64,000 nucleotides of DNA, taken from positions 1 to 64,000 of the forward strand of contig NZ_JAEKIW010000002.1 of NCBI RefSeq assembly GCF_016757965.1, read 5' to 3'. Source of the DNA: Archaeoglobus neptunius (GTDB lineage Archaea > Halobacteriota > Archaeoglobi > Archaeoglobales > Archaeoglobaceae). Under the pieces are notes generated by a model. The model saw nothing but the letters and a program-made list of their open reading frames with translations, had not been told where the DNA came from and did not search any database. Of the stretch, positions 1-64,000 are shown piece by piece; within the stretch, counting starts at the first letter, position 1, and each line of letters opens with the position of its first letter. A program made the translations under genes and the position numbers.

Positions 1-127
1 CGTGCCACGCATCGACAATGAGCGGAACAATTTCCTTCTCCAGAAACTCTCTGACAGCACTCCTCACAAGCCTGTCCTCGTCACTCAAAAGCTCGTCAAC
101 GTTGTAGAAGTCAACTCCTCTGAACAT
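1..127 (-). CDS. acyl-CoA dehydrogenase, N-terminal part
   Basis: The first 42 codons of a minus-strand gene that runs off the left edge. The start ATG is at 125-127. The visible peptide has a stretch reading DEDRLVRSAVREFLEKEI, typical of the N-terminal helix of acyl-CoA and glutaryl-CoA dehydrogenases, FAD enzymes of fatty or aromatic acid breakdown. The substrate cannot be judged from this piece. The next 80 bp upstream are AT-rich and separate it from the NrpR-like gene. Confidence 0.6.
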   Translation of the reverse strand, partial: MFRGVDFYNVDELLSDEDRLVRSAVREFLEKEIVPLIVDAWH

Positions 128-207
128 CTGACCACCTCGAACTGTATGTATTTAAAATTTTCAAAATTTATTACATATAAGACTTTCGGAAAAATTTTGC
201 CATAAAA

Positions 208-1161
208 TCACAAATCACGAAACTCTTTGAAATCAACAAAAAGCTCGTTCACCTTGATATCCATTGAAACGCCCTTTTCATGGATGGGTGCAAGAAAATT
301 CAGGCCTGCACTTACAATCATTCTCGCTCTTCGCCCTGCGGGTAGACCAAATCTCCTGTCGGCTGGATGCAGCAGTTTTATCACACCACCAATGCCTTTA
401 GACTCGGCAAGCTCCAACTCCCTTCGTGCTATATCGATCGCATACCTGCTGAATGACCTTATGGCCACGATGATTTCTCCTCTTCCTTTTTCAATCACAG
501 AGTGTACCGAAGTCAGTCCGGCCTTCAGTAAAAGCTGTCCCGGGCTCAAAGTCGTACCAACGTAGCTTATAAGCTCCGTTATCCCTCTGGGGTTCATATC
601 CTCGACGCTCAGCAAAGCAGCGTATTCCGGATATGTGCTGATCCCGGCTCCCCTCAGAATCACGTCTAGAAGGGTGTTGGATATCGCCCCAAGAGCGAAC
701 TTTCCCTTTGGAACTCTGATTCCTCCTATTTCTTCCATTTCATCGGTGATGACGACCTTCTTTGCAATTAGAAACGGAAAGCCATCACAGATTTCCCGGA
801 TTGTCGATAGAACCATGTCGAAATCGTTTTTGTCAATAAAGGCAACATTTGTTGGTACAAGGCCCGAGAGAGAGTACACGTCGAAATCGCAGAAGTAAAC
901 ATTGAACTCTATTCTTTCCGAGAACTCTCCAAGCCGTTCAAAGGCACTCTTCCTTTTAAGCTCCTTCAGCCCTTTTTCAGTCAGCTCAGCTTTTCCACCA
1001 CTGTTTCTCCTGACCAGTCCCTTTTCCTCAAGTTTTTTCAGGTGATACCTGACAGTCCTCGCTCTAATGCTTACACCGCGAAGCTCGAGCTCTTTTTCGA
1101 TTTCGATCGAGCTCAAAGCACCCGATTCCTCGAGAATGCTCAGAATCTCCTCCTCGACCAT
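208..1161 (-). CDS. nrpR: NrpR-like nitrogen regulator (winged helix plus one NrpR/DUF128 domain)
   Basis: A 317-residue transcription regulator. Residues 1-70 form a winged-helix DNA-binding domain (SIEIEKELELRGVSIRARTVRYHL). Residues 80-317 form one NrpR (DUF128) effector domain with GAISNTLLDVILRGAGI and YVGTTLSPGQLLLKAG. In methanogens NrpR represses nitrogen-assimilation genes and is released by 2-oxoglutarate; two-domain and single-domain forms exist, and this is the single-domain form. It is the last gene of a minus-strand run behind an amino-acid transporter, which fits control of nitrogen uptake. I found no GGAA-N6-TTCC operator upstream of the run. The family is clear; the regulon is inferred. 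Confidence 0.85.
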   Translation of the reverse strand: MVEEEILSILEESGALSSIEIEKELELRGVSIRARTVRYHLKKLEEKGLVRRNSGGKAELTEKGLKELKRKSAFERLGEFSERIEFNVYFCDFDVYSLSGLVPTNVAFIDKNDFDMVLSTIREICDGFPFLIAKKVVITDEMEEIGGIRVPKGKFALGAISNTLLDVILRGAGISTYPEYAALLSVEDMNPRGITELISYVGTTLSPGQLLLKAGLTSVHSVIEKGRGEIIVAIRSFSRYAIDIARRELELAESKGIGGVIKLLHPADRRFGLPAGRRARMIVSAGLNFLAPIHEKGVSMDIKVNELFVDFKEFRDL

Positions 1162-1196
1162 CGATGGATATTTCTAATTAAAGATAAATACTTTTT

Positions 1197-1871
1197 TCAT
1201 TTTACCTCATATACACCAAGCTTCTTCTGTGAGTAGGAAACAAGCCTGCTAAGCGGTATGGTCATGAGGAGATAGAAGAGGGCCACTCCGAGAAACGGTG
1301 TCCACGCATTGAAGGTCGTGTTGACAATCTGTCTCCCAACCCTTGTCAGCTCAACTATAGATATCACGGAGAGAAGTGAGGAATCCTTGAGCAGTGCTAT
1401 AAACTCGTTGCCCAGAGCCGGAAGTATGTTGCGGAACGCCTGAGGAAAAATGACGTAACGCATCGCCTGGAGGTAGGTCATCCCTAGACTTCTTGCAGCC
1501 TCCATCTGGCCGAGAGGAATTGATTCTATTCCAACCCTTACTATTTCCGCTATGTAAGCTCCGCTGCATACACTCAGAGCGATTATTCCAGCCGGCTCAG
1601 GTTGCAGATTTATCCCAATTGCCGGAAGACCAAAATAAACAATGAGGATCTGGACAAGAAGCGGAGTACCTCTTATAACCTCAACATATGCGGTAGAGAG
1701 TGCAAAAGGAATTAAGTTTTTTGAGACCCTTCCAAGCCCGGCAATGGTGCCTATAATCAACCCAAAAAGTATTGACACCAGAGTGAGCTTCAAAGTTACC
1801 ATCGCACCAAATGCAAGGTCCGGTATTATCCTGATGAACAGATCCACGTCGAACTGATTTATGGCCGCCAT
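1197..1871 (-). CDS. polar amino-acid ABC transporter permease
   Basis: A 224-residue inner-membrane permease of the HisM/GlnP family. It has about five hydrophobic segments and the EAA loop that docks the ATPase (EAARSLGMTYLQAMRYVIFPQA, residues about 132-153). It forms the channel for glutamine, arginine or a similar amino acid. The binding-protein gene lies 39 bp upstream and NrpR 35 bp downstream, so the three are probably co-transcribed. The expected ATPase gene is not next to it or anywhere in the window, so the ATPase must be encoded elsewhere or shared. Confidence 0.88.
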   Translation of the reverse strand: MAAINQFDVDLFIRIIPDLAFGAMVTLKLTLVSILFGLIIGTIAGLGRVSKNLIPFALSTAYVEVIRGTPLLVQILIVYFGLPAIGINLQPEPAGIIALSVCSGAYIAEIVRVGIESIPLGQMEAARSLGMTYLQAMRYVIFPQAFRNILPALGNEFIALLKDSSLLSVISIVELTRVGRQIVNTTFNAWTPFLGVALFYLLMTIPLSRLVSYSQKKLGVYEVK

Positions 1872-1910
1872 CGCACTGGGAAAAAAGTTAAGATATAAAA
1901 AAATTTTTTC

Positions 1911-2702
1911 TTACTCTCCAAACCACTTCTTGTAGATTTTATCGTACGTTCCGTCCTCCTTGATCTCCTTTAACGCCTGATTTATTGCCTTCAAAAGCTC
2001 AGGGTTATCCTTGTTGACCGCTATACCGTAGTACTCCGGTGGGAAGGCGGGATCCTCAACAACCCTGTAAACTTTCGGGTTCTCCTTCACAGCGAGGTAT
2101 GCAACGAAGTTATCTATGATGGCAGCGTCAGCATCACCTTTCTGAACGGCCATCAGAGCCTCTGGAGTGCCCTCAAATCTTTTTATCTCCACTATTTTGA
2201 TGCCTTTCTCGTCTATGAGTCTCTGAGCAGCAAAATCACCGGTTGTACCCTGCTGCACCGCAACCACCTTCCCAGCAAGGTCCTGAGCGCTGTTGATGCT
2301 TTTGTCGTCAGCCCTTGTCAGAATCACCTGCTTTGCCTCGAAGTACGGGTCACTGAAATCCACCTGCTTCTTCCTCTCTTCCGTGATAGTCATTGCTGAA
2401 CATATCACGTCGTATTTGTGGGCCTGAAGTCCCGGAATGATACCGTCCCAGGCTGTGTTAACGAATTTCACCTCCAGACCAAGTCTTTTTGCTATTTCTG
2501 TCATCAGATCTATGTCAAATCCCGTGTACTTACCCGTCTTTTCATCGGTATACTCAAATGGAGGATATGCGATGTCACTTCCAACAGTCAGTACACCTTT
2601 CTCAACCAGCTTGATTTTCTGCTCTTCCTGGGCCTGCTGCTGTGCGCATCCGAGTACCAGAACAGCCGCCAGAATTAACAATATCGGAACAATTTTTTTC
2701 AT
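1911..2702 (-). CDS. amino-acid ABC transporter substrate-binding lipoprotein
   Basis: A 263-residue extracellular binding protein of SBP family 3. It starts with a short signal peptide ending in a lipobox (VLVLGCAQQ), so it is anchored through a lipid-modified cysteine. The mature part has SDIAYPPFEYTDEKTGKYTGFDIDL, the ligand-pocket signature of polar amino-acid binding proteins, and ends with YDKIYKKWFGE. It is the first gene of the transporter-NrpR run and is divergent from a DMT exporter. The exact amino acid cannot be predicted. Confidence 0.9.
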   Translation of the reverse strand: MKKIVPILLILAAVLVLGCAQQQAQEEQKIKLVEKGVLTVGSDIAYPPFEYTDEKTGKYTGFDIDLMTEIAKRLGLEVKFVNTAWDGIIPGLQAHKYDVICSAMTITEERKKQVDFSDPYFEAKQVILTRADDKSINSAQDLAGKVVAVQQGTTGDFAAQRLIDEKGIKIVEIKRFEGTPEALMAVQKGDADAAIIDNFVAYLAVKENPKVYRVVEDPAFPPEYYGIAVNKDNPELLKAINQALKEIKEDGTYDKIYKKWFGE

Positions 2703-2795
2703 ATCAACACCTCGCCTTTACCATGTTTGGATACTTAAAAAATTTTCGATACTTAAAAGGTTAAGTTTTTAAACAAAATTTGGGGTCTGGGAGAA
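2703..2795. promoter_or_regulatory. divergent promoter region with a direct repeat
   Basis: This 93-bp gap separates the divergent binding-protein and DMT genes. The 11-mer GATACTTAAAA occurs twice, at 2730-2740 and 2748-2758, 18 bp apart. Read on the minus strand each holds a TATA-like TTTTAAGTA. A plus-strand TATA-like TTTTTAAAC lies near 2767. The repeat could be two TATA boxes or a regulator site. No NrpR consensus is visible. Confidence 0.4.
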
Positions 2796-3611
2796 ATGAG
2801 AAGATTGCACGCAGATCTCGGGCTTATGGTCGTTGCTTTAATATGGGGTTCGACTTTTCCCGTGGTTAAGGTAGCGCTGGAAAGCATGTCCCCGTTTGCG
2901 TTTAATACTGTCAGATTTTTTATCGCATGCCTGTTCTTCTTACCTTTTTTAAGAGGCTGGGATTTCAAAGCCGGTTTTAAAATTGGCATAGCCTCGTTTC
3001 TCGGATACACATTCCAGACGGTGGGTCTGGAGTACACCACAGCAACAAATGCGGGATTCATAACCTCAACCTATGTTGTTCTGGCCCCGATAATCTCATG
3101 GCTGGTTTACAAGGATTTATTCGACAGAAGAGACGTGTTTGGTGTGTTTCTGGCGTTTATTGGCTTCTACTTCCTTTCGGGATATTCCGGATTCAATTTT
3201 GGCGATATACTGATGCTGTTCTGTGCCCTGTTTTTTGGGGCTGAAATTGCCATGATCTCCCATTACTCCCGCATAAGCAACCCGACAATGCTCGCCTTCT
3301 GGCAGTCCTTTGCAATATTCATCCTCTCCGCACCCTTTGCAGCATTCACCACGCTAAAATTCGAAGTGAATACAACAGTTGTGGCTGCATTGCTAATCAC
3401 AGCATTCTTTGCAACCTTTGTGGCCAAAATGCTTCAAAACTGGCTTCAAAGCTATACAAAATCATCCGATGCGGCAGTAATTCTATCTCTTGAAGGTGTA
3501 TTCTCTCATCTGTTCAGCGTTCTTCTGCTTACCGAAATGCTGTCTCTAACGCAGTATTTTGGTGCATTTTTAATATTAGTGGCTGTAATCATAGTATCTC
3601 TCAGAGATTAG
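2796..3611 (+). CDS. EamA/DMT-superfamily transporter
   Basis: A 271-residue membrane protein with about ten hydrophobic segments in two EamA repeats. The first repeat has the family opening LIWGSTFPVVKVAL near residue 15, and the second ends LSLTQYFGAFLILVAVI. These carriers export metabolites or amino acids. The substrate is unknown. It is transcribed away from the amino-acid importer, so an export role tied to amino-acid balance is possible but unproven. Confidence 0.85.
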   Translation: MRRLHADLGLMVVALIWGSTFPVVKVALESMSPFAFNTVRFFIACLFFLPFLRGWDFKAGFKIGIASFLGYTFQTVGLEYTTATNAGFITSTYVVLAPIISWLVYKDLFDRRDVFGVFLAFIGFYFLSGYSGFNFGDILMLFCALFFGAEIAMISHYSRISNPTMLAFWQSFAIFILSAPFAAFTTLKFEVNTTVVAALLITAFFATFVAKMLQNWLQSYTKSSDAAVILSLEGVFSHLFSVLLLTEMLSLTQYFGAFLILVAVIIVSLRD

Positions 3612-3686
3612 CCTGGAAATCTGAATGATTTTAATTTACCGCAATATTCTTATATTTTGAAAACAAAGATAAAATTGGGTGATAGT

Positions 3687-4001
3687 ATGGGTGTGCACAG
3701 AATAACGAGTGAGGCTGCCAAATATTATGCACAGAGAGAAAGAGTTGTGGGATCTGGGGTGGCCTTGCTTGGAGAAGCGAGCATGAATCTGGATAAATTG
3801 ACCAGTGAGCAGTTGGAAAAACTCGGAGACCTTGCAGCAAAACTTCTTCCACACTCCCCCGGATATGCAGGAAAGATGATGCCGATAGTGGCAAGGCTGT
3901 TCTGGAAACTCGCAGGAGCAGGGGAGAAGGAGTTTGGATTTGCAGAGCTTGATGAACTGGAGAAAGAGATTGAAGAGGTTAAAAAAGAGCTTGGATTCTA
4001 A
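3687..4001 (+). CDS. small conserved protein of unknown function
   Basis: A 104-residue soluble protein I do not recognise. I chose ATG 3687 over an in-frame ATG at 3657 because GGGTGAT lies just upstream at 3677-3683. The middle (residues about 30-75) is mixed helix with prolines and glycines; the last 25 residues are a charged helix (ELDEKEIEEVKKEL-like) that may form a coiled coil. It has no cysteine pairs, signal or membrane segment. It converges on the UspA gene with 4 bp between the stops. Confidence 0.55.
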   Translation: MGVHRITSEAAKYYAQRERVVGSGVALLGEASMNLDKLTSEQLEKLGDLAAKLLPHSPGYAGKMMPIVARLFWKLAGAGEKEFGFAELDELEKEIEEVKKELGF

Positions 4002-4005
4002 TTTT

Positions 4006-4860
4006 TTAATCGCACGGCACAATCAGTACGGGCAATACCGAGTTTCTGATGACTATTTCTGCGGTGCTGCCCATCAGTATTTGAAGTATGCTGCGTCCCC
4101 TTTTTCCTATTACTATAAGTGTTGAGCCCATTGCAGGAGCGGTCATGAGTATTTCTTTCGATGCAACACCGCTGTGGACAACAATCTGGCTGGGGAAGTC
4201 CAGTCTCTCTGCATACTTTTTCATGTTTTCTGTTGCCTTCTTTATATTTTCTTCAATATCCTTTGCACTCCCGTAATCCACAACATGCAGTAAAATTGCC
4301 TCTTTTACGAGCTCTTTGAAGAGGTCGGTAGACTGCATTATCCTATCGGAGCATGGCGAGAAATCAACCGATATCAGTGGCCGGTCAAACACCCTTCTCG
4401 CATCCCAGTAGCACTTAACGGCTTTTTTACCCCGATCCCATTCATATCTGACAAGAAGTACCGGTTTTTTTGCGGCTCTGGCAACGTTTGCTGCAGTGGA
4501 GCCTATCAGCATCTCTCTGAATATATTTTCTCCTTTCATTGGCATGTAAATCAGGTCAACATTTTCTTCCTCCGCCAGCCTGGCAATTTCCAGTGCCGGA
4601 GTCCCCATTCTTACGATGGCTCTTGTTTTTATGCCTATCTCTTCAAACTCGCTGGAAATCTGGTCAAGTTTTTTCTGATACTTTTCTACAAGAGTTTCAG
4701 CAACTTTAAGTTCCTCTGGAGTCTGCAATCCTACATCGAGAGAGTGAAACAGAATAAGCTCGTGTGCCACACCCGTTGAAAAGAATCTCGGTATGCAGTT
4801 GCCGAAGGCATATTCCGAGACCACCGAGAAATCAACTGGAAACAGCACCTTCTTTATCAT
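4006..4860 (-). CDS. tandem universal stress protein (UspA)
   Basis: A 284-residue protein of two Usp domains (about 1-140 and 155-284). Each half ends with a nucleotide-binding glycine loop: GSTAANVARAAKKPVLLV in the first, and GKRGRSILQILMGSTAE in the second, which has the full G-2x-G-9x-G(S/T) ATP-binding form. The first loop is less complete, so ATP may bind only the second half. Such proteins act in stress survival. It stands alone, divergent from argG. Confidence 0.88.
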   Translation of the reverse strand: MIKKVLFPVDFSVVSEYAFGNCIPRFFSTGVAHELILFHSLDVGLQTPEELKVAETLVEKYQKKLDQISSEFEEIGIKTRAIVRMGTPALEIARLAEEENVDLIYMPMKGENIFREMLIGSTAANVARAAKKPVLLVRYEWDRGKKAVKCYWDARRVFDRPLISVDFSPCSDRIMQSTDLFKELVKEAILLHVVDYGSAKDIEENIKKATENMKKYAERLDFPSQIVVHSGVASKEILMTAPAMGSTLIVIGKRGRSILQILMGSTAEIVIRNSVLPVLIVPCD

Positions 4861-4979
4861 ATCTCTCCACCTCCTTGCGAAGAACTCTTTTTTAATTATG
4901 GGTTTAAAAAATTTTTCCTGATCAAAGCTGATATTCTTCTTCGGCTAAAAAGCTTTAAACATTCCGGCATATTTGTTAC

Positions 4980-6152
4980 ATGAAGGCAGTGCTCTCGTAC
5001 TCAGGTGGCCTGGACACGACGGTCTGCATTCCACTTCTCAGGGAAAGGTACGGTTACGATGAGGTGATTACGGTCACAGTTGATATTGGCCAGCCAGAAT
5101 CCGACATCAGGCAGGCAGAGGAGAGAGGGACGAAATACGCCGACAGACATTATACGGTGGATGCGAAAAGCGATTTTGTAAACGAACTGTTCAGGCTTAT
5201 TAAGGCCAATGGGGAATACGAAGGGTACGTTCTCGGCACAGCTCTTGCAAGACCGCTTATCGCTGGTAAAGTTGTTGAAATTGCCAGAAAAGAAAATGCA
5301 GATGCCATTGCTCACGGATGCACAGGAAAAGGAAATGACCAGCTCAGATTCGAAAATGTATTCAGGCAGTACGGTTTTAAGGTTGTAGCCCCGGTAAGGG
5401 ATCTCAATCTTACGAGAGAGTGGGAGATTGAATACGCAAGAGAACACGGCATCGACGTTCCCGCTACAAAGGAAAAACCGTACAGTATTGACGAGAATCT
5501 CTGGAGCAGAAGTATTGAAGGGGGAAAACTGGAGGATCCATCCTTCATACCGCCTGAAGAGATCTACGAATGGACGGTAAGTCCTGAGAAGGCCCCGGAA
5601 AAGGCTGAAATTATAAAAATCGATTTCGAGGAGGGTATACCCGTCGCACTTAATGACGTGAAAATGAATGGCTTTGAGCTGATTAAAAAACTGAACGAAA
5701 TTGGAGGAAAGCATGGCGTGGGCAGAACGGATATGATTGAGGACAGGGTTCTCGGTCTCAAGGCGAGGGAAAATTACGAGCATCCAGCAGCTACGATTCT
5801 TATAACGGCTCACAGAGATTTGGAAAAGCTCGTTTTGAGCAGAAAAGAGTTGAAGTTCAAAAAGCTTGTTGAAGAGGAGTGGGCAGAACTCGTTTACCAT
5901 GGTCTTACCAACGATCCGCTCTACGATGCTCTGAACGCCTTTATCGATACAACACAGAAGAGAGTTACCGGGTGGGTCAAAATCAGGCTTTACAAGGGAT
6001 ATGCATTCCCGGTTGCAAGATACTCGAATTTCGCCCTTTACTCGGAGGAACTGGTATCCTTCGATACAGAGGCAATAGACCAGAAACTTGCGGAGGGGTT
6101 CGCAGCCTTCCACGGACTGCAGGGCAGGATGTTCAAAAGACTTTTTCAGTAA
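4980..6152 (+). CDS. argG: argininosuccinate synthase
   Basis: A 390-residue enzyme that joins citrulline and aspartate using ATP in arginine synthesis. The N-terminus has the PP-loop AYSGGLDTT-type signature ([14 protein letters not shown]), followed by [13 protein letters not shown] and [15 protein letters not shown], all diagnostic. Length matches the family. A TATA-like element (CTTTAAAC, about 4953-4960) lies 20-27 bp before the ATG, so the mRNA is probably leaderless. No other arg gene is nearby. Confidence 0.97.
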
Positions 6153-6184
6153 TATATTTTAAATTAAAACTTCTTTCTTCCATT

Positions 6185-6874
6185 ATGGACTTCATCATAA
6201 TTTCCGTTGGAAACGAAATACTGAGCGGAGACATACACAACACAAATGCCGCATACATGGCAAAAAAGCTTACCAGACTCGGACATAAGGTGAGAAGAAT
6301 AATCACCATTCCTGACGATGTGGAGGAGATCGCCGAGGAGATAAGAGAGGCTGCAAAAAAAGCCGACTTTGTTCTTGTAACCGGTGGACTTGGAGCGACA
6401 CATGACGATGTTACTGCCGAAGGAGTTGCGAAAGCCTTCGGGAGAAAGCTCGTTGTCAACAAACAGGTATATGAGTGGTTGAATAAAATAAGCAAAAACG
6501 AGGATGCCGTTAAAAAGATATCTTCGGTTCCTGAGGGCTGCGAAATCATCTGGAATGATGTTGGTGCAGCTCCAGCTTTTATAGTGGAGAACGTTGCCGT
6601 CATGCCCGGTGTACCGGCTGAGATGGAAAACACATTTGAAAAAATACTGGAGAGATTTGAAGAAGGCAGTTATTACGAAAAAAGCGTAAGAGTAGAGGGT
6701 TTTGAAGTGAGAATAGTTGACAGGCTCAACAGGGTGGTGGAGGAGTTTCCGGACGTGCAGATCGGATCCTACCCAAAACCGGGATACGTGGTGGTTAAGT
6801 TCTCTGGCAGCAACGAGGAAAAGGTGAAAAACGCCGTTAAAAGATTTGAGGAGCTTTTGAATGATAAGAGGTAA
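6185..6874 (+). CDS. molybdopterin-binding/CinA-type domain protein
   Basis: A 229-residue protein of the MoaB/CinA nucleotide or molybdopterin-binding fold (PF00994). It has SVGNEILSGDIHNTNAAYM at the start, VTGGLGATHDDVT around residue 62, and VMPGVPAEM near 140. It matches the N-terminal part of bacterial CinA; the C-terminal NMN deamidase domain is missing, as in many archaea. I chose ATG 6185. Its end overlaps pyrC by 14 bp, so the two are co-translated. The role, pyridine-nucleotide repair or cofactor work, is not certain. Confidence 0.8.
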   Translation: MDFIIISVGNEILSGDIHNTNAAYMAKKLTRLGHKVRRIITIPDDVEEIAEEIREAAKKADFVLVTGGLGATHDDVTAEGVAKAFGRKLVVNKQVYEWLNKISKNEDAVKKISSVPEGCEIIWNDVGAAPAFIVENVAVMPGVPAEMENTFEKILERFEEGSYYEKSVRVEGFEVRIVDRLNRVVEEFPDVQIGSYPKPGYVVVKFSGSNEEKVKNAVKRFEELLNDKR

Positions 6875-8093
6875 GGTTTTCTACAGAGGAGAGTTTATAG
6901 AGGCAGGAATTGAGGTCGATGGAGGGAGAATCAAGAAAATAGGAAAACTTGTAAAGGGTAAAGAAGTTAGAGGAGTCATTCTGCCGGCCGGAATTGATGT
7001 TCATGTCCATCTCAGAGATTTTGATGAAGCACACAAGGAAACGATTGAAACCGGAACCATGGCGGCAAAATACGGTGGCATTTGTCTCGTGGTGGACCAG
7101 CCAAATACAAGGCCCGTCGTGGACTCGGAAAAAGTTTATTTCGAGAGGATGGAGAAAGCGAAAAGTGACGTTCACGTTGATTACACCCTGAACCTCGCCC
7201 TCACCAACTCGAATTTCGGAGAAATTGCTGGAATTCTGGAAAAGATCAGGAGCAGGTACTTCGTACCGGCTGTAGGGGAGGTTTTTATTCAGCACAGCAA
7301 TGATAACCTGCAGATAAGATACGAAACACTCAGACTGGCCATCTCTAATCTTAAAAACGTACTTTTGACAATTCATGCAGAGGACCCGGCGTATGTTGAT
7401 ACGGGCTTTCCAAATTTCAGGTTCAGAAAAAAAGAGGCGGAGGTGTTTGCGGTTCAAAAATGCCTTACCATATCCAATTTCCACTTCTGCCACATATCCA
7501 CAAGAGATGCAGCAGAAAGAATCTGCAACAGCGATTCGACTTTTGAGGTAACTCCTCATCACCTGCTTCTCTCCACTGACGACTACAGGAGACTTGGATA
7601 TGCCGTGAACGTAAATCCTCCCCTCAGGAGCAGGGATGAAGCAGAATGGTTGCTGAAGCACTTCCATATGGCTGATATACTAGCGTCGGATCACGCTCCA
7701 CATACTCTGGAGGACAAAAAGAGTGGTGCGCCAGGATTTCCGGGTGTTGAGACGATGTATCCCATTTTTGTCCATCTCGCAGCGATGAGAATAATAAGAT
7801 TTGGCGACCTTGTGGAGAAGATTGCCTCCAACCCTGCCAGAATTTTCGGCTTCAGGGGTTATGGAGAAATCAGGGTCGGCAACTATGCAAATTTTGCTGT
7901 TTTTGATCTGAAAAATGTCAGAAAGATACGGGCGGAGGACCTGCATTCAAGATGTGACTGGACACCATATGAAGGTTTTAACGCTGTATTTCCCGATAAA
8001 GTCTATCTCAAAGGTACTGATGTACTTGAAGTTGCAGAGCCAACCGGGGAGGTTTTGGGTGCCGAATTTCAAAATTATAAGAAAAGCTTTTAA
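6861..8093 (+). CDS. pyrC: dihydroorotase
   Basis: A 410-residue amidohydrolase closing the dihydroorotate ring in pyrimidine synthesis. It has the metal site DVHVHLRDFDEAHKET near residues 48-63, the IHAEDP region, the metal histidines CHIST and TPHHLLL, and the catalytic aspartate in SDHAPHTLEDK. Length and motifs match archaeal class I dihydroorotases. It overlaps the preceding CinA-like gene by 14 bp and is followed 24 bp later by a response regulator. Confidence 0.94.
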   Translation: MIRGKVFYRGEFIEAGIEVDGGRIKKIGKLVKGKEVRGVILPAGIDVHVHLRDFDEAHKETIETGTMAAKYGGICLVVDQPNTRPVVDSEKVYFERMEKAKSDVHVDYTLNLALTNSNFGEIAGILEKIRSRYFVPAVGEVFIQHSNDNLQIRYETLRLAISNLKNVLLTIHAEDPAYVDTGFPNFRFRKKEAEVFAVQKCLTISNFHFCHISTRDAAERICNSDSTFEVTPHHLLLSTDDYRRLGYAVNVNPPLRSRDEAEWLLKHFHMADILASDHAPHTLEDKKSGAPGFPGVETMYPIFVHLAAMRIIRFGDLVEKIASNPARIFGFRGYGEIRVGNYANFAVFDLKNVRKIRAEDLHSRCDWTPYEGFNAVFPDKVYLKGTDVLEVAEPTGEVLGAEFQNYKKSF

Positions 8094-8117
8094 GAGGAGA
8101 TAAGAATTGTTGTAATA

Positions 8118-8486
8118 ATGAGCATCAGACTAATGGTCGTTGACGACGATGATAGCATAAGAGAGATAATCAAGGTTATGCTGAAAGATTTTGAAATAAT
8201 TGAAGCGTCCAATGGATTCGAAGCGATAAAGCTGTACGAAAGATTTCATCCGGAAATCGTTTTAATGGATGTCTCCATGCCACAGATGGACGGTGTAGAG
8301 GCTACAAAGGAGATACTGAAAATCGACCCAAAGGCCGTGATTATCGGTCTGACAGCCTTTGCCAGAAGCAGGGGAAAGGAAATGCTTCAGAGCGGAGCAA
8401 AGGAGGTGGTTGAAAAGCCATTCACAAGAAAAATGCTCAAAGAGATTATTGAGAAGTACGCATCAAGTGCATTAGCCGAGACATGA
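8118..8486 (+). CDS. single-domain response regulator (CheY-like)
   Basis: A 122-residue receiver domain with no output domain. It has the acidic pocket VVDDDDS, the phosphoacceptor aspartate in VLMDVSMPQMDG, the threonine in GLTAF and the lysine in VEKPF, so it should be phosphorylated normally. The 24 bp spacing behind pyrC suggests read-through. No kinase is adjacent; the nearest histidine kinase is at 13,454-14,941 on the other strand. Its partner is unknown. Confidence 0.9.
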   Translation: MSIRLMVVDDDDSIREIIKVMLKDFEIIEASNGFEAIKLYERFHPEIVLMDVSMPQMDGVEATKEILKIDPKAVIIGLTAFARSRGKEMLQSGAKEVVEKPFTRKMLKEIIEKYASSALAET

Positions 8487-8524
8487 ACACAAGCTTTTTC
8501 TAGCAAATTACACCATTTCTGCCG

Positions 8525-9385
8525 ATGGATATCGCTGTGCTTTTAACAGCAGCAATTCTGGATTTTCTTGTTTCTGAACCACCGCTTCATATCCATCCTG
8601 TTTTCTGGTTCGGAAAGCTGATATCCTTTTTCGAGAGACTGGTGATCCGCAATGAAGCTCTCGACCTAATTTACGGTGCCATCTCCACAGCAGTAATCAT
8701 TGCATTTGCGTTTTTATTGGCTTCTGCCCCATTCCCCTCTCCTCTGCGTTATGTCTGGCATGCGTACCTGCTTTTCTCCGCTATCTCGGTAAAAAGCATG
8801 GTGAAACACGCTGAAAGGTGTATTGCCGGTGGAATTGACAGGACAGCAGTGCAGCAGATCGTAAGCAGAGACACATCCGAACTTAACGAAAGCCAGCTCT
8901 GTTCGGCGGTAATTGAGTCCGTAGCTGAGAACTACGTCGATGGTCTGGTTTCACCACTCTTCTACTTTTCAGTTTTCGGTATTGGAGGGGCAATGGTATT
9001 CAAAGCGGTGAACACATGCGATGCAATGATTGGCTACAGGAAGGGACGATACGAGTACTTCGGTAAATTTGCTGCAAGGCTTGATGATGCGCTCAATTAC
9101 ATCCCAGCAAGAGTTTCTCTACTGTTCTTTGAGGTCTTGAAGAGGGGGGCTGCAAGATACGGCTTAAAAAATGGCGTAAAGTTCAATGGATGCAGCATAG
9201 CTGCGATGTCGTATGTTCTGAATGTGAAACTCGAAAAACCGGGATACTACTCTCTACCGGGCAGAGATGCAGATTTGAATGCCGTCAGAGAATCAGTAAA
9301 AATTTTTAAGTTCCTCAGCCTTATCGCAATTGCCTTCTTTACCGTCACAACAGCGGTCAGGATAGTATTATTAACTCAACTGTAA
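8525..9385 (+). CDS. cbiB: adenosylcobinamide-phosphate synthase
   Basis: A 286-residue membrane protein of the CbiB/CobD family, which attaches aminopropanol phosphate to adenosylcobyric acid in B12 synthesis. The N-terminus LDFLVSEPPLHIHPVFWFGK and the central segment ESVAENYVDGLVSPLFY are family signatures, followed by NTCDAMIGYRKGRYEYFGKF. Four to five hydrophobic segments are visible. No other cobalamin gene is in the window. Confidence 0.93.
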   Translation: MDIAVLLTAAILDFLVSEPPLHIHPVFWFGKLISFFERLVIRNEALDLIYGAISTAVIIAFAFLLASAPFPSPLRYVWHAYLLFSAISVKSMVKHAERCIAGGIDRTAVQQIVSRDTSELNESQLCSAVIESVAENYVDGLVSPLFYFSVFGIGGAMVFKAVNTCDAMIGYRKGRYEYFGKFAARLDDALNYIPARVSLLFFEVLKRGAARYGLKNGVKFNGCSIAAMSYVLNVKLEKPGYYSLPGRDADLNAVRESVKIFKFLSLIAIAFFTVTTAVRIVLLTQL

Positions 9386-9396
9386 TTGTGGGGCTG

Positions 9397-11475
9397 ATGA
9401 AATGTGAGGCCTGCGGGGGCAGAGGCTATATTGAAGTCGAAAAAACCTGCGAAATCTGCAACGGGAGCGGAAAGGCTAGGAGTTTCGATCCAAAAATTAC
9501 TGCTGAACTTTCGGATGAGCAGTTGAAGATGTTTATGAGTGGTGTGTGCGGCGTTTGCGGAGGGGCAGGGAAGGTAAAAATCATGCAGGTTTGCAGGATG
9601 TGCAACGGGACGGGAAAGGTGGGAAAGTGCAGGATTTGCGGAGCAAAAGTTGTGGGCAACCATGAGCTCTGCCCCTCCTGCAGAAGGAGGCCCCACGCTT
9701 ACAGGCTCAGCAACTCCTGCGGGCTTGAGGATGTCAGGCTCAACAGAATTTACCTGGGTAGAGTTTCGGCCGTAACCGATATAGGTGTTTTCGTCAACCT
9801 GAACAAAAGGCTCAGGGGTTTGATACATAAAAAAAATCTTGGAGGCTTTAAATTCAACGAGGACGAGGAGGTGCTTGTTCAGGTTAGCAATATAACCCTC
9901 AGTGGCGAAATCGACCTAAAGCCGGTGAAGATGGACGGTTTTGCTGTTGTTGATGTTTCAAAGGAAGCCACAAGGGTCGAAATCTCAGATCTTGAACGGT
10001 ACATCGGAAAAATGGTAGAAGTCAGAGGAATGGTTACGCATGTAAAATTGACAGGAGGTCCGACGATTTTTACACTCCTCGACGGAAAGGGGAGTGTTAA
10101 TGCTGCCGCCTTTGAGGGGGGAGAGAGGGCGTACCCGGAGGTTAGAGCTGATGACGTTGTAAGGGTTGTCGGTGTGGTAAAGAGAAGGGACACCAAGCTA
10201 CAACTGGAGATTCTTGAAATGGAAAAGCTACTGGGAAAGGAAGCATACGAGGTAAGAAAAAGAATTGAGGACGAGATCGAGAGGGCCTGTGAACCCGAGT
10301 TCAGAGGTTTCCTGATTGAGAGCAAAGTGCTTGAAGAGCTCAGGGAGGAAATGATGAGGGTGGCAAAAGAACTCAAAAGGGCGATTTACGAGTCGAGGCC
10401 CGTGATAATCAGACACCACTGGGATGCAGATGGCACATGCGGAGGTGTAGCAATTGAGAGAGCGCTTGCTGACCTGGTTGAGAGGGTGCACTCCGACAGC
10501 GAGGCAAAATACTATCTGGTAAAAAGGAAGGTTTCAAGAGCGCCGTTTTACGAGCTTGAGGATGTTGTAAGAGATCTGGATGAGAGTCTTGAGGATGTGG
10601 AGAGGCATGGGGACAAGATCCCTCTTGTCGTTCTTGTTGACAACGGTTCCGGAGTTGAGGACATTCCGGCAATAAGGCAGTTCCTGCTCTTCGGTGCTGA
10701 TGTGATCACAATTGACCACCACTTTCCCGATGAGGAGGTCGATCGTTACCTGCTCCACCACGTAAATCCTTACAAGGTCGGTGGAGACAGCAACTACACC
10801 TCCGGCATTCTGTGTGTTGAAATAGCAAGAATGATCTCCGATCTTGACATGAAACATCTTGCCGCCATAAGCGTTGTTGGTGATAGGGCCGAGGGTGAGG
10901 TGGAAAAATACATAGAACTGACAGGAATAAGCAGGAAGGAGCTTGCGGATATAGCACTTGCTGTTGAATATGAGGGGTTTTACCTCAGATTCAGATCTGC
11001 CAGCCAGATAATGCACGAAATACTCGGTTTCGGAAGACAGGACAGGCACAAAAAACTTGTGGAGATGCTCTCCGGTTATGCAAAGGAGGCAATAGAGGAG
11101 CAGGTAAGAACTGCCATGGAAGGGGTCAGGGTTCAGACCCTGCCAAATGGAATTGCCCTTGCAGCACTGGATGTGGAAAACTACGCAAAGAAATTTACAT
11201 TTCCACCACCCGGAAAGCTGACCGGAGAAGTTCACGACAGGTTGAAGCAAAAGCATGACAGGATTGTTACCATTGGTTACGGCCCCGACTTCGCTGTGAT
11301 CAGAAGCGAGGGGGTGGAGCTTGATATTCCGAGAATAGTCAGAGAACTAAGGGAAGAAATAGTTGCAGGGGTTGATGGAGGGGGACATCTGGTTGTCGGA
11401 TCCATCAAGTTCGTTCAGGCAAAAAGAAAAGAGGTGCTGGCCAGACTGGCAGCGAAGATTGGCAGTATAGGATAA
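9397..11475 (+). CDS. DHH-family phosphoesterase with zinc-finger, S1 and OB domains (RecJ-like)
   Basis: A 692-residue multidomain protein. Residues 1-95 carry two DnaJ-type CxxCxGxG pairs (CEACGGRG, CEICNGSG, CGVCGGAG, CRMCNGTG) and an extra C4 ribbon. An S1 RNA-binding domain follows (IYLGRVSAVTDIGVFVNL), then an OB fold (VRGMVTHVKLTGGPTIFTLL), then the DHH core (HHWDADGTCGG, VDNGS, IDHHFPDEEVD) and a DHHA1 domain ending GVDGGGHLVVGS. The catalytic aspartates and histidines are present. The family contains exonucleases and cyclic-dinucleotide or oligoribonucleotide phosphodiesterases; the S1 and zinc domains suggest RNA. ATG 9397 has GGGG just upstream; GTG 9388 is the alternative. Confidence 0.88.
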   Translation: MKCEACGGRGYIEVEKTCEICNGSGKARSFDPKITAELSDEQLKMFMSGVCGVCGGAGKVKIMQVCRMCNGTGKVGKCRICGAKVVGNHELCPSCRRRPHAYRLSNSCGLEDVRLNRIYLGRVSAVTDIGVFVNLNKRLRGLIHKKNLGGFKFNEDEEVLVQVSNITLSGEIDLKPVKMDGFAVVDVSKEATRVEISDLERYIGKMVEVRGMVTHVKLTGGPTIFTLLDGKGSVNAAAFEGGERAYPEVRADDVVRVVGVVKRRDTKLQLEILEMEKLLGKEAYEVRKRIEDEIERACEPEFRGFLIESKVLEELREEMMRVAKELKRAIYESRPVIIRHHWDADGTCGGVAIERALADLVERVHSDSEAKYYLVKRKVSRAPFYELEDVVRDLDESLEDVERHGDKIPLVVLVDNGSGVEDIPAIRQFLLFGADVITIDHHFPDEEVDRYLLHHVNPYKVGGDSNYTSGILCVEIARMISDLDMKHLAAISVVGDRAEGEVEKYIELTGISRKELADIALAVEYEGFYLRFRSASQIMHEILGFGRQDRHKKLVEMLSGYAKEAIEEQVRTAMEGVRVQTLPNGIALAALDVENYAKKFTFPPPGKLTGEVHDRLKQKHDRIVTIGYGPDFAVIRSEGVELDIPRIVRELREEIVAGVDGGGHLVVGSIKFVQAKRKEVLARLAAKIGSIG

Positions 11476-11507
11476 AATTTAAAATCCCAACAGCTCATGT
11501 CGTATGG

Positions 11508-12077
11508 ATGTTAGACAGAATCATATCAAAGCTTATATCTGCAGGAGCAGATTTGAGCTCGAAAAATGCGATTAAAGGGGCGCTGAAGGTTATTGGAGAA
11601 GATGAAGGGCTGGCAGATCTGATATATATTTTCGTTAAAAACAGGGCATACAAAAAAGACTGGGAGAGGCTGCCCCCATCGAAGAGGGTTGTGTTCCTAC
11701 CACAGTGTCTCAGAAACTCAAAAGAATGTCGGGCGGAGCTTACGGAAAAAGGTTACATCTGCCAGAGGTGCGGAGCGTGCAGCATTGCGGAGATTGTTGA
11801 GACTGCCGAAAAAATGGGTTACAAACACATTTACATCGTTCCGGGTGGAAGCATGATTTACAGAATTTTGAAGGATATCTCGTTGGAATGTTTCTCCTGC
11901 CTTGGCGTCGCATGCATTCCTGAACTGTGCGAGGCAAGCGAGAGACTGTCCATGAAAGGCATTGCCCATCAATGTGTTCCTCTGAAAAAAACAGGATGCG
12001 TTGACACAGAGGTGGATCTGACAGAGGTAAAAAAGTTTTTGAGCATGGGACTGACTGATGAGGAAAAGAGAGCTTGA
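11508..12077 (+). CDS. DUF116 cysteine-rich protein
   Basis: A 189-residue DUF116 protein. After a helical N-terminus it has LPQCLRNSKECRAE, GYICQRCGACSI and ECFSCLGVACIPELCE. About ten cysteines point to zinc or iron-sulfur binding. Members occur in archaea and anaerobic bacteria, some near lipoate or formyltransferase genes; no biochemical role is settled. It overlaps the methyltransferase gene by 20 bp, so the two are translationally linked. Confidence 0.85.
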   Translation: MLDRIISKLISAGADLSSKNAIKGALKVIGEDEGLADLIYIFVKNRAYKKDWERLPPSKRVVFLPQCLRNSKECRAELTEKGYICQRCGACSIAEIVETAEKMGYKHIYIVPGGSMIYRILKDISLECFSCLGVACIPELCEASERLSMKGIAHQCVPLKKTGCVDTEVDLTEVKKFLSMGLTDEEKRA

Positions 12078-12672
12078 GATACTTCTAGAGGAACTGAAGG
12101 GGTTTGAAAATCCTAAAATCAAGCTTGAGCAGTACGTTACACCACCGGGGCTTGCAGCATTCATTGCAACCACAGCAAAACTGATTGGTGACTTGCACAC
12201 GGTATTTGATCTCGGATGTGGAACGGGAATTCTCGCCATATCCTGCTCACTGCTTGGTGCATACTCCGTTGGTGTAGAACTCGATTTGGAGGCATTGAAA
12301 ATAGCTGAAGAAAATGCAGACAGAGTCGGAGCGGAGATAGACCTGATCTGCATGGATGTGAATGATCTGCGATGCAGGGAGAAAGTTACAACGGTCATGA
12401 ACCCACCGTTCGGGATCCAGAGGAGAAACGCAGATCGGTCATTTCTGAAAAAGGCGCTGGAAATTTCAAATGTAATATACACCATACACTCCGCTGGAAG
12501 CGAAGTTTTTGTCAGAAGCATGGTCTCAAGACACGGATTCACGATCACCCATCTCTGGAAACTCTCCATACCTCTGAGAAGATCATACTCGTTTCATGAA
12601 AAAGCATTTAAATATATACCCGTAGAGGTATTCAGGATTGAGAAGCATGAGAGTTGTAATGCCGGGAGATAG
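12058..12672 (+). CDS. METTL5-like class I methyltransferase (probable RNA methylase)
   Basis: A 204-residue SAM-dependent methyltransferase. The SAM site is VFDLGCGTGILAIS near residues 57-70, the acidic motif II is GVELD, and the catalytic motif is NPPFG near residue 115, which marks N6-adenine methylases. Archaeal relatives are METTL5-type rRNA adenine methyltransferases. It overlaps DUF116 upstream and csl4 downstream by about 26 bp, placing it in an RNA-processing operon. rRNA is the likely substrate, by family. Confidence 0.85.
   Translation: MRKRELEILLEELKGFENPKIKLEQYVTPPGLAAFIATTAKLIGDLHTVFDLGCGTGILAISCSLLGAYSVGVELDLEALKIAEENADRVGAEIDLICMDVNDLRCREKVTTVMNPPFGIQRRNADRSFLKKALEISNVIYTIHSAGSEVFVRSMVSRHGFTITHLWKLSIPLRRSYSFHEKAFKYIPVEVFRIEKHESCNAGR
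12607..12618 (+). promoter_or_regulatory. TATA-like element upstream of csl4
   Basis: TTTAAATATATA lies inside the end of the methyltransferase gene, 29-40 bp before the csl4 ATG. The spacing fits an internal archaeal promoter with a start site just before csl4, giving csl4-rpoL a separate transcript. Confidence 0.45.
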
Positions 12673-13186
12673 AATAGGCTCGTCAGAAGAGTACATTAAA
12701 GGTGAGGGTGTTTACGAGGAAAATGGAGAGCTTTTTGCTGCTGTTGCTGGAAATCTTGTGATAGAGGACAGGGTGGCAAGCGTGAGGAGTTTTTCCCCAA
12801 TTCCTGAAATTGTCAAGGGAGACGTGATTTTGGGCAGGGTTGTTGATGTTCGCAACTCCCTCGCCCTCGTGGAGGTTGCCAGCAAAAGAGGTGAGAAAAG
12901 ACCCCTCACCAATAAGGGAATTGGAATCCTTCACATTTCAAATGTTGACGAGAAGTACGTTAAGAACATAAACGAGGCAGTCAGCTATCTCGACATCATC
13001 AAGGCAAGGGTCATTGGGGACAACCTGAGGCTCTCAACAAAAGAAAATGAAATGGGTGTTCTGAAGGCCCTCTGCGGTGTGTGCAGAAGTGAAATGGTGA
13101 GGGAGGGCGACATGCTTAAATGTCCGGAATGTGGAAGAACCGAGAAGAGAAAAATTTCAACGGATTACGGAAAGGGGGAGTGGTAA
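12647..13186 (+). CDS. csl4: exosome subunit Csl4
   Basis: A 179-residue cap subunit of the archaeal exosome. The N-terminal domain opens VVMPGDRIGSSEEY. The S1 domain spans about residues 58-125 (VKGDVILGRVVDVRNSLALV), and a zinc ribbon closes the protein (CGVCRSEM and CPECGR). The subunit helps recruit RNA and DnaG to the Rrp41/42 core. I chose ATG 12647 over TTG 12638 because archaeal homologues begin at this point. It is followed one base later by rpoL, a common archaeal arrangement. Confidence 0.93.
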   Translation: MRVVMPGDRIGSSEEYIKGEGVYEENGELFAAVAGNLVIEDRVASVRSFSPIPEIVKGDVILGRVVDVRNSLALVEVASKRGEKRPLTNKGIGILHISNVDEKYVKNINEAVSYLDIIKARVIGDNLRLSTKENEMGVLKALCGVCRSEMVREGDMLKCPECGRTEKRKISTDYGKGEW

Positions 13187-13187
13187 A

Positions 13188-13448
13188 ATGGAAGTTAAAA
13201 TCGTTGAAATTGGAGATGACTACGTCAGGCTCATAGTCAAGGGAGAGGAGCATACATACCTTAATCTTCTTCAACACTACCTGGTCGAGGATGACGACGT
13301 AATCATAGCGAGGTACAACATTCCCCATCCGCTTGTCGGGGAGCCTGAACTTTACGTTCGCACAAACGGTAAAAATCCACTTGAGGTCATAAAAAAGGCA
13401 AATGAAAAAATAATCGAGGCCTGCAACACTCTGGCTGATCAGATTTGA
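13188..13448 (+). CDS. rpoL: RNA polymerase subunit Rpo11 (L)
   Basis: An 86-residue subunit equivalent to eukaryotic Rpb11, which pairs with Rpo3 to seed polymerase assembly. It has the Rpb11 features LNLLQHYLVEDDDV and IPHPLVGEPELYVRT. GGGGGAG before the ATG acts as ribosome-binding site inside the csl4 end. It converges on a histidine kinase with 5 bp between stops. Confidence 0.95.
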   Translation: MEVKIVEIGDDYVRLIVKGEEHTYLNLLQHYLVEDDDVIIARYNIPHPLVGEPELYVRTNGKNPLEVIKKANEKIIEACNTLADQI

Positions 13449-13453
13449 CAGGC

Positions 13454-14941
13454 TCAGTACTCAAAACCCTCATCACGCTTCAGAGGGGCCCTGTCATCAT
13501 CGCCTGTTAAACTTCTCCTCGCTGCTTTTAATCTTATCACGAATGTTGCACCGTGCGGCTTTGTATCCTCAATCCAGATTTTCCCACCATATCTTTCTAC
13601 AACCCTTTTGACTATGTATAATCCAAGACCGCTGCCCGCACTCTCTCCGAATCTGAAACTTTCCCTGAAAACCTGACCTTTTATTCCACTGGGTATTCCA
13701 TGTCCGTAGTCAACGACTCTTATCTCGCACTCATCCTCAAGTTCGCTCAACCACACATCAACTCTGTCCGTTTTTCCGTGCCTTACTGCATTGGAAATGA
13801 TATTCTCGATAACAGAGTATATCGCCTCGTCGGACATGGCCACGCAGTATCCGTGGACATTTACCGGAATGCTGAATGGGGACGAGACCTCTTCAACAAC
13901 CTTCCTTATGTCAACCGGCTTCAGAGCGCCACTTTCAGTTGAAACAATCTTTTCGAGTTCTCTGATTTTATCGATGTAATCACTGCTTTCTCTGACTGCA
14001 TTTAACGCCTTCTCAAGAAGATTGTCGTTCCTGGTAAGCATGTACGTTTCAATATACCCGGAAATTATCTGAAGCTTGTTGAGAATATCATGACGAAGCA
14101 TTCTGTTTATCAGCCTCAGAACCTCCTGAAGCTCACTGACCTGCCTGAACAACTCTGCATACCTCTTTCTTTCCATATCAAGCTCGTAATAACTTAAAAA
14201 CTTGATTCCACTCCTGTAGAATTGCAGAATGCTTGAAAAGAGGATTATGTTGCTGAACGCAAAAAACAGCATCGAGTAATCGTAGTTTACCAGATTTTTA
14301 AAAGAATTGAGCAGCAAAATGTCCGCTGCATATCTGGCCGTGAAATAGCCTGTAAGGGATCCGAAGTAAGCAGCACTCTCCGTTTTTAAGTACACCGATA
14401 GAAGAACCAGCAAAAGCGTGAGTACGGTAATATCGCAAATCAGAAGTTCCATCTGGAGGAATTCCGTCATATTTTGAATTCCCCTGTATGCTGTTTGATA
14501 CAGTACACTGCCCATTACAGCAAGACCCAAAATTGACGGTACAAAGTGTTTCATGTGGAAATATCTCCATTCTCGCAGCGTTTTCCATATTAAAAAACCG
14601 GTAATGGGAATGCTGGAAATAAGCGTCAGAGGTGGGTAGTAGTAAAACGCGATTCTGTTCAGGCTAAAATAGCCCTCAACCCACACAATTTGACCGACAG
14701 TCAAAGTGGCCACAATGGTCACAAGAGTGAGGAAGAAAAGAGAAAGAAACAGGACTCTTTTCTCGTTATCTGACACTCTTGAAAGAAACCCGGACATCAA
14801 CATGGCCAGAACAAGGAGAAACAAATTGTAAAAATAAATAACAGTCATAAATATGGAATCAGAAATAAGATTATAATAGTGAATGACCACAATAAGAACG
14901 TACAGTAGTCCCAGAAGGACTGCATTTCTGTAAATACTCAT
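13454..14941 (-). CDS. membrane sensor histidine kinase
   Basis: A 495-residue kinase. Residues 1-245 hold about seven hydrophobic helices, a 7TM-type sensor region. A short linker leads to the phosphoacceptor MLRHDILNKLQIISGY (residues about 282-297) and a HATPase domain with the N box ENIISNAVRHG, DYGHGIP and GSGLGLYIVKRVVERYGG. All ATP-binding motifs are intact. No regulator is adjacent. The ligand is unknown; archaeal 7TM kinases often sense membrane or redox signals. Confidence 0.9.
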   Translation of the reverse strand: MSIYRNAVLLGLLYVLIVVIHYYNLISDSIFMTVIYFYNLFLLVLAMLMSGFLSRVSDNEKRVLFLSLFFLTLVTIVATLTVGQIVWVEGYFSLNRIAFYYYPPLTLISSIPITGFLIWKTLREWRYFHMKHFVPSILGLAVMGSVLYQTAYRGIQNMTEFLQMELLICDITVLTLLLVLLSVYLKTESAAYFGSLTGYFTARYAADILLLNSFKNLVNYDYSMLFFAFSNIILFSSILQFYRSGIKFLSYYELDMERKRYAELFRQVSELQEVLRLINRMLRHDILNKLQIISGYIETYMLTRNDNLLEKALNAVRESSDYIDKIRELEKIVSTESGALKPVDIRKVVEEVSSPFSIPVNVHGYCVAMSDEAIYSVIENIISNAVRHGKTDRVDVWLSELEDECEIRVVDYGHGIPSGIKGQVFRESFRFGESAGSGLGLYIVKRVVERYGGKIWIEDTKPHGATFVIRLKAARRSLTGDDDRAPLKRDEGFEY

Positions 14942-15047
14942 TATAGTAATTATGTAATAAATAGTTAATAAACTTAACTCCAGTCTTTTTTTGATAGAAA
15001 ATCATTTTTTATAAACCTTTTTTAAACCGGGGGGATAGGGAGCATCA

Positions 15048-16493
15048 ATGGCTTACGAGGATCTGAGAGAATTTATTGAAAAACTTGAGGCTGAAAATCA
15101 ACTGGCCAGGATAAACGACGAAATAAGTCCAGTTCTTGAAATGACCGAAGTAGCTGACAGAACGGTGAAATCCGGAGGCAAAGCTCTTCTCTTCGAGAAG
15201 CCAAAGGGTTACAAAATTCCAGTTCTTCTGAATGCTTTTGGTACAGAGAGAAGAATGTGCCTCGCTCTTGAAGTTGATAGGCTCGAAGATGTGGGACGCA
15301 GGCTGACTTCCGCTCTGGAATTCCGCCCCTCCTCCTTTATGGACGCTCTGAAAGGGATAGGAATTTTCAAGGAGTTCATGTCATTTGTACCCAAAAAAAC
15401 GAGCAGAGCTCCCTGCAAAGAAGTTGAAGCAGAGAGTCTTGATAAATTTCCAATCCTGAAGTGCTGGCCAAAGGATGGTGGAAAATTCATAACACTGCCC
15501 GTTGTGATCACCAAGGACCCTGAAACTGGAGAGATAAATGCGGGAATGTACAGAATGCAGGTGTACGATGGTAAAACCACAGGTATGCACTGGCAGATCC
15601 ACAAACACGGGGCGGAGCACTTCAGAAAAATGGCAGAGATTGGTGGTGGAAAGATAGAGGTGGCCGTCGCAATAGGCGTTGATCCCGCAACACTTTACGC
15701 TGCAACTGCTCCACTACCCTCAGGGGTGAACGAATTCATGTTTGCAGGATTCCTCAGAAAGGAGAGGTTGAAGCTCGTCGATTGTGATACTGTTGACCTT
15801 CAGGTTCCCGCAACAGCCGAAATAGTGCTGGAGGGTTACGTGAAGACAGACGAGTTCAGGATCGAAGGGCCGTTCGGAGATCACACGGGATACTACACTC
15901 CTCCCGAGCCATATCCTGTCTTTCACATAACCCACATCACCCACAGAGAAGATCCGGTTTACCATGCCACCGTGGTTGGAAGACCACCGATGGAAGATGC
16001 ATGGCTGGGCAAGGCAACGGAAAGAATTTTTCTGCCCATTATAAGGCTGATCCATCCTGAAATTGTCGACATTAATCTTCCAGTGGAGGGGGCATTCCAC
16101 AATCTTGCAGTAGTTTCGATACGGAAAAGGTACCCGGGACAGGCAAAGAAGGTGATGTATGCTCTCTGGGGGATGGGAATGCTGTCACTGACAAAGATTC
16201 TCGTGGTTGTGGACTCGGATGTAGACGTTCACAACATGAGCGAGGTAATCTGGGCAGTAACATCCCGTTTTGACCCCTCGAGGGATATTGTGATCCTGCC
16301 CCCCTCTCCCACAGACTCTCTTGACCATTCAGCGTACCTGCCGAATCTCGCAGGCAAGCTCGGCATAGATGCAACCAGGAAAATGAAAGATGAGGGATAC
16401 AGCAGAGAATGGCCGGAAGTCATTGAGATGGACGAGGAGACCAGGGCAAGGGTAGACAAAATCTGGGAGAGCATAAAGAACATCGTGCTATGA
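15048..16493 (+). CDS. ubiD: UbiD-family decarboxylase
   Basis: A 481-residue prenylated-FMN-dependent decarboxylase. Family motifs include the N-terminal DLREFIEKLE, the central YRMQVYDGKTTGMHWQIHKHG and the active-site region EGPFGDHTGYYTPPEPYPVFH. Archaeal members act in menaquinone or isoprenoid pathways and some handle aromatic acids; the substrate cannot be told here. It is not next to a UbiX flavin prenyltransferase. It overlaps the DUF2070 gene by 4 bp, so the two proteins are made together. Confidence 0.9.
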   Translation: MAYEDLREFIEKLEAENQLARINDEISPVLEMTEVADRTVKSGGKALLFEKPKGYKIPVLLNAFGTERRMCLALEVDRLEDVGRRLTSALEFRPSSFMDALKGIGIFKEFMSFVPKKTSRAPCKEVEAESLDKFPILKCWPKDGGKFITLPVVITKDPETGEINAGMYRMQVYDGKTTGMHWQIHKHGAEHFRKMAEIGGGKIEVAVAIGVDPATLYAATAPLPSGVNEFMFAGFLRKERLKLVDCDTVDLQVPATAEIVLEGYVKTDEFRIEGPFGDHTGYYTPPEPYPVFHITHITHREDPVYHATVVGRPPMEDAWLGKATERIFLPIIRLIHPEIVDINLPVEGAFHNLAVVSIRKRYPGQAKKVMYALWGMGMLSLTKILVVVDSDVDVHNMSEVIWAVTSRFDPSRDIVILPPSPTDSLDHSAYLPNLAGKLGIDATRKMKDEGYSREWPEVIEMDEETRARVDKIWESIKNIVL

Positions 16494-18001
16494 GGAGCTT
16501 TGAATCCCTTTATTACAAACTGTTCTCAATTCCAAAACCAAAAGTGATGGTATCTTTATCCGTTTCCATCGCCATCCTCCTGTCTCTCATTCAATTTAAA
16601 ATTCTGCTTCTCTGGCTGGCAATCTTTTTCACATCAGTGTTGGGAATAAAGCTGGTAAAGCTGAAATTTGAGCTGAAAAGGATTTCATTTCTCGCCATCT
16701 TCATCTCTGTCTTGACCACACCATCCTTACTTCTGAAAGGTAACGTGGCTGCAACCTCCTTTATTCTCTTCCTGACGTACTATTTCTGTTCAGAAAAAAA
16801 GTTTCCTGCCTTATCTCTCGGATTCGTTCCATACATCCTCGTTGACGCTTCCGTCCAAACTGCTGTTTTGCTGGCGATCTCACTTGCTCTCACGCTCATC
16901 TACTTAAGAATTTTAGATATAACTGTGGGGAAGGTGAACATCAGAGATTTTGTGGAATCCTTCGTTCTGTTCTGGCTTACTTCAGATGCCAGATACATGG
17001 AGACCTTTCTCAGCAGGTATTCTGAAGATTTTGAAGGCAGAGTTAGATGTCTGAGTCTGGATGGCTACAGGATCATCTCCACAGATTTTCATCCGGGCCC
17101 CTTCAGGAACGTGGGTGGAGCAAGAATGGTTGAAATACTTTCAAATCCGAATGGTGTTTATCTCCACTCCCCCACATCCCACACAAGGAACCCTGTCAAC
17201 AGCGATGAGGTCAGAAAAATTGCCGCCTCGCTCAGATGCTCGGATGAAATTTTAAAGCCCTTAAAGCCCTTCAGAGTAGAAGGAGAGAATTTTGAAGTTT
17301 TCTGCATGCCATTTGATAAGCTAAAAATCATGTTCGTCAGCGGAAAACGACGTATCGATGATTTTGTGATGCATTCGGATAACATCGTGATCGACTGCCA
17401 CAATGCTCACGAAAATGACTACGATCCGAACATGGAGGATATTGAGGAAATTTCAAGACTTGTGAAGATCGCTGAAGAAAAAGGGAGCGACCCCGTTGAA
17501 GAGTTTAAGTTTGCAGTTGTTAAAATGAGGGCAGAGAGCGAAAGCATATGCGGTTATGTGTCTGCAGTCCTTATGAACTGTGACGGAGAAAGTTACGCCA
17601 TAGTCATTTTTGACTCCAACAACATTGATCTGGTGTTCAGAAAGCACGTTGAGAAACTTTTCAGAGATATCGGCTATACCGCAATTGTCACATCCACAGA
17701 TAACCATGCCAAAACAGGTATCAGGGCGAGACAATCATACAGACCGGCAGGTGGGTGTGAGGAGGACTGGAAGATAGCAGAAATGCTAGTAAATAAGTGC
17801 AGAAATGTATCGCTGAGCAGTGGAGAATGGAGGTATGGTGAAAGTAGAGTCAGGATCAAGGTGATGGGAGAGAAGCTTCTGAAAGATGCGGAGGTCGCTG
17901 CACAGAGTAGGGCAACATTTCTTATCGCAAACTTTTTAGGATTTGCCGTATTAGTGTATTTGCTCTCAGTAATTGGCTGGTGGGCAACATTAATGTTATA
18001 A
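16490..18001 (+). CDS. DUF2070 membrane protein
   Basis: A 503-residue archaeal DUF2070 protein. Residues 1-165 have about six hydrophobic helices; residues 170-475 are a soluble domain with STDFHPGPFRNVGGARM, IDCHNAHENDYDP and TSTDNHAKTG; a final helix lies at the C-terminus. The conserved His/Asp clusters look like a metal-binding hydrolase site. The function is unknown. The 4-bp overlap with ubiD suggests a membrane or lipid-linked step with that enzyme. Confidence 0.85.
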   Translation: MRSFESLYYKLFSIPKPKVMVSLSVSIAILLSLIQFKILLLWLAIFFTSVLGIKLVKLKFELKRISFLAIFISVLTTPSLLLKGNVAATSFILFLTYYFCSEKKFPALSLGFVPYILVDASVQTAVLLAISLALTLIYLRILDITVGKVNIRDFVESFVLFWLTSDARYMETFLSRYSEDFEGRVRCLSLDGYRIISTDFHPGPFRNVGGARMVEILSNPNGVYLHSPTSHTRNPVNSDEVRKIAASLRCSDEILKPLKPFRVEGENFEVFCMPFDKLKIMFVSGKRRIDDFVMHSDNIVIDCHNAHENDYDPNMEDIEEISRLVKIAEEKGSDPVEEFKFAVVKMRAESESICGYVSAVLMNCDGESYAIVIFDSNNIDLVFRKHVEKLFRDIGYTAIVTSTDNHAKTGIRARQSYRPAGGCEEDWKIAEMLVNKCRNVSLSSGEWRYGESRVRIKVMGEKLLKDAEVAAQSRATFLIANFLGFAVLVYLLSVIGWWATLML

Positions 18002-18020
18002 GTACAGTGTGAAAAGCAGG

Positions 18021-18029
18021 GGAGGTGAT
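18021..18029 (+). promoter_or_regulatory. strong ribosome-binding site deciding a start
   Basis: GGAGGTGAT is a near-perfect complement to the 3' end of archaeal 16S rRNA. It ends 5 nt before ATG 18035, whereas TTG 18029 overlaps it. This sets the start of the CBS protein at 18035. Confidence 0.75.
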
Positions 18030-18034
18030 TGTTC

Positions 18035-19204
18035 ATGGATGTTGAGGAACTAAAAGAGCTGGTCAGAGAGGATTATGAAATGGTCGATGCAGGCGAGACC
18101 GTCTCAAAACTGTTCCCGCTGCTGGAAAAACTTGACAGGGATAAGGCGAATGCAATTCTGGTCCAGGAGGGCGGGAAGGTTATCGGAGTTGTGAGGGAAA
18201 AGGATCTGATAAGAGGTAGTGTCTTGAAAAACCCTCACGAGACGAAGGTAAAGTCCCTGCTGGTCAGAACCGGCAAGATAGATATTTCCGATCTGGATCC
18301 TGCCAAAGTTGCCAGAAGGTTTGTTGAAGATTCAACACCTTTTGTTATCGTTCAAATGGGCAAAAAGTTCGGTGTAATTTACATTAACGATTTCTTAAGA
18401 AAGTTAAGGCCCTTTTTCAAAGGTGTGAAGGTCAGAGAGGTTATGAATCCAGAAGTTATAACCGTCAGAAGATTTGATACTGCCGCCAAAGCGCTCTCAA
18501 TAATGAGGAACAATGGGGTTGACAGGGTCGTGATCGTTGACGAAAACAACAGGGTGATAGGGATTCTGACGGGAAAGGACGTTATAGACAGAGTCATTTC
18601 ACCGAGAAAAAGGGCCAGGATGGGTGATCTGAGCGGTGAGAAGGAAAAAACTCTCTCCATAATGGTAGAGAGCATTATGAGTTCGCCCGTACTCTCAGTG
18701 AGCAGAAACGACAGTGTCGGAGACGTTATCGATTTAATGGTCGAAAACAGGATTTCAAGTGTTGTGGTCACAACAGATGGAATTCCCGACGGCATAGTTT
18801 TGAAGAAAGACATCCTGGAGGAGTTTCTTAAAAGGCAGGAGAAAAAGGAGTTTGGAATCCAGATAATGACCACGGGCATAACCCTTGATGAGTTCGACAG
18901 AAAGACGATTGAGGAGGATGTGGAGAAGTTCATGAGAAAATTCTCGGAGTTTCTCGGAGAGAGCTATATTTTCGTTTACATAAAGAGACACAAGGAATTC
19001 TTCCGCAATCTGCCCCTCATACATGTGAGGTTGAAGCTTTCCAGTGCAAGAGGAAATTTCATGGTCAGCGGCGAAAGCTGGGGAGTCGAGTATGCCCTGC
19101 ATGTAGCACTTAAAAAGCTTGAGAGAGAAGTTCTGAAGGAAAAGGAAATTCTGCAGGATAGAAGGATGGAAAAGAAGTTTTATGAGGAGGTCTTTGAGTA
19201 TTAA
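18035..19204 (+). CDS. four-CBS protein with C-terminal HPF-like domain (possible ribosome-hibernation factor)
   Basis: A 389-residue protein with four CBS repeats in residues 1-270 (for example VREVMNPEVITVRRFDTAAK and ESIMSSPVLSVSRNDSVGDV) and a C-terminal domain of about 110 residues (FGIQIMTTGITLDEFDRKTI onward) with the beta-alpha pattern of HPF/sigma-54-modulation proteins. Recently described archaeal hibernation factors (Dri, aRDF) are CBS proteins, so nucleotide-gated ribosome silencing is a reasonable guess. The position 64 bp before rpl21e fits a translation role. CBS is certain; the hibernation role is inference. Confidence 0.75.
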   Translation: MDVEELKELVREDYEMVDAGETVSKLFPLLEKLDRDKANAILVQEGGKVIGVVREKDLIRGSVLKNPHETKVKSLLVRTGKIDISDLDPAKVARRFVEDSTPFVIVQMGKKFGVIYINDFLRKLRPFFKGVKVREVMNPEVITVRRFDTAAKALSIMRNNGVDRVVIVDENNRVIGILTGKDVIDRVISPRKRARMGDLSGEKEKTLSIMVESIMSSPVLSVSRNDSVGDVIDLMVENRISSVVVTTDGIPDGIVLKKDILEEFLKRQEKKEFGIQIMTTGITLDEFDRKTIEEDVEKFMRKFSEFLGESYIFVYIKRHKEFFRNLPLIHVRLKLSSARGNFMVSGESWGVEYALHVALKKLEREVLKEKEILQDRRMEKKFYEEVFEY

Positions 19205-19228
19205 TTTTTTATATTTGCAGTAAAAAGC

Positions 19229-19236
19229 CTTAAATA
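19229..19236 (+). promoter_or_regulatory. TATA-like box for the rpl21e operon
   Basis: CTTAAATA lies about 35 bp before the rpl21e ATG, with a T-rich run at 19205-19215 after the CBS gene stop that could end the upstream transcript. Confidence 0.45.
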
Positions 19237-19268
19237 GCCCGTGCAATTCAGTCAAATGGGGATCGACG

Positions 19269-19562
19269 ATGGGCTGGAAGTCTCATGGTTTCAGGTTTAA
19301 GTCAGGAAGAAAACTGAGAAAGAGAGTTAGAGAGAGAGGTATAAGAATCAGAAAGTTCCTCCAAACATTCGAGGTGGGGCAGAGGGTTCACATTGACATC
19401 GAGCCCGCCTCGCAAAAGGGAATGCCCCACCCAAGATTTCAGGGACGAACAGGAGTCGTCATCGGACAGAGAGGGAGAGCATACCTGGTCCAGGTGAGGG
19501 ACGGAGGAAAAATGAAAACCCTCATCGTGAGGCCTGAACATCTGAAACCGCAAAGTGGTTGA
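19269..19562 (+). CDS. rpl21e: 50S ribosomal protein L21e
   Basis: A 97-residue ribosomal protein found in archaea and eukaryotes. It shows the N-terminal SHGFRFKSGRKLRKRVRERG, then VGQRVHIDIEPASQKGMPHP and FQGRTGVVIGQRGRAYLV, which match the family over its full length. It is followed one base later by rpoF, the usual archaeal order. Confidence 0.97.
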   Translation: MGWKSHGFRFKSGRKLRKRVRERGIRIRKFLQTFEVGQRVHIDIEPASQKGMPHPRFQGRTGVVIGQRGRAYLVQVRDGGKMKTLIVRPEHLKPQSG

Positions 19563-19563
19563 A

Positions 19564-19914
19564 ATGTTCAAGGAAGTAAAGGATTTTGAATACATCACAA
19601 TTTCGGAAGCGAAAGAAATAATGGAAGAAATTGCCAGAAAGAGGCAGGAAGAGGGTGAACTTCTTTTTGAAACACGGAGAGCTCTCAAACATCTCCGCCT
19701 TTTTGCAAAACTTCCTGCCGATAGGGCAAAGGAGCTTGTTGATGAGCTCGTCAAACTGCCCCAGGTGGGCAGGAAGGAGCTCGCCGTAAAGCTTGCAGAT
19801 ATAATGCCCAGAATCCCGGATGAAGTAAGAATAATTTACGCTAAAGAAAGGGTCACGCTAACACCTGAACAGATAGAAGAAATTCTCGACATCCTGGATA
19901 GGTACCGTATTTAA
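19564..19914 (+). CDS. rpoF: RNA polymerase subunit Rpo4 (F)
   Basis: A 116-residue homologue of eukaryotic Rpb4, part of the polymerase stalk with Rpo7. It has YITISEAKEIMEEIA and the HRDC-like helical end TLTPEQIEEILDILDRY. ATG 19564 follows the L21e stop by one base; the upstream GTG at 19555 would overlap it. Operon: rpl21e-rpoF-DUF655. Confidence 0.93.
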   Translation: MFKEVKDFEYITISEAKEIMEEIARKRQEEGELLFETRRALKHLRLFAKLPADRAKELVDELVKLPQVGRKELAVKLADIMPRIPDEVRIIYAKERVTLTPEQIEEILDILDRYRI

Positions 19915-19962
19915 GAAAAACATAAATAGTTAGCACACTATTTTGAAAAAGGAGCTGATGCT

Positions 19963-20550
19963 ATGGAAAGGCAAAAAATGGATAGAACCGATAGCCGAGA
20001 TAAGCTTGAAGATTACGCCTACGTTCTGGACTTCATGCCCTACGGCCATCCGGATGACAAAAGACCCATTCACAAGAGAGAACCGCTGGCTCAGGTCGTT
20101 GGAGAAAAGTACTTCACACTCCTCGAGGTGAGCATCAAAAAGGATAAGTCTCCTCTCGTGATGGACAGGGTTTACATCGGAAAGGGAGAGAGGGATGTGG
20201 TCAGGAAAATCAAGAGAAGGCTGAGGTACGACGATCTGACTCCTGCAGCGAAGGCGGAGCTTCCCTTTGTACTGGAGCACATCATCAAAACCAACGAGAA
20301 AACGTACGTTGACTTCTTCAACAACGCAGAGTCCATAACCACGAGAATGCATCAGTTGGAACTCCTGCCGGGAGTGGGAAAGAAGATGATGTGGGCGATA
20401 ATCGAGGAAAGGAAAAAACGCCCGTTTGAGAGCTTTGAAGATATTGCGAAAAGAGTTAAGGGCATTCAGAAGCCCGAAAAACTCATTGTAGGCAGAATAA
20501 TCTACGAAATCCAGAATCCTCAGACCAAGTACAGGCTGTTTACTGCTTGA
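19963..20550 (+). CDS. DUF655 helix-hairpin-helix protein
   Basis: A 195-residue DUF655 protein. An OB-like N-terminal part (YAYVLDFMPYGHPDD, PLAQVVGEKYFTLLEV) leads to a helix-hairpin-helix segment (LELLPGVGKKMMWAIIEERK, residues about 127-146) that should bind nucleic acid. It usually sits between rpoF and the rRNA dimethylase ksgA. Here the next gene is a PRC-barrel protein instead. An RNA-processing role is likely but unproven. Confidence 0.9.
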   Translation: MERQKMDRTDSRDKLEDYAYVLDFMPYGHPDDKRPIHKREPLAQVVGEKYFTLLEVSIKKDKSPLVMDRVYIGKGERDVVRKIKRRLRYDDLTPAAKAELPFVLEHIIKTNEKTYVDFFNNAESITTRMHQLELLPGVGKKMMWAIIEERKKRPFESFEDIAKRVKGIQKPEKLIVGRIIYEIQNPQTKYRLFTA

Positions 20551-20585
20551 AAAAATTAATATATTTTTTCGTTCTGCTATTTTTC

Positions 20586-20888
20586 ATGGGAATGATCGGA
20601 GAAATAACAACTTTCTTTGGAATGAGAGTTTTCACTGATGAGGGGAGGTACGTTGGCAGGGTTGAAGATGTGATCATTGATCAGAACACGAAGTCGATAA
20701 GAGGTCTGGCTGTCTCAGACTACAACAAGGCTCTTATCGATTCTCACGCCAAGGGCGTTATAATACCCTACAGGGTTGTTAAGGCTGTAGGCGACATTAT
20801 CATAATAAAGGATCTCTTCAAAAGAAAATCCAGAGTACCCGACTACATTCAGGAGGAGCTCACGGCTGAAGAAGAAGCAGAAGTATAG
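20586..20888 (+). CDS. PRC-barrel domain protein
   Basis: A 100-residue protein with one PRC barrel (FFGMRVFTDEGRYVGRVEDV, then VIIPYRVVKAVGDIIIIKD). Archaeal single-barrel proteins of this type are linked to RNA metabolism and cell division (CdpB-like). I chose ATG 20586 because a TATA-like AATATATTTT lies about 25 bp upstream, giving a leaderless message; ATG 20592 is also possible. The 3' end overlaps the convergent DMT gene by 29 bp. Confidence 0.8.
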   Translation: MGMIGEITTFFGMRVFTDEGRYVGRVEDVIIDQNTKSIRGLAVSDYNKALIDSHAKGVIIPYRVVKAVGDIIIIKDLFKRKSRVPDYIQEELTAEEEAEV

Positions 20889-21696
20889 AAAAGACGACGA
20901 TTCCTATCCCCACGGCGAGTCTGAGGTCTACTTTCTCTTTTAGCAGAACCACCGCCAGAAGTGCAGAAAAGACGGGAGAGGCTGCAGAGGGTTGAACAAC
21001 ATTCCAAGATGCTGATAGCTTTATTGCGGTTATGAAAACTGCAATTCCTGCAAAAGAGAGAAAACCGCCGATAATTCCTGCGTAAATGGTCGAATCCCTG
21101 TTTTTAATTTCACTCCGTTTTGCCGTGATGCTGAGAAGAAGCAGGCAGAAGAGCATTCTTGTGAACGCTAAAACCGAAATTGGAAGTCTGTCAGAAAGGA
21201 AATCAAGTGTCAGAATTGCCAGAGCCCATGAAATGGCTGCAAAAAGTGCAAAAAACAGTCCAGACGGAGATATATCTCCATTCTTCTTCCCATATATCAC
21301 ATAAACGGCAAGAATTACAAGCAGCGCAGAGAGAAGGGTGTTGGGTTTCAGTGTGGCACCGTAAATTACTGTCGATAGCAGAACAACGTAAACGGGATAG
21401 GTTGATGATGCAGGGAGCGCCACACTCACCGGTGCTCTTTTTAAGGCGGCCATGTAGCTGAGATCCCCGATATAAAAAGAAAGTACTGCTGAGACGATCA
21501 GAACAGCGATGGTCTCCAGATCAAAGTGTGAGTTCGGTAGATCAACAATGGCGAAGGGAAGGAAGTAGAGTGTGGCAAAGAGAGTACGATGAAAGTTGGC
21601 CGTGAATACCGAAACCTCACTAACCCCCTTTTTGTATGCAATGCTGTTAAAGGCCCAGCATATCGATGCGACGAGAGCAAGGATTATCCCCAGCAC
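20860..21696 (-). CDS. EamA/DMT-superfamily transporter
   Basis: A 278-residue membrane protein with ten hydrophobic segments in two EamA repeats. It begins LALVASICWAFNSIAYKKGV and has PASSTYPVYVVLLSTVIYG at the end of the first repeat and WNVVQPSAASPVFSALLAVV in the second. It is a metabolite or drug exporter of unknown substrate and only distantly like the one at 2796-3611. It stands alone. Confidence 0.85.
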   Translation of the reverse strand: MLGIILALVASICWAFNSIAYKKGVSEVSVFTANFHRTLFATLYFLPFAIVDLPNSHFDLETIAVLIVSAVLSFYIGDLSYMAALKRAPVSVALPASSTYPVYVVLLSTVIYGATLKPNTLLSALLVILAVYVIYGKKNGDISPSGLFFALFAAISWALAILTLDFLSDRLPISVLAFTRMLFCLLLLSITAKRSEIKNRDSTIYAGIIGGFLSFAGIAVFITAIKLSASWNVVQPSAASPVFSALLAVVLLKEKVDLRLAVGIGIVVFSILLLLLQP

Positions 21697-21866
21697 TTTT
21701 TTCAGTAGGGGCTGAGTGATAAATACATAGCCTTCAAGTTTATAATTTTTAATTATTGGTTTTATTTCAAAAATTTAAATTTTTTCATAATTTAGTTTAA
21801 ACTGCTAAAATCTATGCAAAAATCAGGTTTTTCGGCCACTGAATCTTTAGGACAAAAATCACAAGA

Positions 21867-21874
21867 TTTATATA
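21867..21874 (+). promoter_or_regulatory. TATA box upstream of the SCP2 gene
   Basis: TTTATATA with a purine- and A-rich stretch before it lies 42-49 bp upstream of ATG 21916. Transcription should start near 21895-21900, which rules out the longer reading frame that opens at 21814. Confidence 0.6.
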
Positions 21875-21915
21875 TGAAAGAACCCGATGATGAGTTGGTA
21901 CAAGAGGTGATGCAG

Positions 21916-22260
21916 ATGAGTGAGGCAAAGGATTTGATTATGAAAATGTGTGAGATTCAGAACAGTGATGAGGCAATACAGAAAGAACTGGCAGGCTGGA
22001 GCGGTGTTGTGCAGTACAAGCTTGATGGAGAGGAATTTTATGTGGAGTACAAGGCTGATGGAACATGCGAATTTAAAGAGGGTGTTCACAGTTCACCTAC
22101 CTTCACAATCGTTGCCCCGCCAGACTTCTGGCTTTCCGTTCTGAAGGGGCAGGAAGACCCCGTCAGTGGCTTCATGATGGGCAAGTACAGAATTGAAGGA
22201 AACATAATGGAAGCCCAGAGGCTGGCAGGAGCAATCAAGAAATTCCAGGGAAAACTTTAA
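21916..22260 (+). CDS. SCP2 sterol-carrier-domain protein
   Basis: A 114-residue stand-alone SCP2 domain: WSGVVQYKLDGEEFYVEYKA, then FTIVAPPDFWLSVLKGQEDP and FMMGKYRIEGNIMEAQRL. These domains form a hydrophobic pocket for lipids or acyl-CoA. GAGGTGAT at 21904-21911 sets the start at 21916. It stands alone with its own TATA box. A lipid or acyl-CoA role is known for the family; the ligand here is not known. Confidence 0.85.
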   Translation: MSEAKDLIMKMCEIQNSDEAIQKELAGWSGVVQYKLDGEEFYVEYKADGTCEFKEGVHSSPTFTIVAPPDFWLSVLKGQEDPVSGFMMGKYRIEGNIMEAQRLAGAIKKFQGKL

Positions 22261-22335
22261 CTTTTTTTAATAAAAAATTGATTCCGGTAAATCTCTGTAG
22301 CAAAAATTTTTAACTTCCGGCGTTTTAGTAAACAG

Positions 22336-23133
22336 GTGGCCAAGTGCGATGTTTGTGGCGAGGAAGTAACCCTCCCCTACAGATGCAAGTACTGCGGGGG
22401 TACATTCTGCAGCGAGCACAGGTTACCGGAGAACCACGACTGTGATGGTCTTGACGACTACTGGAACGTTCCGGTTAATGTAAAGAAAAGACTGTCACCA
22501 TCAAACCAACCTGTAAGGAGGTTCAAAATTCCGAATTACGGTGCAAACAATACAGTTCTGATCATCTGCACAATCTTATTCTTCATTTCCATGCTGGCAC
22601 CTGTTCAGATGGTTAACCTTTTTGCTCTCCATCCGAGACTTGAGCTCCTCATTGAAATGCCGTGGCAGCTCGTCACCAGCATATTTCTCCATATCGAGTT
22701 CTGGCATTTCTTCATCAACATGTTCGTGCTGCTCTTCTTTGGAGCAGAGCTTGAAAGAAGGCTCGGAGAAAGAAAGTATCTTGAGATATTCTTTGCAGCC
22801 GGACTTGCAGGGAATCTGGGATATATCGCCTATTCCTATGCTGTTGGAAACTTTTCTCCGGCTCTTGGAGCTTCAGCCGCAATTTTCGGCGTAATGGGCT
22901 GTCTGGCAATTATCGCTCCTGAAATCAGGATCATCATCATTCCGATTCCGATTCCGATTGGCATAAGAACTGCACTGCTGCTGTTTGCTGCCTACGATTT
23001 CTGGATGATGGTGGCAAGCTCTCTTGGAATTTTCTACACAAATGTTGCGAACATCGCCCATCTCGCAGGTTTGGCAGTGGGGCTGTACTACGGAAAAAGG
23101 ATTGGAAGAAGGAGAGTGTATGGGGTCTATTAA
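22336..23133 (+). CDS. rhomboid intramembrane protease with N-terminal AN1-type zinc finger
   Basis: A 265-residue protein starting at GTG. Residues 1-40 are an AN1-like zinc finger (CDVCGEEVTLPYRCKYC, FCSEHRLPENHDC). Six hydrophobic helices follow, with the rhomboid nucleophile in GASAAIFGVMG, the HxxxN region HIEFWHFFINM and the catalytic histidine in NIAHLAGLAVG. Serine and histidine are both present, so it should be active. It cleaves membrane proteins; substrates are unknown. Its end overlaps RaSEA by 14 bp. Confidence 0.9.
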   Translation: MAKCDVCGEEVTLPYRCKYCGGTFCSEHRLPENHDCDGLDDYWNVPVNVKKRLSPSNQPVRRFKIPNYGANNTVLIICTILFFISMLAPVQMVNLFALHPRLELLIEMPWQLVTSIFLHIEFWHFFINMFVLLFFGAELERRLGERKYLEIFFAAGLAGNLGYIAYSYAVGNFSPALGASAAIFGVMGCLAIIAPEIRIIIIPIPIPIGIRTALLLFAAYDFWMMVASSLGIFYTNVANIAHLAGLAVGLYYGKRIGRRRVYGVY

Positions 23134-24043
23134 GCCCGCTGTGTGGAAGGAAAAAGAGAGGCTAAATGGCAGAATAGTTGACGGTCTGACCGTGATACTC
23201 CGCACCAGAGGATGCAGATGGGATGGCTGCCACATGTGTGGTTACACGAACGAGGCTTACCCCGCAACGGAGGAAGATCTGATTCGTCAGATCGATTTCG
23301 CATTGAGTGATGGTGCAGAGGTTGTGAAGATATTCACCTCGGGAAGCTTTTTCGATGATGCAGAGTTGACTGAAAAAGTGAGGATCTATCTTCTGGACAA
23401 ATTAAAGGAGATTGGAGTGAAGAAACTTATTGTGGAGAGCAGACCAGAATTCATTGACAGGGATAAACTTGAGACCTTCAAAGACGTCAATCTCGAGGTC
23501 GGAATAGGTCTTGAGAGTGCCAGCGATGAGATCAGAGAACTTTGCATAAACAAGGGATTCACCTTTGAGGATTTCAGAGAGGCAGCAGAGATGATAAAAG
23601 AGGTAGGTTTCAGGGTAAAATGCTACTTGCTGCTGAAACCACCGTTTCTTTCGGAAAGCGAGGCCATAAATGACGCCCTGAGGTCTATTGAGGTTGTGAA
23701 GGGTCTGGCAGACGTTATCTCCCTGAATCTGACCAACGTTCAGAAGGGGACTCTGGTTGAGAAGCTCTGGAATGCCAGAATTTATCGTCCTCCCTGGCTC
23801 TGGAGTGCAGTCGAGGTATTGAAAAACGTTAAGGGCATCGAAATCATGTGTGACCCGGTTGCTGCTGGAAAGGCCAGAGGTCCGCACAACTGCGGGAAGT
23901 GTGACTCAACAGTTGCCGGAGCGATAAGAAATTTCTCCCTGACTCAGGATTCTGGCGTTTTTGAAAATCTGGATTGCACCTGCAGAGAAAAATGGAAAAA
24001 ATCTCTGGAACTGGAGGATTTTTCAAGGATACCTCTTTTTTAA
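23120..24043 (+). CDS. raSEA: archaeosine synthase radical SAM subunit RaSEA
   Basis: A 307-residue radical SAM enzyme of the RaSEA type, which converts the lysine adduct on tRNA G15 to archaeosine. It has the family opening WKEKERLNGRIVDGLTVILR and the cluster motif RGCRWDGCHMCGY (C-x4-C-x2-C), then GLESASDEIRE and a C-terminal cysteine group (CGKCD, CTC). The partner ArcS is not in the window. ATG 23120 lies inside the rhomboid gene. Confidence 0.9.
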   Translation: MGSIKPAVWKEKERLNGRIVDGLTVILRTRGCRWDGCHMCGYTNEAYPATEEDLIRQIDFALSDGAEVVKIFTSGSFFDDAELTEKVRIYLLDKLKEIGVKKLIVESRPEFIDRDKLETFKDVNLEVGIGLESASDEIRELCINKGFTFEDFREAAEMIKEVGFRVKCYLLLKPPFLSESEAINDALRSIEVVKGLADVISLNLTNVQKGTLVEKLWNARIYRPPWLWSAVEVLKNVKGIEIMCDPVAAGKARGPHNCGKCDSTVAGAIRNFSLTQDSGVFENLDCTCREKWKKSLELEDFSRIPLF

Positions 24044-24450
24044 AACCTCATGCCCACCATTGGAGGTGGTGGCGGAGTCAGAAGTAGCCAGACGCCAAAC
24101 ATTGCGAGCATTATCACCGCTGTCAGGAAAACCACTACTGAGGCGATAACTGTTGCTGCAAAGGCCTCAATGAAGCTTATGTCGAGCAGAGACTTGAGAA
24201 CATACAGGTATATGAGGAACGCCAGAAATGGAACGATGATAAAGAGCGGTGTAAAGTGCAGCAGCATCGCAACCACAGCAGTTATCGTAAACGCAGCAAA
24301 GTTGGCGAATCCACACCTCACTATTCCCCTGTCCTTTCCAAGCACCCTGAGACCGATCCAGATGAAAAATCCCGGAAGAATGATGGAGATCAGGAAAAAC
24401 GATAGCGCTGCTATTCCCAGTGAGAAAAAATTAAAGAAGGGCGGCACCAT
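24040..24450 (-). CDS. small membrane protein, four helices
   Basis: A 136-residue protein that is almost all membrane: four or five hydrophobic segments ([63 protein letters not shown]) and a proline-rich tail [10 protein letters not shown] do not recognise the family; it recalls Yip1-type proteins. It overlaps the end of ilvD by 20 bp and so is probably translated with it. Its stop overlaps RaSEA by 4 bp. Confidence 0.65.
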
Positions 24451-26074
24451 CCTCAGCCCCCTTTACCAGTTTGACATACTTCCCCAGATAACCCTTCAGA
24501 TCCTTCTCTTTTGGCTTCCACTTTTCCCTTCTCTCCTCAAACTCCTCTTCCGAAATCTTTGCCTCCAGTTTTCTGGCTGGGATGTCAATTGAGATCGTAT
24601 CCCCATCCTCGAGGAGGGCTATGTTCCCACCCACAGCAGCTTCGGGTGAAACATGCCCTATGCACGGTCCTCTCGTCGCTCCGCTGAATCTTCCATCTGT
24701 AATCAGTGCAACCCTCTCCAAACCCAGCCCAGATATGGCTGCTGTCGGCAGGAGCATCTCCGGCATTCCCGGCGCACCTTTCGGACCCATGTATCTTATA
24801 ACAACCACGTCCCCGTTCTCAATTTTACCATCGAGTATGGCTTTAAGCGCCTCCTTCTCGCTGTCGAAAACTTTCGCATACCCCTCAAACTTCTGCATCT
24901 CCTCACTCACAGCAGCAGCCTTAATCACTGAACCGTTTTCTGCGATATTCCCCTTAAGTATTGCTATACCTCCCTCTTTATGCAAGGGGCTGTCAGGACT
25001 CCTGATTATATCTCTCCCTCTTAAAACCGCCTCTTCAGCTATCTCGTAGAGGGTTTTGCCGCTCACCGTCATCTCATTGTGGAAGTACCTCTTTGCCTTC
25101 CTGATGAGCATCGGCACTCCACCGCTCTCGTCCAGATCAACAACCATTTCCTTGCTTGCCGGATCTATAGACACAATATGCGGTGTTCTTCTGCTTATCT
25201 CGTCAAAGAGGTCAAGACTTAGCCTTATCCCCGCCTCCTTCGCAACAGCAGGCAGGTGCAGGACTGTGTTCGTTGATCCGCCAACCAGCATGTCCATGGT
25301 TATGGCATTCTCAAAAGATCTCTCATTAATGAAATCAAGAGGCTTTATGTTCTGCCTTACCAGGTCTACAACCCTCTTACCGCTCTGCTTCGCTATTCTA
25401 AGCTTTCTTGAAGATGGGCAGGGGGATGTGGAGCAGTAAGGCATGCTCAAACCAAGGGTTTCGGTCAGAATCTGCATACTGTTTGCCGTGTACAGGCCCT
25501 GACAGCTACCGCAGTACGGGGCGCAGTAGTCTTCATAGAGCTTAAGACCGGCGTCATCCAGCTTTCCGGACTTGTACATTCCGGCAGCCTCGAACGCATC
25601 CTTTATCGAAACTTTCTCTCCACCAACCCTCTCGTAGGGCATCGGACCCCCGGTGACGGCAATGGCCGGGATGTTCAGTCTGAGCATTGCCATCAGCATT
25701 CCCGGAATTATCTTATCACAGCTCGCAACAACAACAAGCCCATCAAACCTGTGAGCCTCAACCATTGCCTCTATGGTGTCCGCAACAAGCTCTCTTGATG
25801 GCAGGGAGAAGCACATTCCTTCATGTCCCATTGCTATTCCATCACATATTCCGATTATGCCAAACTCAAAAGGCACGCCACCTGCAGCGTAAATCCCCTC
25901 CTTAACGGCCTGGGTTAGCTTGTCAAGAGTCATATGTCCGGGAACAATCGTGTTGTATGCATTGGCAACCCCTATAAAAGGTTTATCCATCTCGTCATCT
26001 GTAACGCCAAGAGCTTTCAAAAGAGCTCTGTGGGCAACCCTGTCTATTCCCCTTTTCACTTCATCACTTCTCAT
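24431..26074 (-). CDS. ilvD: dihydroxy-acid dehydratase
   Basis: A 547-residue iron-sulfur dehydratase for the third step of valine and isoleucine synthesis. Cluster cysteines lie in [12 protein letters not shown] and [14 protein letters not shown]; the C-terminal signature [20 protein letters not shown] is intact. Length matches the family. No other ilv gene is nearby. It is divergent from the AAA gene with a 121-bp gap holding AT-rich promoter sequence. Confidence 0.96.
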
Positions 26075-26195
26075 AGATTTAAAGAAGCGCCATTATTCTT
26101 AAAATTAGCGTTAATAACCATGCAATTCGTCAGTTTTATCAATGCCAGAAGTTGATAAAAAGAAATATTAAGCATACTCTACAAGAAGTAATTGA

Positions 26196-27254
26196 ATGCC
26201 AAAAAGGGAAAGCGCAGAAATCAAGTACCTCATACTCCGCCCGCTGGGTTATCCGCTTAAAGCAAGCTATCACGAATACCCTGAGGTAGATAACCCCAAG
26301 GTTTTTGATGTTTATGCGAAAGAGCAGTGGAAGGGGGAGTTCGTGCACAAAAACAAGCTCATATTTGACATCAGGATGTTTCCGGACTTTGCGTTTGAGG
26401 TTATTGATTGTGAGCCGCCTTCAGGATACATCTCCGACTCCACGATAATACTGGTGGAGAGCGAGTCTAAAATTATTGAGACAGAAATCGTAAGGGATAT
26501 CACGCTCAAAGATGTCGTCGGACAGGATGAGGCGAAAAAGAAGGCCAGAGTAATTCTGGAATATCTCAAAAATCCCGAAAAGTTCGGAAAGTGGTCTCCG
26601 AAAAACGTCCTGTTCTACGGACCTCCAGGAACGGGGAAAACGATGATGGCAAAAGCTCTGTCAAACGAGGCGAAAACCCCCTTTCTTTCTGTAAAATCCA
26701 CAAAGCTCATAGGTGACCATGTTGGTGACGGGGCAAGAAAGGTACACGAGCTTTATGAGAGGGCCAGACAGCTCGCTCCGTGCATCGTGTTTCTCGACGA
26801 GTTCGATGCAATAGCTCTTGACAGAGGATACCAGGAAATCAGAGGTGACGTGTCTGAAATTGTCAACGCACTTCTGACTGAACTCGATGGAACTCAGAGC
26901 AACGACGGGATATGCACAATAGCTGCCACAAATAGGGTTGAGCTCCTGGACTCATCAATAAGAAGCAGATTTGAAGAGGAAATAGAATTCAAGCTGCCGA
27001 GTTACGAAGAAAGACTTGAAATCCTGAAAAGGAATCTGGGTGAGTTCCCTGTGGAGGTGAAGGCCAGACTTGAGCTTGTGGCTGCTGCGTCCGAAGGTTT
27101 CAGCGGAAGAGATCTTGTAGAGAAGGTTATAAAATCTTCACTTCACAGGGCGATTGCGGAGGGAAAGGACAGGATAGAAACAGAGGATCTGTTGAGTGCG
27201 GCAGAAAAAGTAAAAATGCCTTCAAAGCAGCCACCGAAGCAGATGTTCATTTGA
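26196..27254 (+). CDS. AMA-type AAA ATPase
   Basis: A 352-residue protein with one AAA module. Walker A is GPPGTGKTM (residues about 142-150), Walker B IVFLDEFDAIA, sensor 1 AATNRVE, and arginine-finger region SSIRSRFEEEI. Residues 1-95 form a distinct N-terminal domain. The layout matches the AMA group (AAA of Archaeoglobus and methanogenic archaea), hexameric ATPases thought to unfold proteins. That subgroup call comes from memory of the family and needs a tree. Confidence 0.75.
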   Translation: MPKRESAEIKYLILRPLGYPLKASYHEYPEVDNPKVFDVYAKEQWKGEFVHKNKLIFDIRMFPDFAFEVIDCEPPSGYISDSTIILVESESKIIETEIVRDITLKDVVGQDEAKKKARVILEYLKNPEKFGKWSPKNVLFYGPPGTGKTMMAKALSNEAKTPFLSVKSTKLIGDHVGDGARKVHELYERARQLAPCIVFLDEFDAIALDRGYQEIRGDVSEIVNALLTELDGTQSNDGICTIAATNRVELLDSSIRSRFEEEIEFKLPSYEERLEILKRNLGEFPVEVKARLELVAAASEGFSGRDLVEKVIKSSLHRAIAEGKDRIETEDLLSAAEKVKMPSKQPPKQMFI

Positions 27255-27259
27255 GCGAT

Positions 27260-28597
27260 TCAGCCGATCCACTCATCTTCAAGCTGATCAAGCGTTTTTC
27301 CGGTGACATCCATCAGAACACGGTTGATACCTTTTTCATGCTCCAGCAATATTCTGCTGATCGCATCCCACCCGTACTTTTCAACTAAAAACCTGACGAA
27401 GCCTCCTGACTCAGAGTAGGCAAGTCCCGGATTTTTGTCCCAGCTATCGTCAAGTTTTTCTATGGGTATTAGCTTTCCACTCGCCATGGCGTTTGTGATC
27501 CTGTCTTCATTAATTTGAAGGGCCAGATAAACAGCAAGTCCCTCGTTCAACCACCGTGGAAGCGAGCTTCCGGCAATGTTTGCTACAACGTAGTGGGTGT
27601 ACTCGTGAACAACGATCTGGCATGCCTGATCTGGAGAGTGCTGATTTCTACCGTGGCCCCAGGAGGAGGGGGACTGCAGTTCTATACCCTCAGCTCGTCC
27701 TATTCCGACCGTCCACACCGGCAGGTCTTTTCCAACCGCATTCTCATATTCCTCGTGGTTGGCGTAGATCGTTATCTTAACGCTGGTTGGGCAGTTAAAA
27801 ATGCTGCAAACTCTGACCTTGGCAGCTTTAATGGCATTCAGAACGATGTCTCTGCTCCTGTCACCTTTATGGTATCTGATTACCACACCATCAGCATTCA
27901 GCTCTTTCCACGCATTTGATGGTTGTACAGCGGCAAGCCCCTCGAAGATTCCCGGTGCATCCTCTATCTCTAATTTTTTCACTCTGAAGGGCTTTATTCC
28001 GGGGGACATGCTGTCCTTAAGTGTGAATGTTGCGGTTTTGGCGACCACACTGACCTGACGTATCGTGAAATCCGTATCGATGCCCATATCTCTGAGCTTG
28101 TCGAGGTCGAGGACGAGTTCCATTGAAGTGCAGCTCTTCTTGGCCTTTCCTTTGTAGTACACCTTTCCACCATATCCGTAATCCTTGAATTCAAAGCTGT
28201 CTCCGTACAGCAGGATCTGATACATTTTGTCTGATTTCAGGTTTATGACGACCATGGAGTTTGAGGTGAACGCAAGATCGTAGAACGTCAGTCCAATATA
28301 AAGCGTTGAGGAGTTTCTGAAGCTGTACAACTGGTACAGGTCAACAAAATCGGTATCGTCATTATCTTCCACGGGGTTGAACTCCTCGTTCTTATCAATT
28401 AAACCGTCAAACTTCACGTGTACTTCATCCAAATCAAATTTGGCTTCAGTCCGGGAACTCCATGGCTGCGTTTTGGCCATGGTGGTTGTTGCGGGCACGC
28501 GAGTTTCACTGGACACGTAACTCTTGCCCGACTCGCCAACACAGGCGGCTATCAAAACGGCTAAAATTATTATCAAAACTAATTTTTTTGAAGCCAT
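27260..28597 (-). CDS. secreted zinc metallopeptidase (peptidase MA-like, gluzincin)
   Basis: A 445-residue exported protein. Residues 1-21 are a signal peptide with a lipobox-like LIAACVGES. The peptidase part has the zinc motif VVHEYTHYVVAN (HExxH) at about 328 and the third ligand in LNEGLAVYLALQ 23 residues later, the gluzincin pattern. The N-terminal half looks like a beta-rich adhesion or inhibitory domain. It probably acts outside the membrane on proteins. It converges on the AAA gene with 5 bp between. Confidence 0.8.
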   Translation of the reverse strand: MASKKLVLIIILAVLIAACVGESGKSYVSSETRVPATTTMAKTQPWSSRTEAKFDLDEVHVKFDGLIDKNEEFNPVEDNDDTDFVDLYQLYSFRNSSTLYIGLTFYDLAFTSNSMVVINLKSDKMYQILLYGDSFEFKDYGYGGKVYYKGKAKKSCTSMELVLDLDKLRDMGIDTDFTIRQVSVVAKTATFTLKDSMSPGIKPFRVKKLEIEDAPGIFEGLAAVQPSNAWKELNADGVVIRYHKGDRSRDIVLNAIKAAKVRVCSIFNCPTSVKITIYANHEEYENAVGKDLPVWTVGIGRAEGIELQSPSSWGHGRNQHSPDQACQIVVHEYTHYVVANIAGSSLPRWLNEGLAVYLALQINEDRITNAMASGKLIPIEKLDDSWDKNPGLAYSESGGFVRFLVEKYGWDAISRILLEHEKGINRVLMDVTGKTLDQLEDEWIG

Positions 28598-28652
28598 TGA
28601 TTGGAGTTAAACTGTTTGATTTATAAATTTTATTTCAATACTGCAAAAAAAT

Positions 28653-29057
28653 TTATTTGATGTTTCTCTCAACCCATCTCTTTATTTCGCTTTTCGGCAG
28701 AGCCCCGACCACCTGATCAACAGGCCTGCCATTCTTGAAGAAAATGAGCGTTGGTATTGCGGATATTCCGTATCTCGAAGCTATGGCTGGATTCTCATCC
28801 GTGTTCAGCTTTCCGAATACCACCTTCCCTGCATACTCCTTTGCCAGCTCCTCTACCACCGGAGCAATCATTCTGCATGGCATGCACCACTCCGCCCAAA
28901 AATCGATGACGACGTTCTCGTATTTTTTCAGCGTTTCATCGAAATTGGCAGTGTTAAGCTTTACTGGGGTGTCCACTGCTTTAATCTTCTCCTCTCCACT
29001 CATCTTCTGCATCAACTCCATCATTTTTTTCTTTCTTATAATCTCTATTTCGTCCAT
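28653..29057 (-). CDS. trxA: thioredoxin
   Basis: A 134-residue thioredoxin with a 30-residue charged N-terminal extension. The active site is WAEWCMPCRM and the cis-proline loop ISAIPTLIFFKNGRPVDQVVG, both intact. The unusual methionine inside the CxxC may alter redox potential. It is a cytoplasmic disulfide reductase. It is not close enough to its neighbours to define an operon. Confidence 0.93.
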   Translation of the reverse strand: MDEIEIIRKKKMMELMQKMSGEEKIKAVDTPVKLNTANFDETLKKYENVVIDFWAEWCMPCRMIAPVVEELAKEYAGKVVFGKLNTDENPAIASRYGISAIPTLIFFKNGRPVDQVVGALPKSEIKRWVERNIK

Positions 29058-29111
29058 GATTTCAACTTTTTGATTTCTTAATTTATCAGTTACGAAGTTT
29101 TGATGAAAACA

Positions 29112-29417
29112 TCATATCGCTCCGAATACGGCGGCCCTTATCATTTCAAGGATGTGTATCCCGTTGGCCTCAAGAATCAGGTTCAGCACCGCACCGATTA
29201 TCGCACCGACGATAAGAGATGCAAGAACCCTTACCTTTACTATCAGGATCAGAGCTATCACGAGCAGAACGAGCGTTGACGCCATGCCAAGCTGCGAAAG
29301 CTGAACCTGGGCATCACTCACGACGTCGCTCATAAGGCTGAGCAGCGTAGCAATACCACTCAGACCGAACATCAACCCAACGACGAGACCGATGAGGGTT
29401 ATACTGGTTTCTCCCAT
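29112..29417 (-). CDS. small membrane protein
   Basis: A 101-residue protein with three hydrophobic segments (ITLIGLVVGLMFGLSGIATL, STLVLLVIALILIV, LIVGAIIGAVLNLIL). I do not recognise it. It lies 22 bp before the helical-repeat gene's stop region on the same strand and may share its transcript. Confidence 0.55.
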   Translation of the reverse strand: MGETSITLIGLVVGLMFGLSGIATLLSLMSDVVSDAQVQLSQLGMASTLVLLVIALILIVKVRVLASLIVGAIIGAVLNLILEANGIHILEMIRAAVFGAI

Positions 29418-29439
29418 ATCCCATGTTCTTTTCTGAAGT

Positions 29440-30021
29440 TTAATATTTTTCGATCAGTCGTCTCCTCAGCGAGGGGTTTTTTACAGCATCAATCGAACCT
29501 TTTATCTCCGAAGACAGTTCAACCCCATACCTGCTGGCAATTTCAATGAGGGCAAGAGACCTGTAGTAGGGATCCGGAATCATTCTGGCGATGTTCAAGT
29601 TCTCGGGATATGGCTTTCTGCCCGCCAGTCTCTTCAGTGCTGCAGACAGGATACGGGGACTGAGTATTTTCAACGAAAAATTCAGATCTCCCGTTCTTTC
29701 CAGAAGTATGGAGTACGCCACGTCTTTTCTATATGGATCGTCTATCTTTTTTGCAACCTCAGCAACGGCCAGTGGATTTTCAGAATATTCGATTATCCTC
29801 AGGTGATCTTCATCTGTCTCAGCGATGGACAGTGCCTTTTCAAGAAATTTTTTATCACCGGAGAAGTTGTACAACACCATCATTGCATAAATTTTAGCTT
29901 CCCTGTCTTCAAGGTCTTCAGCTACCTTCGCAGCGATGTCTGGGTCTTTCTCAACTATGTCTCCTATTTTCTGGGCAATCTTTGAATCCCTGACTTTTCT
30001 CTCCACACAATCATTAGGCAC
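29440..30021 (-). CDS. helical-repeat protein of unknown function
   Basis: A 193-residue all-helical protein made of short repeating pairs (AKVAEDLEDREAKIYAMMVL, YNFSGDKKFLEKALSIAE, AVAEVAKKIDDPYRKDVAYS). The DPYR/DPYY phrases recur at regular spacing, as in TPR- or HEAT-like solenoids seen in Archaeoglobus hypothetical proteins. It probably mediates protein contacts. It is transcribed away from tRNA-Arg. Confidence 0.6.
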   Translation of the reverse strand: MPNDCVERKVRDSKIAQKIGDIVEKDPDIAAKVAEDLEDREAKIYAMMVLYNFSGDKKFLEKALSIAETDEDHLRIIEYSENPLAVAEVAKKIDDPYRKDVAYSILLERTGDLNFSLKILSPRILSAALKRLAGRKPYPENLNIARMIPDPYYRSLALIEIASRYGVELSSEIKGSIDAVKNPSLRRRLIEKY

Positions 30022-30102
30022 AAGGTATTATTAGCATTTTTGCCATTCTTCTGCAAGGCAGCAAGAGAAACCTTTAAGTTCACAACATAGAAGTGATTGC
30101 AG

Positions 30103-30177
30103 GGGCCCGTGGCTCAGCATGGATAGAGCGACGGCCTTCTAAGCCGTAGATCGCGGGTTCAAATCCCGCCGGGTCCG
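30103..30177 (+). tRNA. tRNA-Arg (UCU)
   Basis: Full cloverleaf: acceptor GGGCCCG/CGGGTCC with discriminator G, D stem GCTC/GAGC, anticodon stem ACGGC/GCCGT with loop CTTCTAA (anticodon TCT), 5-nt variable loop and T arm GCGGG-TTCAAAT-CCCGC. CCA is not encoded. The third acceptor pair is G3-U70, unusual outside tRNA-Ala. A box A-like TTTAAG lies at 30073-30078. Confidence 0.96.
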
Positions 30178-30192
30178 CTTTATCCTTATTTC

Positions 30193-31530
30193 TCAGTCTC
30201 TCCTGAAATCGTCCTCAAGCCTCTCTATGTCGTCTTCGTCGATGAACTCCCCAATCTGCACCTCTATGACTTCCAGAGGTATCATGCCGGGGTTCTCCAA
30301 CCTGTGCGTCTCTCCCGCCCTTATGAAGGTGCTCTCTCCGTTCCTCAAAAGGAGTTCTCTGTCATCAACAACAACCTTCGCCGTGCCCTTGACCACAACC
30401 CAGTGCTCACTTCTGTGGTAATGCCTCTGCAAACTGAGTCTCTTCTTTGGCAACACCGTAAGCCTTTTTATCCTGTAAAATTGTCCCTCCTCGAGAACCG
30501 TATATGATCCCCAGGGTCTGTAGGCCGTTCTGTGTACTTCAACTCGTTTATCCCCCTTTTCCCTGAGAATTCTAACGATATCCCTTATCTTCTGAGAATC
30601 CTTCTTTGAGGATACGAGTACAACATCTCCGGTATCGATCACAGCGAGGTCCCTGACTCCCACCAATGCCAGCAGTCTTTCAGAGATTGCGAGATTGTTT
30701 TCAGAGTCAACTATGAGGATCTCCCCGGAGATGGCGTTACCCCTATCATCCTTCTTATACAGTTCATAGATTGCATCAAAGCTTCCGACATCGCTCCAGA
30801 AGGTGTTAAGCGGTATTACCGCAGCCTTATCCGTTTTCTCCATCACACCTTTGTCAATTGAAACCTCTGGCAGAGAGATGTAGTCTGTCTTTTCCAACAA
30901 GCCCAGCACTTCCGGAACATGCTTTCCGCACTCCTCGAGAAACAGATCCTTTGAGAAGACAAATATTCCGCTGTTCCAGAGGCAACCTTCTCTGATCAGC
31001 ATTTCCGCTGTCTCTCTGTTCGGCTTTTCAATAAACCTCTCAACCAGAAATCCCTCTCCAAGCTCTTTTCCCGGTTTTATATAACCATATCCAGTGTGTG
31101 GGTGAGTGGGTTTAACGCCGAAGGTTACGATGTGGTTGTCAGCCAGCTTTTCTGCGTTCTTGAAGGCTTTTATAAAGTCTTCATTTGCATCAATAAGATG
31201 ATCTGCCGGCATTACAGCAACTGTTGCATCTCCACCAATCTCCCTCAAAGCATATATGACCGCTGGCAGAGTATTTTTTGCTACAGGTTCGAGCAGAATG
31301 TTTGGTATTTCCACCCCAATTTCCGCAAGCTGATCAAGAACACGGAACTTGTGTTTTTCGTTTGCGACAATATAGATGTCCTCTGGATCAGCTAGCATCA
31401 GAGCCCTCCTAACGGTATGCTGGAATAAAGACCTGTTTTCGAAAATTTCTATAAACTGCTTTGGCAACTCCTCCCTGCTGAGTGGGAACAATCTTGTGCC
31501 ACTCCCTCCAGCGAGAATGACGATTTTCAC
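30193..31530 (-). CDS. manC: mannose-1-phosphate guanylyltransferase / mannose-6-phosphate isomerase
   Basis: A 445-residue bifunctional enzyme making GDP-mannose. The nucleotidyltransferase half has GGSGTRLFPLSREELPKQF at the start, VMPADHLI and FIEKPN. The C-terminal cupin (residues about 345-445) has PWGSYTVLEEG and LQRHYHRSEHWVVVKGTAKV, the isomerase site. GDP-mannose feeds the glycosyltransferases to its right, so it marks the left edge of the glycan region. Confidence 0.94.
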   Translation of the reverse strand: MKIVILAGGSGTRLFPLSREELPKQFIEIFENRSLFQHTVRRALMLADPEDIYIVANEKHKFRVLDQLAEIGVEIPNILLEPVAKNTLPAVIYALREIGGDATVAVMPADHLIDANEDFIKAFKNAEKLADNHIVTFGVKPTHPHTGYGYIKPGKELGEGFLVERFIEKPNRETAEMLIREGCLWNSGIFVFSKDLFLEECGKHVPEVLGLLEKTDYISLPEVSIDKGVMEKTDKAAVIPLNTFWSDVGSFDAIYELYKKDDRGNAISGEILIVDSENNLAISERLLALVGVRDLAVIDTGDVVLVSSKKDSQKIRDIVRILREKGDKRVEVHRTAYRPWGSYTVLEEGQFYRIKRLTVLPKKRLSLQRHYHRSEHWVVVKGTAKVVVDDRELLLRNGESTFIRAGETHRLENPGMIPLEVIEVQIGEFIDEDDIERLEDDFRRD

Positions 31531-31620
31531 GGTGTAAAAATTTACAAGGGTTGATAAATAATTTGCGTTTTGGCGTACTTCCTATTCTGACCTTCGGTCC
31601 ACTTTCTCCCCATCTCTTGC

Positions 31621-31860
31621 TTATAACTCCCCCAACTCTTCCAGTATTCTTTCATACAATTCTCTATTTAACCAGAATCCCGTTTTCATAAGCTTTTCAA
31701 TCTCATCCTTTAAACACTCTACTTTACCTTCACGCTTTGCCCTGATTAAAATACCTACTGGTTTATGACCAAATACGAAGGATGGACTTAACAGTCTCAA
31801 TTTTCCTGTATATTCTCGCCTCCCACAGTGCAGTAAGCTTAGCACAGAGCAGAAGGCCAT
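31621..31860 (-). pseudogene. DUF3368 PIN-toxin C-terminal remnant fused to repeat copy L5
   Basis: The open frame has two parts. Its last 45 residues (VGILIRAKREGKVECLKDEI, then TGFWLNRELYERILEELGE) match the C-terminus of DUF3368 PIN-type toxins. The part before is read through a piece of the glycosyltransferase 3' end in another frame and is not a real protein. The catalytic PIN core is missing, so it is dead. Confidence 0.65.
31760..31832 (-). repeat. glycosyltransferase 3'-end copy L5 (short)
   Basis: About 73 bp match the 3' region of the gene at 37,441-40,488: the shared TATATTCTCGCCTCCCACA block and the stretch that codes VETVKSI in the intact gene. Both ends are truncated and the left end abuts the DUF3368 remnant. 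It is the outermost and shortest copy. Confidence 0.75.
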
Positions 31861-31873
31861 GTATTATTCTTAA

Positions 31874-32218
31874 TCAGTGATGAATATTATGGGCTTTAAT
31901 CCAATTGAATTCATTTTTGATTATCATCGTTATGTTATTCATCAGTCCTGGTATTTCTTTTGTTGCAACTATCCAAACGATCTCTATCTTCACACCGAAA
32001 TAAGAATGTATGAGCTTGTCCTTCATTCCTGATATTTTCCTCCAATCAATCCTGTATTTTTCTTTGAGATCTGCTGAAATATTCTTGACAGCTTCACCAA
32101 TAATTTCGATGTTGCGAATTACTGCATCTTGCTTCTCCTCATTTTTAAGAAGATCCTCGTAACTCAAATTTTCCACATATTTTTGAATTCTCCTACATGC
32201 TTCGAGGATGTCAAACAA
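31874..32218 (-). CDS. hepT: HepT-like HEPN toxin (DUF86), catalytic motif altered
   Basis: A 114-residue DUF86/HEPN protein, partner of the MntA-type gene 17 bp upstream. HepT toxins are ribonucleases or AMPylation targets with an R-x4-H-x-Y motif. Here the motif reads KDKLIHSYFG, so the arginine is replaced by lysine; histidine and tyrosine remain. The helices RNIEIIGEAVKNIS are intact. Activity is probably weakened, though lysine could act. Confidence 0.85.
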   Translation of the reverse strand: MFDILEACRRIQKYVENLSYEDLLKNEEKQDAVIRNIEIIGEAVKNISADLKEKYRIDWRKISGMKDKLIHSYFGVKIEIVWIVATKEIPGLMNNITMIIKNEFNWIKAHNIHH

Positions 32219-32235
32219 AAAATTCCTTGTCTCCC

Positions 32236-32541
32236 CTATGCATAGATTAAGCCTCTTTTGATGCTCTCCTTTATATATGGGATTCTGATGGTTTCTACTC
32301 CATCCCTGGTGATCAGATCCACCTTTCTGCCCAAGAGAGCTTCAAGATATTCAGTCAATTTCAGATACTTTTCAAAGGTAAGCTCGTCCATGTAAAATTC
32401 GACATAAATGTCCAAGTCGCTCCTAGCAGACTCTTCTCCCTTTGCGTAAGATCCGAAAACGCCTATTTTTTTCACACCAAAGTTCTTTCTAAGCTCATCC
32501 TTATGATCTCTCAATAACTTTAAGATTCTCTCGACATTCAT
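32236..32541 (-). CDS. mntA: MntA-like minimal nucleotidyltransferase antitoxin
   Basis: A 101-residue nucleotidyltransferase with the GSYAKGEESARSDLDIYVEF active site (GS...DxD) intact. In HEPN/MNT systems this protein AMPylates the HepT tyrosine and so silences it. The gene sits directly upstream of hepT, in the usual order. It follows repeat copy L4. Confidence 0.9.
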   Translation of the reverse strand: MNVERILKLLRDHKDELRKNFGVKKIGVFGSYAKGEESARSDLDIYVEFYMDELTFEKYLKLTEYLEALLGRKVDLITRDGVETIRIPYIKESIKRGLIYA

Positions 32542-32619
32542 ACCGTTTTCCCTCGAGTTTTAATTTTGAACCCTTACAAGGATTCTCGGTGTTAATTAGT
32601 TCTTTTGTATTTAAATCAC

Positions 32620-32815
32620 TTTCGTCTTAGAATTTCTCTGATTTTTCTTTCAATTTCTTTAGCCCATCTATCTCCCTTCTCTCTTCTCCAGTCGTAGAAT
32701 AGGTAGCCTATGCATCCGATGAAAGTGGTGGCTGAGATCATCAGGCCGATTTCAAACCAGTCCAGGTTTGTACCAGATTACGATTTCGAGATTGAATTTC
32801 GTTTATTCAAGCGGT
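32620..32815 (-). pseudogene. glycosyltransferase 3'-end copy L4
   Basis: About 170-195 bp resemble the last codons of the membrane glycosyltransferase: the CTCCAGTCGTAGAATAGGTA block (coding YLFYDWR), and the block reading LEIVIWYKP in place of LEIVIRYKP. The frame is broken within and the 5' side fades near 32,800. It lies between the DUF104-MazF and MntA-HepT modules. Confidence 0.8.
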
Positions 32816-32863
32816 TTATAACCCTGTTTTTCTTCATACATCTCTTCAATTCTATTCGATTAA

Positions 32864-33226
32864 CTAAAGATTAAATACTCTTCTAATTATATTTTTAACC
32901 TCAAAAAGTTTTTGCTGTTTTAGTCTCCCAACTTTTTTGATAATAAGATTTCTCTCAATAGTAAAAATGGAGTGGCAGTGAACATAACTTGTTTTCTTGA
33001 GTTTTCCTTCTTCTAAATCCCTAGGAGTCAACTCAACTTCAAAATCAGGCAGATGGTGGGATGAGCTTATTTTGGCAACTATAAAGTCAGATGATATGCG
33101 ATTTAAATTTTCTGAACTTAAAACGAGCACCGGTCTAAGCTTTTTGCCTATTAAATCTGTAAACGGCAGCTCAAGAATGACGATATCGCCTTCTTTATAG
33201 CTCAAAGAGCTCTTCTGCATCCTCAC
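32864..33226 (-). CDS. MazF/PemK-family toxin
   Basis: A 120-residue PemK-like endoribonuclease toxin. It has YKEGDIVILELPFTDLIGKK, the arginine-proline strand LRPVLVLSS and the serine/threonine strand KTSYVHCHSIFTIE. Length and fold match the family, so the toxin looks intact. It overlaps the DUF104 antitoxin by 32 bp, so the pair is translationally coupled. Confidence 0.88.
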   Translation of the reverse strand: MRMQKSSLSYKEGDIVILELPFTDLIGKKLRPVLVLSSENLNRISSDFIVAKISSSHHLPDFEVELTPRDLEEGKLKKTSYVHCHSIFTIERNLIIKKVGRLKQQKLFEVKNIIRRVFNL

Positions 33227-33383
33227 CCTCTCTCAGAAGCTTAAAATATCCATGCAGTTTCAGATCGTTCAATGTTTTTACCTCTTCTATACTCAAGATC
33301 ACCTTAGATCTCTCCGGAACGTCGAGTTTGATCAGCGGTATTAAAACCCCTTTCTCGTATATGCACTCAATCTTCTTGCTCAT
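33195..33383 (-). CDS. DUF104-type antitoxin
   Basis: A 62-residue protein opening KKIECIYEKGVLIPLIKLDV, the AF2212/DUF104-like antitoxin signature, with SKVILSIEEV after it. ATG 33383 is used; the frame is open further but lacks support. It is the upstream partner of MazF. DUF104 more often pairs with PIN toxins, so this pairing is slightly unusual. Confidence 0.85.
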   Translation of the reverse strand: MSKKIECIYEKGVLIPLIKLDVPERSKVILSIEEVKTLNDLKLHGYFKLLREGEDAEELFEL

Positions 33384-33419
33384 GACTATTACATAGCTTT
33401 TTTGTTTTATAAATCTTCT

Positions 33420-33672
33420 TGAGGTTCTTAACTTTCTTCTCAATTCTTTTAGCCCATCTGTCTTCTTTCTCTCTCCTCCAGTCGTAGAAGAGGTAGCCGA
33501 TGCAACCAGCGAAAGTTAATCCGGAAATCATCAACCCAATCTCAAACCAGTCCAGGTTTGTATCTTATGATGATTTCGAGGTTGCCGGTTTGGTTGATCC
33601 AGAAGCCGTTTATTACCGAACACAAGGGGATGGATCTAACCTTTTCTACTAACTTATCGTCCTTGTATGCCA
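33420..33672 (-). pseudogene. glycosyltransferase 3'-end copy L3
   Basis: About 250 bp match the final 80 codons of the glycosyltransferase, from the CTCCAGTCGTAGAAGAGGTA block to the region coding KVRSIPL. The GTTAATCCGGAAATCATCAA stretch is shared with the intact gene. A stop and indels break the frame. The 5' truncation is at about 33,672, 17 bp from the PIN toxin stop. Confidence 0.85.
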
Positions 33673-33688
33673 CAAGAACATCAAAAGG

Positions 33689-34196
33689 TTATTCCTCGAA
33701 CTTATTGAAAAGATATCTTTTGTTTCTGATTACTATTCTATCCTTTGTTTCAATTTCCTCAATAATATCTTTTAGTTCGATTCTATTTTTGATAATTCCC
33801 AAATCGACCATAGCAGAGAGAAGGTCTTCAATATTAAAGACATCGATACCGATTTCTTTGGCAACCTTCTCAACGACTTTATCGTTTGAAAGAATAATCC
33901 ATCCTCTGTTCTTTGCCAGAGCCATTGCTTCCATCTCTCCGAATCCCAGCCTTCTCTTCTTAGAAAGCTCCTTAACTATGCCAATTTCAATCTCATTTAG
34001 GGTGGCGATTTTAATTATCTCATTGTCTATTAGCTGAATAGCGTAATCTACAAAATCATATCCCTTTTCTTTTGCCCTTAAGACCTCTTCATAAACTCTT
34101 GGAGGTATAGAACTGAGCTTTAAAGAGTTTTTCGAGCAAATCGAACTTTCTGATCTTCGCAAAACAACTCAGTATGTCGGTATCGAGAACTATCAT
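33689..34196 (-). pseudogene. PIN-domain (VapC-like) toxin, frameshifted
   Basis: The true start ATG at 34196 overlaps the antitoxin stop by 4 bp and begins MIVLDTDILSCFAKIRKFDL, a PIN N-terminus. The frame then stops, and the rest continues in the +1 frame as LSSIPPRVYEEVLRAKEKGY to the C-terminus with GEMEAMALAKNRGWIILSND. One extra A near 34,110 explains this. Catalytic acidic residues remain on both pieces, so it was recently active. A sequencing error is possible. Confidence 0.8.
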
Positions 34197-34492
34197 AGCA
34201 TGCTTTTCAGCTTCTCTGTTCTCTTCCTCAACTCATCTTCATTTGAGCCAACTTCTCTCTTAATTTTCCTGCTAACGAATTCTCTGAATTCTACTACCTC
34301 CATACCGGCGATTTCCGCTGCTTTCTCAAGCGATACCTCTTCATCTTTGTACAATTCCAAGGCTACCTCTATTTTGAGTTGGGGATTTACCTCGAACAAA
34401 GCTCTTATAGCCTCTTTCAGCAACTCCTCTTCGGAATACTTCCTGAGCAATACGTTGATCTCCTTCTGGAAGGCGGATACTTTTAGACCCAT
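34193..34492 (-). CDS. UPF0175/VapB-type antitoxin
   Basis: A 99-residue protein with the UPF0175 helix pattern ALELYKDEEVSLEKAAEIAG, a helix-turn-helix, and a basic tail RKIKREVGSNEDELRKRTEK. It is the antitoxin partner of the downstream PIN toxin (ATGA overlap). It follows copy L2 by about 50 bp. Confidence 0.82.
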   Translation of the reverse strand: MGLKVSAFQKEINVLLRKYSEEELLKEAIRALFEVNPQLKIEVALELYKDEEVSLEKAAEIAGMEVVEFREFVSRKIKREVGSNEDELRKRTEKLKSML

Positions 34493-34539
34493 TAAATATA
34501 CCTCGGATGTACGATTAAATAAAGCTTGTTATTATCTTT

Positions 34540-35290
34540 GTCTTAAAGTCCTGAGCAAGTCTTTAACCTCTGTTTCTATCTTTTTAGCCCATCCATCTCC
34601 TTTCCCCCTTCTCCAGTCGTAGAAGGAGTAAATGATGCATCCGATGAAGGTTGTAGCGGAAATCATCAAACCACTCGAACCAGTCCTGGGGTTTGTAGCG
34701 GATTACTATTTCAAGGTCGCCGGTTTCGTTGATCCAGAAGCCGTTAATAACAGAATACAATGGGATGGATTTAACTTTTTCTACCAGTTTATCCCTGTAT
34801 ATTCTCGCCTCCCACAATGGATCGTAGGCTTCTGCAAATGAGAGCATGAAGGGCTTTTTCGCCTGAACTTTGACCTTCCACAAAGTGGGGTTGACTTTTG
34901 TGTAGCTGATTACCTCAGCCGGTTTTTCTTTTACCTCGAATAGCTGGTTTATTGTCTGGTTTGTTTTGGTTGAGTATAACCAGATTACATCGAGCTTTGC
35001 GTCATCGCTTAGTGGGGTAATCTCGAGCCTGTACTTTCCTTCTGTCAGATTGAAGAGGGGTGTATAGGTGTAATTCGCGGATGTGTTGAGGTTGAAGGAG
35101 TAGAATGAGGTGTTGCCAACAACAGTAACCCCAAAACTGCCAACACCTTTTAAAGCGAGCCTGTAGGTTCCATTCTTGACGATTTCGATGTCCTGCCATG
35201 CCCTTCCATTTTCGAATACAAGCATTTCGCCGTTGCTGGCGTTGATGTCTTTAACAATTCCGGCATCACAGTAGAGAGATCTTGAGATTC
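34540..35290 (-). pseudogene. glycosyltransferase 3'-end copy L2 (longest)
   Basis: About 750 bp matching the C-terminal 230 residues of the intact gene: NGRAWQDIEIVKNGTYR, LFNLTEGKYRLEITPL, KLDVIWLYSTKTNQTINQLF, WKVKVQAKKPFMLSFAEAYD and VINGFWINETGDLEIVIRY are all open in one frame. Two points differ from the intact gene: it lacks the 160-residue carbohydrate-binding-like insert, and a 2-nt deletion near 34,672 shifts the tail after YKPQDWFE. It has no start codon or membrane part. Confidence 0.9.
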
Positions 35291-35408
35291 CAAAAATACA
35301 GATATCATTATTTTTTCTTTATTGTGATTTTTATTTTCTGCAATCAGGCTAATAGACTCTTACTATTGTATTTTGTCTTATGCTCCTCAGAAAATAAATA
35401 ATCGTTTT

Positions 35409-35687
35409 TCAATAAACCTTACCTCGAAAATGTATATTATAAACAAAAACCGTTTTTCTTGTCAGGTCAATTCTGAGTATAACTCTAAAATTACCAACCC
35501 TCAATCTAACAAAGCCCTCCCACTTACCCTTTAATTTCTGTATATCGAGACGCCTGATGGGGATTACGCCATCTTGAAGGCCATCCACCAACTCATTCAG
35601 CTTGTTAAACACAGTATTTCTTCTATTTTCGTCTAAATCTCTCAGAAATTTCTTAGCATTTTTATGGTACACTATTCTCCATTCCAT
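35409..35687 (-). CDS. relE: RelE-family toxin
   Basis: A 92-residue RelE-like mRNA interferase: [20 protein letters not shown], then [20 protein letters not shown] with the basic catalytic residues, ending HFRGKVY. The fold appears complete. It overlaps the RelB-like gene upstream by 16 bp. Confidence 0.9.
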
Positions 35688-35857
35688 GGTTCAAAATCTT
35701 TTTCATCGAAGTTTTCTGGACTTCCTGCCATACGGTCTATCTCTCTCTGCTCTTCGTCAGTAACATAGGGCATAATTTCCATAAACATCTTTAACAGCAC
35801 CTCTCTGAGCTTCTCCTCAATTATTTTCTCAAGTTCATCTCTTGAGATCTGAATCAT
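35672..35857 (-). CDS. relB: RelB-like antitoxin
   Basis: A 61-residue acidic protein ([20 protein letters not shown], then [18 protein letters not shown]) directly upstream of RelE. The N-terminal helix is for dimerisation and the acidic tail for toxin binding. Start ATG 35857 is supported by position; the frame extends further without need. Confidence 0.8.
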
Positions 35858-35994
35858 GATTAATATTTTCGACTTGGGAGTTATAAACATTTGTTCGTTT
35901 TCAGGAGAAATGGATTGGCAACAAAAATTGGTGAAGGAAGAAGAGGGGGTATAAGGTCGTGGAGTGATTAATTTTTACGGTTCTTGATTAGATT

Positions 35995-36174
35995 TTTAAT
36001 AGCCCTTTCAACCTACAGGCATCCTGTCTTCTCTCCTCGATGAATTCTTTTAGGATGTCTTTTTCAGCTTTCGCCCTATAATCCTTAAGCCTCTCTACTA
36101 AATTTTCTTTGATTTCTATCCTCATTCTCTTACCATGGCTTGAATACTCCATTTTCGTAGATGACCTCTATCAC
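35995..36174 (-). pseudogene. DUF104 antitoxin remnant
   Basis: The minus strand reads VIEVIYENGVFKPW then stop, and shortly after, MRIEIKENLVERLKDYRAK and ILKEFIEERRQ. The first part is nearly the same as the start of the antitoxin at 48,007-48,195 (VIEVIYENGVFKPLEKVDL). A deletion removed the middle. No toxin is left beside it. It is attached to copy L1, the same order as the DUF104 gene and joint F at 48 kb. Confidence 0.7.
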
Positions 36175-36650
36175 TGTTTTGAACCTTTAAAGCCCATCCA
36201 TCCCCTTTTTCCCTCCTCCAGTCGTAGAATAGGTAGGTAATGCAGCCGATGAAAGTGGTGGCTGAGATTAATAAGCCAATCTCAAACCAGTGAGGTTTGT
36301 ATCTTATAACGATTTCGAGGTTGCCGGTTTCGTTGATCCAGAATCCGTTAATAACCGAATACAATTGGATGGATTTTACCTTCTCAACCAGCTTACCATC
36401 CTTGTATATTCTCGCCTCCCACAATGGATCGTAGGCTTCTGCAAATGAGAGCATGAAGGGCTTTTTCGCCTGAACTTTGACCTTCCACAAAGTGGGGTTG
36501 ACTTTTGTGTAGCTGATTACCTCAGCCGGTTTTTCTTTGACTTCGAAAAGCTTTGGAATAGTCTCGTTCGAAAAGTAGGGCCGAACAACATCCAGTGTAG
36601 CATTATCATTCAGAGGTGTTTAAATCTGCATGTCTTTCCTTCGAGGTAGG
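36175..36650 (-). pseudogene. glycosyltransferase 3'-end copy L1
   Basis: About 475 bp match the intact gene's C-terminal 140 residues (WKVKVQAKKPFMLSFAEAYD, VINGFWINETGNLEIVIRY, FIGCITYLFYDWRRE). The final 79 bp (36,175-36,253) are identical to 48,249-48,327. A stop breaks the 5' side near 36,620. It lies between TumE and the DUF104 remnant. Confidence 0.9.
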
Positions 36651-36710
36651 AAATCGATGTGTATCGAAGTTTAAGGACTGTGATGTGAGATGTGAGTTTA
36701 AAATTTTTCT

Positions 36711-37079
36711 TTACAAAATGCTCTCAATCTCTTTAAACACATCCAAAAGGCTCTTGCTTTTTGAGGGCAAAACTTTTTCACCAATATGAACATGATGTGG
36801 AAACGTAGCGACCTCTCTGTGGTGTGGTGCGTTATCGTATCTAAAAATGGGAGTTTCAGATTTCCTATAATGGAATCGGTACCTTATTCTCTCCAAACCT
36901 TTACTGGCATCCTTTATGAGTTCCAAAAATTCGAGTGTCGAACCGTCTTTAAAAAGAACTGCCCCATAAAGCAGAACCAGTGTGGAAGATTTAACATCAA
37001 CATTTAATTCGTAAGAAAGTATGACCGGACTAGTTTTCAGTGTATTTATTACTTGGTCTAAATAATCATCTATCTGCAC
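36711..37079 (-). CDS. tumE: TumE-family (DUF6516) toxin
   Basis: A 122-residue protein of the DUF6516/TumE toxin family. The signature FRYDNAPHHREVATFPHHVH near residues 78-97 is intact and is the likely nuclease site. It overlaps the upstream antitoxin by 10 bp. The family call rests on this motif and gene order. Confidence 0.78.
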   Translation of the reverse strand: MQIDDYLDQVINTLKTSPVILSYELNVDVKSSTLVLLYGAVLFKDGSTLEFLELIKDASKGLERIRYRFHYRKSETPIFRYDNAPHHREVATFPHHVHIGEKVLPSKSKSLLDVFKEIESIL

Positions 37080-37345
37080 AGTTTCAACATCCTGATGATG
37101 GCATCTCTATCCTTTTTCAGCAATTCTAAAGCCTCAAATTCGGATGCCCAGAGCATAAATTCCTGTGAGTCCCCAATTTCACCTTTTTCAAACTTTTTGT
37201 GAAATTCTTCACTGCTGATACCATGTTTCTTCTCAAAATCCTTGAGTTTCTCCGTTGTCTTTTGGATACTGTACTCTATAAGTTTCAGCTCCCTTTCCAG
37301 CGAATTTCTCAGAATCTGAAATTCTCTCTCGGTTTTTGCTATCAT
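37070..37345 (-). CDS. tumA: TumA-like antitoxin
   Basis: A 91-residue mostly helical protein (TEREFQILRNSLERELKLIE, then KLKDFEKKHGISSEEFHKKF), just upstream of and overlapping tumE. A coiled-coil pattern is visible. ATG 37345 was chosen; an upstream in-frame start at 37387 is possible. It begins 96 bp after the end of the intact glycosyltransferase gene. Confidence 0.7.
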   Translation of the reverse strand: MIAKTEREFQILRNSLERELKLIEYSIQKTTEKLKDFEKKHGISSEEFHKKFEKGEIGDSQEFMLWASEFEALELLKKDRDAIIRMLKLCR

Positions 37346-37440
37346 CCAATAGTATCTTATCAGAAATATTGAAATACTTTTCGACATAGTGTAAAATGAA
37401 TTTATATTCTAAAATCAAAAACTCTGCCATGATTAACTCA

Positions 37441-40400
37441 TCAACCCTTTTGCAAAATCTCTTTTACCTTATTTTCAATCCTCTTAACCCACCTGTCTTC
37501 TTTTTCCCTCCTCCAGTCGTAGAAGAGGTAGCCAACACACCCGGCGAAAGTTAATCCGGAAATCATCAAACCAATCTCAAACCAGTCCTGGGGTTTGTAG
37601 CGGATTACTATTTCAAGGTCGCCGGTTTCGTTGATCCAGAAGCCGTTTATGACCGAATACAATGGGATGGATTTAACAGTTTCAACCTTCCTGCCGTCTT
37701 TGTATATTCTCGCCTCCCACAATGGATCGTAGGCTTCTGCAAATGAGAGCATGAAGGGTTTTGTTGCGTTAACTTTGACCTTCCACAAAGTGGGGTTGAC
37801 TTTTGTGTAGCTAATCACCTCAGCCGGTTTTTCTTTTACCTCGAATAGCTGGTTTATTGTCTGGTTTGTTTTGGTTGAGTATAGCCAGATTACATCGAGC
37901 TTTGGAGCCTCATAGAGGGGGATAACGCTTATGTCGTCGAACCAGGTTATCGCTTCTCCTTTATTTTCATCGAGAACCCAGCCGGCGTTCAATACAACCC
38001 TTATCTCTGTTGCATTTTCGGGGATCTTTATTATTGCCGAATACTCCTGCCAGCCAGAGGTTCCGGATTTTCCACCCGGTATGAACGGGGTTAGCTGTCT
38101 CCATCTGTTCTCTTCAGGATAGTACGCCTCAAGCCTCACATGTGATGCCTTGACATTCCGGTATTTCATGTGGGTTGTAATCAGATAATCTCTGCCCGGC
38201 TCAACATCCATAGGCTCGCTCCTTATCCAGCTCCATCTTTTCTCGGTTGTCGAGGTTGAAACCTTCAAGCTGTAGTTTCCGTCATAACCTCTGTCAAAGC
38301 TTATTTTGAAGTCTTTAGTGTTGCCGATATTCCAGCTCTCTGGCAGCCCGGCAAATATTTTTTCAAATGAAGGATTCTTAACAAGATTTTTGACGTTTAA
38401 TGGAATTATCTCAAGCCTGTATTTACCTTCTGTTAAGTGGAAGAGAGGAGTGTATGTGAAGTTTAATGAGTTAGATTTAAGTATGAACGATTTATCTCCT
38501 ATCTTTACTTTGAATTCTCCTATTTCTCTTAAAACAATCCTGTAAGTTCCGTTTTTGACGATTTCTACATCCTGCCAAGCTTTTCCCTTCTCAGCAAATG
38601 CAATAGCCTCCCCATTACTGAACTCAACATCATTTACAGTATAAGTACTATGCTTATATAGATCCCTTTCAGCCTCAACGAAGTGAATTAGAGTTGTGCC
38701 ATGGAAAAAGTTTATTAGTAAAGACATTGGTTTTATTTCGCTATAGTTCACGACTTCTACAGGTTCGCTATAATTTTTATTTTCATATACGTATATAAAG
38801 TTTGAAAATGTTTTAACTAATTTCAAATTAGACCTATTTAATTTTTCCAGATCTTCCTTTGCTTGACGTTGAGCCCCAACAATATCATTATGATATATCA
38901 AATATCGTACATTAACTAGTTGTAGATATTTATCCACACGCGTTAATTTATCTGGATAGAACATTTTATAGAAAGTGGGCCAACGGCTCATATAATGATA
39001 GAATCCTATCGAGGGCTTGCTCGATGATCTGGGAAATACATTTCCAGCTAATCTTTCAGGATTCCAAGTAAAAGATGTTTCATATTTAAGTTTATTTTTA
39101 TTCATCCCTGCAAAATAAGGTGCTAAGTATATCACTTTGAAGTCTCCTGATTGGTGCGATAACCAATCATTCAGATCATAATATTCAGAAGGTATTTTAA
39201 CTGGGGCGTAGTAAAATCCAAAAAACTCCACTACCATGTTTCCAACAAGTAGAGAGAAGGATAGAACTATATATACTATTACAATGATAATATTCTTTTT
39301 ATATTTATTTCTTATTTCCATAAGAAGTATTGAACATAAAGAAGCATATACTAACCATACTAGATAGCTTATTTTACTTGGAACTCTAAAAACCCACCCA
39401 AATTGGTATGATATTGGGGATTTTAGACTAAGCCAAACGTATGCAGGATTATTACCTCCCAATGCAAGGAATATCGTTATTATGTAAATAATGCCTAAAA
39501 AACATACATATTTATTTCTCTTAACTATTATTAAAGTAGATAAAAATAATATAGGCAAAAAGAGGCTATTCAATATCCATAATGAATTCTCAAAAAGGGG
39601 TGGATGATACCACAAAAGTGCTCTATCAAAGGTTCGTATTATGTTCAATATCGTACTATTTCTACTGAAAAAGTTGAGTACTTTTTGTGAGAACTCATAA
39701 TTAACACCTACAAAGTTGGGTCCTAATGGCGTTGAGATTAAAAGAGATTGTAAATAAACATAAATCCAGTAAAAATTTAATAGTACAAAGATAAAACACA
39801 GCAAGCTAAACACTTTAAGGTGTTGTTTAATATTTTTTCTGTCCACTATAGATTCAAATATCACATATGCCAAAATTAAACCTCCGGTAAATACAATATA
39901 TTGTGGAGCGGATACCAACGACCATAAGTATGCCGTCAAAAAAATATGTCTAATTTTTCTATATTTTATTGATTTTACGAGTGACCATAAAATTAATGGA
40001 GTCAAGCTATAAGCAACCCAATAAAAAAAAGCTTGGATCTCAAATAATACCCATGGAGTATACATATATATTAACGAAGATATTAGAGGTATATATTTAG
40101 GGATTTCATGCTCGGGGTAACTTTCTTTAAGTAGAAAATTAGAAAAAATATACATTGAAATACCAGAAAGAATTAAAGGTAGAAGCATTTGTAATTTTGA
40201 AAATGTCTCTATAGATATATTAAATAAAATACCTAAAATTAGTATTGGATACATGAAAAGAGCTTTACTAACATTCTCTAAGTTTGATACAGATCCATAT
40301 GGATTCCATAATGGATAAAAGTGGGATATATATCTACTAAAAGCAAGGGGATATGCTTTATCACCATGCAATGGTAAACCGTCATTAATGATGATTTTTG

Positions 40401-40488
40401 AACATGTTATTATCGATATTAAAATTATTACGAAATATGGCAAATAATCTGTAATTAGCCTTCGACCAAATGGCTTGTGTTTGCTCAT
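37441..40488 (-). CDS. GT-C membrane glycosyltransferase with C-terminal carbohydrate-binding-like domain
   Basis: A 1015-residue membrane protein with about thirteen hydrophobic segments in the first 450 residues (YFVIILISIITCSKIIIN, LSLLVGNMVVEFFGF) and a large extracellular part ending in one helix and the tail YLFYDWRREKEDRW. An early DKAYPLAFSRYISHFYPLWN loop recalls GT-C enzymes. Residues about 690-850 form a beta-sandwich insert (NPSFEKIFAGLPESWNIG) like carbohydrate-binding modules. It probably transfers sugars to a lipid carrier or S-layer glycan. The 3' 1.2 kb has normal composition and is copied six times; the 5' 1.9 kb is AT-rich. Confidence 0.8.
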   Translation of the reverse strand: MSKHKPFGRRLITDYLPYFVIILISIITCSKIIINDGLPLHGDKAYPLAFSRYISHFYPLWNPYGSVSNLENVSKALFMYPILILGILFNISIETFSKLQMLLPLILSGISMYIFSNFLLKESYPEHEIPKYIPLISSLIYMYTPWVLFEIQAFFYWVAYSLTPLILWSLVKSIKYRKIRHIFLTAYLWSLVSAPQYIVFTGGLILAYVIFESIVDRKNIKQHLKVFSLLCFIFVLLNFYWIYVYLQSLLISTPLGPNFVGVNYEFSQKVLNFFSRNSTILNIIRTFDRALLWYHPPLFENSLWILNSLFLPILFLSTLIIVKRNKYVCFLGIIYIITIFLALGGNNPAYVWLSLKSPISYQFGWVFRVPSKISYLVWLVYASLCSILLMEIRNKYKKNIIIVIVYIVLSFSLLVGNMVVEFFGFYYAPVKIPSEYYDLNDWLSHQSGDFKVIYLAPYFAGMNKNKLKYETSFTWNPERLAGNVFPRSSSKPSIGFYHYMSRWPTFYKMFYPDKLTRVDKYLQLVNVRYLIYHNDIVGAQRQAKEDLEKLNRSNLKLVKTFSNFIYVYENKNYSEPVEVVNYSEIKPMSLLINFFHGTTLIHFVEAERDLYKHSTYTVNDVEFSNGEAIAFAEKGKAWQDVEIVKNGTYRIVLREIGEFKVKIGDKSFILKSNSLNFTYTPLFHLTEGKYRLEIIPLNVKNLVKNPSFEKIFAGLPESWNIGNTKDFKISFDRGYDGNYSLKVSTSTTEKRWSWIRSEPMDVEPGRDYLITTHMKYRNVKASHVRLEAYYPEENRWRQLTPFIPGGKSGTSGWQEYSAIIKIPENATEIRVVLNAGWVLDENKGEAITWFDDISVIPLYEAPKLDVIWLYSTKTNQTINQLFEVKEKPAEVISYTKVNPTLWKVKVNATKPFMLSFAEAYDPLWEARIYKDGRKVETVKSIPLYSVINGFWINETGDLEIVIRYKPQDWFEIGLMISGLTFAGCVGYLFYDWRREKEDRWVKRIENKVKEILQKG

Positions 40489-40489
40489 T

Positions 40490-41914
40490 CTACCACCGGA
40501 TAAGGCTATCTTTTTCCATAAACTTCGGAATTGGTATGCCCATTAAATGTAATATTGTGGGAGCTATCGTTTTAATCTGGGCTGTACCATTTAATCTCAA
40601 GTTATATTCCTTATGATATATCGCAAAAAATGCATTTTGCATAGCTGCTACAGACACATGATCACCAGCTTTGCTTCCAACAAATCCCCTTCTTATAATT
40701 TTTCCAGAAATGGCGGAAGAAATAGTGTAACCTTCTTTTACTAGTAAAATAATATCCGGGGCATGGTTTAGGTAATTGCCGGTATATACTTCTTCTCTCT
40801 TAAAAGCTTCAACTATTTTATTCCTCATGTCGTCCTTTAAAGAATTGAACTCACTCACTATTTGATCTCTAATATGATTATACTCATCTCCATTAATTAT
40901 TGGATTGATTTTTATATGATATGCTAAAGAAAATTTTGCTATCTCATGATTTCTAAAAACAAGATTCTCTGATAAATTGCGAGACGTTATTTTAAATAAT
41001 CGCTCAAGTAAATATTTGGGGAATGTCCTAATAACACATTCAGGAAAATTTTCTAAGAGATAAAATTTAGTTCCATTAATAATTTTACTTAAGCTAGATG
41101 TTCTTATATATCCATTCCTAGCTAGAAGCTCATTTGGAAAAAGATACTTATCAATCCTTTCAAATCCATGATCAGATACCACTATCAGATGCGTATTTTT
41201 ATCTAAGGCTTTTAGAATTTCACCTATAAAATTATCTACTTCTTTTAAAAATCTAACTACTATTTCCTCACAATCAATATAAATATGCAATAGTCGATCT
41301 GTAGTATCAAATAAATTAAACACAAAATCTGGTTTATAGGTGTTTATGATATATTCCATAAATCTTGCTCTCTTTTTAAAAATTCCAAGAAGATAATTTA
41401 GTGCTTTTTCTGGTTTACCTTTAAGTCGATATATTATTTGATCACTAAAATTACTTGCTAATGGATAATCTATTATTTTAAGTTTCTCAATAAGTTCTAT
41501 AGGTCTAACGCATCTTTCATCAATATCTGGAGCTAAAAATCCACCAACATAAATACCATCTCTGGATGTAGGGAACCCAAGAGGGAATCGTATAATAGCT
41601 ACTTTCTTTCCATAGTCACTTAAAATTCTCCAAACAGGGTCTACCTTCAAGTCTCGTAAAGTATTAATCTTTATACTTCCGGAAGGTAAAAGTTTAGTGA
41701 AATGGAAAATACCATGCTTTCCCGGATTTACACCAGTAAATGCATTTATCCAACTAGGAACAGTTAAAGGAGGAATTGAACTGATCATTCTACAACTAGC
41801 TCCATCTTCTAAAATTCTTTCAAGATTTGGAAGATCCCCTGTCTTTATAAATTTGTTTAACAGTCTCCAATCAACACCATCCAGTCCTATTACAATCATC
41901 TTAGGTTTGTCCAT
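40490..41914 (-). CDS. alkaline-phosphatase-superfamily phosphodiesterase/transferase
   Basis: A 474-residue type I phosphodiesterase or nucleotide pyrophosphatase-like enzyme. Metal ligands are in VIGLDGVDW, SWINAFTGVNPGKHGI (catalytic Thr region), VVSDHGFERID and GDHVSVA. Such proteins cut or transfer phosphodiester groups; in a glycan locus it may add or remove a phospho-substituent. ATG 41914 has GGGGGAT upstream. It ends 2 bp before the GT-C gene start, so they are co-transcribed. Confidence 0.8.
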   Translation of the reverse strand: MDKPKMIVIGLDGVDWRLLNKFIKTGDLPNLERILEDGASCRMISSIPPLTVPSWINAFTGVNPGKHGIFHFTKLLPSGSIKINTLRDLKVDPVWRILSDYGKKVAIIRFPLGFPTSRDGIYVGGFLAPDIDERCVRPIELIEKLKIIDYPLASNFSDQIIYRLKGKPEKALNYLLGIFKKRARFMEYIINTYKPDFVFNLFDTTDRLLHIYIDCEEIVVRFLKEVDNFIGEILKALDKNTHLIVVSDHGFERIDKYLFPNELLARNGYIRTSSLSKIINGTKFYLLENFPECVIRTFPKYLLERLFKITSRNLSENLVFRNHEIAKFSLAYHIKINPIINGDEYNHIRDQIVSEFNSLKDDMRNKIVEAFKREEVYTGNYLNHAPDIILLVKEGYTISSAISGKIIRRGFVGSKAGDHVSVAAMQNAFFAIYHKEYNLRLNGTAQIKTIAPTILHLMGIPIPKFMEKDSLIRW

Positions 41915-41918
41915 ATTA

Positions 41919-42650
41919 TTAATCCCCCGCTTCATCCTTTATGACAATTAGATAATGCATAGGTTTTAAGAAATATTTTAATCCTCTTTTTAGTGCTAAT
42001 ACTCTTGTTCTGATTCCTATGTCTATAAGATTCTCAATCCGCACATTATAACCTTTATCCATATATTCTCTAAGTATATTTCTCCACCACTCTTTTTTTG
42101 ATATTCGCCTCTCACCTAAAACCCCTTCACTTGGATAATATTCTGATGGCACATTAATAATAACAACATGTGCAACGCTTAATTGTTCATTAATTAGCTT
42201 TTGAATCTCTTCATTTGAAAAATGCTCAAGTAGTCCTTGTGAAATTGCAATGTCAAACTCCTTTTCTTTGAAAATATCACTCAAATGAAATGCGTCACCA
42301 AAAATAAACTTTATATTCTTTCTTTTATATCTTTGGGAATTTTTTTTTGCTACATCAAGAACTTTTTCGTTGCTATCTAAACAATAAAATTCTGTTTTTC
42401 GTAAAAAGACGCTTAAAAATATCGAATGCGAAGCTGTACCACAGCCTACTTCAAGTACTTTTTTGGGTCTAAGTTTCATTACTTCTAATAAGTAATGCAA
42501 ATGTAAAATATTATCTGCCAAGAAGTTGAAGGAGGAGGGGGGTTTAGAGTAAACATCCTCCCATCCATAAATTAGCTTACTGAGCTTTTTTTTCAGTGAT
42601 TTTCTACAGGCATTTTCATCACTTTTTTCAAAATACTCACTACCGAACAT
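41919..42650 (-). CDS. class I SAM methyltransferase
   Basis: A 243-residue SAM methyltransferase. The SAM site is VLEVGCGTASHSIFLSV, with the acidic FYCLDSNEKVLDVAK and motif ISQGLLEHFSNEEI. It likely methylates a sugar or lipid of the local glycan. ATG 42650 has GAGGTG seven bases upstream and overlaps the GT4 gene by 11 bp. AT-rich like its neighbours. Confidence 0.85.
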   Translation of the reverse strand: MFGSEYFEKSDENACRKSLKKKLSKLIYGWEDVYSKPPSSFNFLADNILHLHYLLEVMKLRPKKVLEVGCGTASHSIFLSVFLRKTEFYCLDSNEKVLDVAKKNSQRYKRKNIKFIFGDAFHLSDIFKEKEFDIAISQGLLEHFSNEEIQKLINEQLSVAHVVIINVPSEYYPSEGVLGERRISKKEWWRNILREYMDKGYNVRIENLIDIGIRTRVLALKRGLKYFLKPMHYLIVIKDEAGD

Positions 42651-43920
42651 TCTTAAGCACCTCAATAAATGCCTGCGTAGAATTCTCGATAGAATACTTA
42701 AGTTTGTGTTTATCTATAGCTATACATGGTGGCTTTATTTCACTTTCTAATAACTTTTCTAAGATTTCTAAGAAGTTACGACTATTATAAGCGACAAAAC
42801 CAAATCGACTTTGTTTTACAATTTCAGCTGCCCCAACTACGTTGAAAACTAGAACAGGTGTTCCACATGCTATAGATTCGGCTATTACATATCCAAATTG
42901 TTCCCATTTTTGAGGACATATCGCCAATTTACATTCAGAATATATTTTAGCTAGCTCTTTATCAGAAACTCCAGAAATATGGTGTATTTCATATCTCTTC
43001 GAAAGTTTTTTTGCAAGCATTTTATTTCCTATTGCTAAAATTTTAAAATTCTTATCTTCCAAAACTTTACAAATTTCCTTTACAAAATTTTCATCAGTAT
43101 CACCAGCGTGGGAGCCAAGATAAAGCAAAACTTGATCTTTTTTCTTTACATTCTGAGGTTTAAAAATTTCGGTATTCACAGGTGGATACACTATTCCATG
43201 TGGCTCAACTCCATAGAGTGTATGCAAAAGTGTTGCTGTTATTTGGCTATTAGCAATTAATATATCTTGCTTTTGAAGTAACTTTTTATAAGATGCTTTT
43301 AGCAAGTTAAACGGAACGACTCTTACAATCTTGAATAATATTCGTTCTTTTGTTGGCAGATACTTTAAGTCAAACACATCAACGATAGAGTGGACTCCAA
43401 ATAGTATCTGAACATAAACTCCAGTCTTTATTTGAATTTTGCTTTTAATTTTTTTAAGAAGTCTTAACCTCCGGAAATTATCATCTGTTAAAATAATATT
43501 TGGTTTTACTATATTTATATAATCCACAATCTCTTTGAATTTCTTCGAGTTCTTGTATTTAATTCCATCTATACTTTCAATAAATTCTGTCAATTTTTTT
43601 TCACAATTTAGTAGAAGGAAATGCACTTCCCAGCCGTTTTTAGAAAATTCTTTAGCCCAATTAATAAATGGTCTTACAACTCCCTCATACGGATGTCTTT
43701 CTCGGTCCAAAAGGAGTGCAATCTTTGATGGTCTCCCTCTCGCAGACTCTACCTCAGTCCCTGCATAAAACCCCCTCTCAAAATCCCTAACCCTAACCCA
43801 GAACCCCTCACCAACCGATCTCTCCGGAATTACGACTCCTCCCACTTTCTCATCCTCCATAACCTCAACACACTCCCCCACCACATCTGGCATCAGCTCC
43901 ATGTCCGAATCCACGAACAT
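42640..43920 (-). CDS. GT4 glycosyltransferase fused to the middle of a GT2 gene
   Basis: A 426-residue open frame of two origins. The first 62 residues (MFVDSDMELMPDVVGECVEV to ESARG) are the middle of a GT2 enzyme with its DxD region, GC-rich. From RPSKIALLLDRERHPYEGVV on it is a GT-B family 4 glycosyltransferase with the signature WEQFGYVIAESIACGTPVLV, AT-rich. The GT2 N-terminus lies upstream in another frame (43,930-44,155). The native GT4 start was probably near 43,735. A single-base shift separates the two pieces. Confidence 0.8.
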   Translation of the reverse strand: MFVDSDMELMPDVVGECVEVMEDEKVGGVVIPERSVGEGFWVRVRDFERGFYAGTEVESARGRPSKIALLLDRERHPYEGVVRPFINWAKEFSKNGWEVHFLLLNCEKKLTEFIESIDGIKYKNSKKFKEIVDYINIVKPNIILTDDNFRRLRLLKKIKSKIQIKTGVYVQILFGVHSIVDVFDLKYLPTKERILFKIVRVVPFNLLKASYKKLLQKQDILIANSQITATLLHTLYGVEPHGIVYPPVNTEIFKPQNVKKKDQVLLYLGSHAGDTDENFVKEICKVLEDKNFKILAIGNKMLAKKLSKRYEIHHISGVSDKELAKIYSECKLAICPQKWEQFGYVIAESIACGTPVLVFNVVGAAEIVKQSRFGFVAYNSRNFLEILEKLLESEIKPPCIAIDKHKLKYSIENSTQAFIEVLKNVR

Positions 43921-43929
43921 GACATACCT

Positions 43930-44155
43930 CCCCTCTCGCCCTTCTCAACCCGAAGTTCTTGGCTTTTGCTCTTTCGCAGTCCAGCTTATAAACCCTGGCT
44001 TTATATTCCTTTGCGATTTCAGCCGTTTTATCCTCGGAAAATCTGTCCACTACTATTATTTCAATATTTCTATAACTCTGATTTTCTATCGATTCCAGAC
44101 AAATATCAACAGTATTTTCAGAGTTGTAGGTCGGAATGACAACTGAAACCTTCAT
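43930..44155 (-). pseudogene. GT2 5'-end copy A, frameshifted into the GT4 fusion
   Basis: The first 75 codons of a GT2 gene: SVVIPTYNSENTVDICLESI, NQSYRNIEIIVVDRFSEDKT, then KLDCERAKAKNFGLRRARG. One extra C in the run at 43930-43933 shifts the frame; without it the protein would run on into YVMFVDSDMEL and the GT4 part as one 505-residue chimera. The ATG overlaps the HEPN stop by 4 bp (ATGA). Confidence 0.85.
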
Positions 44156-44529
44156 AAACTGTCCAAGTAACTCTTTAACCTTTCAAAAAATTTGTGAGCA
44201 TCTCTTAAGGTTCTCTCGGCTTCATCTCTCGTAATCTGAAATCCTACACCGTAATCACCGATTATCCTTTTATCGTGAGCTTCGCTAAGCATCTTACCGA
44301 ATTCCCTCTCGATGATTCCGGTCTTTATAAAGTGTTCTCCGAACATGGCTATCACACCCTTGTGAGTTGAAGCTGTTAAACCTTTGGTGAGAAGAACAGC
44401 TTCAGCCATGAAAAACATTGCGTAATAACATCGGGACACGCACGAATCGCAGTCCCCTAATTCTAAGGCGTATTCAGCCGTATTAAGAAACTTCTCAGCC
44501 TTCTTTACGAGATCGTCAATTTCTCTCAA
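44152..44529 (-). CDS. HEPN-domain toxin
   Basis: A 125-residue HEPN protein: CVSRCYYAMFFMAEAVLLTK and a conserved KGVIAMFGEHFIKTG. It partners the nucleotidyltransferase gene upstream, overlapping by 4 bp. The HEPN helices are complete. Its stop overlaps the GT2 copy A start. Confidence 0.87.
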   Translation of the reverse strand: MREIDDLVKKAEKFLNTAEYALELGDCDSCVSRCYYAMFFMAEAVLLTKGLTASTHKGVIAMFGEHFIKTGIIEREFGKMLSEAHDKRIIGDYGVGFQITRDEAERTLRDAHKFFERLKSYLDSL

Positions 44530-44870
44530 ATCTTTATACCCTCCCTTTTAACGTTTATGATAAAAGGAGACTTATAATTTTCAAAGAAATCTTCTCCAAC
44601 TACCACAACGGAAACGAGTTCACCATCGTTCAGCAGTATATCAAGTATCATCTCGCTTAGACTTTTCCTGACTTCCATGGGATCCATTGAATTATCAACA
44701 ACTACAAGCACATCGATGTCCGAATCTTCTCGGGCTTCACCCCTCGCATGAGAACCGTAGAATATCACATCCTTTATACAACTCTCACCATATCTATTTA
44801 TTAAATATTTTTTTATTTCATAAACAATATTCCTTATTTTTTTATTGGTGTTCATTCTCATAGCCTCCAA
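44526..44870 (-). CDS. MNT-type nucleotidyltransferase antitoxin
   Basis: A 114-residue minimal nucleotidyltransferase with FYGSHARGEAREDSDIDVLV (GS...DxD) intact. It is the upstream partner of the HEPN gene. It follows GT2 copy B by about 35 bp. Confidence 0.9.
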   Translation of the reverse strand: MEAMRMNTNKKIRNIVYEIKKYLINRYGESCIKDVIFYGSHARGEAREDSDIDVLVVVDNSMDPMEVRKSLSEMILDILLNDGELVSVVVVGEDFFENYKSPFIINVKREGIKI

Positions 44871-44905
44871 CTCCTCTCCTTTAGCTTTCAGCGAACTCCT
44901 AATTT

Positions 44906-45127
44906 TTAAGCATTTTCACACTTTTGGTCTTTAGCCCTTTCGCAGTCCAGCTTATAAACCTTAGCTCCATATCTTTCTGCGATTTCAGCAGTCATATCGC
45001 TGGAAAATCTATCAACAACAATTACCTCAATTTCCTCATAGCTCTGCCTAACTACGGATTTCAAACACAGCTCAAGAGTTCTTCCGGAATTACAGGTAGG
45101 AATTACGACAGATACCAGCTGATTCAT
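44906..45127 (-). pseudogene. GT2 5'-end copy B
   Basis: A 73-codon open piece: SVVIPTCNSGRTLELCLKSV, VIVVDRFSSDMTAEIAERYG, KLDCERAKDQ, then stop. It matches copy A, including the 24-bp block at 44,937-44,960 shared with 43,971-43,994. The start codon is retained; the catalytic part of the enzyme is missing. Confidence 0.88.
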
Positions 45128-45184
45128 AATGACACCATCGGAGCTATCCTGTCTTCCTCAAAATGAACTCTCTAACCTTCTCTG

Positions 45185-45520
45185 CTATTCCATCGCTTCT
45201 TTCGCTTCATCTTCCGTTATTTCTCGACCTATAGGATATCTGATCGTAACACCGAGTGGAAATAAAATGGAAAAATCGAGCTTAAGCAGATCCTCGAATC
45301 TTTGATCGATCTCCGCGCATAAACTTAAGAGTAAAGGAATGTTATGAGTTTTTCCAAACGGTTTGTTGTGATAAGTCAGGAATGCTTTGAGGTATTTTTC
45401 AACCGCTTGTTGGGAGTGAAATAATGAGTAATCGTAGATTCCTTCTCTAATTAATATGCTTGCAACTTTTAGATCAGTCTCAGCCTTTTTCAACCACTCC
45501 CTTGCTTTTTCGACAATCAT
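45185..45520 (-). CDS. HEPN-domain toxin, 3' frameshift
   Basis: A 111-residue HEPN protein: LKKAETDLKVASILIREGIY, YSLFHSQQAVEKYLKAFLTY. One lost base near 45,188 ends it early; in the other frame the expected tail IAEKVREFILRKTG follows and stops at about 45,145. The loss removes only the last helix, so function is uncertain. Confidence 0.82.
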   Translation of the reverse strand: MIVEKAREWLKKAETDLKVASILIREGIYDYSLFHSQQAVEKYLKAFLTYHNKPFGKTHNIPLLLSLCAEIDQRFEDLLKLDFSILFPLGVTIRYPIGREITEDEAKEAME

Positions 45521-45834
45521 ATAACCACACCCTCTGATGTTGCCACACCGCAGATGTCGCCGAAAACATCCTTATGTTTAATGTAGTAACTCTTACTGAC
45601 CACGATTGGTTCCGCATCTATTTTAAAGTCCAGTAACTTCAAAACACATTCGTACAGGAACATCCTCTCAGTATTTCTATCAATCTCAGCCTCGGTGACA
45701 ATCAAAATGTCCCAATCCGAATCCTCTCGGTAATCTCCTCTGGCTCTCGAACCGAACAGGATTATCCTGTCTACCTTTATTCCGAACTTTTCAGCCACTT
45801 CCAGAATTGTTTCTCTTATCTTCTCCTTCATCAA
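45517..45834 (-). CDS. MNT-type nucleotidyltransferase antitoxin
   Basis: A 105-residue nucleotidyltransferase with ILFGSRARGDYREDSDWDIL intact. It overlaps the HEPN gene by 4 bp, the usual HEPN-MNT pair. It follows GT2 copy C. Confidence 0.9.
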   Translation of the reverse strand: MMKEKIRETILEVAEKFGIKVDRIILFGSRARGDYREDSDWDILIVTEAEIDRNTERMFLYECVLKLLDFKIDAEPIVVSKSYYIKHKDVFGDICGVATSEGVVI

Positions 45835-45859
45835 ATTATAGTCCCCTCAAAACGTATTT

Positions 45860-46078
45860 ACCTTTTCGCCCTTCTCAAGCCCATTCTTGGCTCTCTCACA
45901 ATCGGAGCTGACATGCCTTGGCTCCAAAACCCTCAGCGATTTCAACAGTTCAATCTTCAGAAAACCTGTCAACGATTATAACCTCGATGTCATCGTAGCT
46001 CTGATTTGCTATCGACTTCAGACAGATATTAATCATCCCTTCGGAATTGTAAGTTGGAATGACAACTGAAACCACCAT
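45860..46078 (-). pseudogene. GT2 5'-end copy C
   Basis: The minus strand reads VVSVVIPTYNSEGMINICLK, SIANQSYDDIEVIIVDRFSE, then a stop, VEIAEGFGAKACQLR in the next piece, and fragments of ESQEWA and GRKGKY. It begins 20 bp after the HicA stop and is more degraded than A and B. Confidence 0.85.
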
Positions 46079-46098
46079 AATCAAATTTCAGTAACGAC

Positions 46099-46320
46099 CT
46101 ACATTTTATGCTTCTTTTTAAACTCATTGTATCTTCTTACAAACTCCTCCAAACTCATCTGAAGATCCTCTTTGATGATCTTTCTAAGGAGACCTCTTGG
46201 AATTTCTCTGTTTCCGTGTACCGGAACAGTAGTAACCCTCCCATCCTCCGACTTTAGCCCTACATGAGAACCTTTCATCCTTACGGGTTTAAATCCAAGT
46301 TCTTCAAGAAATTTAAGCAA
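46099..46320 (-). CDS. hicA: HicA-like toxin, likely start lost
   Basis: A 73-residue HicA-type double-stranded-RNA-binding-fold toxin: ELGFKPVRMKGSHVGL with the catalytic histidine and TVPVHGNREIPRGLLRKIIK. The frame continues upstream as KLPLIKARDLLKFL without a start codon. An ATG one base out of frame (46,347-46,350 area) suggests a single A insertion cut it off. TTG 46320 may still start it. Confidence 0.78.
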   Translation of the reverse strand: MLKFLEELGFKPVRMKGSHVGLKSEDGRVTTVPVHGNREIPRGLLRKIIKEDLQMSLEEFVRRYNEFKKKHKM

Positions 46321-46334
46321 ATCTCTCGCCTTTA

Positions 46335-46583
46335 TTAGTGGTAGTTTTCATATTCTACCTCGACCTCTCTGTAACCCACGAACTTCTGGCTATCATCTAT
46401 ATCCTCTTCCTCCAAACACAGCTCTACTACTTCTTTTATATTCTCCAAAGCCTCTTCTATCGTTTTTCCATAAGTGTGGCAACCTCTTAGGAGGGGACAG
46501 CTGACTATATAGTATCCGTCCTCATCAATTTCAACAATCACAGGGAATCTGAGCTTTCTAACCGTTACATTCATGTATTTCAC
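46335..46583 (-). CDS. hicB: HicB-like antitoxin
   Basis: An 82-residue HicB partial RNase-H-fold antitoxin: FPVIVEIDEDGYYIVSCPLL, RGCHTYGKTIEEALENIKEV. It lies upstream of hicA. The last few codons (EYENYH) may result from the same one-base insertion. It follows copy D. Confidence 0.87.
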   Translation of the reverse strand: MKYMNVTVRKLRFPVIVEIDEDGYYIVSCPLLRGCHTYGKTIEEALENIKEVVELCLEEEDIDDSQKFVGYREVEVEYENYH

Positions 46584-46719
46584 TTACAATTTTCCGTTTA
46601 AATGTCTCTACAATCGATGGCTGAATCTCCACCAGAATATTCTAAAAATTCGTAAAAACTTTAAAGTTCTCCATAACCACTCGCGATCAATTCGACGCAC
46701 TTCCCTGCAATTTTTCGAA

Positions 46720-46824
46720 AATGTATCCAAATTGGCCTTTGCCCTCTCACATTCCGCTGATAAACCTTGGCTTTGTACTCTTCTGCAAGTTTTACAGTTC
46801 CATCTTCAGAAAACCTGAAATGCA
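46720..46824 (-). pseudogene. GT2 5'-end copy D (internal piece)
   Basis: Only RFSEDGTVKLAEEYKAKVYQ remains, matching RFSEDKTAEIAKEYKARVYK of copy A. The true start is lost; it begins directly at the PIN toxin stop. The block TAAACCTTGGCTTTGTACTC resembles copies A and B. Confidence 0.78.
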
Positions 46825-46827
46825 TCT

Positions 46828-47331
46828 TCAATCCTCATATCCCAGAAGTCTTAGGAATTCCGAGTAAACTTCAACGCTAAGCCTGAATCCATTTCTGATC
46901 ATCATGTCAACCTTGTCTATTGCATTTCTCCTGTCGAGTTTACCTTTTTTCATCATCAGAAATATCAGATAGAGGGTTCCGTGAACATTTACATCTAAGA
47001 TTTCACCGATCTCCCTTGCTATACTGTCATCAATTACCGCAATTCCACCCTTTTTCCTTGCCAGAGACAGAGCTTCGATCTCACCCGTATGTATCTCTTT
47101 AACTCCCTTCAGCCAGTCGATGGGTTCAGCTTCGATTATCCTGAAAGCCCCCTTTTTCACGAGCTTTTCAACTATAAACGCATCGACCTCTCCCCTCTCT
47201 TTCCCTTTAACAACGACTTCAGAATACACTGTCTTCGGAATAACTTTTTCTCCTTCGAGTTCCTCAAAAATCCAGCTCAAACTTACCTTACTGAGATAGA
47301 TAAGCGGTGTGGAGTTGAAAACCCATATCAC
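46828..47331 (-). CDS. DUF3368 PIN-domain toxin
   Basis: A 167-residue PIN-type toxin: VFNSTPLIYLSKVSLSWIFE with the first acidic/asparagine site, IPKTVYSEVVVKGKERGEVD, HTGEIEALSLARKKGGIAVI and DDSIAREI. The acidic residues for metal binding are present; it appears complete. It overlaps its antitoxin by 4 bp. Confidence 0.88.
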   Translation of the reverse strand: MIWVFNSTPLIYLSKVSLSWIFEELEGEKVIPKTVYSEVVVKGKERGEVDAFIVEKLVKKGAFRIIEAEPIDWLKGVKEIHTGEIEALSLARKKGGIAVIDDSIAREIGEILDVNVHGTLYLIFLMMKKGKLDRRNAIDKVDMMIRNGFRLSVEVYSEFLRLLGYED

Positions 47332-47627
47332 TTCATTGCCTCCTCAAAATCCCTCCTCAAATCATTGATGGTTATGTTGAGCGATAATCCCCTCTCCCTA
47401 ATCAGCTCAAGCATATCCCTTATGGATATTTCCGCAATTTCAGCAGCCTTTGCAAGCGAAACCTTCCTTTCTGAGTAAAGGTTCACCGCAATCTTTTTGA
47501 GTTCTTCATCGACCCCTCTCTCCAAAGCCCTCCTGACTACGGACGATTTGTCAGCTTTTTCAAACTCCATGAGCTTCCTGATCTTTTTTTCCAGATCCGG
47601 TTTTGGTCTAACTGAAATTACACCCAT
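47328..47627 (-). CDS. UPF0175-type antitoxin
   Basis: A 99-residue antitoxin with a ribbon-helix-helix-like N-terminus (FEKADKSSVVRRALERGVDE) and the UPF0175 helix NLYSERKVSLAKAAEIAEIS. It resembles the antitoxin at 34,193-34,492 (VSLEKAAEIAGMEV). It pairs with the PIN toxin downstream. It follows copy E. Confidence 0.87.
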   Translation of the reverse strand: MGVISVRPKPDLEKKIRKLMEFEKADKSSVVRRALERGVDEELKKIAVNLYSERKVSLAKAAEIAEISIRDMLELIRERGLSLNITINDLRRDFEEAMK

Positions 47628-47699
47628 GTTTACAAATTCAATTCTTGTTTACTTAAGATTTTCTACTACCATTCTTCTGCTTTCGTCGTCATTATCAGT

Positions 47700-47815
47700 T
47701 GGTTCAAACGCACCCCTTATTTACCCCACACCAAATCCACAAACAGAATATTTAGCATACCTTTCAGCAACATCAATATTATTTTTCGAGAATCTTTCAC
47801 CATCTATACCATATT
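47700..47815 (-). pseudogene. GT2 5'-end copy E (most degraded)
   Basis: The minus strand reads IDGERFSKNNIDVAERYAKY, resembling VVDRFSEDKTAEIAKEYKAK. Start and end are lost. It lies where the pattern predicts: just after the toxin remnant at 47,868. Weak similarity; the position adds support. Confidence 0.6.
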
Positions 47816-47867
47816 ATTATTTTAATAAAAATAAAATAGTAAAGTGGCAATTCATTCAGATTCTATA

Positions 47868-48019
47868 ACTTCCAAGAAGTCAACCCTCTTGAAATCCTCA
47901 TCAAAAGTGGCTATCTTCTTTATTCCGTAATGCTTGCAGGTTGCAGCAATTAAAGCATCGTTCGGCAGAAGCTTGTATTTTTCTATTATGTAAGAACGCG
48001 TTAGAATCAAAGAATACCT
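47868..48019 (-). pseudogene. VapC-type PIN toxin with internal deletion
   Basis: The frame begins by GTG overlapping the antitoxin (VEVFFDSNAFLH) and resumes after a shift as KLLPNDALIAATCKHYGIKK, IATFDEDFKRVDFLEVIES. Start and end of a VapC are present but the middle is gone, so the toxin is dead while the antitoxin is intact. Confidence 0.75.
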
Positions 48020-48195
48020 CCACTCTCTATCTCCTCCAATATCGAGTCTATATCACAGCCTTTTATCACACCTCTAGTCTTTTCGCTGACTTTTTCCCTT
48101 ATCTCTATTCTTAACTTCTCCCCTTCATTTAAATCAACCTTTTCAAGTGGCTTGAATACTCCGTTTTCGTAAATAACCTCTATAACCTTTGGCAT
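48007..48195 (-). CDS. DUF104-type antitoxin
   Basis: A 62-residue DUF104 antitoxin: KVIEVIYENGVFKPLEKVDL, NEGEKLRIEIREKVSEKTRG, ending DIDSILEEIESGGIL. It overlaps the VapC remnant. The start is nearly the same as the remnant at 36.1 kb. Confidence 0.87.
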   Translation of the reverse strand: MPKVIEVIYENGVFKPLEKVDLNEGEKLRIEIREKVSEKTRGVIKGCDIDSILEEIESGGIL

Positions 48196-48241
48196 ATTTT
48201 ATGATTAATTTGAAATTTAAAATAGTTTCCGCCTGAACTTC

Positions 48242-48553
48242 TTAATTCTGTTTTGAACCTTTAAAGCCCATCCATCCCCTTTTTCCCTCCTCCAGTCGTA
48301 GAATAGGTAGGTAATGCAGCCGATGAAGGTTGTTGCAGAAATCATCAAACCACTCGAACCAGTCCTGTGGTGTATATCTGATTACGATTTCAACCGTATT
48401 ATCTTTTGAGAAGCTGTCCACTACCATTATTTCAATATTTCTATAACTTTGATTTTTTATCGATTTTGGGCATAGATCGATAGTTTTTTCTGAATTGTAG
48501 GTTGGAATGATAACAGAAACCAAAGAATCTCCAGAATTCTTGCCCAATGACAA
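48242..48553 (-). pseudogene. joint F: GT2 5' end joined to glycosyltransferase 3' end
   Basis: A 103-codon open frame in two parts. The first 55 residues are a GT2 start (SLVSVIIPTYNSEKTIDLCP, NQSYRNIEIMVVDSFSKDNT). At about 48,395 it changes to the C-terminus of the membrane glycosyltransferase (IVIRYTPQDWFEWFDDF). The glycosyltransferase part has the same 2-nt deletion as copy L2 and 79 bp identical to copy L1. Nothing of the genes that lie between them at the main locus remains. Confidence 0.88.
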
Positions 48554-48591
48554 TTTTTATCACCTTCTAGCCATTGGTATAACTGCCGGTG

Positions 48592-48984
48592 TCATGTCGT
48601 TAAAATTTCCGCTATTATTTTCTCTTCTATAGGTTTGAAGTCAAGGTATTCCATTAAAGTCTTCTCTATAAATCTTAACCTGACTTCTTCGTTCTTACTG
48701 ATCAGAAGTTCGCCCTTAACAGCCCTGTACTTAAAGCTCAGCGGTGCAGAATTCAAAACTTTAACATCAACCGGCAATCTTACGGTTTTCTCAATCTCCG
48801 CAGAGAGCTTTAACTCATAATCCAAAAAATCCTCTACCTTACTCTCGTCAACGTAAACTGCAATATCAACATCCCTGATGTAAATCTCGTTAAAGCTGCC
48901 GTGAAGGTATGCAAAGATAACCTCATCCCCTTCAGCCAGAATCTCCTTAATCTTTTTCTTTGTCTCCTCTTTGTTTACCGGCAT
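48592..48984 (-). CDS. mntA: MNT-type nucleotidyltransferase antitoxin
   Basis: A 130-residue nucleotidyltransferase: FAYLHGSFNEIYIRDVDIAV, the GSx9DxD site. It is MntA-like and overlaps the HepT gene upstream by 38 bp. Here the HepT gene comes first, the reverse of the 32 kb pair. Confidence 0.88.
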   Translation of the reverse strand: MPVNKEETKKKIKEILAEGDEVIFAYLHGSFNEIYIRDVDIAVYVDESKVEDFLDYELKLSAEIEKTVRLPVDVKVLNSAPLSFKYRAVKGELLISKNEEVRLRFIEKTLMEYLDFKPIEEKIIAEILTT

Positions 48985-49396
48985 AATCCATTACCTCCTT
49001 AATAAACTCCTCCAGATCTGAAACGTCTTTTTTCATTATTTCGTAAATTTTTTCGTCGTCTATTTTCCAGTAGATACGTACGAGCATGTTCCTGAATTTT
49101 GCCATAGCAGCAAGTTTTTCAGCCAAGTCTTGTGAAATTATTCCGTGTTTGCCGAGAATTATGAAACAATCTGAGTAGCTACTCGGAATTTCCTTAACAA
49201 TCCTCACAACGATGTGGTTGCAGACTGAAATAGCCGCTTCAATCGCTACAATCAACTTATACTTTGCCGCATCCCTGACGTATGGGTCAGATAAAAACTT
49301 TCCCAGGCCCAATTCGACGATATCTCCGAGTTCGCCAAGAAGCTGTTTAATCTCAGCGAGTCTTCTGTTTACAAGATCAACATCAATTCCGGGCAT
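48947..49396 (-). CDS. hepT: HepT-like HEPN toxin with catalytic histidine lost
   Basis: A 149-residue DUF86/HepT protein: YKLIVAIEAAISVCNHIVVR and AAMAKFRNMLVRIYWKIDDE. The family motif R-N-x3-H-x-Y reads RNMLVRIY, so the catalytic histidine is arginine. The toxin is probably inactive. First gene of the right array. Confidence 0.86.
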   Translation of the reverse strand: MPGIDVDLVNRRLAEIKQLLGELGDIVELGLGKFLSDPYVRDAAKYKLIVAIEAAISVCNHIVVRIVKEIPSSYSDCFIILGKHGIISQDLAEKLAAMAKFRNMLVRIYWKIDDEKIYEIMKKDVSDLEEFIKEVMDYAGKQRGDKEKD

Positions 49397-49496
49397 GCTA
49401 TCATTTCCTTATAACTTCACATTATTAAAATATTCCATCAATGGACTGATGAGCAACTCAGTATAACCATATTCAAATTTCAGCCAAACATGGTTT

Positions 49497-50579
49497 TCAG
49501 CTCTGCTGGACAACTTCCTCGATAACCCTCTCAAACTCCTCTGCACTTCTATCCCAGCTGAACTGCTTAGCCCATTCAATGGCATTTCTGCTCAGTTTTT
49601 CTCTCAGCTTGTTGTCAGTCAGGATTCTTATTATTGCATCTGCCAATGCTTCTGGATGAGTATCCACTAACAGTCCGTTGTAACCATCTCTTATCGAGTC
49701 CCTCAAACCGGGAACGTTGTAACCTACTGCGGGCGTTCCCAGAGCATTTGCATCCGTAACTACCTGTCCCCAACCTTCCCTTACTCCGGGAACCGCGATA
49801 ACCCACGCTTTTTTTACCAGCTCGTCTTTTATCTTCCAGTCAACATAACCAAAGAATCTTACACCTTTTTCAGCTTTTGATTTCAATTTCTTTCTGAGGT
49901 AACCATCCCCAACCATCCATAGCTCCGCATCTTTTATCTCTCTCTTAACAATTTCAAAGGCTTTGATTGCATCCTGTGGTTTTTTCGCCTTTTTCATTCT
50001 TCCAACGAATATGACGACTGGTTTATCAGCTTTTTCTGAGTCCTTATTTACCAAGTTAACATTAAGTCCATTGTGGACGATGTAAGTTTTCCTGAATCCT
50101 AAACTCTCCAAATCTTCTTTAGTAGAATTTGAAACGGTGATCGTTGGTAAGTCTACGTAGTTTTTCAACCATCTTTTCTCCAAGAGATAATAGCCAATTA
50201 AATCTAGCGGAAAAGGTGTTTCATAAAACCAGAACTCTCTTGCAAGCTGATGTATTAAAGCTACGATCTTACCCTTATCGACGAATTTAGGAGTGTGAAA
50301 TGGTTTAGTATTGATCTCATCGATTACCACATCAAATTTACTACAATTTCTTTTGTAAAATCTCTTTGCCTTTTGATATACTGTATACTTTCCACCCTCT
50401 CTAACAACTCTGATCCCATCTATAACTTCTTCTTTCTCACAATTTCTAAACTTGGATGTAAACAGAGTGATCGAATGCCCTTTTTTAGCCAATCTTTTAG
50501 CAATTTCATGTGTGTAGACCTCAGCCCCTCCAGCCTCGGGATTTCTTATATCTCTCCAGTTGAACCATAGAATGTCCAT
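49497..50579 (-). CDS. GT4 glycosyltransferase
   Basis: A 360-residue GT-B enzyme. The start has WFNWRDIRNPEAGGAEVYTH, an acceptor-side motif; the donor site has VIFVGRMKKAKKPQDAI and VREGWGQVVTDANALGTPAV. ATG 50579 was chosen over 50594. It probably adds a mannose or similar sugar in the lipid-linked glycan pathway. It lies at the right border of the TA array and has normal composition. Confidence 0.88.
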   Translation of the reverse strand: MDILWFNWRDIRNPEAGGAEVYTHEIAKRLAKKGHSITLFTSKFRNCEKEEVIDGIRVVREGGKYTVYQKAKRFYKRNCSKFDVVIDEINTKPFHTPKFVDKGKIVALIHQLAREFWFYETPFPLDLIGYYLLEKRWLKNYVDLPTITVSNSTKEDLESLGFRKTYIVHNGLNVNLVNKDSEKADKPVVIFVGRMKKAKKPQDAIKAFEIVKREIKDAELWMVGDGYLRKKLKSKAEKGVRFFGYVDWKIKDELVKKAWVIAVPGVREGWGQVVTDANALGTPAVGYNVPGLRDSIRDGYNGLLVDTHPEALADAIIRILTDNKLREKLSRNAIEWAKQFSWDRSAEEFERVIEEVVQQS

Positions 50580-50602
50580 AAATAACACCATCAAGAAATA
50601 CG

Positions 50603-51466
50603 CTAAAATTCCTTTATTTTGGCAAATAGGCCTTTCTTATCATTTGAATACGCAAATATGAAGACTCTTTTAGCTTTTTTAACCATTTCAAGTCTCCGTA
50701 ATATGTTGTCCGATATCATTATTATCGGCTCAATTTTCGCTTTAGATTTTAAAGCCTTTTTAAATTCGGTTCCGATCACTTCGTCACCACTCGACCCAAG
50801 ATTCTCCAAAACTACATGTTTAAGTGTTCCCGTCATATATGCGAGTTCATATCCTATGCATGCTGGCCCTACGGTCTCTGGATATAACATTGGACAAATG
50901 CACTTCATGTTGAAATCATATCTCTGACCGACCAAGAAGCTAAGTGACGGTGTGAAGAAGAACGCCTTCCTGAGTTCGGACCAATCTATATACTCATTGA
51001 TTACATTCTGCCTGAAGTGAAACCAATCTTCCAACAAGACCAAATCATCTGTTTTCAGATAGTCTTTTACATTTTCCCTAATCACTCTCAGGTTGTAGCC
51101 AAAGTCCCTAGCCTTTTTGTGGCATTTTTCACAAAAGCAAGAGTAAAAGAAATTGCCGTTAGCTGGGGATGGAAACCTGACAAAGTCGAGTATTATCTCA
51201 TATTCCACATCCTCAAGTTTGGAGAAATTTCTTTTCCACAACCCCTCGTCTGATGCACAGCCTAATGACCTAATTCTCGTCTTCCTACCGAAAACGTTCT
51301 CAATCACCCCACCATCAAAGGGCCTAAACTCCAAAAATATCTCAAAGTCTTTTTCCGCTTCTTTTAGTATGTGTTCATGCGTCTCGAAAGGTAAAATTAA
51401 GCCCTCAATTCCCAACTCAAGTAAAAATTCTACGTCAAAATCTACGACAAAAACTCCGAGTTTCAA
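50603..51466 (-). CDS. uncharacterised protein in the glycan cluster, possible TIM-barrel enzyme
   Basis: A 287-residue protein I cannot place. It has the cysteine motif YSCFCEKCHKKARDFGYN near residue 110, a pattern found in some putative glycoside-hydrolase barrels, and repeated beta-alpha phrases (VFVVDFDVEFLLELGIEGLI). It overlaps the GT2 gene upstream by 4 bp and ends 23 bp before the GT4 start. A carbohydrate role is likely from context. Confidence 0.55.
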   Translation of the reverse strand: MKLGVFVVDFDVEFLLELGIEGLILPFETHEHILKEAEKDFEIFLEFRPFDGGVIENVFGRKTRIRSLGCASDEGLWKRNFSKLEDVEYEIILDFVRFPSPANGNFFYSCFCEKCHKKARDFGYNLRVIRENVKDYLKTDDLVLLEDWFHFRQNVINEYIDWSELRKAFFFTPSLSFLVGQRYDFNMKCICPMLYPETVGPACIGYELAYMTGTLKHVVLENLGSSGDEVIGTEFKKALKSKAKIEPIIMISDNILRRLEMVKKAKRVFIFAYSNDKKGLFAKIKEF

Positions 51467-52176
51467 TCATAGTACCCCCTTAGATACATTCTGTAAGCAA
51501 CTGCCAGAGTATCAACAAACATTCTCCAGATTTCCGCCCAGTTTATGTTGCTGCTGGACCTATAATCCAACTCAATAGGGGCCTCCACAATCTTGTATCC
51601 TCTTCTTACGGCATTGGCAAGCAGTTCTACATCAAACGCATATCTTTTTACCAGCAGTCTCGGCATTATATCTCGCAGCACTTCCCTTCTAAACAGTTTA
51701 AGTCCAACCTGTGTATCTCTGACGTTCAGGTTGAACAATATTTTAACTATAAGATAATATACATCACTCATGAGTCTCCTTTTTAGAGGATAATTTATCT
51801 TCGATCTTGGGTGCCTCTTGGATCCGACGACGACATCAGCTTTTTCTTTTTCCATGACCTCGAGAAGCGTTGCCAAGTTTTTCGGGTGCAAATCTAGGTC
51901 CGCATCCATGAATGCCACAAGATCTCCGCTTGAACGTTCGAAACTATATTTTAGGGCAAAGCCTTTACCCCTATTCCTACCATAGGATAAAACCTTTATT
52001 CTGCCGTCAAGTGCTGCAAATTCCTTCGCTATAGCAAGTGTCAAATCCTTGCTGCCATCATCCACCAAAACAATCTCCCACTCGCCGACAATACCATCTA
52101 ATGTTTTCGCAGTTACATTCAAAACATCTCTTATATTCTTTTCCTCGTTATATGCCGGAATTATGACGGAGATCAT
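51463..52176 (-). CDS. GT2 dolichol-phosphate-type glycosyltransferase
   Basis: A 237-residue GT2 enzyme: VIIPAYNEEKNIRDVLNVTA, VLVDDGSKDLT, LVAFMDADLDLHPKNL (DxD), and VRDTQVGLKLFRREVLRDIM. It is like the Alg5/DPM1 type that charges dolichol phosphate. It has no membrane tail. First gene of a three-gene run. Confidence 0.9.
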   Translation of the reverse strand: MISVIIPAYNEEKNIRDVLNVTAKTLDGIVGEWEIVLVDDGSKDLTLAIAKEFAALDGRIKVLSYGRNRGKGFALKYSFERSSGDLVAFMDADLDLHPKNLATLLEVMEKEKADVVVGSKRHPRSKINYPLKRRLMSDVYYLIVKILFNLNVRDTQVGLKLFRREVLRDIMPRLLVKRYAFDVELLANAVRRGYKIVEAPIELDYRSSSNINWAEIWRMFVDTLAVAYRMYLRGYYD

Positions 52177-52218
52177 ATCTCTAAACTAAGTTTTTTTAAT
52201 CCTCTTTAAAAAAATTGT

Positions 52219-53538
52219 TTGATGACTTCAAAAGTTGAAAAAATGCTCACTGTGTGTTGGTTTATATCAGTACTTGTACCAGCCTTCCTTCTTCGTTTTT
52301 ACCAAGACGAGGGTCTTTACCTGCACGTGGCAACAAGGTTTTTCGACATACTCCCCCCCCGTCCACCTCTTGCCTTTTTGATGGTTCATATTATTTCTCG
52401 CATGAATTCGTTTTTATTACTTGTATGGTTATCAAGGATTACTACGGCAGTATTTACTCTCTTTAATATCCTACTTCTCTATCGCCTGGTTAGGAATAAA
52501 TACAACGAGAAAGTTGGTTTAATATCTTCCATCATCTTTACGATGTCCTTTATAATTTTGCGTTATGGGAGCAGATACAATCTGGAACCGTATGCTCTCT
52601 TCTTTATCCTCCTTTCAATATACGCTTTTGAAAAGCAAGCTTTTCTCTCAGCAATCTCTGCTGGGCTATCTTTTGCTGCGAGGAGTACGGCGTTGGTATA
52701 CGTCCCGTTTTACATAGTATATTCCTCTAGGAAGAGGAAAAACTTAGCTTTTATTGCTTTAATACCTGTAATTGCCACATTTGGTTGGATAGCTTATGCA
52801 AAAATGTCATTCTCAGGACGAACACCAATAGAGTATAACTTCGATTTCACAAAATTGGGCATCTCCTGGATCCTCACAAGCCTTTCAAGAGGATGGCTCG
52901 AATTCGCAATCGCCTACCCACTTGCATTTTTCGGATTCCTGTACTCTCTGAAATCTGAGAAAAATAAAGACATCTTCATTCTCACCATGCCCATGATTCT
53001 CGCCCTAAGCGGAGTCTACGGCTTCCTCCTCAACGGAGCCTTCGAACGCTACACCATGATCCCCCTCGCATTAATGTGCATAACTGCAGGCAAACCCATC
53101 GCTGATTTCATGGAGAAGCATGGTTTGAAAATGAGGCATCTTATTGCCTTCCTACTTGTCCACCTCCTCATTTTGAATGCGGGCGTCGTTGCCTTAAGCG
53201 AAATCGGAGCAAACAGCATCTACGACTTTGGATTCTGGTATGATGTCGAGGTTGTGAACATTCTGAACGAGAAGGCTCAGGGAGAGTTCGTCGTCGGCAC
53301 ACCCCACGGCGCATTCGTCAACTGCACGTGGAAGTATGCCGAGCGAAAAATCGCTCAGGCAATCGCCCTGAACCCCGACTGGCTTGTTACTTTCAAAGCA
53401 TGGGTTAAAGTCAAGCCCAACAACAAACTCGAAGTTTATGAAGTCGGCCCTTACATACTTATCCATTCCCATCCACGGGGATTCATCAGGGAATATGTTG
53501 AGACAACGAATTTCGGGTTTAACAGATTGAGGAAATAA
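52219..53538 (+). CDS. GT-C membrane glycosyltransferase (family 39/ArnT-like)
   Basis: A 439-residue membrane protein with about ten helices. The acidic loop FYQDEGLYLHVATRFFD near residue 28 is the DE site of ArnT/PMT-type enzymes that take sugars from lipid carriers. GC content rises after about 52,850, so the gene may be mosaic. It stands on the plus strand, divergent from the GT2 run. Confidence 0.82.
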   Translation: MMTSKVEKMLTVCWFISVLVPAFLLRFYQDEGLYLHVATRFFDILPPRPPLAFLMVHIISRMNSFLLLVWLSRITTAVFTLFNILLLYRLVRNKYNEKVGLISSIIFTMSFIILRYGSRYNLEPYALFFILLSIYAFEKQAFLSAISAGLSFAARSTALVYVPFYIVYSSRKRKNLAFIALIPVIATFGWIAYAKMSFSGRTPIEYNFDFTKLGISWILTSLSRGWLEFAIAYPLAFFGFLYSLKSEKNKDIFILTMPMILALSGVYGFLLNGAFERYTMIPLALMCITAGKPIADFMEKHGLKMRHLIAFLLVHLLILNAGVVALSEIGANSIYDFGFWYDVEVVNILNEKAQGEFVVGTPHGAFVNCTWKYAERKIAQAIALNPDWLVTFKAWVKVKPNNKLEVYEVGPYILIHSHPRGFIREYVETTNFGFNRLRK

Positions 53539-53591
53539 GAACTTGAACAACCTTGGTCACAGGGTTGGGTGAATTTTAAAGTATTGCTGAA

Positions 53592-53813
53592 TTATATTAA
53601 CACTGCCTCATCCAGTTCTGACACTTTTTTAATCTCCTTTAACGCCTTCATTATCACTTTTTCGCCAGCATTCCATATTTCAATGCCTGCTGTTTTACCA
53701 TCTTTGTCATACTCTATCCAGACACCTTCATCGATTTCATCACTATCTGAGATCTCACCTTCCCTGATGAGAATGTAGAGGATATCAGCCTTAGGGTCGT
53801 ATCTAACTTTCAT
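53592..53813 (-). CDS. DUF2283 protein (antitoxin-like)
   Basis: A 73-residue DUF2283 protein: KVRYDPKADILYILIREGEI, SDEIDEGVWIEYDKDGKTAG. DUF2283 often follows DUF4258 as a TA-like pair. Its ATG overlaps the stop of the DUF4258 remnant by 4 bp. Confidence 0.85.
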   Translation of the reverse strand: MKVRYDPKADILYILIREGEISDSDEIDEGVWIEYDKDGKTAGIEIWNAGEKVIMKALKEIKKVSELDEAVLI

Positions 53814-54093
53814 AATTTCACCCACCTTTTACTCTCCACCTTGTTTTTAATAATCTTTCCCAGCCTTTTACTTGTATCGATCACAGTTATAACCTCAACA
53901 AACTCTTGAGAAAGACCATAAACAACTATCAGATAATGTCCTTCTTTCTTCCGCTTACCTATTGCCACATTGTACCTGTTTTTTAAATCATAGAATTTCC
54001 ACTCAGGTTTCAGGATAACTCTCTCTACCTCTTGGATGTCAATCTTCTTTCGATGAGTCTTAATCTTGCATGTTCAGTAAACACCAATTTCAT
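53810..54093 (-). pseudogene. DUF4258 toxin-like protein, frameshifted
   Basis: It starts KLVFTEHARLRLIERR, the DUF4258 opening, then reaches a stop. One missing A near 54,052 explains this: in the other frame it reads IDIQEVERVILKPEWKFYDL, NRYNVAIGKRKKEGHYLIVV to the end. The partner DUF2283 gene is intact. Confidence 0.8.
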
Positions 54094-54347
54094 TTCTCCC
54101 CTGAATCTATGAAGTCTTTACAACTCCTTAAATTTATTTGGATTGCAACTTTTCTGTGGATTTAACTTGAATTTAACAGATAAAGTTTCATTGATTGAAT
54201 ATCATATTTTCGCATCCTTATTCCATTCCCGTGGAATACGCTTTTTAAGACTCCATGCAATCGAATCCATTTTATCTGCAATGGACAGATGATAGCACTA
54301 GCTGCCCGGATCCGGCCTCCCATCACGGATCAGTTCGACCGGATCCG
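54094..54347. other. intergenic region with two CCGGATCC palindromes
   Basis: 254 bp with no gene that I can support. CCGGATCCGG lies at 54306-54315 and CCGGATCCG at 54339-54347. The word CAGTTCGAC just before the second also occurs at 62,227 before GATCCGG. They may be regulator sites or the edge of an old insertion. Confidence 0.35.
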
Positions 54348-54692
54348 TTAGAGATATGAGAGTATCCTTTCCCTTGAAACCTTTATATACTTCCTGACGA
54401 TTTCCACAAAAATTTCCTTCTGTCTGGAGTAACTGTAAGCGTAAACATCATCCAGGAATTCCAGCTCCTTCACTATCAGTCTGATCTGTGCTCTGGATAT
54501 TTTATAACCTTTTTGCTCAAGGTCTCTGCGTAAGCTTGAAAGAACGCCCGTAAAGAATCCCAACCTTTTCCCCCTGTCTGAAGAAACGTTTTTGAGTGTT
54601 CCGCATTTTGAACAGTAGGGGTGGGGAGCAATTAGCCTGTTCTCGGCGGGGTACCAGACCCTATCTCTGGCGCTCTTATGCTCACACACCAT
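54348..54692 (-). CDS. small conserved protein with possible zinc site
   Basis: A 114-residue protein with CEHKSARDRVWYPAENRLIA, HPYCSKCGTLKNVSSDRGKR (a short zinc ribbon) and a helical C-terminus (KISRAQIRLIVKELEFLDDV). It looks like a small archaeal regulator or nucleic-acid-binding protein. The family is unfamiliar to me. A minus-strand TATA-like ATTTATACT lies about 25 bp upstream. Confidence 0.6.
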   Translation of the reverse strand: MVCEHKSARDRVWYPAENRLIAPHPYCSKCGTLKNVSSDRGKRLGFFTGVLSSLRRDLEQKGYKISRAQIRLIVKELEFLDDVYAYSYSRQKEIFVEIVRKYIKVSRERILSYL

Positions 54693-54775
54693 CTCGAATG
54701 TTGATAGCCGAACTCAGTATAAATACATTGTTGGAAACAGAAGCGATTATATATCATCCCCATCTAACCTCAGCA
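54693..54775. promoter_or_regulatory. divergent promoters
   Basis: TTATATATC at about 54748-54756 is 20-28 bp before GTG 54776 on the plus strand, consistent with a leaderless flippase mRNA. On the minus strand ATTTATACT near 54,714-54,722 serves the small protein ending at 54,348. Confidence 0.5.
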
Positions 54776-56194
54776 GTGTCGGATGTTGGAGAGGTTGCAA
54801 GGTACAGCTATCTAATTCTGGCAGCTTTTTTTATTGCAAGTGTTGTTAACTATCTTTATCAGGTGGTAATGGGTATACTGCTTCCCAGGAGTGATTTCGG
54901 TTCGCTGGGAGTTGCTCTTTCCGTGCTGTACATAGCATCCGTTGTCACCCAGAATACCTTTTCGTGGCCTGCAACCAAGTTCATAGCCGTAAATCCAGAA
55001 AACGGTGCCAGATATTTCAGAACAGCATTGGTCGGCAATCTCATCCTTGCTCTCGCAGCATCTTTTTTAATAATACACTTCGGTCAGATAATGCTGCTCG
55101 TTGCTGCCTCACTTCTGCTGACTGCTATCGTTAACTCCTACGTCTCTGCTTTGCGAGGCTTCAAGATGTTCTTACCAATAGCTGTTGCAAACACCGCAAA
55201 TCCTGTCGTAAAAATCCTTGTGGCTGCAGCCCTGGTTATCGCCGGATATGGTGTTTTAGGGGCCCTTGCAGGACTGGTGGCGGCCGTAGCATTCTCAGCA
55301 GCGTATCTGGCGATCGTGGCAAGAAAGATAGAATTCGGAAAATCATCAGGATGGAGCTTTAAAATGGTCAGGGAAAGTGCATCCATGTCAGTGACCTTTC
55401 TGGGAATTTTCTTTCTGGTTAACGGAAGCATTGTCATGCTGAAGCTTTCTGGTTTCAGCGATGTTGTGGCGGGCTCGTTCAATGCAGCTCTGACGGTATC
55501 CAGGGCTGTCTTTTTCCTGGCCTCCGCACTGATTACAGTCACATTTCCCTACGTTTCATCCGAGTCAATGGGAGAAAGGCTGTCTTTTGAGAGCCTGAAA
55601 TATGTCATTTTATTTGCATTCCCGATAGCACTCTCGATGAGTTCGAATCCGGAAGCCTGGTTGACCGTATTCTTCTCAAACAAGTACGTTGACGCCGGGA
55701 TTTTTCTGAGATATCTCGGTCTGGGAGTGGGATTCCTGAGCATTTCGACCATCCTCGCTTCAAATCTGCTTGCTCTCGGAAAGTCCAGATTTACGGCGCT
55801 CAGTGTGGCTATGGCAGGCATAGCTTACGCAGTGGTATCCTACAGCTCGGACACTCTCAAAATCTCCGCCTTTCTGCTGCTGGTATCGGTCACTCTTACA
55901 ATCGCTTTAACGATATATTATGCCAAAAACTACTACTTCAAAGCCGGTCTAACGAGAATAACAAAGTTGCTGTGCTGCTACGCAGTGCTGAGTCTTCTGA
56001 TGACGCTGAGGGTCGAGGGCAGAGTGGTCAACCTTGCTCTAATTGCTGCAGCCCTCCTTACCTACACGATCCTCATTTCGATAACCGGACTTTTTGATGA
56101 CAGGGACGTTGAGTTTCTCCTTGCCCCACTTCCGAAAACGGTAAGAGAGAGAGCTGCCGTGATCGTAACTAAGCTGAATTCACTGCTTCGATGA
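54776..56194 (+). CDS. polysaccharide/lipid-linked oligosaccharide flippase (MATE/PST-like)
   Basis: A 472-residue membrane protein with 12-14 helices, from the Wzx/PST group: YSYLILAAFFIASVVNYLYQ, VVMGILLPRSDFGSLGVALS, SYVSALRGFKMFLPIAVANT. It would flip lipid-linked glycans to the outer face for AglB. GTG 54776 was chosen by the TATA position; ATG 54698 is the alternative. Its 3' end overlaps the convergent GT4 gene by 26 bp. Confidence 0.87.
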   Translation: MSDVGEVARYSYLILAAFFIASVVNYLYQVVMGILLPRSDFGSLGVALSVLYIASVVTQNTFSWPATKFIAVNPENGARYFRTALVGNLILALAASFLIIHFGQIMLLVAASLLLTAIVNSYVSALRGFKMFLPIAVANTANPVVKILVAAALVIAGYGVLGALAGLVAAVAFSAAYLAIVARKIEFGKSSGWSFKMVRESASMSVTFLGIFFLVNGSIVMLKLSGFSDVVAGSFNAALTVSRAVFFLASALITVTFPYVSSESMGERLSFESLKYVILFAFPIALSMSSNPEAWLTVFFSNKYVDAGIFLRYLGLGVGFLSISTILASNLLALGKSRFTALSVAMAGIAYAVVSYSSDTLKISAFLLLVSVTLTIALTIYYAKNYYFKAGLTRITKLLCCYAVLSLLMTLRVEGRVVNLALIAAALLTYTILISITGLFDDRDVEFLLAPLPKTVRERAAVIVTKLNSLLR

Positions 56195-57203
56195 GAATCT
56201 TCTCGGTCTTTTCAGCAGCGCTCTCCCAGGTATACCTTTCCGCAATTCGTCTTCCTGTAGAGCCAAGTTTTCTGTAAATTTTACCGGCCCTTTCAATTGC
56301 CTCGGCAAGGCTCCTTGGTGAGGGGTTACACAGCACTCCGTTTTTTCCATCTCTTATATAGCAGGGTATGCCTCCAACTCTCGTTCCAACCACCCCGGTT
56401 CCACATGCATTTGCCTCCAGCGCCACCATGCCAAAAGCCTCAAGATCCGATTTCGATGGGAGAACAAGTAACTTTGCTGACGAATACAGTTTGACGAGGT
56501 CTGAATCCCCTACAACACCTGTAAATTCGACGCTAACATTAAACACCTGGCTCAATTTTTCATAGTATTCTCTTTTGTTCCCTTCTCCAACCACCACCAG
56601 CCTCTCCCCACTCAGTGAAGCAGCTTCTATAAGAACGTCCAGTCCCTTCCACATGTGTCCCCTGTTTAGCTGACCAACAAAGAGCAAATAGTCCTCTTTT
56701 CTGGGACCGGGTCTAAAAAAGTTGATATCCACTCCCGGCTCAACGACAAAATCCGCTTTAACAGCTCTTTTTACGAAATCTGAAACTGCAACGCTGATTT
56801 CTGCCCTGGAGTGGATGTAGGGCTGTAAACATCTGTAAATCCTAGCAAGAGGGGCCAGAGTTCCGGCGGCCGTCACAAAGGCAGAATGGTATACGACGAC
56901 GGATGGCTTCTTTTTCAGCAGAAGTGCCATATCCGCAAAATAGGGCACCGGAGTGTGGGCGTACACAACATCACACCACCTGGAGAGCTCTGGAAATACT
57001 CTCGCCGCTCTAAAAGATACGGGAGTGTTCGAAATTTTTATTCCTTCCCCCACACCTATAACTTCAAAAACCTGAGATGATGGATTGCTGCACAAAACTT
57101 TAATTTCGTGTCTCTCAGCCAATCTACGACAAACTTCATATACATACCTTTCGAGTCCTCCGGGTTTAGGGTGAAAATATGGTGCAACGCACAGCACTCG
57201 CAT
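56169..57203 (-). CDS. GT4 glycosyltransferase
   Basis: A 344-residue GT-B enzyme: APYFHPKPGGLERYVYEVCR at the start, LFVGQLNRGHMWKGLDVLIE, and the family 4 donor motif LPSKSDLEAFGMVALEANAC. It probably adds a hexose to the lipid-linked glycan. The start overlaps the divergent plus-strand gene by 25 bp. Confidence 0.9.
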   Translation of the reverse strand: MRVLCVAPYFHPKPGGLERYVYEVCRRLAERHEIKVLCSNPSSQVFEVIGVGEGIKISNTPVSFRAARVFPELSRWCDVVYAHTPVPYFADMALLLKKKPSVVVYHSAFVTAAGTLAPLARIYRCLQPYIHSRAEISVAVSDFVKRAVKADFVVEPGVDINFFRPGPRKEDYLLFVGQLNRGHMWKGLDVLIEAASLSGERLVVVGEGNKREYYEKLSQVFNVSVEFTGVVGDSDLVKLYSSAKLLVLPSKSDLEAFGMVALEANACGTGVVGTRVGGIPCYIRDGKNGVLCNPSPRSLAEAIERAGKIYRKLGSTGRRIAERYTWESAAEKTEKILIEAVNSA

Positions 57204-58243
57204 TCCTGTTACTGTTGGCTTTCGTATATATATTTATAGCAGAAGCAGCCTCGACTGAGTTAATCAGCTATGGTATTGTGAAAAAAGGTGACGAGTATTT
57301 TGTAAACGGCTCGGGAGAGCTCAAATGGGAAATCGGAATAGAGAACATTTCGAGAGTGAGCCTGATTGTGGAAACTTCAGACGTTTCAGGCACAGTCGTT
57401 TTAGAACGGTATGACAGGATAGTAAAAACCCAATCGCTGAATTCAGGAACCGGTAAATTTAACTTTCTTCTTCCACCCGGGGATTACACGGTTTACATTA
57501 TACTGACTGGAAGAGGCACGGTAATGGTGAAGAAGAACGTGGAGGAAATTAAATCAGATTTTGCATACAAGACCGAAAATTACTCCCTCTATCTTCTGAA
57601 TGTTTCAAAATTGGCCGTAGGCGAAAAGTTTTCTTTCGATCTCATCAGCTTCTCCAAGGAAAAGATGTGGCATATTCTGAAGGTGGAGAGTGCCGGATGT
57701 AAAGGGCAGGTGATGTTCTGGAGCTATCCGAGTGCAAGTAAACATCACTATGAATTCAATTGCTTCAAGATACCCGGTATCTATACCGTTACAATCTCGG
57801 GGGATGGCTGGTCTTACGATGTGAGAGTTACCGCCTATCCCGGAAACGAGTTTCTTATATTGATGGGAACTCTTGCGATCATTTTTGCTGGAACGTATGC
57901 AGCAAGAAGACATATTCACGGCTTATCTGTGGGTCAAAAGCTCGTATACATCTCCATAGTTCTTTTGATTTTATCGGCCGTGGTTCTCAGCTTTTACGGA
58001 GAAGATTTCGCCAACTCTCTGGCGATAATTGCCTATTATTTCCTGACCTTGGGTGTCATAAACCTCCTTATTGAATACAGATCCGAAAGGGCGGGTTGGT
58101 TGAGGGGCTCAATCAGTTTGCTTGTTGTGGCATACCTCATACACATCTCACCAGAAGTCCTCAAATTTCTCCCCCACACAGATTACGTTCTTGCCATTAC
58201 AGCGATCATCATTGAGGCTTATCTGCTCATAAAATCCAAGTGA
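57179..58243 (+). CDS. secreted/membrane protein of unknown function
   Basis: A 354-residue protein. Residues 1-24 are a signal peptide (LAFLLLLAFVYIFIAEAA). Residues 25-220 are an extracellular beta-rich part with many N-glycosylation sequons (for example NGS, NIS, NYS, NVS). Six helices follow at the C-terminus. It may be a glycosylated surface protein or a component of the export machinery. The gene start overlaps the divergent GT4 gene, so a shared short promoter or leaderless start is implied. Confidence 0.6.
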   Translation: MVQRTALAFLLLLAFVYIFIAEAASTELISYGIVKKGDEYFVNGSGELKWEIGIENISRVSLIVETSDVSGTVVLERYDRIVKTQSLNSGTGKFNFLLPPGDYTVYIILTGRGTVMVKKNVEEIKSDFAYKTENYSLYLLNVSKLAVGEKFSFDLISFSKEKMWHILKVESAGCKGQVMFWSYPSASKHHYEFNCFKIPGIYTVTISGDGWSYDVRVTAYPGNEFLILMGTLAIIFAGTYAARRHIHGLSVGQKLVYISIVLLILSAVVLSFYGEDFANSLAIIAYYFLTLGVINLLIEYRSERAGWLRGSISLLVVAYLIHISPEVLKFLPHTDYVLAITAIIIEAYLLIKSK

Positions 58244-58246
58244 TGG

Positions 58247-59980
58247 CTATTGCACCTCAAAAACTTTAACCTTCCCGAAACTCTTTAAGAGCCTGAAATG
58301 CTTTAAGTTCTCAGCATTCTCCACATGTAACCTGTAGAACATGGAGGTATTGTAAAATTCGAGAATTCTTTCTTTTTTCATGTGTTCAGGGTGAAGTCCC
58401 GCAATGGACATTATTGCCTCAAACTTGCCCGTGTAGACTCCGCTCTCGTTCTTTAGACCCATCTCCTCGTCCGTGATGATATATCTAACACCTCTCCTTT
58501 TCACAACCTTGAGCGCCTCCTCTTCGCTCTGAGCGGTGAAGAACCTTGCCGCATCAACAGCTCCTGCCTGAAAGTTATTACACACCACCGGCCTTTTTGC
58601 AACATACACTATCCAGTTTCCATAGTCCCACCAGCTCAATACGGAGTACTCTGGCTTACCGCTGTCAGGGTGCAGGTAGTATGACGTGGGATCTGTATTC
58701 GCCTCCAACCATTTCAGCGCATCATACCAATCCTTGTTCAGTTCATATGGCCTGATTGAAATTGTAATTGCAGGTGAGAAAATGAAGGCAAGGAAGACTG
58801 CCACCACGACCTTATCGCCAAGAGTTAGCTTTTCCTTTTTTCGAGGTTTTTTTCTCCCCCTTTTTTTCTTCACTTCATCGCCCTCCTCCCTTACAATTAC
58901 CTCAGTCTTTTCGAAAATGTAGACGAGGGTGGAAGAGGCAAAGAAAGCCACGGGAATTGCCAGAACATCAACAAACCTCACCTGCAGGATGGCAAGAGCG
59001 AATGATGCAAAGAAAAGTGCACGGAAAAATTGATTTCTAAATGTGAGCAGTGACGGAAGGGCCAGAACAAAGGATAGATACCCCGAGAGTGACATGATTC
59101 CTGCCAGATCAAAGGACTGTGCTTCAGCAATCGTCGGGAGGTATATGTTCGCTCCGAGAAGGTAGTCCATACCCGCCCTGATAAAGCTCAGTTCCTTAAC
59201 AGGAATGAGGTATAAAACTGCCAGTATCAGAGCGCTGGCAGCCACATAACCCAGTTCCACTCTGAAATCACCGAACCTTTTAACAAGTACACCGGCAGCA
59301 AGAAAGAGGGCGATTACCACAAAGGATAGGGCAAGAGTGTGGCTCACAACTACAGATGCCACTGGAATGAGGAACGCTGGTATGGAATAAAACAGCTTTT
59401 TCTCATCAAAATACAGGAATACTGCAAATGCGAGAACGGCAGCATAAATCGGCGCTCCTACCCATGAGAAGGCCAGAATTGTCAGAGGTGCGGCAGCAGT
59501 GATGGGATGCCTGAACAGAAGATATATTGCGAGCAGCACCAGAAACATGTTCCATGCGTGATGATCTGCAAACCCCAGAACACTCGTATGAACTGCTGCA
59601 GGAATTGTTGCATAAACGAGGGCGGAGAGCAGTGCAAAATTTTCATCTCCAAAATTCTTCGCTATGGCATAAACAAGAATGGTGCTGATAATTCCAAGCA
59701 CCACGGGCAGCACCAGAGCAAAATAAACGGTGGCATCGAAGCCAAACAGCATCCCTGGAGCGGCAAGAAGGTAATCAAAAAGTGGTAGCCAGCCGATTTT
59801 CAAACCGTGAGGGTAGTTGAGGTAGTAGTCAAACTCAGGTAGGTAGCCTGACTTAACGAGGATCTCAGCAAGCCTGAGATGATAAAATGGATCGTAACCT
59901 GCAGGAAGCTTGAGAGAAAAGACACGAAAGTTTTGAAGTCTCAGCAGGGTTGCCAATATGATCACAGCCAGCAGCCACAT
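58247..59980 (-). CDS. aglB: oligosaccharyltransferase AglB, short form
   Basis: A 577-residue STT3-family enzyme that moves the lipid-linked glycan to Asn in N-x-S/T. The first acidic site is in AGYDPFYHLRLAEIL, the second in LGFADHHAWNMFLVLL, and the WWDYG motif is in VLSWWDYGNWIVYV at about residue 433. About 13 helices precede a short globular end, like the AglB-S forms of Archaeoglobus. A basic run KKKRGRKKPRKKEK lies in a cytosolic loop. Confidence 0.95.
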   Translation of the reverse strand: MWLLAVIILATLLRLQNFRVFSLKLPAGYDPFYHLRLAEILVKSGYLPEFDYYLNYPHGLKIGWLPLFDYLLAAPGMLFGFDATVYFALVLPVVLGIISTILVYAIAKNFGDENFALLSALVYATIPAAVHTSVLGFADHHAWNMFLVLLAIYLLFRHPITAAAPLTILAFSWVGAPIYAAVLAFAVFLYFDEKKLFYSIPAFLIPVASVVVSHTLALSFVVIALFLAAGVLVKRFGDFRVELGYVAASALILAVLYLIPVKELSFIRAGMDYLLGANIYLPTIAEAQSFDLAGIMSLSGYLSFVLALPSLLTFRNQFFRALFFASFALAILQVRFVDVLAIPVAFFASSTLVYIFEKTEVIVREEGDEVKKKRGRKKPRKKEKLTLGDKVVVAVFLAFIFSPAITISIRPYELNKDWYDALKWLEANTDPTSYYLHPDSGKPEYSVLSWWDYGNWIVYVAKRPVVCNNFQAGAVDAARFFTAQSEEEALKVVKRRGVRYIITDEEMGLKNESGVYTGKFEAIMSIAGLHPEHMKKERILEFYNTSMFYRLHVENAENLKHFRLLKSFGKVKVFEVQ

Positions 59981-60013
59981 GAAGGAAAATCTATTGAGAG
60001 AATAAATAAGTTG

Positions 60014-61111
60014 CTATTCTATAGACAGACTGCTTATGAAAAACGTACTGAAAAACACCTGTAGACCGACTGCAACCATTAGAAAAGACAGGATCGCGTA
60101 GTTAAGGGCGTTAAGCTCCCCATAGCCGCTTTCGACCCATGCGGAAAAAATGAGGTATCCGAGGATCAGTCCGGCAAGAATTAGCACAATTCCAATTATC
60201 AGCCCCTCCTCGAGGATGGAATAGCGTTTGAAAAATCTCACCACCCTGTCCACCTCAGCAAGCCCGATTCTAGCGGAGAATATCTTGCTCGAAATGCCGA
60301 AAAAGAGTGTTTGAGTGCCTATCATCGTCAGCATAGACGCCAGAACAAGTGTATGTGTTCTGATCGGCTCCAGAAGCAGCACATACAAAATTAAAGTGAT
60401 GCCGGCTATCAGCATCAATGCTGCGGGTACCAAAAACAGGTAAGAAGGCGAGAGCAGAAGCATGAGCCTCAGATGTCTCCAGCCATCTCTTAACGTTCTA
60501 AGCTTGCTGTGACCTTTCCTGGGGTGATAGGTGATCGGAACTTCGACGATTCTGCAGCCACTTCTCCACGCCTTGGCAAGCATTTCCGTGGCGAACTCCA
60601 TGCCCTCAGAACTGAACCTCAGAGATTCCGCTACCTCCTTCTTCAACGCCCTCATTCCCGAGTGCACATCTGTAAAGCTGGATTTAAAGAAAAAATTGGT
60701 TATTTTAGTCAGCAAAACGTTCCCCAGCCTGTGAACTGGTCCCATCGATCCCGGTCTGATCTCACCCCTAAACCTGCTGCCGAGCACGATATCTGCTTTG
60801 TTGGAAATGATCGGTTCAACAAGCCTCGGTATTTCGAGAGGATCGTACGTTCCGTCGGCATCGAGCATCACGACGATTTCCCCCTTTGCATGTCTGATTC
60901 CCTCGATGTAAGCCTTTCCATATCCCTCCACATTCCTAATAACTTTGCAGCCGAGTTTCTCTGCGATCTCCGGAGTCCTGTCGATTGAGTTGTCCACAAC
61001 CACCAGCTCATGATCTACATCTTTCAGTGCTTCCCTGCACTTTCTGATGATTTCTTCAATCGCCTCCTCCTCGTTTTTCGTCGGCAGTATTACGCTAACC
61101 TTCAACCTCAT
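60014..61111 (-). CDS. dolichol-phosphate mannosyltransferase-like GT2 with membrane tail
   Basis: A 365-residue GT2 enzyme: SVILPTKNEEEAIEEIIRKC, VVDNSIDRTPEIAEKLG, VVMLDADGTYDPLEIPRLVE (DxD) and VHSGMRALKKEVAES, then four C-terminal helices. It is like archaeal AglD/DPM enzymes. Its stop is followed 33 bp later by the aglB start, suggesting one transcript. Confidence 0.9.
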   Translation of the reverse strand: MRLKVSVILPTKNEEEAIEEIIRKCREALKDVDHELVVVDNSIDRTPEIAEKLGCKVIRNVEGYGKAYIEGIRHAKGEIVVMLDADGTYDPLEIPRLVEPIISNKADIVLGSRFRGEIRPGSMGPVHRLGNVLLTKITNFFFKSSFTDVHSGMRALKKEVAESLRFSSEGMEFATEMLAKAWRSGCRIVEVPITYHPRKGHSKLRTLRDGWRHLRLMLLLSPSYLFLVPAALMLIAGITLILYVLLLEPIRTHTLVLASMLTMIGTQTLFFGISSKIFSARIGLAEVDRVVRFFKRYSILEEGLIIGIVLILAGLILGYLIFSAWVESGYGELNALNYAILSFLMVAVGLQVFFSTFFISSLSIE

Positions 61112-62179
61112 TCACCCTGAGTATATTTCAAGCATTTTCCCGGCTATCCTGCCCCATTCGTACTTTTTTGCATTTTTAACGCACCTGTTTCTTAATCTTT
61201 TCTTCCGATCCATTGCCTCAACAAGCGAGGCTGCAAAACTTGAAGGATCAGCCTTACATACCACCCCACAGGCAATTTCGGAAGCGGCATTCTTTGGGTG
61301 GTTTAAGGTAACGACAGGCATACCACAGGCGTTGGCCTCAAGCGAAACAATACTGAAACCTTCCCTCATAGATGGCAAAGCAAACACCTTTGACGATTTC
61401 ATTACCGAAATCAGGTCCTCCCATCTCATGAAATCACGAAAATTACAGTTTAATCCAAGTCTTTCACTTTTTTCAATCAGTCTACCCTTTTCAGGCCCAT
61501 CACCAACGATGAGACATCTCGGTGAATCCGGTATCAGACTAAGCGCATCGAGAAGCAAATCCACCCCTTTCTCCCTTATCAGCCTTCCCGCAAACACCAC
61601 ATCGTAACCCTTTTTTGCGGGTTTTATATGCTGTATCTCTTCCATGTCCACTCCATTCGGCACAACTTCCGCCTCAACTCCTACCTCAAGTAGCTGTCTG
61701 GCGGTGGTTGATGATACCGATACATGCCTGCTTTCAATCGCAGCAACAACCCTCTCAACAGCCCTGCCGAAGTGACCAAAATATCCAAGATATTCCATCC
61801 AGTAATCCCCCCAGAACTCATGCCAGGTCAGGATGAGATTGTGGTGGTAAGAGCAGACGATGGCTGGAAAGTAAGGGAAAACCTGACAGTCCACAACGTC
61901 GAAATTGCTGAGCCTGATCTTTTTGCTCAGCCCTGCAGCGAATAGGATTGCCTCGCTTATTTTTCTTTTTCCTCTTGAGTATAAACCAACAGGCTTGAAA
62001 CATGGGATGAGCCTGATACCCGAATATTCGATTTCACTGTCGCCCCACCAGCCCAATCCAAACCAGTACACCTCATGCCCCTCTTCAGCAAGCCTCCTTC
62101 CTATCTCAAAAACCCGTCTTTCTGCACCCCCTTTCACCCACGGGTAAACAGCATCATACACGAAGGCTATCTTCACCAA
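61112..62179 (-). CDS. GT4 glycosyltransferase
   Basis: A 355-residue GT-B enzyme: VYDAVYPWVKGGAERRVFEI, VFAGRLIREKGVDLLLDALS, and LPSMREGFSIVSLEANACGM. It ends immediately before the GT2 gene (no gap), so it heads the GT4-GT2-aglB run. It probably assembles the lipid-linked glycan. Confidence 0.91.
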   Translation of the reverse strand: MVKIAFVYDAVYPWVKGGAERRVFEIGRRLAEEGHEVYWFGLGWWGDSEIEYSGIRLIPCFKPVGLYSRGKRKISEAILFAAGLSKKIRLSNFDVVDCQVFPYFPAIVCSYHHNLILTWHEFWGDYWMEYLGYFGHFGRAVERVVAAIESRHVSVSSTTARQLLEVGVEAEVVPNGVDMEEIQHIKPAKKGYDVVFAGRLIREKGVDLLLDALSLIPDSPRCLIVGDGPEKGRLIEKSERLGLNCNFRDFMRWEDLISVMKSSKVFALPSMREGFSIVSLEANACGMPVVTLNHPKNAASEIACGVVCKADPSSFAASLVEAMDRKKRLRNRCVKNAKKYEWGRIAGKMLEIYSG

Positions 62180-62287
62180 TCTTGTTTTGAAGATGGATGA
62201 TTAAAAGTTTTAGTGCCAACCCGACTCAGTTCGACGTGATCCGGAATACTTTGTGGAGATGCCGATGAGGCCCAGCAGCTTTGATCG

Positions 62288-63607
62288 CTACGGTATCCCA
62301 AGCTTTCTGAACAGATTTCTTGCAGCAACCACCAGAGGATCCCAGACCCTCGATATGGGTGGGTAGTAAGGAAAATCAGTAAAAAACAGATCCTTCACAT
62401 CAGCCCCATTGTAAAGAAGTGCCGAAGCGGCGTAAATTCTCATTGCAACGTCGTTTCCTGCAGCCTGCACCCCGAGAAGCTTTCCACTTCGATCTGCAAC
62501 AACTTTAAGGTGTATCAATCCACCAGGAAGGTATCTGGCCGAGGTACGGGAAGTAATAAAGGCCGAAACAACTTCGTAACCTTCTCTTAGTGCCTCATTC
62601 TCACTCAACCCTGCTTTCCCAATTTCAAGCCCCTTAAATCCTGTTAGCTGGCTCTTCAGCGATCCCGGGTAGTGCAATTCGAGACCGGCCATGTTCACCC
62701 CGGCGACGTAGCCCATCTTGTTTGCCGGTGCGGCGAGAGGTATCCAGTCCTCCCTTCCAGTTACCACATTTACCGATTCAGCACAATCTCCTGCAGCATA
62801 AACGTTTTCTCTGCTTGTCTCCATCCTGCTGTTTGTTTTTATGGCCCCACTTCTCCCAAGATCCACAAAACCCTCTGCAATTGCCGTGTTTGGAAGGACA
62901 CCCACGGCAACGATGGCAAGGTCACATCTGTATTCACTCTTGTTTGTTATAACCCTCTCAACGCAGTCCTGACCATCAAAAGCCGCAACTCTCTCACTCA
63001 ATCTTAAATCAACAAATTTCTCCATTTCCGATTTTATTATTGCGGCTATCTCCGCATCATATTCTGGCAGAGGTCTCTCCCTGACTTCAATAACCGTTAC
63101 CTTTTTCCCAAGCCTTGAGATTGCATTTGCCATCTCCACCCCAATGTAGCCAGAACCGACAATCACAACGTTTTCAGCCTCTATCGCATCGATTTTCACC
63201 CTCTGAGCGCTCTCTATGTCGTCAACGTAGAGAACCCCGTCAAGATTCTCACCATCCACATTCAACCTCTGGGCTCTCGATCCGGTTGCAAATAGGAGTC
63301 TGTCCCACTCATAAACCGATTCCTTTCCATTCTCCTCTACAGTAACAGAACCATCATCAACAGAGATTACCTTTGAGTTTGTGTGAACGTCAATACCCCT
63401 TTCTCTCCTGAAATAATCGACGTCATATGCACAGAGCTCTTCAAATTCATCCACTGCCCCCCCAATATAAAAAGGAATGCCGCAGGGAGCGTGGCTCACA
63501 AAAGAGGATTTTTCAAAAACCATTACCTCCCAGTTGGGTCTTAGTGCCTTTATTCTTGATGCTGCACTCATTCCGGCTGCTCCACCGCCGATTACTGCAA
63601 CTTTCAC
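62288..63607 (-). CDS. CoA-disulfide reductase / NADH oxidase-like flavoprotein
   Basis: A 439-residue FAD- and NAD(P)H-dependent enzyme. It has VAVIGGGAAGMSAASRIKAL, the single redox cysteine in SHAPCGIPFYIGG, the NAD site VIVGSGYIGVEMANAISRLG and the FAD site VYAAGDCAESVNVVTG. It reduces CoA disulfide, sulfur or oxygen. GTG 63607 was chosen because a TATA-like AAAATATAA lies about 20-25 bp upstream; ATG 63646 would put the TATA inside the gene. Confidence 0.88.
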   Translation of the reverse strand: MKVAVIGGGAAGMSAASRIKALRPNWEVMVFEKSSFVSHAPCGIPFYIGGAVDEFEELCAYDVDYFRRERGIDVHTNSKVISVDDGSVTVEENGKESVYEWDRLLFATGSRAQRLNVDGENLDGVLYVDDIESAQRVKIDAIEAENVVIVGSGYIGVEMANAISRLGKKVTVIEVRERPLPEYDAEIAAIIKSEMEKFVDLRLSERVAAFDGQDCVERVITNKSEYRCDLAIVAVGVLPNTAIAEGFVDLGRSGAIKTNSRMETSRENVYAAGDCAESVNVVTGREDWIPLAAPANKMGYVAGVNMAGLELHYPGSLKSQLTGFKGLEIGKAGLSENEALREGYEVVSAFITSRTSARYLPGGLIHLKVVADRSGKLLGVQAAGNDVAMRIYAASALLYNGADVKDLFFTDFPYYPPISRVWDPLVVAARNLFRKLGIP

Positions 63608-63686
63608 ACATGGAACTAAAAAATTATATTTTTTAAGGTTTTCCATGAGGTAAATGTTAAATTCAGTGGTCTCGAAGTCTGAAAAA

Positions 63687-63779
63687 GCCGGGGTTGCCGA
63701 GCGGTAAGGCGCACGCCTGGAGTGTTTACAGAAAGCGTGTGGGCGTTCGCCCGCGTGGGTTCGAATCCCACCCCCGGCG
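63687..63779 (+). tRNA. tRNA-Ser (GGA) with an 11-nt intron
   Basis: Acceptor GCCGGGG/CCCCGGC with discriminator G, anticodon stem CACGC/GCGTG, long variable arm (GGGCG-TT-CGCCC), T arm GTGGG-TTCGAAT-CCCAC. The anticodon loop is 18 nt, 11 more than normal. Intron at 63723-63733, after position 37, with CTG/CAG central helix and 3-nt bulges as in a relaxed bulge-helix-bulge site. Anticodon GGA at 63719-63721. CCA is not encoded. Confidence 0.93.
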
Positions 63780-63790
63780 TGTTTTTAATT

Positions 63791-64000
63791 TTAAAACTGC
63801 CGATCGGTGCTTCCAAGCAGACCCCTCAACCACTCGCTCAAATGAATCCTGTAGGTTTTACCGAACCTTTCCCTTACGATCAAGTTCTTCTCTTCCAGCT
63901 TCTTAACTATCATTGAAATTTTAGAGTGGGAAAAACCTGTCCTGAAGTGCAGGGAGTCCTGGGTTATACCGTCGTTCTCCAGTATTATTTTCATCACCGT
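63791..64000 (-). CDS. winged-helix transcription regulator, C-terminal part
   Basis: The C-terminal 69 or so residues of a protein that continues past the right edge. It has the helix-turn-helix HFRTGFSHSKISMIVKKLEE, a wing (NLIVRERFGKTYRIHLSEWL), and then a stop. It resembles archaeal MarR/IclR-like regulators that follow a membrane or sensor domain. The frame stays open to the window edge. Confidence 0.7.
   Translation of the reverse strand, partial: TVMKIILENDGITQDSLHFRTGFSHSKISMIVKKLEEKNLIVRERFGKTYRIHLSEWLRGLLGSTDRQF

Follow-up and report, generated by a model that had tools for sequence, protein, structure and literature searches.

The window, by which we mean the whole stretch of 64,000 nucleotides of Archaeoglobus neptunius DNA analysed here, holds a glycan locus whose core and flanking genes are as follows.

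30193..31530, minus strand: ManC-type GDP-mannose pyrophosphorylase, left flank
37441..40488, minus strand: core GT-C membrane glycosyltransferase with CBM_4_9 (PF02018)
40490..41935, minus strand: core type I phosphodiesterase/sulfatase-like gene (PF01663)
41919..42665, minus strand: core methyltransferase (PF13847)
42640..43920, minus strand: core GT4 (PF00534)
49497..50594, minus strand: GT4 glycosyltransferase, outer right flank (Pfam Glycos_transf_1; 75.6% nucleotide identity to G025; base loci L071, L072, L077, L079)

The original prediction held that a replaceable core lies between two gene ends that stay fixed, and comparison with G025, a complete single-contig genome of a genus other than the window's, agrees with it. 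The outer GT4 gene and both gene ends recur in G025, as does an MNT-HEPN block at 93% identity, but the core between the ends is unrelated. The two cores have their first 384 bp (82% identity) and last ~1.1 kb (85%) in common and nothing between, and the core GT-C is chimeric relative to G025, with a conserved C-terminal part of 417 aa and a replaceable N-terminal part of 590 aa. As expected of a variable glycan island, unrelated DNA thus lies between common flanks, here in different genera and not in conspecific strains. Other archaea possess an array-free base locus of the form GT4-GT2-core-GT-C, again with differing cores between the same ends, in which GT2 begins within ~20 bp after GT4. 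These comparisons indicate that the core is replaceable and lies between two conserved sequences, the 5' end of GT2 and the 3' end of GT-C.

On both sides of the core, copies of the GT-C 3' end or the GT2 5' end are interleaved with toxin-antitoxin (TA) modules. The copies were located by self-blastn and a repeat search (pairwise nucleotide identity ~66-90%, E-values down to 1e-154), and the alternation anticipated for both sides was borne out by these searches and by Pfam. The left array comprises the following features.

31618..31760, minus strand: PIN (DUF3368) 3' remnant beyond L5, at the outer left end of the variable region (PF11848; 95% nucleotide identity to G025)
31761..31860, minus strand: L5, short GT-C fragment (self-blastn)
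31874..32541, minus strand: MntA-HepT (PF01909, PF01934)
32601..32823, minus strand: L4, GT-C 3' end (self-blastn)
32864..33443, minus strand: DUF104 (AF2212)-MazF/PemK (PF01954, PF02452)
33411..33668, minus strand: L3, GT-C 3' end (self-blastn)
33689..34492, minus strand: UPF0175-PIN-like module (PF03683; toxin named by position)
34541..35282, minus strand: L2, GT-C 3' end derived from a GT-C without the CBM domain (self-blastn)
35409..36152, minus strand: DUF104 remnant (35988-36152) and RelBE (35409-35890; PF05016, ParE/RelE)
~36151..36634, minus strand: L1, GT-C 3' end (self-blastn)
36711..37387, minus strand: TumA-TumE (PF20126, TumE)

The right array comprises the following features.

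43774..44155, minus strand: copy A, innermost GT2 5' piece (82% nucleotide identity to A of G025)
44152..44870, minus strand: MNT2-HEPN2, its stop overlapping the ATG of A (PF01909, PF05168)
44906..45127, minus strand: copy B, GT2 5' end (self-blastn)
45185..45834, minus strand: MNT1-HEPN1 cassette (PF01909, PF05168)
45852..46080, minus strand: copy C, GT2 5' end, its 3' tip common to G025 (self-blastn)
46099..46583, minus strand: HicB-HicA (PF15919, PF07927)
~46732..46831, minus strand: copy D, internal GT2 fragment without the 5' end (self-blastn)
46828..47627, minus strand: UPF0175 antitoxin-PIN (DUF3368) toxin (PF03683, PF11848)
47628..47851, minus strand: copy E, doubtful GT2 remnant
47852..48195, minus strand: DUF104 (AF2212) antitoxin with degenerate PIN toxin (PF01954, PF01850)
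48239..48553, minus strand: joint F, GT2 5' end (48382-48553) fused to GT-C 3' end (48239-48393) (blastn)
48592..48984, minus strand: MntA antitoxin (PF18765, 6e-18)
48947..49396, minus strand: HepT toxin (PF01934, 4e-32)

Most of the copies and modules listed in the original prediction stand, with two reservations: copy E is marginal (17 of 400 shuffles reach an equal score, against 0 of 200 for copy D), and the PIN of the right-hand DUF104 module is degenerate, only a C-terminal piece of 52 aa being left. The expectation that the 5' copies mostly keep their 5' end holds for A, B and C and fails for D, which has lost it. Copy A is not an intact GT2; it is a GT2 5' piece of ~139 codons, frameshifted and fused to the first core gene. 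Joint F matches A at 82% and the GT-C copies at 81-86% (blastn), and its fusion point is a tract of 8-10 bp, TTGAAATCG-like and common to both ends (microhomology); it is a true fusion and represents an earlier core that collapsed. The right-hand DUF104 module is matched in G025 by a GT-C end plus DUF104, at 81.7% nucleotide identity.

Two other origins of the pattern were rejected. An assembly artefact is ruled out by G025, where the same structure lies in a complete single-contig genome. Independent paralogy is likewise ruled out, since the copies are recognizable as such in their DNA (~66-90% identity) and those of GT-C are confined to this locus within their own genome. The displaced copies are decayed, with truncations, stops and shared frameshifts. 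Those of GT-C could in principle form a silent archive of the kind seen in antigenic variation, donating sequence by gene conversion to the C-terminus of GT-C, and the intact gene does have numerous partial copies of its end beside it. Most of them, however, carry stops, frameshifts or internal deletions, and the C-terminus is the conserved, not the variable, part of intact GT-Cs, which makes this reading extremely improbable.

In all 11 TA modules of the window, Pfam recognises one partner or both; the names given to TumA, RelB and the PIN of the left array (33689-34162), which returned no Pfam match, are based on position. Nine of the 11 pairs are open and look intact. Dead TA genes are also present (the PIN at 47852 and, at 31618, the PIN remnant). 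An early stop takes 14 aa from the HEPN at 45185-45520 when it is compared with its 93%-identical relative in G025. The DUF104 remnant at 35988-36152 is related to a DUF104-PIN cassette of G020 and G008 (85-86% nucleotide identity over 122 nt). Between genera, dN/dS is 0.02-0.27 for the TA genes (~0.17 for MNT1-HEPN1, within a block that is 93% identical in G025), which places them under purifying selection and shows them to be maintained as functional genes. The HEPN and HepT families place 4 of their 14 genome-wide matches in this 0.85% of the genome (binomial ~5e-6 if independent).

The original prediction called for a search for the same combination of TA modules and gene ends elsewhere, and similar arrays do turn up in 7 genomes of Archaeoglobaceae, which span 5 genera, and in a few other archaea, several of the compared arrays coming from short metagenome contigs; right-hand arrays were found in two genomes only. 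The comparison of arrays is one between genera. Within the genus, G002 contributes the ManC side only, with homology ending at 31571, and a match to the GT-C end is absent from the same-genus genomes G001-G007. No relative of the arrays was found in viral_contigs. The TumAE cassette is 84-93% identical across four genomes, in each of which its left neighbour differs from those in the other three, as does its right neighbour, and further cassette families are common to several genera in differing order. In some of the other genomes, TA modules are oriented opposite to GT-C; together with the dead genes, this leaves some intervals without a working TA that runs in the direction of GT-C. In one genome pair the TA is 95-100% identical and both flanking copies are 73-85% identical. 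Given synonymous divergences (0.36-0.44 for TumAE), we dropped such a step in identity as sole proof of recombination: part of the drop from TA to copy could be due to more rapid neutral decay of the copies, except in the near-identical pair and where neighbours are reordered.

The junctions between TA modules and copies were read by eye, as copy starts set by automated alignment are blurred by internal deletions. The passage from TumE into GT-C always enters at the EKPAEV region, and that from the DUF104-PIN group always at the KPFMLSFAEAYDP region, in both cases across genera. Copy tails co-vary with the downstream TA (68.7% versus 55.6% identity, permutation p=0.0008), whereas the copy interior has no such association (p=0.29); the tail of L4, CGAAAGTGATTTAAA, is found ahead of other TAs in other genera. 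The copies contain a CGAAA...TTTAAA element that may serve the downstream TA as promoter. A copy is a patchwork, its start belonging to the upstream TA and its tail to the downstream TA, and the junctions are old and TA-family-specific across genera. We consequently rejected as too narrow a unit made of a truncated GT-C end and its downstream TA, since the junctions are also specific to the upstream TA.

These observations bear directly on the mechanism first proposed, in which each replacement of the core leaves one TA module and a newly displaced end. In its most explicit form, an incoming core brings one TA per side, inserts inside the old core and leaves a truncated old end plus a TA on each side. 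The numbers of TA/copy units are indeed equal on the two sides of the window (6/6) and of G025 (3/3, counting a VapB remnant), and joint F would then be a whole collapsed earlier locus within the right array. Such insertion could also account for the block MNT1-HEPN1-B, which is common to the window and G025, yet in which B ends at a different point in each, ahead of a different inner TA. Against it, G010 has 4 units on the left and 1 on the right, so that the gain of a single TA on each side at every event is not a general rule. The left TA-copy junctions are TA-specific and conserved across genera, not made anew at each event, and the neighbours of the cassettes are shuffled. An identical 2-nt frameshift, seen in L2, is present in displaced copies of other genera, and the copies must therefore have spread already displaced. 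Successive insertion of this kind is thus unlikely, and the claim of one fresh displaced end per core swap is not supported in that form: with TA-specific junctions and differing neighbours, the units are better described as recombining TA cassettes than as fresh scars of core replacement.

A further possibility is that TA and Abi genes simply accumulate at both edges of a hypervariable surface locus. Either insertions at these edges do no harm, or TAs directed against viruses move together with genes that alter receptors; in both cases the gene-end copies would be passengers with no role. The intervals examined carry TA, AbiE or archaeal ATPase genes, and a cargo that sets AbiE, MNT-HEPN and ATPases beside classical TAs is what a defence hotspot would contain; strong purifying selection on the TAs fits as well, as does the presence of TumAE near ManC, without gene-end copies, in one genome of the same genus. 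A random hotspot, however, would not be expected to have one pair of gene ends supply the copies that bound its intervals, nor to have copy tails and junctions tied to specific TAs, and we regard this account as rather doubtful. Site-specific integration is very unlikely. Elements that target the 3' end of GT-C and the 5' end of GT2, re-form the gene and line up in tandem, like those at tRNA genes, would explain why GT-C stays intact and has its end repeated after each module. No recombinase was found in the arrays, the core or the tested flanks, however, and tyrosine recombinase (PF00589) matches are absent from the window's contig, those of the genome lying on contigs C1 and C11 only. The repeats measure 100-700 bp with variable truncation, the cargo consists of TA-type genes only, and the repeat search returned no inverted repeats of at least 30 bp.

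The reading we favour is that the gene-end copies in the arrays bordering the glycan locus probably act as platforms, supplying the homology by which TA cassettes are exchanged, and probably entire cores too. By a cassette we mean a TA module together with a piece of the GT2 or GT-C gene end on either flank. Since no cassette lacks these pieces, any pair of gene-end copies could recombine and so insert, exchange or delete cassettes; the shuffled neighbours and TA-specific junctions are indirect evidence of this exchange. The same recombination could swap cores that lack mutual homology, the outcome seen in G025. A single crossover with a circle of TA and gene end would yield the order gene end, TA, truncated gene end, and a double crossover with donor array DNA would yield the same product. 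Old cores and units would collapse when the sequence between copies is deleted, in some cases at short homologies such as the one in joint F. Intervals with a working TA would resist such deletion, since loss of the antitoxin would kill or arrest the cell; TA modules would therefore survive between direct repeats and the locus would be anchored. It is plausible that TA addiction guards the arrays from collapse, and the earlier suggestion that TA modules may lock a new cassette in would fit TAs that are intact and under selection amid copies that have decayed. We put forward more tentatively, as a possibility rather than an expectation, that this is an archaeal cassette system driven by homologous recombination, in which the end genes of a glycan locus act as platforms and the TAs as ratchets, intervals without a TA being lost and those bearing one persisting. 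Cores could then be swapped between genera, the borders only gaining addiction modules.

Literature searches found no published description of such arrays. Chromosomal (super)integrons contain tandem small cassettes, many of them TA, with repeats between them and an order shuffled between strains. The arrays described here resemble them in their small TA cassettes, intervening repeats and shuffled order, and differ in that no integron integrase was found and the repeats are ends of protein genes with promoter-like tails, where integrons have attC sites. In the arrays of orphan toxin/immunity modules at Rhs and CDI loci (for example PMC3967940, PMC4927057), displaced gene ends likewise alternate with small toxin-related modules, these recombine with the main gene through common homology, as shuffling, junctions and tails suggest here, and stable maintenance through toxicity is reported for CDI. 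The displaced ends there are themselves toxins, those of a secreted or surface protein, whereas here they are broken GT2 and GT-C ends, and the toxins belong to intracellular TA pairs that are unrelated to these ends and flank a multi-gene core on both sides. The surface-glycoprotein islands of Haloquadratum walsbyi, as excerpted from PMC3119063, likewise differ from strain to strain in the DNA that occupies a given position, with S-layer and glycosylation genes among this unrelated DNA, and show deletion-coupled insertions and deletions at short direct repeats; unlike the present locus, they are described in that excerpt without TA arrays or gene-end copies. At the pneumococcal tvr locus (PMC6265443), gene parts are also swapped at direct repeats via circles and TA homologues are present, but hsdS shuffling is driven by a recombinase that those homologues regulate.

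The locus offers a concrete view, at the level of sequence, of how surface-glycan loci of archaea may be exchanged across genera without homology between cores while material accumulates at their borders, and it may explain how genes for the surface coat are exchanged in heat-loving archaea and then held in place. It also renders the abundance of chromosomal TA modules open to experiment, by asking whether TAs shield intervals between direct repeats from deletion. Several archaeal lineages show the pattern, and annotation of their genomes would be distorted by the many spurious glycosyltransferase fragments in each array.

Contig 2 of an essentially complete 2.1-Mb Archaeoglobaceae genome contains the window, whose glycan locus is arranged as follows.

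50594-49497, minus strand: GT4, followed by the right array
44155-37441, minus strand: core, between the right and left arrays
30193-31530, minus strand: ManC, beyond the left array

Self-comparison of the window recovered the GT-C 3′-end and GT2 5′-end copies where the original prediction had placed them (~66-90% nucleotide identity), and a search of the organism's own genome confined GT-C copies to this locus. The copies alternate with toxin-antitoxin (TA) modules; copy D is real although it lacks its start, and copy E is marginal, 17 of 400 shuffles matching it in score. F is a fusion of the GT2 5′ end to the GT-C 3′ end, with 8-10 bases common to both at the joint, showing that one core collapsed here at short homology. 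Pfam assigned a known TA family to at least one partner of each window module. Nine of 11 TA pairs seem intact (the right-hand DUF104-PIN has degenerated, and HEPN1 is shorter by 14 residues), and these 18 kb hold 4 of the 14 HEPN and HepT matches in the whole genome.

That the two ends enclose a replaceable core was borne out by G025, a complete genome from a different genus. Nucleotide identity between the two loci is 75.6% for the GT4 flank, 93% for the MNT1-HEPN1 block together with the GT2 fragments that flank it, 82% for GT2 piece A and 85% for the C-terminal part of GT-C, whereas no DNA similarity above chance was detected between their cores: the same ends carry different cores. GT2 fragment B is also present in both, with different end points, preceding MNT2-HEPN2 in the window and VapBC in G025. 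Because the C-terminal 417 aa of GT-C are 78% identical between the window (37441-40488) and the G025 locus L043 (8920-12636) while the N-terminal parts are unrelated, GT-C is a natural chimera between genera, with a conserved C-terminal part under a replaceable N-terminal part. CBM_4_9 occurs in both GT-C proteins and is absent from displaced copy L2. HEPN2 (window 44152-44155) and VapC (L043 4780-4783) are different toxins that end in an identical ATGA overlap with the GT2 start, which suggests that TA and core may be translationally coupled.

Scanning the GT-C C-terminus over 84,980 species yielded 34 loci, many without TA modules and ordered as GT4, GT2 (no more than ~20 bp away), variable core and GT-C. 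This array-free order was seen in Thermococcus, Hydrothermarchaeum, Thermoprotei and others, part of the set being metagenome bins whose organism names call for caution. In the window, the right array therefore separates GT4 from GT2, and the left array comes after GT-C. Clustered GT-C-end copies with intervening TA modules occur in seven genomes of five genera (the window, G008, G010, G011, G017, G020 and G025), and G014 and G036 hold single remnants only. Outside the family, at least two copies with intervening VapBC, AbiE and UPF-like/PIN modules were found in a Thermococcales bin (L073), and at least two with TA modules on contigs L096 and L102; in L074 and L086, MNT-HEPN or AbiE follows GT-C. 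Array cargo comprises TA, AbiE, DUF433 or archaeal ATPase genes; it is not only classical TA, since ATPase genes (DUF234/DUF4143-type) also adjoin GT-C-end copies (L104, L046/L051).

TA cassettes, each a module with a gene-end piece on either side, have been reordered between gene-end copies. With intervals clustered by DNA, the same TA has different neighbours in different genera: TumAE has four different preceding and four different following modules in G025, G010, G011 and G020, and neighbours change similarly for the DUF104-PIN, UPF0175-PIN, DUF104-PIN148 and MNT-HEPN cassettes. The junctions are conserved across genera. GT-C is entered at a constant point after TumE (EKPAEV...) and at another constant place, KPFMLSFAEAYDP..., after the main DUF104-PIN group, and displaced copies of different genera share an identical 2-nt frameshift. 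The 75 nt upstream of a TA include the stop codon of GT-C and a CGAAA-TTTAAA element resembling an archaeal promoter, and this tail follows the downstream TA (68.7 vs 55.6% identity, p = 0.0008), whereas the copy interior is not associated with it (p = 0.29). Since the entry point is specific to the upstream TA and the tail goes with the downstream TA, each copy is a patchwork, its start belonging to one cassette and its tail to the next. The contrast between interior and tail is no proof by itself, because copies decay faster than TAs; stronger evidence comes from the reordered neighbours and from the closest pair of intervals, in which the TA is 95-100% identical and both flanking copies just 73-85%. 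In DUF104-PIN cassettes of L045, L046, L048, L050 and L054, the antitoxin start and PIN 3′ end are conserved and the middles divergent; these cassette ends are perhaps a second, smaller exchange platform.

The original prediction held that every core replacement leaves one TA and one displaced end. This explains part of the pattern, accounting for joint F and for equal left and right unit counts in two genomes, but it leaves unexplained why junctions are conserved, why neighbours are shuffled and why G010 has a 4:1 count. Patchwork copies are the outcome of recombination within copies, such as when a circle carrying a TA and a gene end is inserted by a single crossover. Homologous recombination would then be the route of exchange, with circles or donor arrays as substrates, and TA addiction may be the reason that only TA-bearing intervals persist. 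No recombinase turned up in the locus; all tyrosine-recombinase matches in this genome lie on contigs other than the window's. TA genes common to different genera have dN/dS values of 0.02-0.27, in contrast to the displaced copies, which bear truncations, stops or frameshifts; selected TAs thus stand among decayed copies.

In G002, of the same genus, TumAE carries a promoter of its own, lacks GT-C ends and sits ~2 kb from ManC, at the corresponding flank, which suggests that TAs enter the locus from a general pool and afterwards move as cassettes. The ManC flank there (L123, G002:C12:28000-31159) is 76% identical as far as window position 31571; after that come a different multi-pass membrane protein (582 aa) and, at the contig end, the TumAE module. 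This is probably the orthologous variable locus with other content.

Among known systems, the locus works like Rhs/CDI orphan module arrays and is similar in form to integron arrays, but lacks defining features of each among those tested. Its core exchange is reminiscent of the deletion-coupled insertions described in Haloquadratum (PMC3119063). In the open-access journal literature, we found no published description of TA cassettes between displaced glycosyltransferase ends.

The lone GT-C remnant with VapBC in G014 (L049, 10145-12899) adjoins a putative IS607-like pair, named by eye from sequence, in which a resolvase-like protein precedes a TnpB-like one, and a provirus-like gene block lies ~4-19 kb past the glycan locus of G010 (L069, C20 ~195000-210000).

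Follow-up and report, generated by a model that had tools for sequence, protein, structure and literature searches.

The window, the whole 64,000-nucleotide stretch of DNA that was analysed, from the thermophilic archaeon Archaeoglobus neptunius, carries an island at 31.5-52.9 kb with 37% G+C that encloses a core of still lower G+C. The genes and gene remnants of this locus are listed in Table 1. The core encodes the body of a putative GT-C-type glycosyltransferase, a phosphodiesterase, a methyltransferase and a GT4 glycosyltransferase. The 5' body of the GT-C gene codes for a multi-helix membrane part followed by the start of an extracytoplasmic part. No Pfam GT-C family, no NCBIfam family and no Rhs domain (Pfam, NCBIfam) was matched by the GT-C protein; a distant relative, G041b, matches GT-C_AftD. 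The AlphaFold model of the whole protein, relied on only for the CBM and the helical content, is of low confidence (pLDDT 54), helical N-terminally and mostly beta in the tail, and gives a match to AftD (6wbx; E 6e-6, TMq 0.25). A pattern search in 84,980 species found no close relative of the GT-C body; the best distant matches, from a separate search, were 23-24% identical, and the best relative of the core phosphodiesterase among 295 Halobacteriota genomes is 34% identical. No integrase was seen among the ORFs of the island.

Table 1 Features of the island in the window. Functions of toxin-antitoxin (TA) genes are predicted by family
Feature	Position	Strand	Evidence
PIN-type toxin C-terminal remnant; copy in genome G041 intact (DUF3368)	31618..31760	-	95% DNA identity to G041 435,602-435,744; Pfam DUF3368 on G041 copy
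GT-C 3'-end scar, outermost left	31760..31840	-	76% DNA identity over 92 bp
HepT-like / MNT nucleotidyltransferase TA pair	31874..32541	-	PF01934, PF01909
GT-C 3'-end scar	32622..32823	-	72% DNA identity
PemK/MazF-like toxin and AF2212-like antitoxin	32864..33443	-	PF02452, PF01954
GT-C 3'-end scar	33421..33676	-	83% DNA identity
UPF0175 antitoxin-type gene and downstream presumed PIN-type toxin	33689..34492	-	PF03683 for 34,193-34,492
GT-C 3'-end scar L2, without CBM	34550..35282	-	85% and 66% DNA identity, two pieces
ParE-like toxin and small upstream partner	35409..35890	-	PF05016 8e-6
GT-C 3'-end scar	36152..36616	-	81.5% DNA identity; tblastn 73%
TumE toxin and upstream partner	36711..37387	-	PF20126 1.8e-21
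GT-C shared 3' end: CBM_4_9 and conserved C-terminal tail, aa 712-1015	37441..38352	-	Pfam CBM_4_9 1.7e-9, GC3 0.52-0.56
GT-C 5' body, AT-rich, imported, aa 1-712	38353..40488	-	GC3 0.25, codon z -6.9, change-point 38,352
Type I phosphodiesterase / nucleotide pyrophosphatase-like protein	40490..41935	-	PF01663 2.7e-40, GC3 0.22
SAM methyltransferase	41919..42665	-	PF13847 6e-15, GC3 0.26
GT4 glycosyltransferase, own start codon missing, in-frame join to GT2 fragment	42640..43725	-	PF00534 2.9e-19, GC3 0.24
Innermost GT2 5' end, ~139/280 residues; right border of core	43735..44155	-	82% DNA identity to G041 fragment
HEPN / MNT pair	44152..44870	-	PF05168, PF01909
GT2 5'-end scar	44922..45116	-	72% DNA identity to innermost fragment
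HEPN / MNT pair, common to G041	45185..45834	-	PF05168, PF01909
GT2 5'-end scar	45852..46078	-	69% DNA identity
HicA / HicB pair	46099..46583	-	PF07927, PF15919
GT2 5'-end scar	46732..46817	-	74% DNA identity over 87 bp
DUF3368 PIN-type / UPF0175 pair	46828..47627	-	PF11848, PF03683
AF2212-like (VapB-type) antitoxin just after collapsed tail, then presumed PIN remnant	48007..48195	-	PF01954 5.6e-22; sequence
Collapsed earlier cluster: GT2 5' end 48,521-48,373 fused directly to GT-C 3' tail 48,393-48,251	48251..48521	-	81%, 77% DNA identity to innermost copies
Outermost right pair: HepT-like and MNT-like (MNT-like by eye)	48592..49396	-	PF01934 4e-32 for 48,947-49,396
Conserved flank: GT4 49,497-50,594, 287-aa protein, GT2 51,463-52,176	49497..52176	-	Pfam

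Outside the core, decayed copies of exactly two outer gene ends, the GT-C 3' end and the GT2 5' end, alternate with TA modules, mostly each on its own side; no such scars were found outside the island. Judged by their adjacent small genes of recognised families, the modules are predicted to be type II toxin-antitoxin systems (the presumed PIN-type toxin at 33,689-34,162 had no Pfam match). The scar at 48.25-48.52 kb is an older cluster reduced to its two ends. The same alternation is found in the genomes G041, UBA234, JdFR-32, B4_G15 and B5_G16, and arrays of GT-C tails and TA modules recur across Archaeoglobales. Downstream of the tails, at a distance of ~31-37 bp, one and the same AF2212-type antitoxin start is frequently present. 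Nothing matching these arrays of TA modules and gene ends was found for archaeal glycan loci in the open-access literature.

At the right border of the core, the GT4 homologue in L123 begins with ATG at the residue equivalent to the GT2/GT4 join. The innermost GT2 fragment carries a one-base frameshift near 43,928, where an extra G is absent from the G041 fragment. A full-length GT2 homologue of 280 aa is present in L120, and others, 49-59% identical, in G028, G054 and G062. L120 shows the gene order free of layers: GT2, GT4, GT2n, a variable AT-rich core and a GT-C with the conserved C-terminal domain.

An AT-rich core had been proposed in the first-pass annotation; it was confirmed and is sharp. 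The maximum-likelihood segment spans 38,350-43,669 (~5.3 kb, 31.0% G+C), against a genome background of 46.3% (from a 400-kb sample of this genome), in which all 5.3-kb windows have at least 41.5%. The core genes have a GC3 of 0.22-0.26 as opposed to 0.52-0.56 in the CBM and tail of the GT-C gene, and their codon-use scores (z -4.6 to -6.9) are lower than those of all 198 background genes tested; for aa 712-1015 of the GT-C protein the score is z -1.6. With both G+C and codon use outside the background, the interior is foreign to this genome, as had been suspected.

The borders required revision. The left change-point lies at 38,352 (95% interval 38,348-38,360), ~300 bp further in than the ~38,650 estimated by eye. 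That estimate had been placed near the end of the homology to copy L2, which does end at ~38,667 (35,282 in L2), but the compositional break falls inside the homologous stretch and not at its end, because the last ~300 bp are divergent and AT-rich in the live gene (35% G+C vs 46% in L2). The right change-point at 43,669 (95% 43,608-43,703; 99.8% up to 43,741) is within ~60 bp of the GT2/GT4 join at ~43,725-43,735, close to the junction but not exactly at it as had been thought; in the comparison with the G041 fragment, no homologous crossover was detected at this border. Nor are the arms fully local in composition, the core lying within the wider island of 37% G+C.

The drop in G+C could in principle reflect function (membrane proteins, low expression) in a native core, the step within the GT-C gene then marking a membrane-to-soluble transition. 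The largely helical membrane body and mostly beta tail of the low-confidence model agree with this explanation, but it is very improbable: the shift extends to GC3 and synonymous codon use, on which the choice of residues has little influence, it is equally large in the soluble core enzymes (phosphodiesterase, methyltransferase, GT4), and the step lies at the CBM domain and not at a membrane boundary. In addition, of 20 GT-Cs with this tail, 15 have a body-to-tail GC3 step, which most control GT-C genes lack. An assembly artefact fusing DNA of two organisms is scarcely credible. The assembly is a draft of 32 contigs with repeats near the locus, but the 1015-codon ORF runs continuously across the break on a 190-kb contig, contamination is 0.13%, and an independent single-contig genome has the same layout.

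This genome, G041, is Geoglobus-like, from the same family but a different genus. Against its homologue, the DNA identity of the GT-C gene rises from 0.62 to 0.95 at 38,355 (95% 38,351-38,357), and the gene remains 95% identical from there onward in the gene sense, that is, over its 3' end. The changes in composition and in identity thus coincide within 5 nt, at the start of the CBM_4_9 domain, and G+C is not uniform across the gene. Separate trees of the N- and C-terminal parts are likewise not congruent, conflicting significantly in both directions. The body trees reject the groups WIN+G041+L121+L122 (WIN being the window gene; p 4e-79), WIN+G041 (0.027) and L129+L131 (6e-5), although body alignments of 20-30% identity and long branches weaken these AU tests, WIN+G041 reaching only p 0.027. 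The tail trees reject L120+L131 (4e-5) and L121+L127 (0.003). Among the GT-Cs, the identity of the tails does not correlate with the similarity of the bodies (rho 0.11). The conserved and the variable part of the gene evolve independently. The live GT-C gene is therefore well supported as a chimera, in which a body of foreign codon use is joined to a 3' end of other composition and other ancestry.

The proposal of a foreign 5' body on a resident 3' end accordingly stands for the body and for the separate inheritance of the 3' end, which is, however, not simply resident. In G041, the same ends surround an unrelated AT-rich core (0.28-0.31 G+C vs 0.46), and its GT-C has its own GC break at aa ~807. 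The CBM/tail and the scar/TA stretches of the window are 93-99% identical to G041 (93.2% for 44,974-45,951), compared with 63-75% for ordinary orthologues. Hence the ends themselves were shared recently between genera, and the chimera may have been built in another species and then imported whole. Such an origin, with the GT-C gene and core assembled in another Archaeoglobales lineage and the island acquired later in one piece, ends included, is possible but rather doubtful. It would account for the high identity of the ends, and only 2 of 55 family genomes contain a gene closely homologous to the flank GT4. The flank genes themselves (GT4 75.6%, GT2 66.9% DNA identity to G041) show normal orthologue divergence, so they did not arrive recently together with the ends. 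The cores are also wholly different: the two genomes have the genomic place, the general function, the flanks and the ends in common, while the gene content of the cores is unrelated.

GT-Cs with this tail, often with the same step, are also present in contigs that have been assigned to other phyla of Archaea and to some bacteria, and tails ~80% identical in contigs assigned to Thermococcus and Hydrothermarchaeum, several of these other-phylum loci being MAG contigs for which misbinning is possible. No match was found in 7 congeners of the window genome (one genome per species). IMG/VR contained no viral carrier of the tail, and the plasmid search gave one weak match, to a Halobellus plasmid. 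An AT-rich block set among the decayed ends of earlier versions, with a GT-C gene of foreign 5' body and widely shared 3' end, suggests that swaps of such coats recur between distant microbes.

Taken together, the locus is best read as a replaceable surface-glycan block for which the conserved GT-C 3' end is the place of recombination, with an rhs-like build-up of displaced gene ends; we assign this reading a probability of roughly 0.75. For an incoming cluster, the interior of the homologous GT-C 3' end would be the site of crossover with the locus, presumably as one of the few stretches of sufficient length and similarity. The join on the other side, at GT2n, may be non-homologous or may once have been homologous to a now-lost GT2n. 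The cell would be expected to gain a new surface glycan, with viruses as a plausible source of selection.

The way in which the arrays formed is inferred. TA cassettes with part of the GT-C tail or of the GT2n end attached would enter by a single crossover in the repeats, each entry pushing the previous end outward in the manner of rhs tip displacement, and TA addiction would discourage deletion between repeats. The DNA tree of tail copies is weakly resolved, so the scars are not datable and the order of their origin is not fixed. An array could also grow in place without outside cassettes, if a tail-plus-antitoxin unit were duplicated in tandem, underwent unequal crossing-over and then decayed. 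The tail with the antitoxin start ~31-37 bp on forms a natural repeat unit, and some copies pair within one genome (G251, G099, G041), but this origin is unlikely, as duplication alone cannot supply TA modules of many unrelated families (HEPN/MNT, TumE, ParE, MazF, HicAB, PIN), and near-identical modules lie between tails of different genomes. A broader and more tentative proposal is that the GT-C 3' end and the antitoxin start that frequently follows it might act as a cross-phylum docking arm, at which glycan clusters and TA cassettes would be captured by recombination without integrase or transposase, the TA modules protecting the repeats from deletion.

Switching of archaeal glycan islands is known, but little is understood of how non-homologous clusters come to share a site of recombination. 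At this locus, the crossover can be located within one gene, with an uncertainty of a few bases. Contigs from many phyla carry this gene end, and what appear to be scars of earlier rounds lie next to the live copy, so that past coat switches can in part be read from the sequence; the locus also offers a testable reason for the clustering of TA modules at glycan loci.

Capsule (cps) and O-antigen loci also hold a low-G+C glycosyltransferase core between conserved genes and switch by recombination. No scar arrays or TA alternation are known at these loci, and unlike them, exchange of the window type crosses genera and possibly phyla. In superintegrons, TA modules of unrelated kinds stand in arrays, with a repeated element between them; in the window, by contrast, the repeat appears to be a decaying gene end and not a dedicated recombination site, and no integrase was seen among the island ORFs.

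Replacement flexible genomic islands hold surface and glycosylation clusters that keep a constant place in the genome and are exchanged through homologous recombination (Lopez-Perez et al. 2014, PMC4033161). They occur in bacteria and archaea, including the Haloquadratum cell-wall island GI1 (PMC4535781), and need no integrase. The window is similar in that a surface-glycan block appears to be swapped at one place, with no integrase seen. The identity jump at its left border, inside a homologous domain, agrees with an exchange of this kind. In those islands, however, crossover takes place in the highly similar flanks of close strains, whereas here it falls in the 3'-terminal third of one of the cluster genes, exchange reaches from genus to genus or further, and displaced gene ends and TA modules pile up. 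In Clade I of Haloquadratum GI1, gene duplications were not seen (PMC4535781).

A further parallel is provided by the C-terminal displacement arrays of rhs genes and by mafB loci (Jackson et al. 2009, PMC2935791). For rhs arrays, homologous recombination has been proposed, and a circular intermediate with a single crossover is hypothetical (PMC2935791). In both rhs and the window, a conserved part of higher G+C is fused to a swappable, evolutionarily decoupled part of low G+C, and truncated pieces of the constant part, differing in length, are strung out beside the live gene. The window array thus works like rhs yet is not rhs, lacking the rhs core repeats and the C-terminal effector with its immunity gene. 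Its gene encodes a glycosyltransferase and not a toxin, the modules between the fragments are predicted intracellular TA pairs instead of effector/immunity pairs, and gene ends accumulate on either side of a core of several genes. In its architecture the window gene is the mirror image of rhs, the constant part being the 3' end and the variable part the 5' body.

The window covers the initial 64 kb of a contig 190 kb in length; the archaeal draft genome to which it belongs measures 2.116 Mb and is 99.99% complete. Against a genome background of 46.3% G+C (400 kb sampled), it contains an island of 37% G+C, in which a core of 31% is nested; the lowest 5.3-kb window in the sampled 400 kb does not fall below 41.5%. 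The core enzymes have a GC3 of 0.22-0.26 and the body of the GT-C gene one of 0.25, compared with 0.52-0.56 for the CBM and tail parts of that gene. The core enzymes and GT-C residues 1-598 have codon-use scores below all 198 background genes, which is not the case for residues 712-1015. The AT-rich core described in the first-pass annotation is thus confirmed by base composition and codon use, while its left border, placed there at about 38.65 kb, had to be corrected (see table). A tRNA-Arg (TCT) gene and the island's left edge are some 1.3 kb apart, with ManC in between; no integrase was seen.

AT-rich glycan cores (0.26-0.31 G+C) are also found in G062, G106 and G215 (loci L086, L087 and L088), three genomes from another family of the same phylum. 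They are bordered by rml-like genes on one side and a conserved flippase-like gene on the other; GT2 comes first and a GT-C-like gene last (names assigned by eye). The small AT-rich core of L120, a Thermococcus-assigned locus, encodes a 339-aa, putatively HPr-kinase-like protein (2,258-3,277, by eye).

Features of the island and its borders (window coordinates; 95% intervals in brackets)
Feature	Position	Remark
tRNA-Arg (TCT)	30,103-30,178	
Low-G+C island	31.5-52.9 kb	
PIN remnant	31,618-31,760	95.1% identical to G041
CBM_4_9 domain	37,930-38,388	GT-C residues 700-836
Core	38,350-43,669	
Left composition change-point	38,352 (38,348-38,360)	
Change of identity to G041	38,355 (38,351-38,357)	0.62 to 0.95, one-break model
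Right composition change-point	43,669 (43,608-43,703)	99.8% to 43,741
Extra G in GT2 fragment	43,920-43,935	run of four, three in G041
Scar, HEPN/MNT pair, scar	44,974-45,951	93.2% identical to G041
Fused scar	48,251-48,521	GT2 5' end joined directly to GT-C tail/3' end
TA families between scars		HEPN/MNT, HepT/MNT, TumE, ParE, UPF0175/PIN-type, PemK with AF2212, HicAB

The left junction was compared with G041, a Geoglobus-like genome from another genus of the same family (single contig, 1,860,815 bp). Its GT-C homologue is alignable from window residue 599 onward, with a DNA identity of 56-63% for residues 599-673, then 71-89%, and 93-99% for residues 750-849. Composition and identity to G041 indicate the same base within 5 nt, although the two measures are partly dependent, as a composition shift also reduces identity. 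With both breaks at ~38,352-38,355, the proposed chimeric nature of the GT-C gene is borne out. The break coincides with the start of CBM_4_9, a domain that both live GT-Cs, in the window and in G041, contain and that is missing from scar L2 (a decayed GT-C 3' end in the window) and the G064, G284 and G251 copies; it is probably a recent gain common to the two genera. Because these copies lack the domain, the AT-rich part already held homologous sequence (residues 599-711), and the crossover is best placed inside homology. The GC break of G041 is found at residue ~807, right before the homologous domain start (residue 822), and this different position points to an independent event.

For tail-bearing GT-C genes gathered from all collections, trees of tails and bodies were built separately, a comparison the first-pass annotation had proposed for the two protein halves. 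The trees conflict in both directions: AU tests reject tail clades on the body data (p 0.027 to 4e-79) and body clades on the tail data (p 4e-5 to 0.003). Over 136 pairs, the identity of the tails is no predictor of how similar the bodies are (rho 0.11). Body alignments are weak (20-30% identity) and individual placements unsure, but the overall conflict is not. GC3 is clearly higher in the tail than in the body in 15 of 20 tail-bearing GT-Cs, and the exceptions mostly have divergent tails. Of nine control GT-C genes, the majority lack this step.

Left of the core, the live GT-C 3' end is followed by five decayed ones; to the right, three decayed GT2 5' ends and the fused scar are found. The latter seems to represent a whole earlier cluster collapsed to its two ends. 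Almost all neighbouring scar pairs are separated by a TA module. No further GT-C tails were found elsewhere in the genome, and no further tails or GT2 ends elsewhere in the window. The tail/TA alternation recurs in G041, UBA234, JdFR-32, B4_G15 and B5_G16, in part with the same TA modules. An AF2212-type antitoxin with identical first ~18 residues begins ~31-37 bp after many tails (48,195; 33,443; many loci); the common start, MPKVIEVIYENGVFKPL, is followed by divergent sequence and different toxins and may serve as a second recombination arm. In L120, the order without scar layers is GT2-GT4-GT2n-core-GT-C, GT2n being the GT2 that borders the core on the right.

At the junction on the right, the GT2 fragment nearest the core retains the N-terminal ~139 residues of an enzyme of 280 aa, which is whole in L120. 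Its extra G, either genuine or a homopolymer error, shifts the frame, so that the rest of the fragment is in frame with GT4. The core GT4 has no start codon of its own; the homologue in locus L123 begins with ATG at the equivalent residue. The G041 fragment ends about 12 residues earlier and is followed by a different gene. No two-sided homology was seen at the GT2/GT4 join.

The earlier view of the ends as simply resident does not fully hold. The two end pieces matching G041 (see table) compare with 75.6% identity for the flanking GT4, 66.9% for the flanking GT2 and 63-75% for other long orthologous matches between both genomes; the ends have therefore been exchanged recently between genera. 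Contigs assigned to Thermococcus and Hydrothermarchaeum carry tails with 81% identity, and less similar tails are found across many phyla. MAG misbinning is possible for the other-phylum contigs, although the GC step at the tail recurs in them.

Sequence comparison shows that the GT-C gene is chimeric and the core foreign, that the conserved ends repeat and alternate with TA modules, and that end pieces were exchanged between genera. A putative glycan role of the cluster follows from its families (GT2, GT4, GT-C-like, CBM, methyltransferase); the window protein itself is a candidate GT-C. A crossover between homologous GT-C 3' ends would swap the body and the genes beyond. Pieces with a TA module and an end fragment would enter by single crossover, pushing older ends outward, and TA addiction would retard deletion between repeats. 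The logic of this mechanism is taken from the rhs displacement model (PMC2935791), but constant and variable ends are reversed in the window GT-C. Replacement islands (PMC4033161; PMC4535781) provide the setting, and the locus is a new variant of these with rhs-like end arrays.
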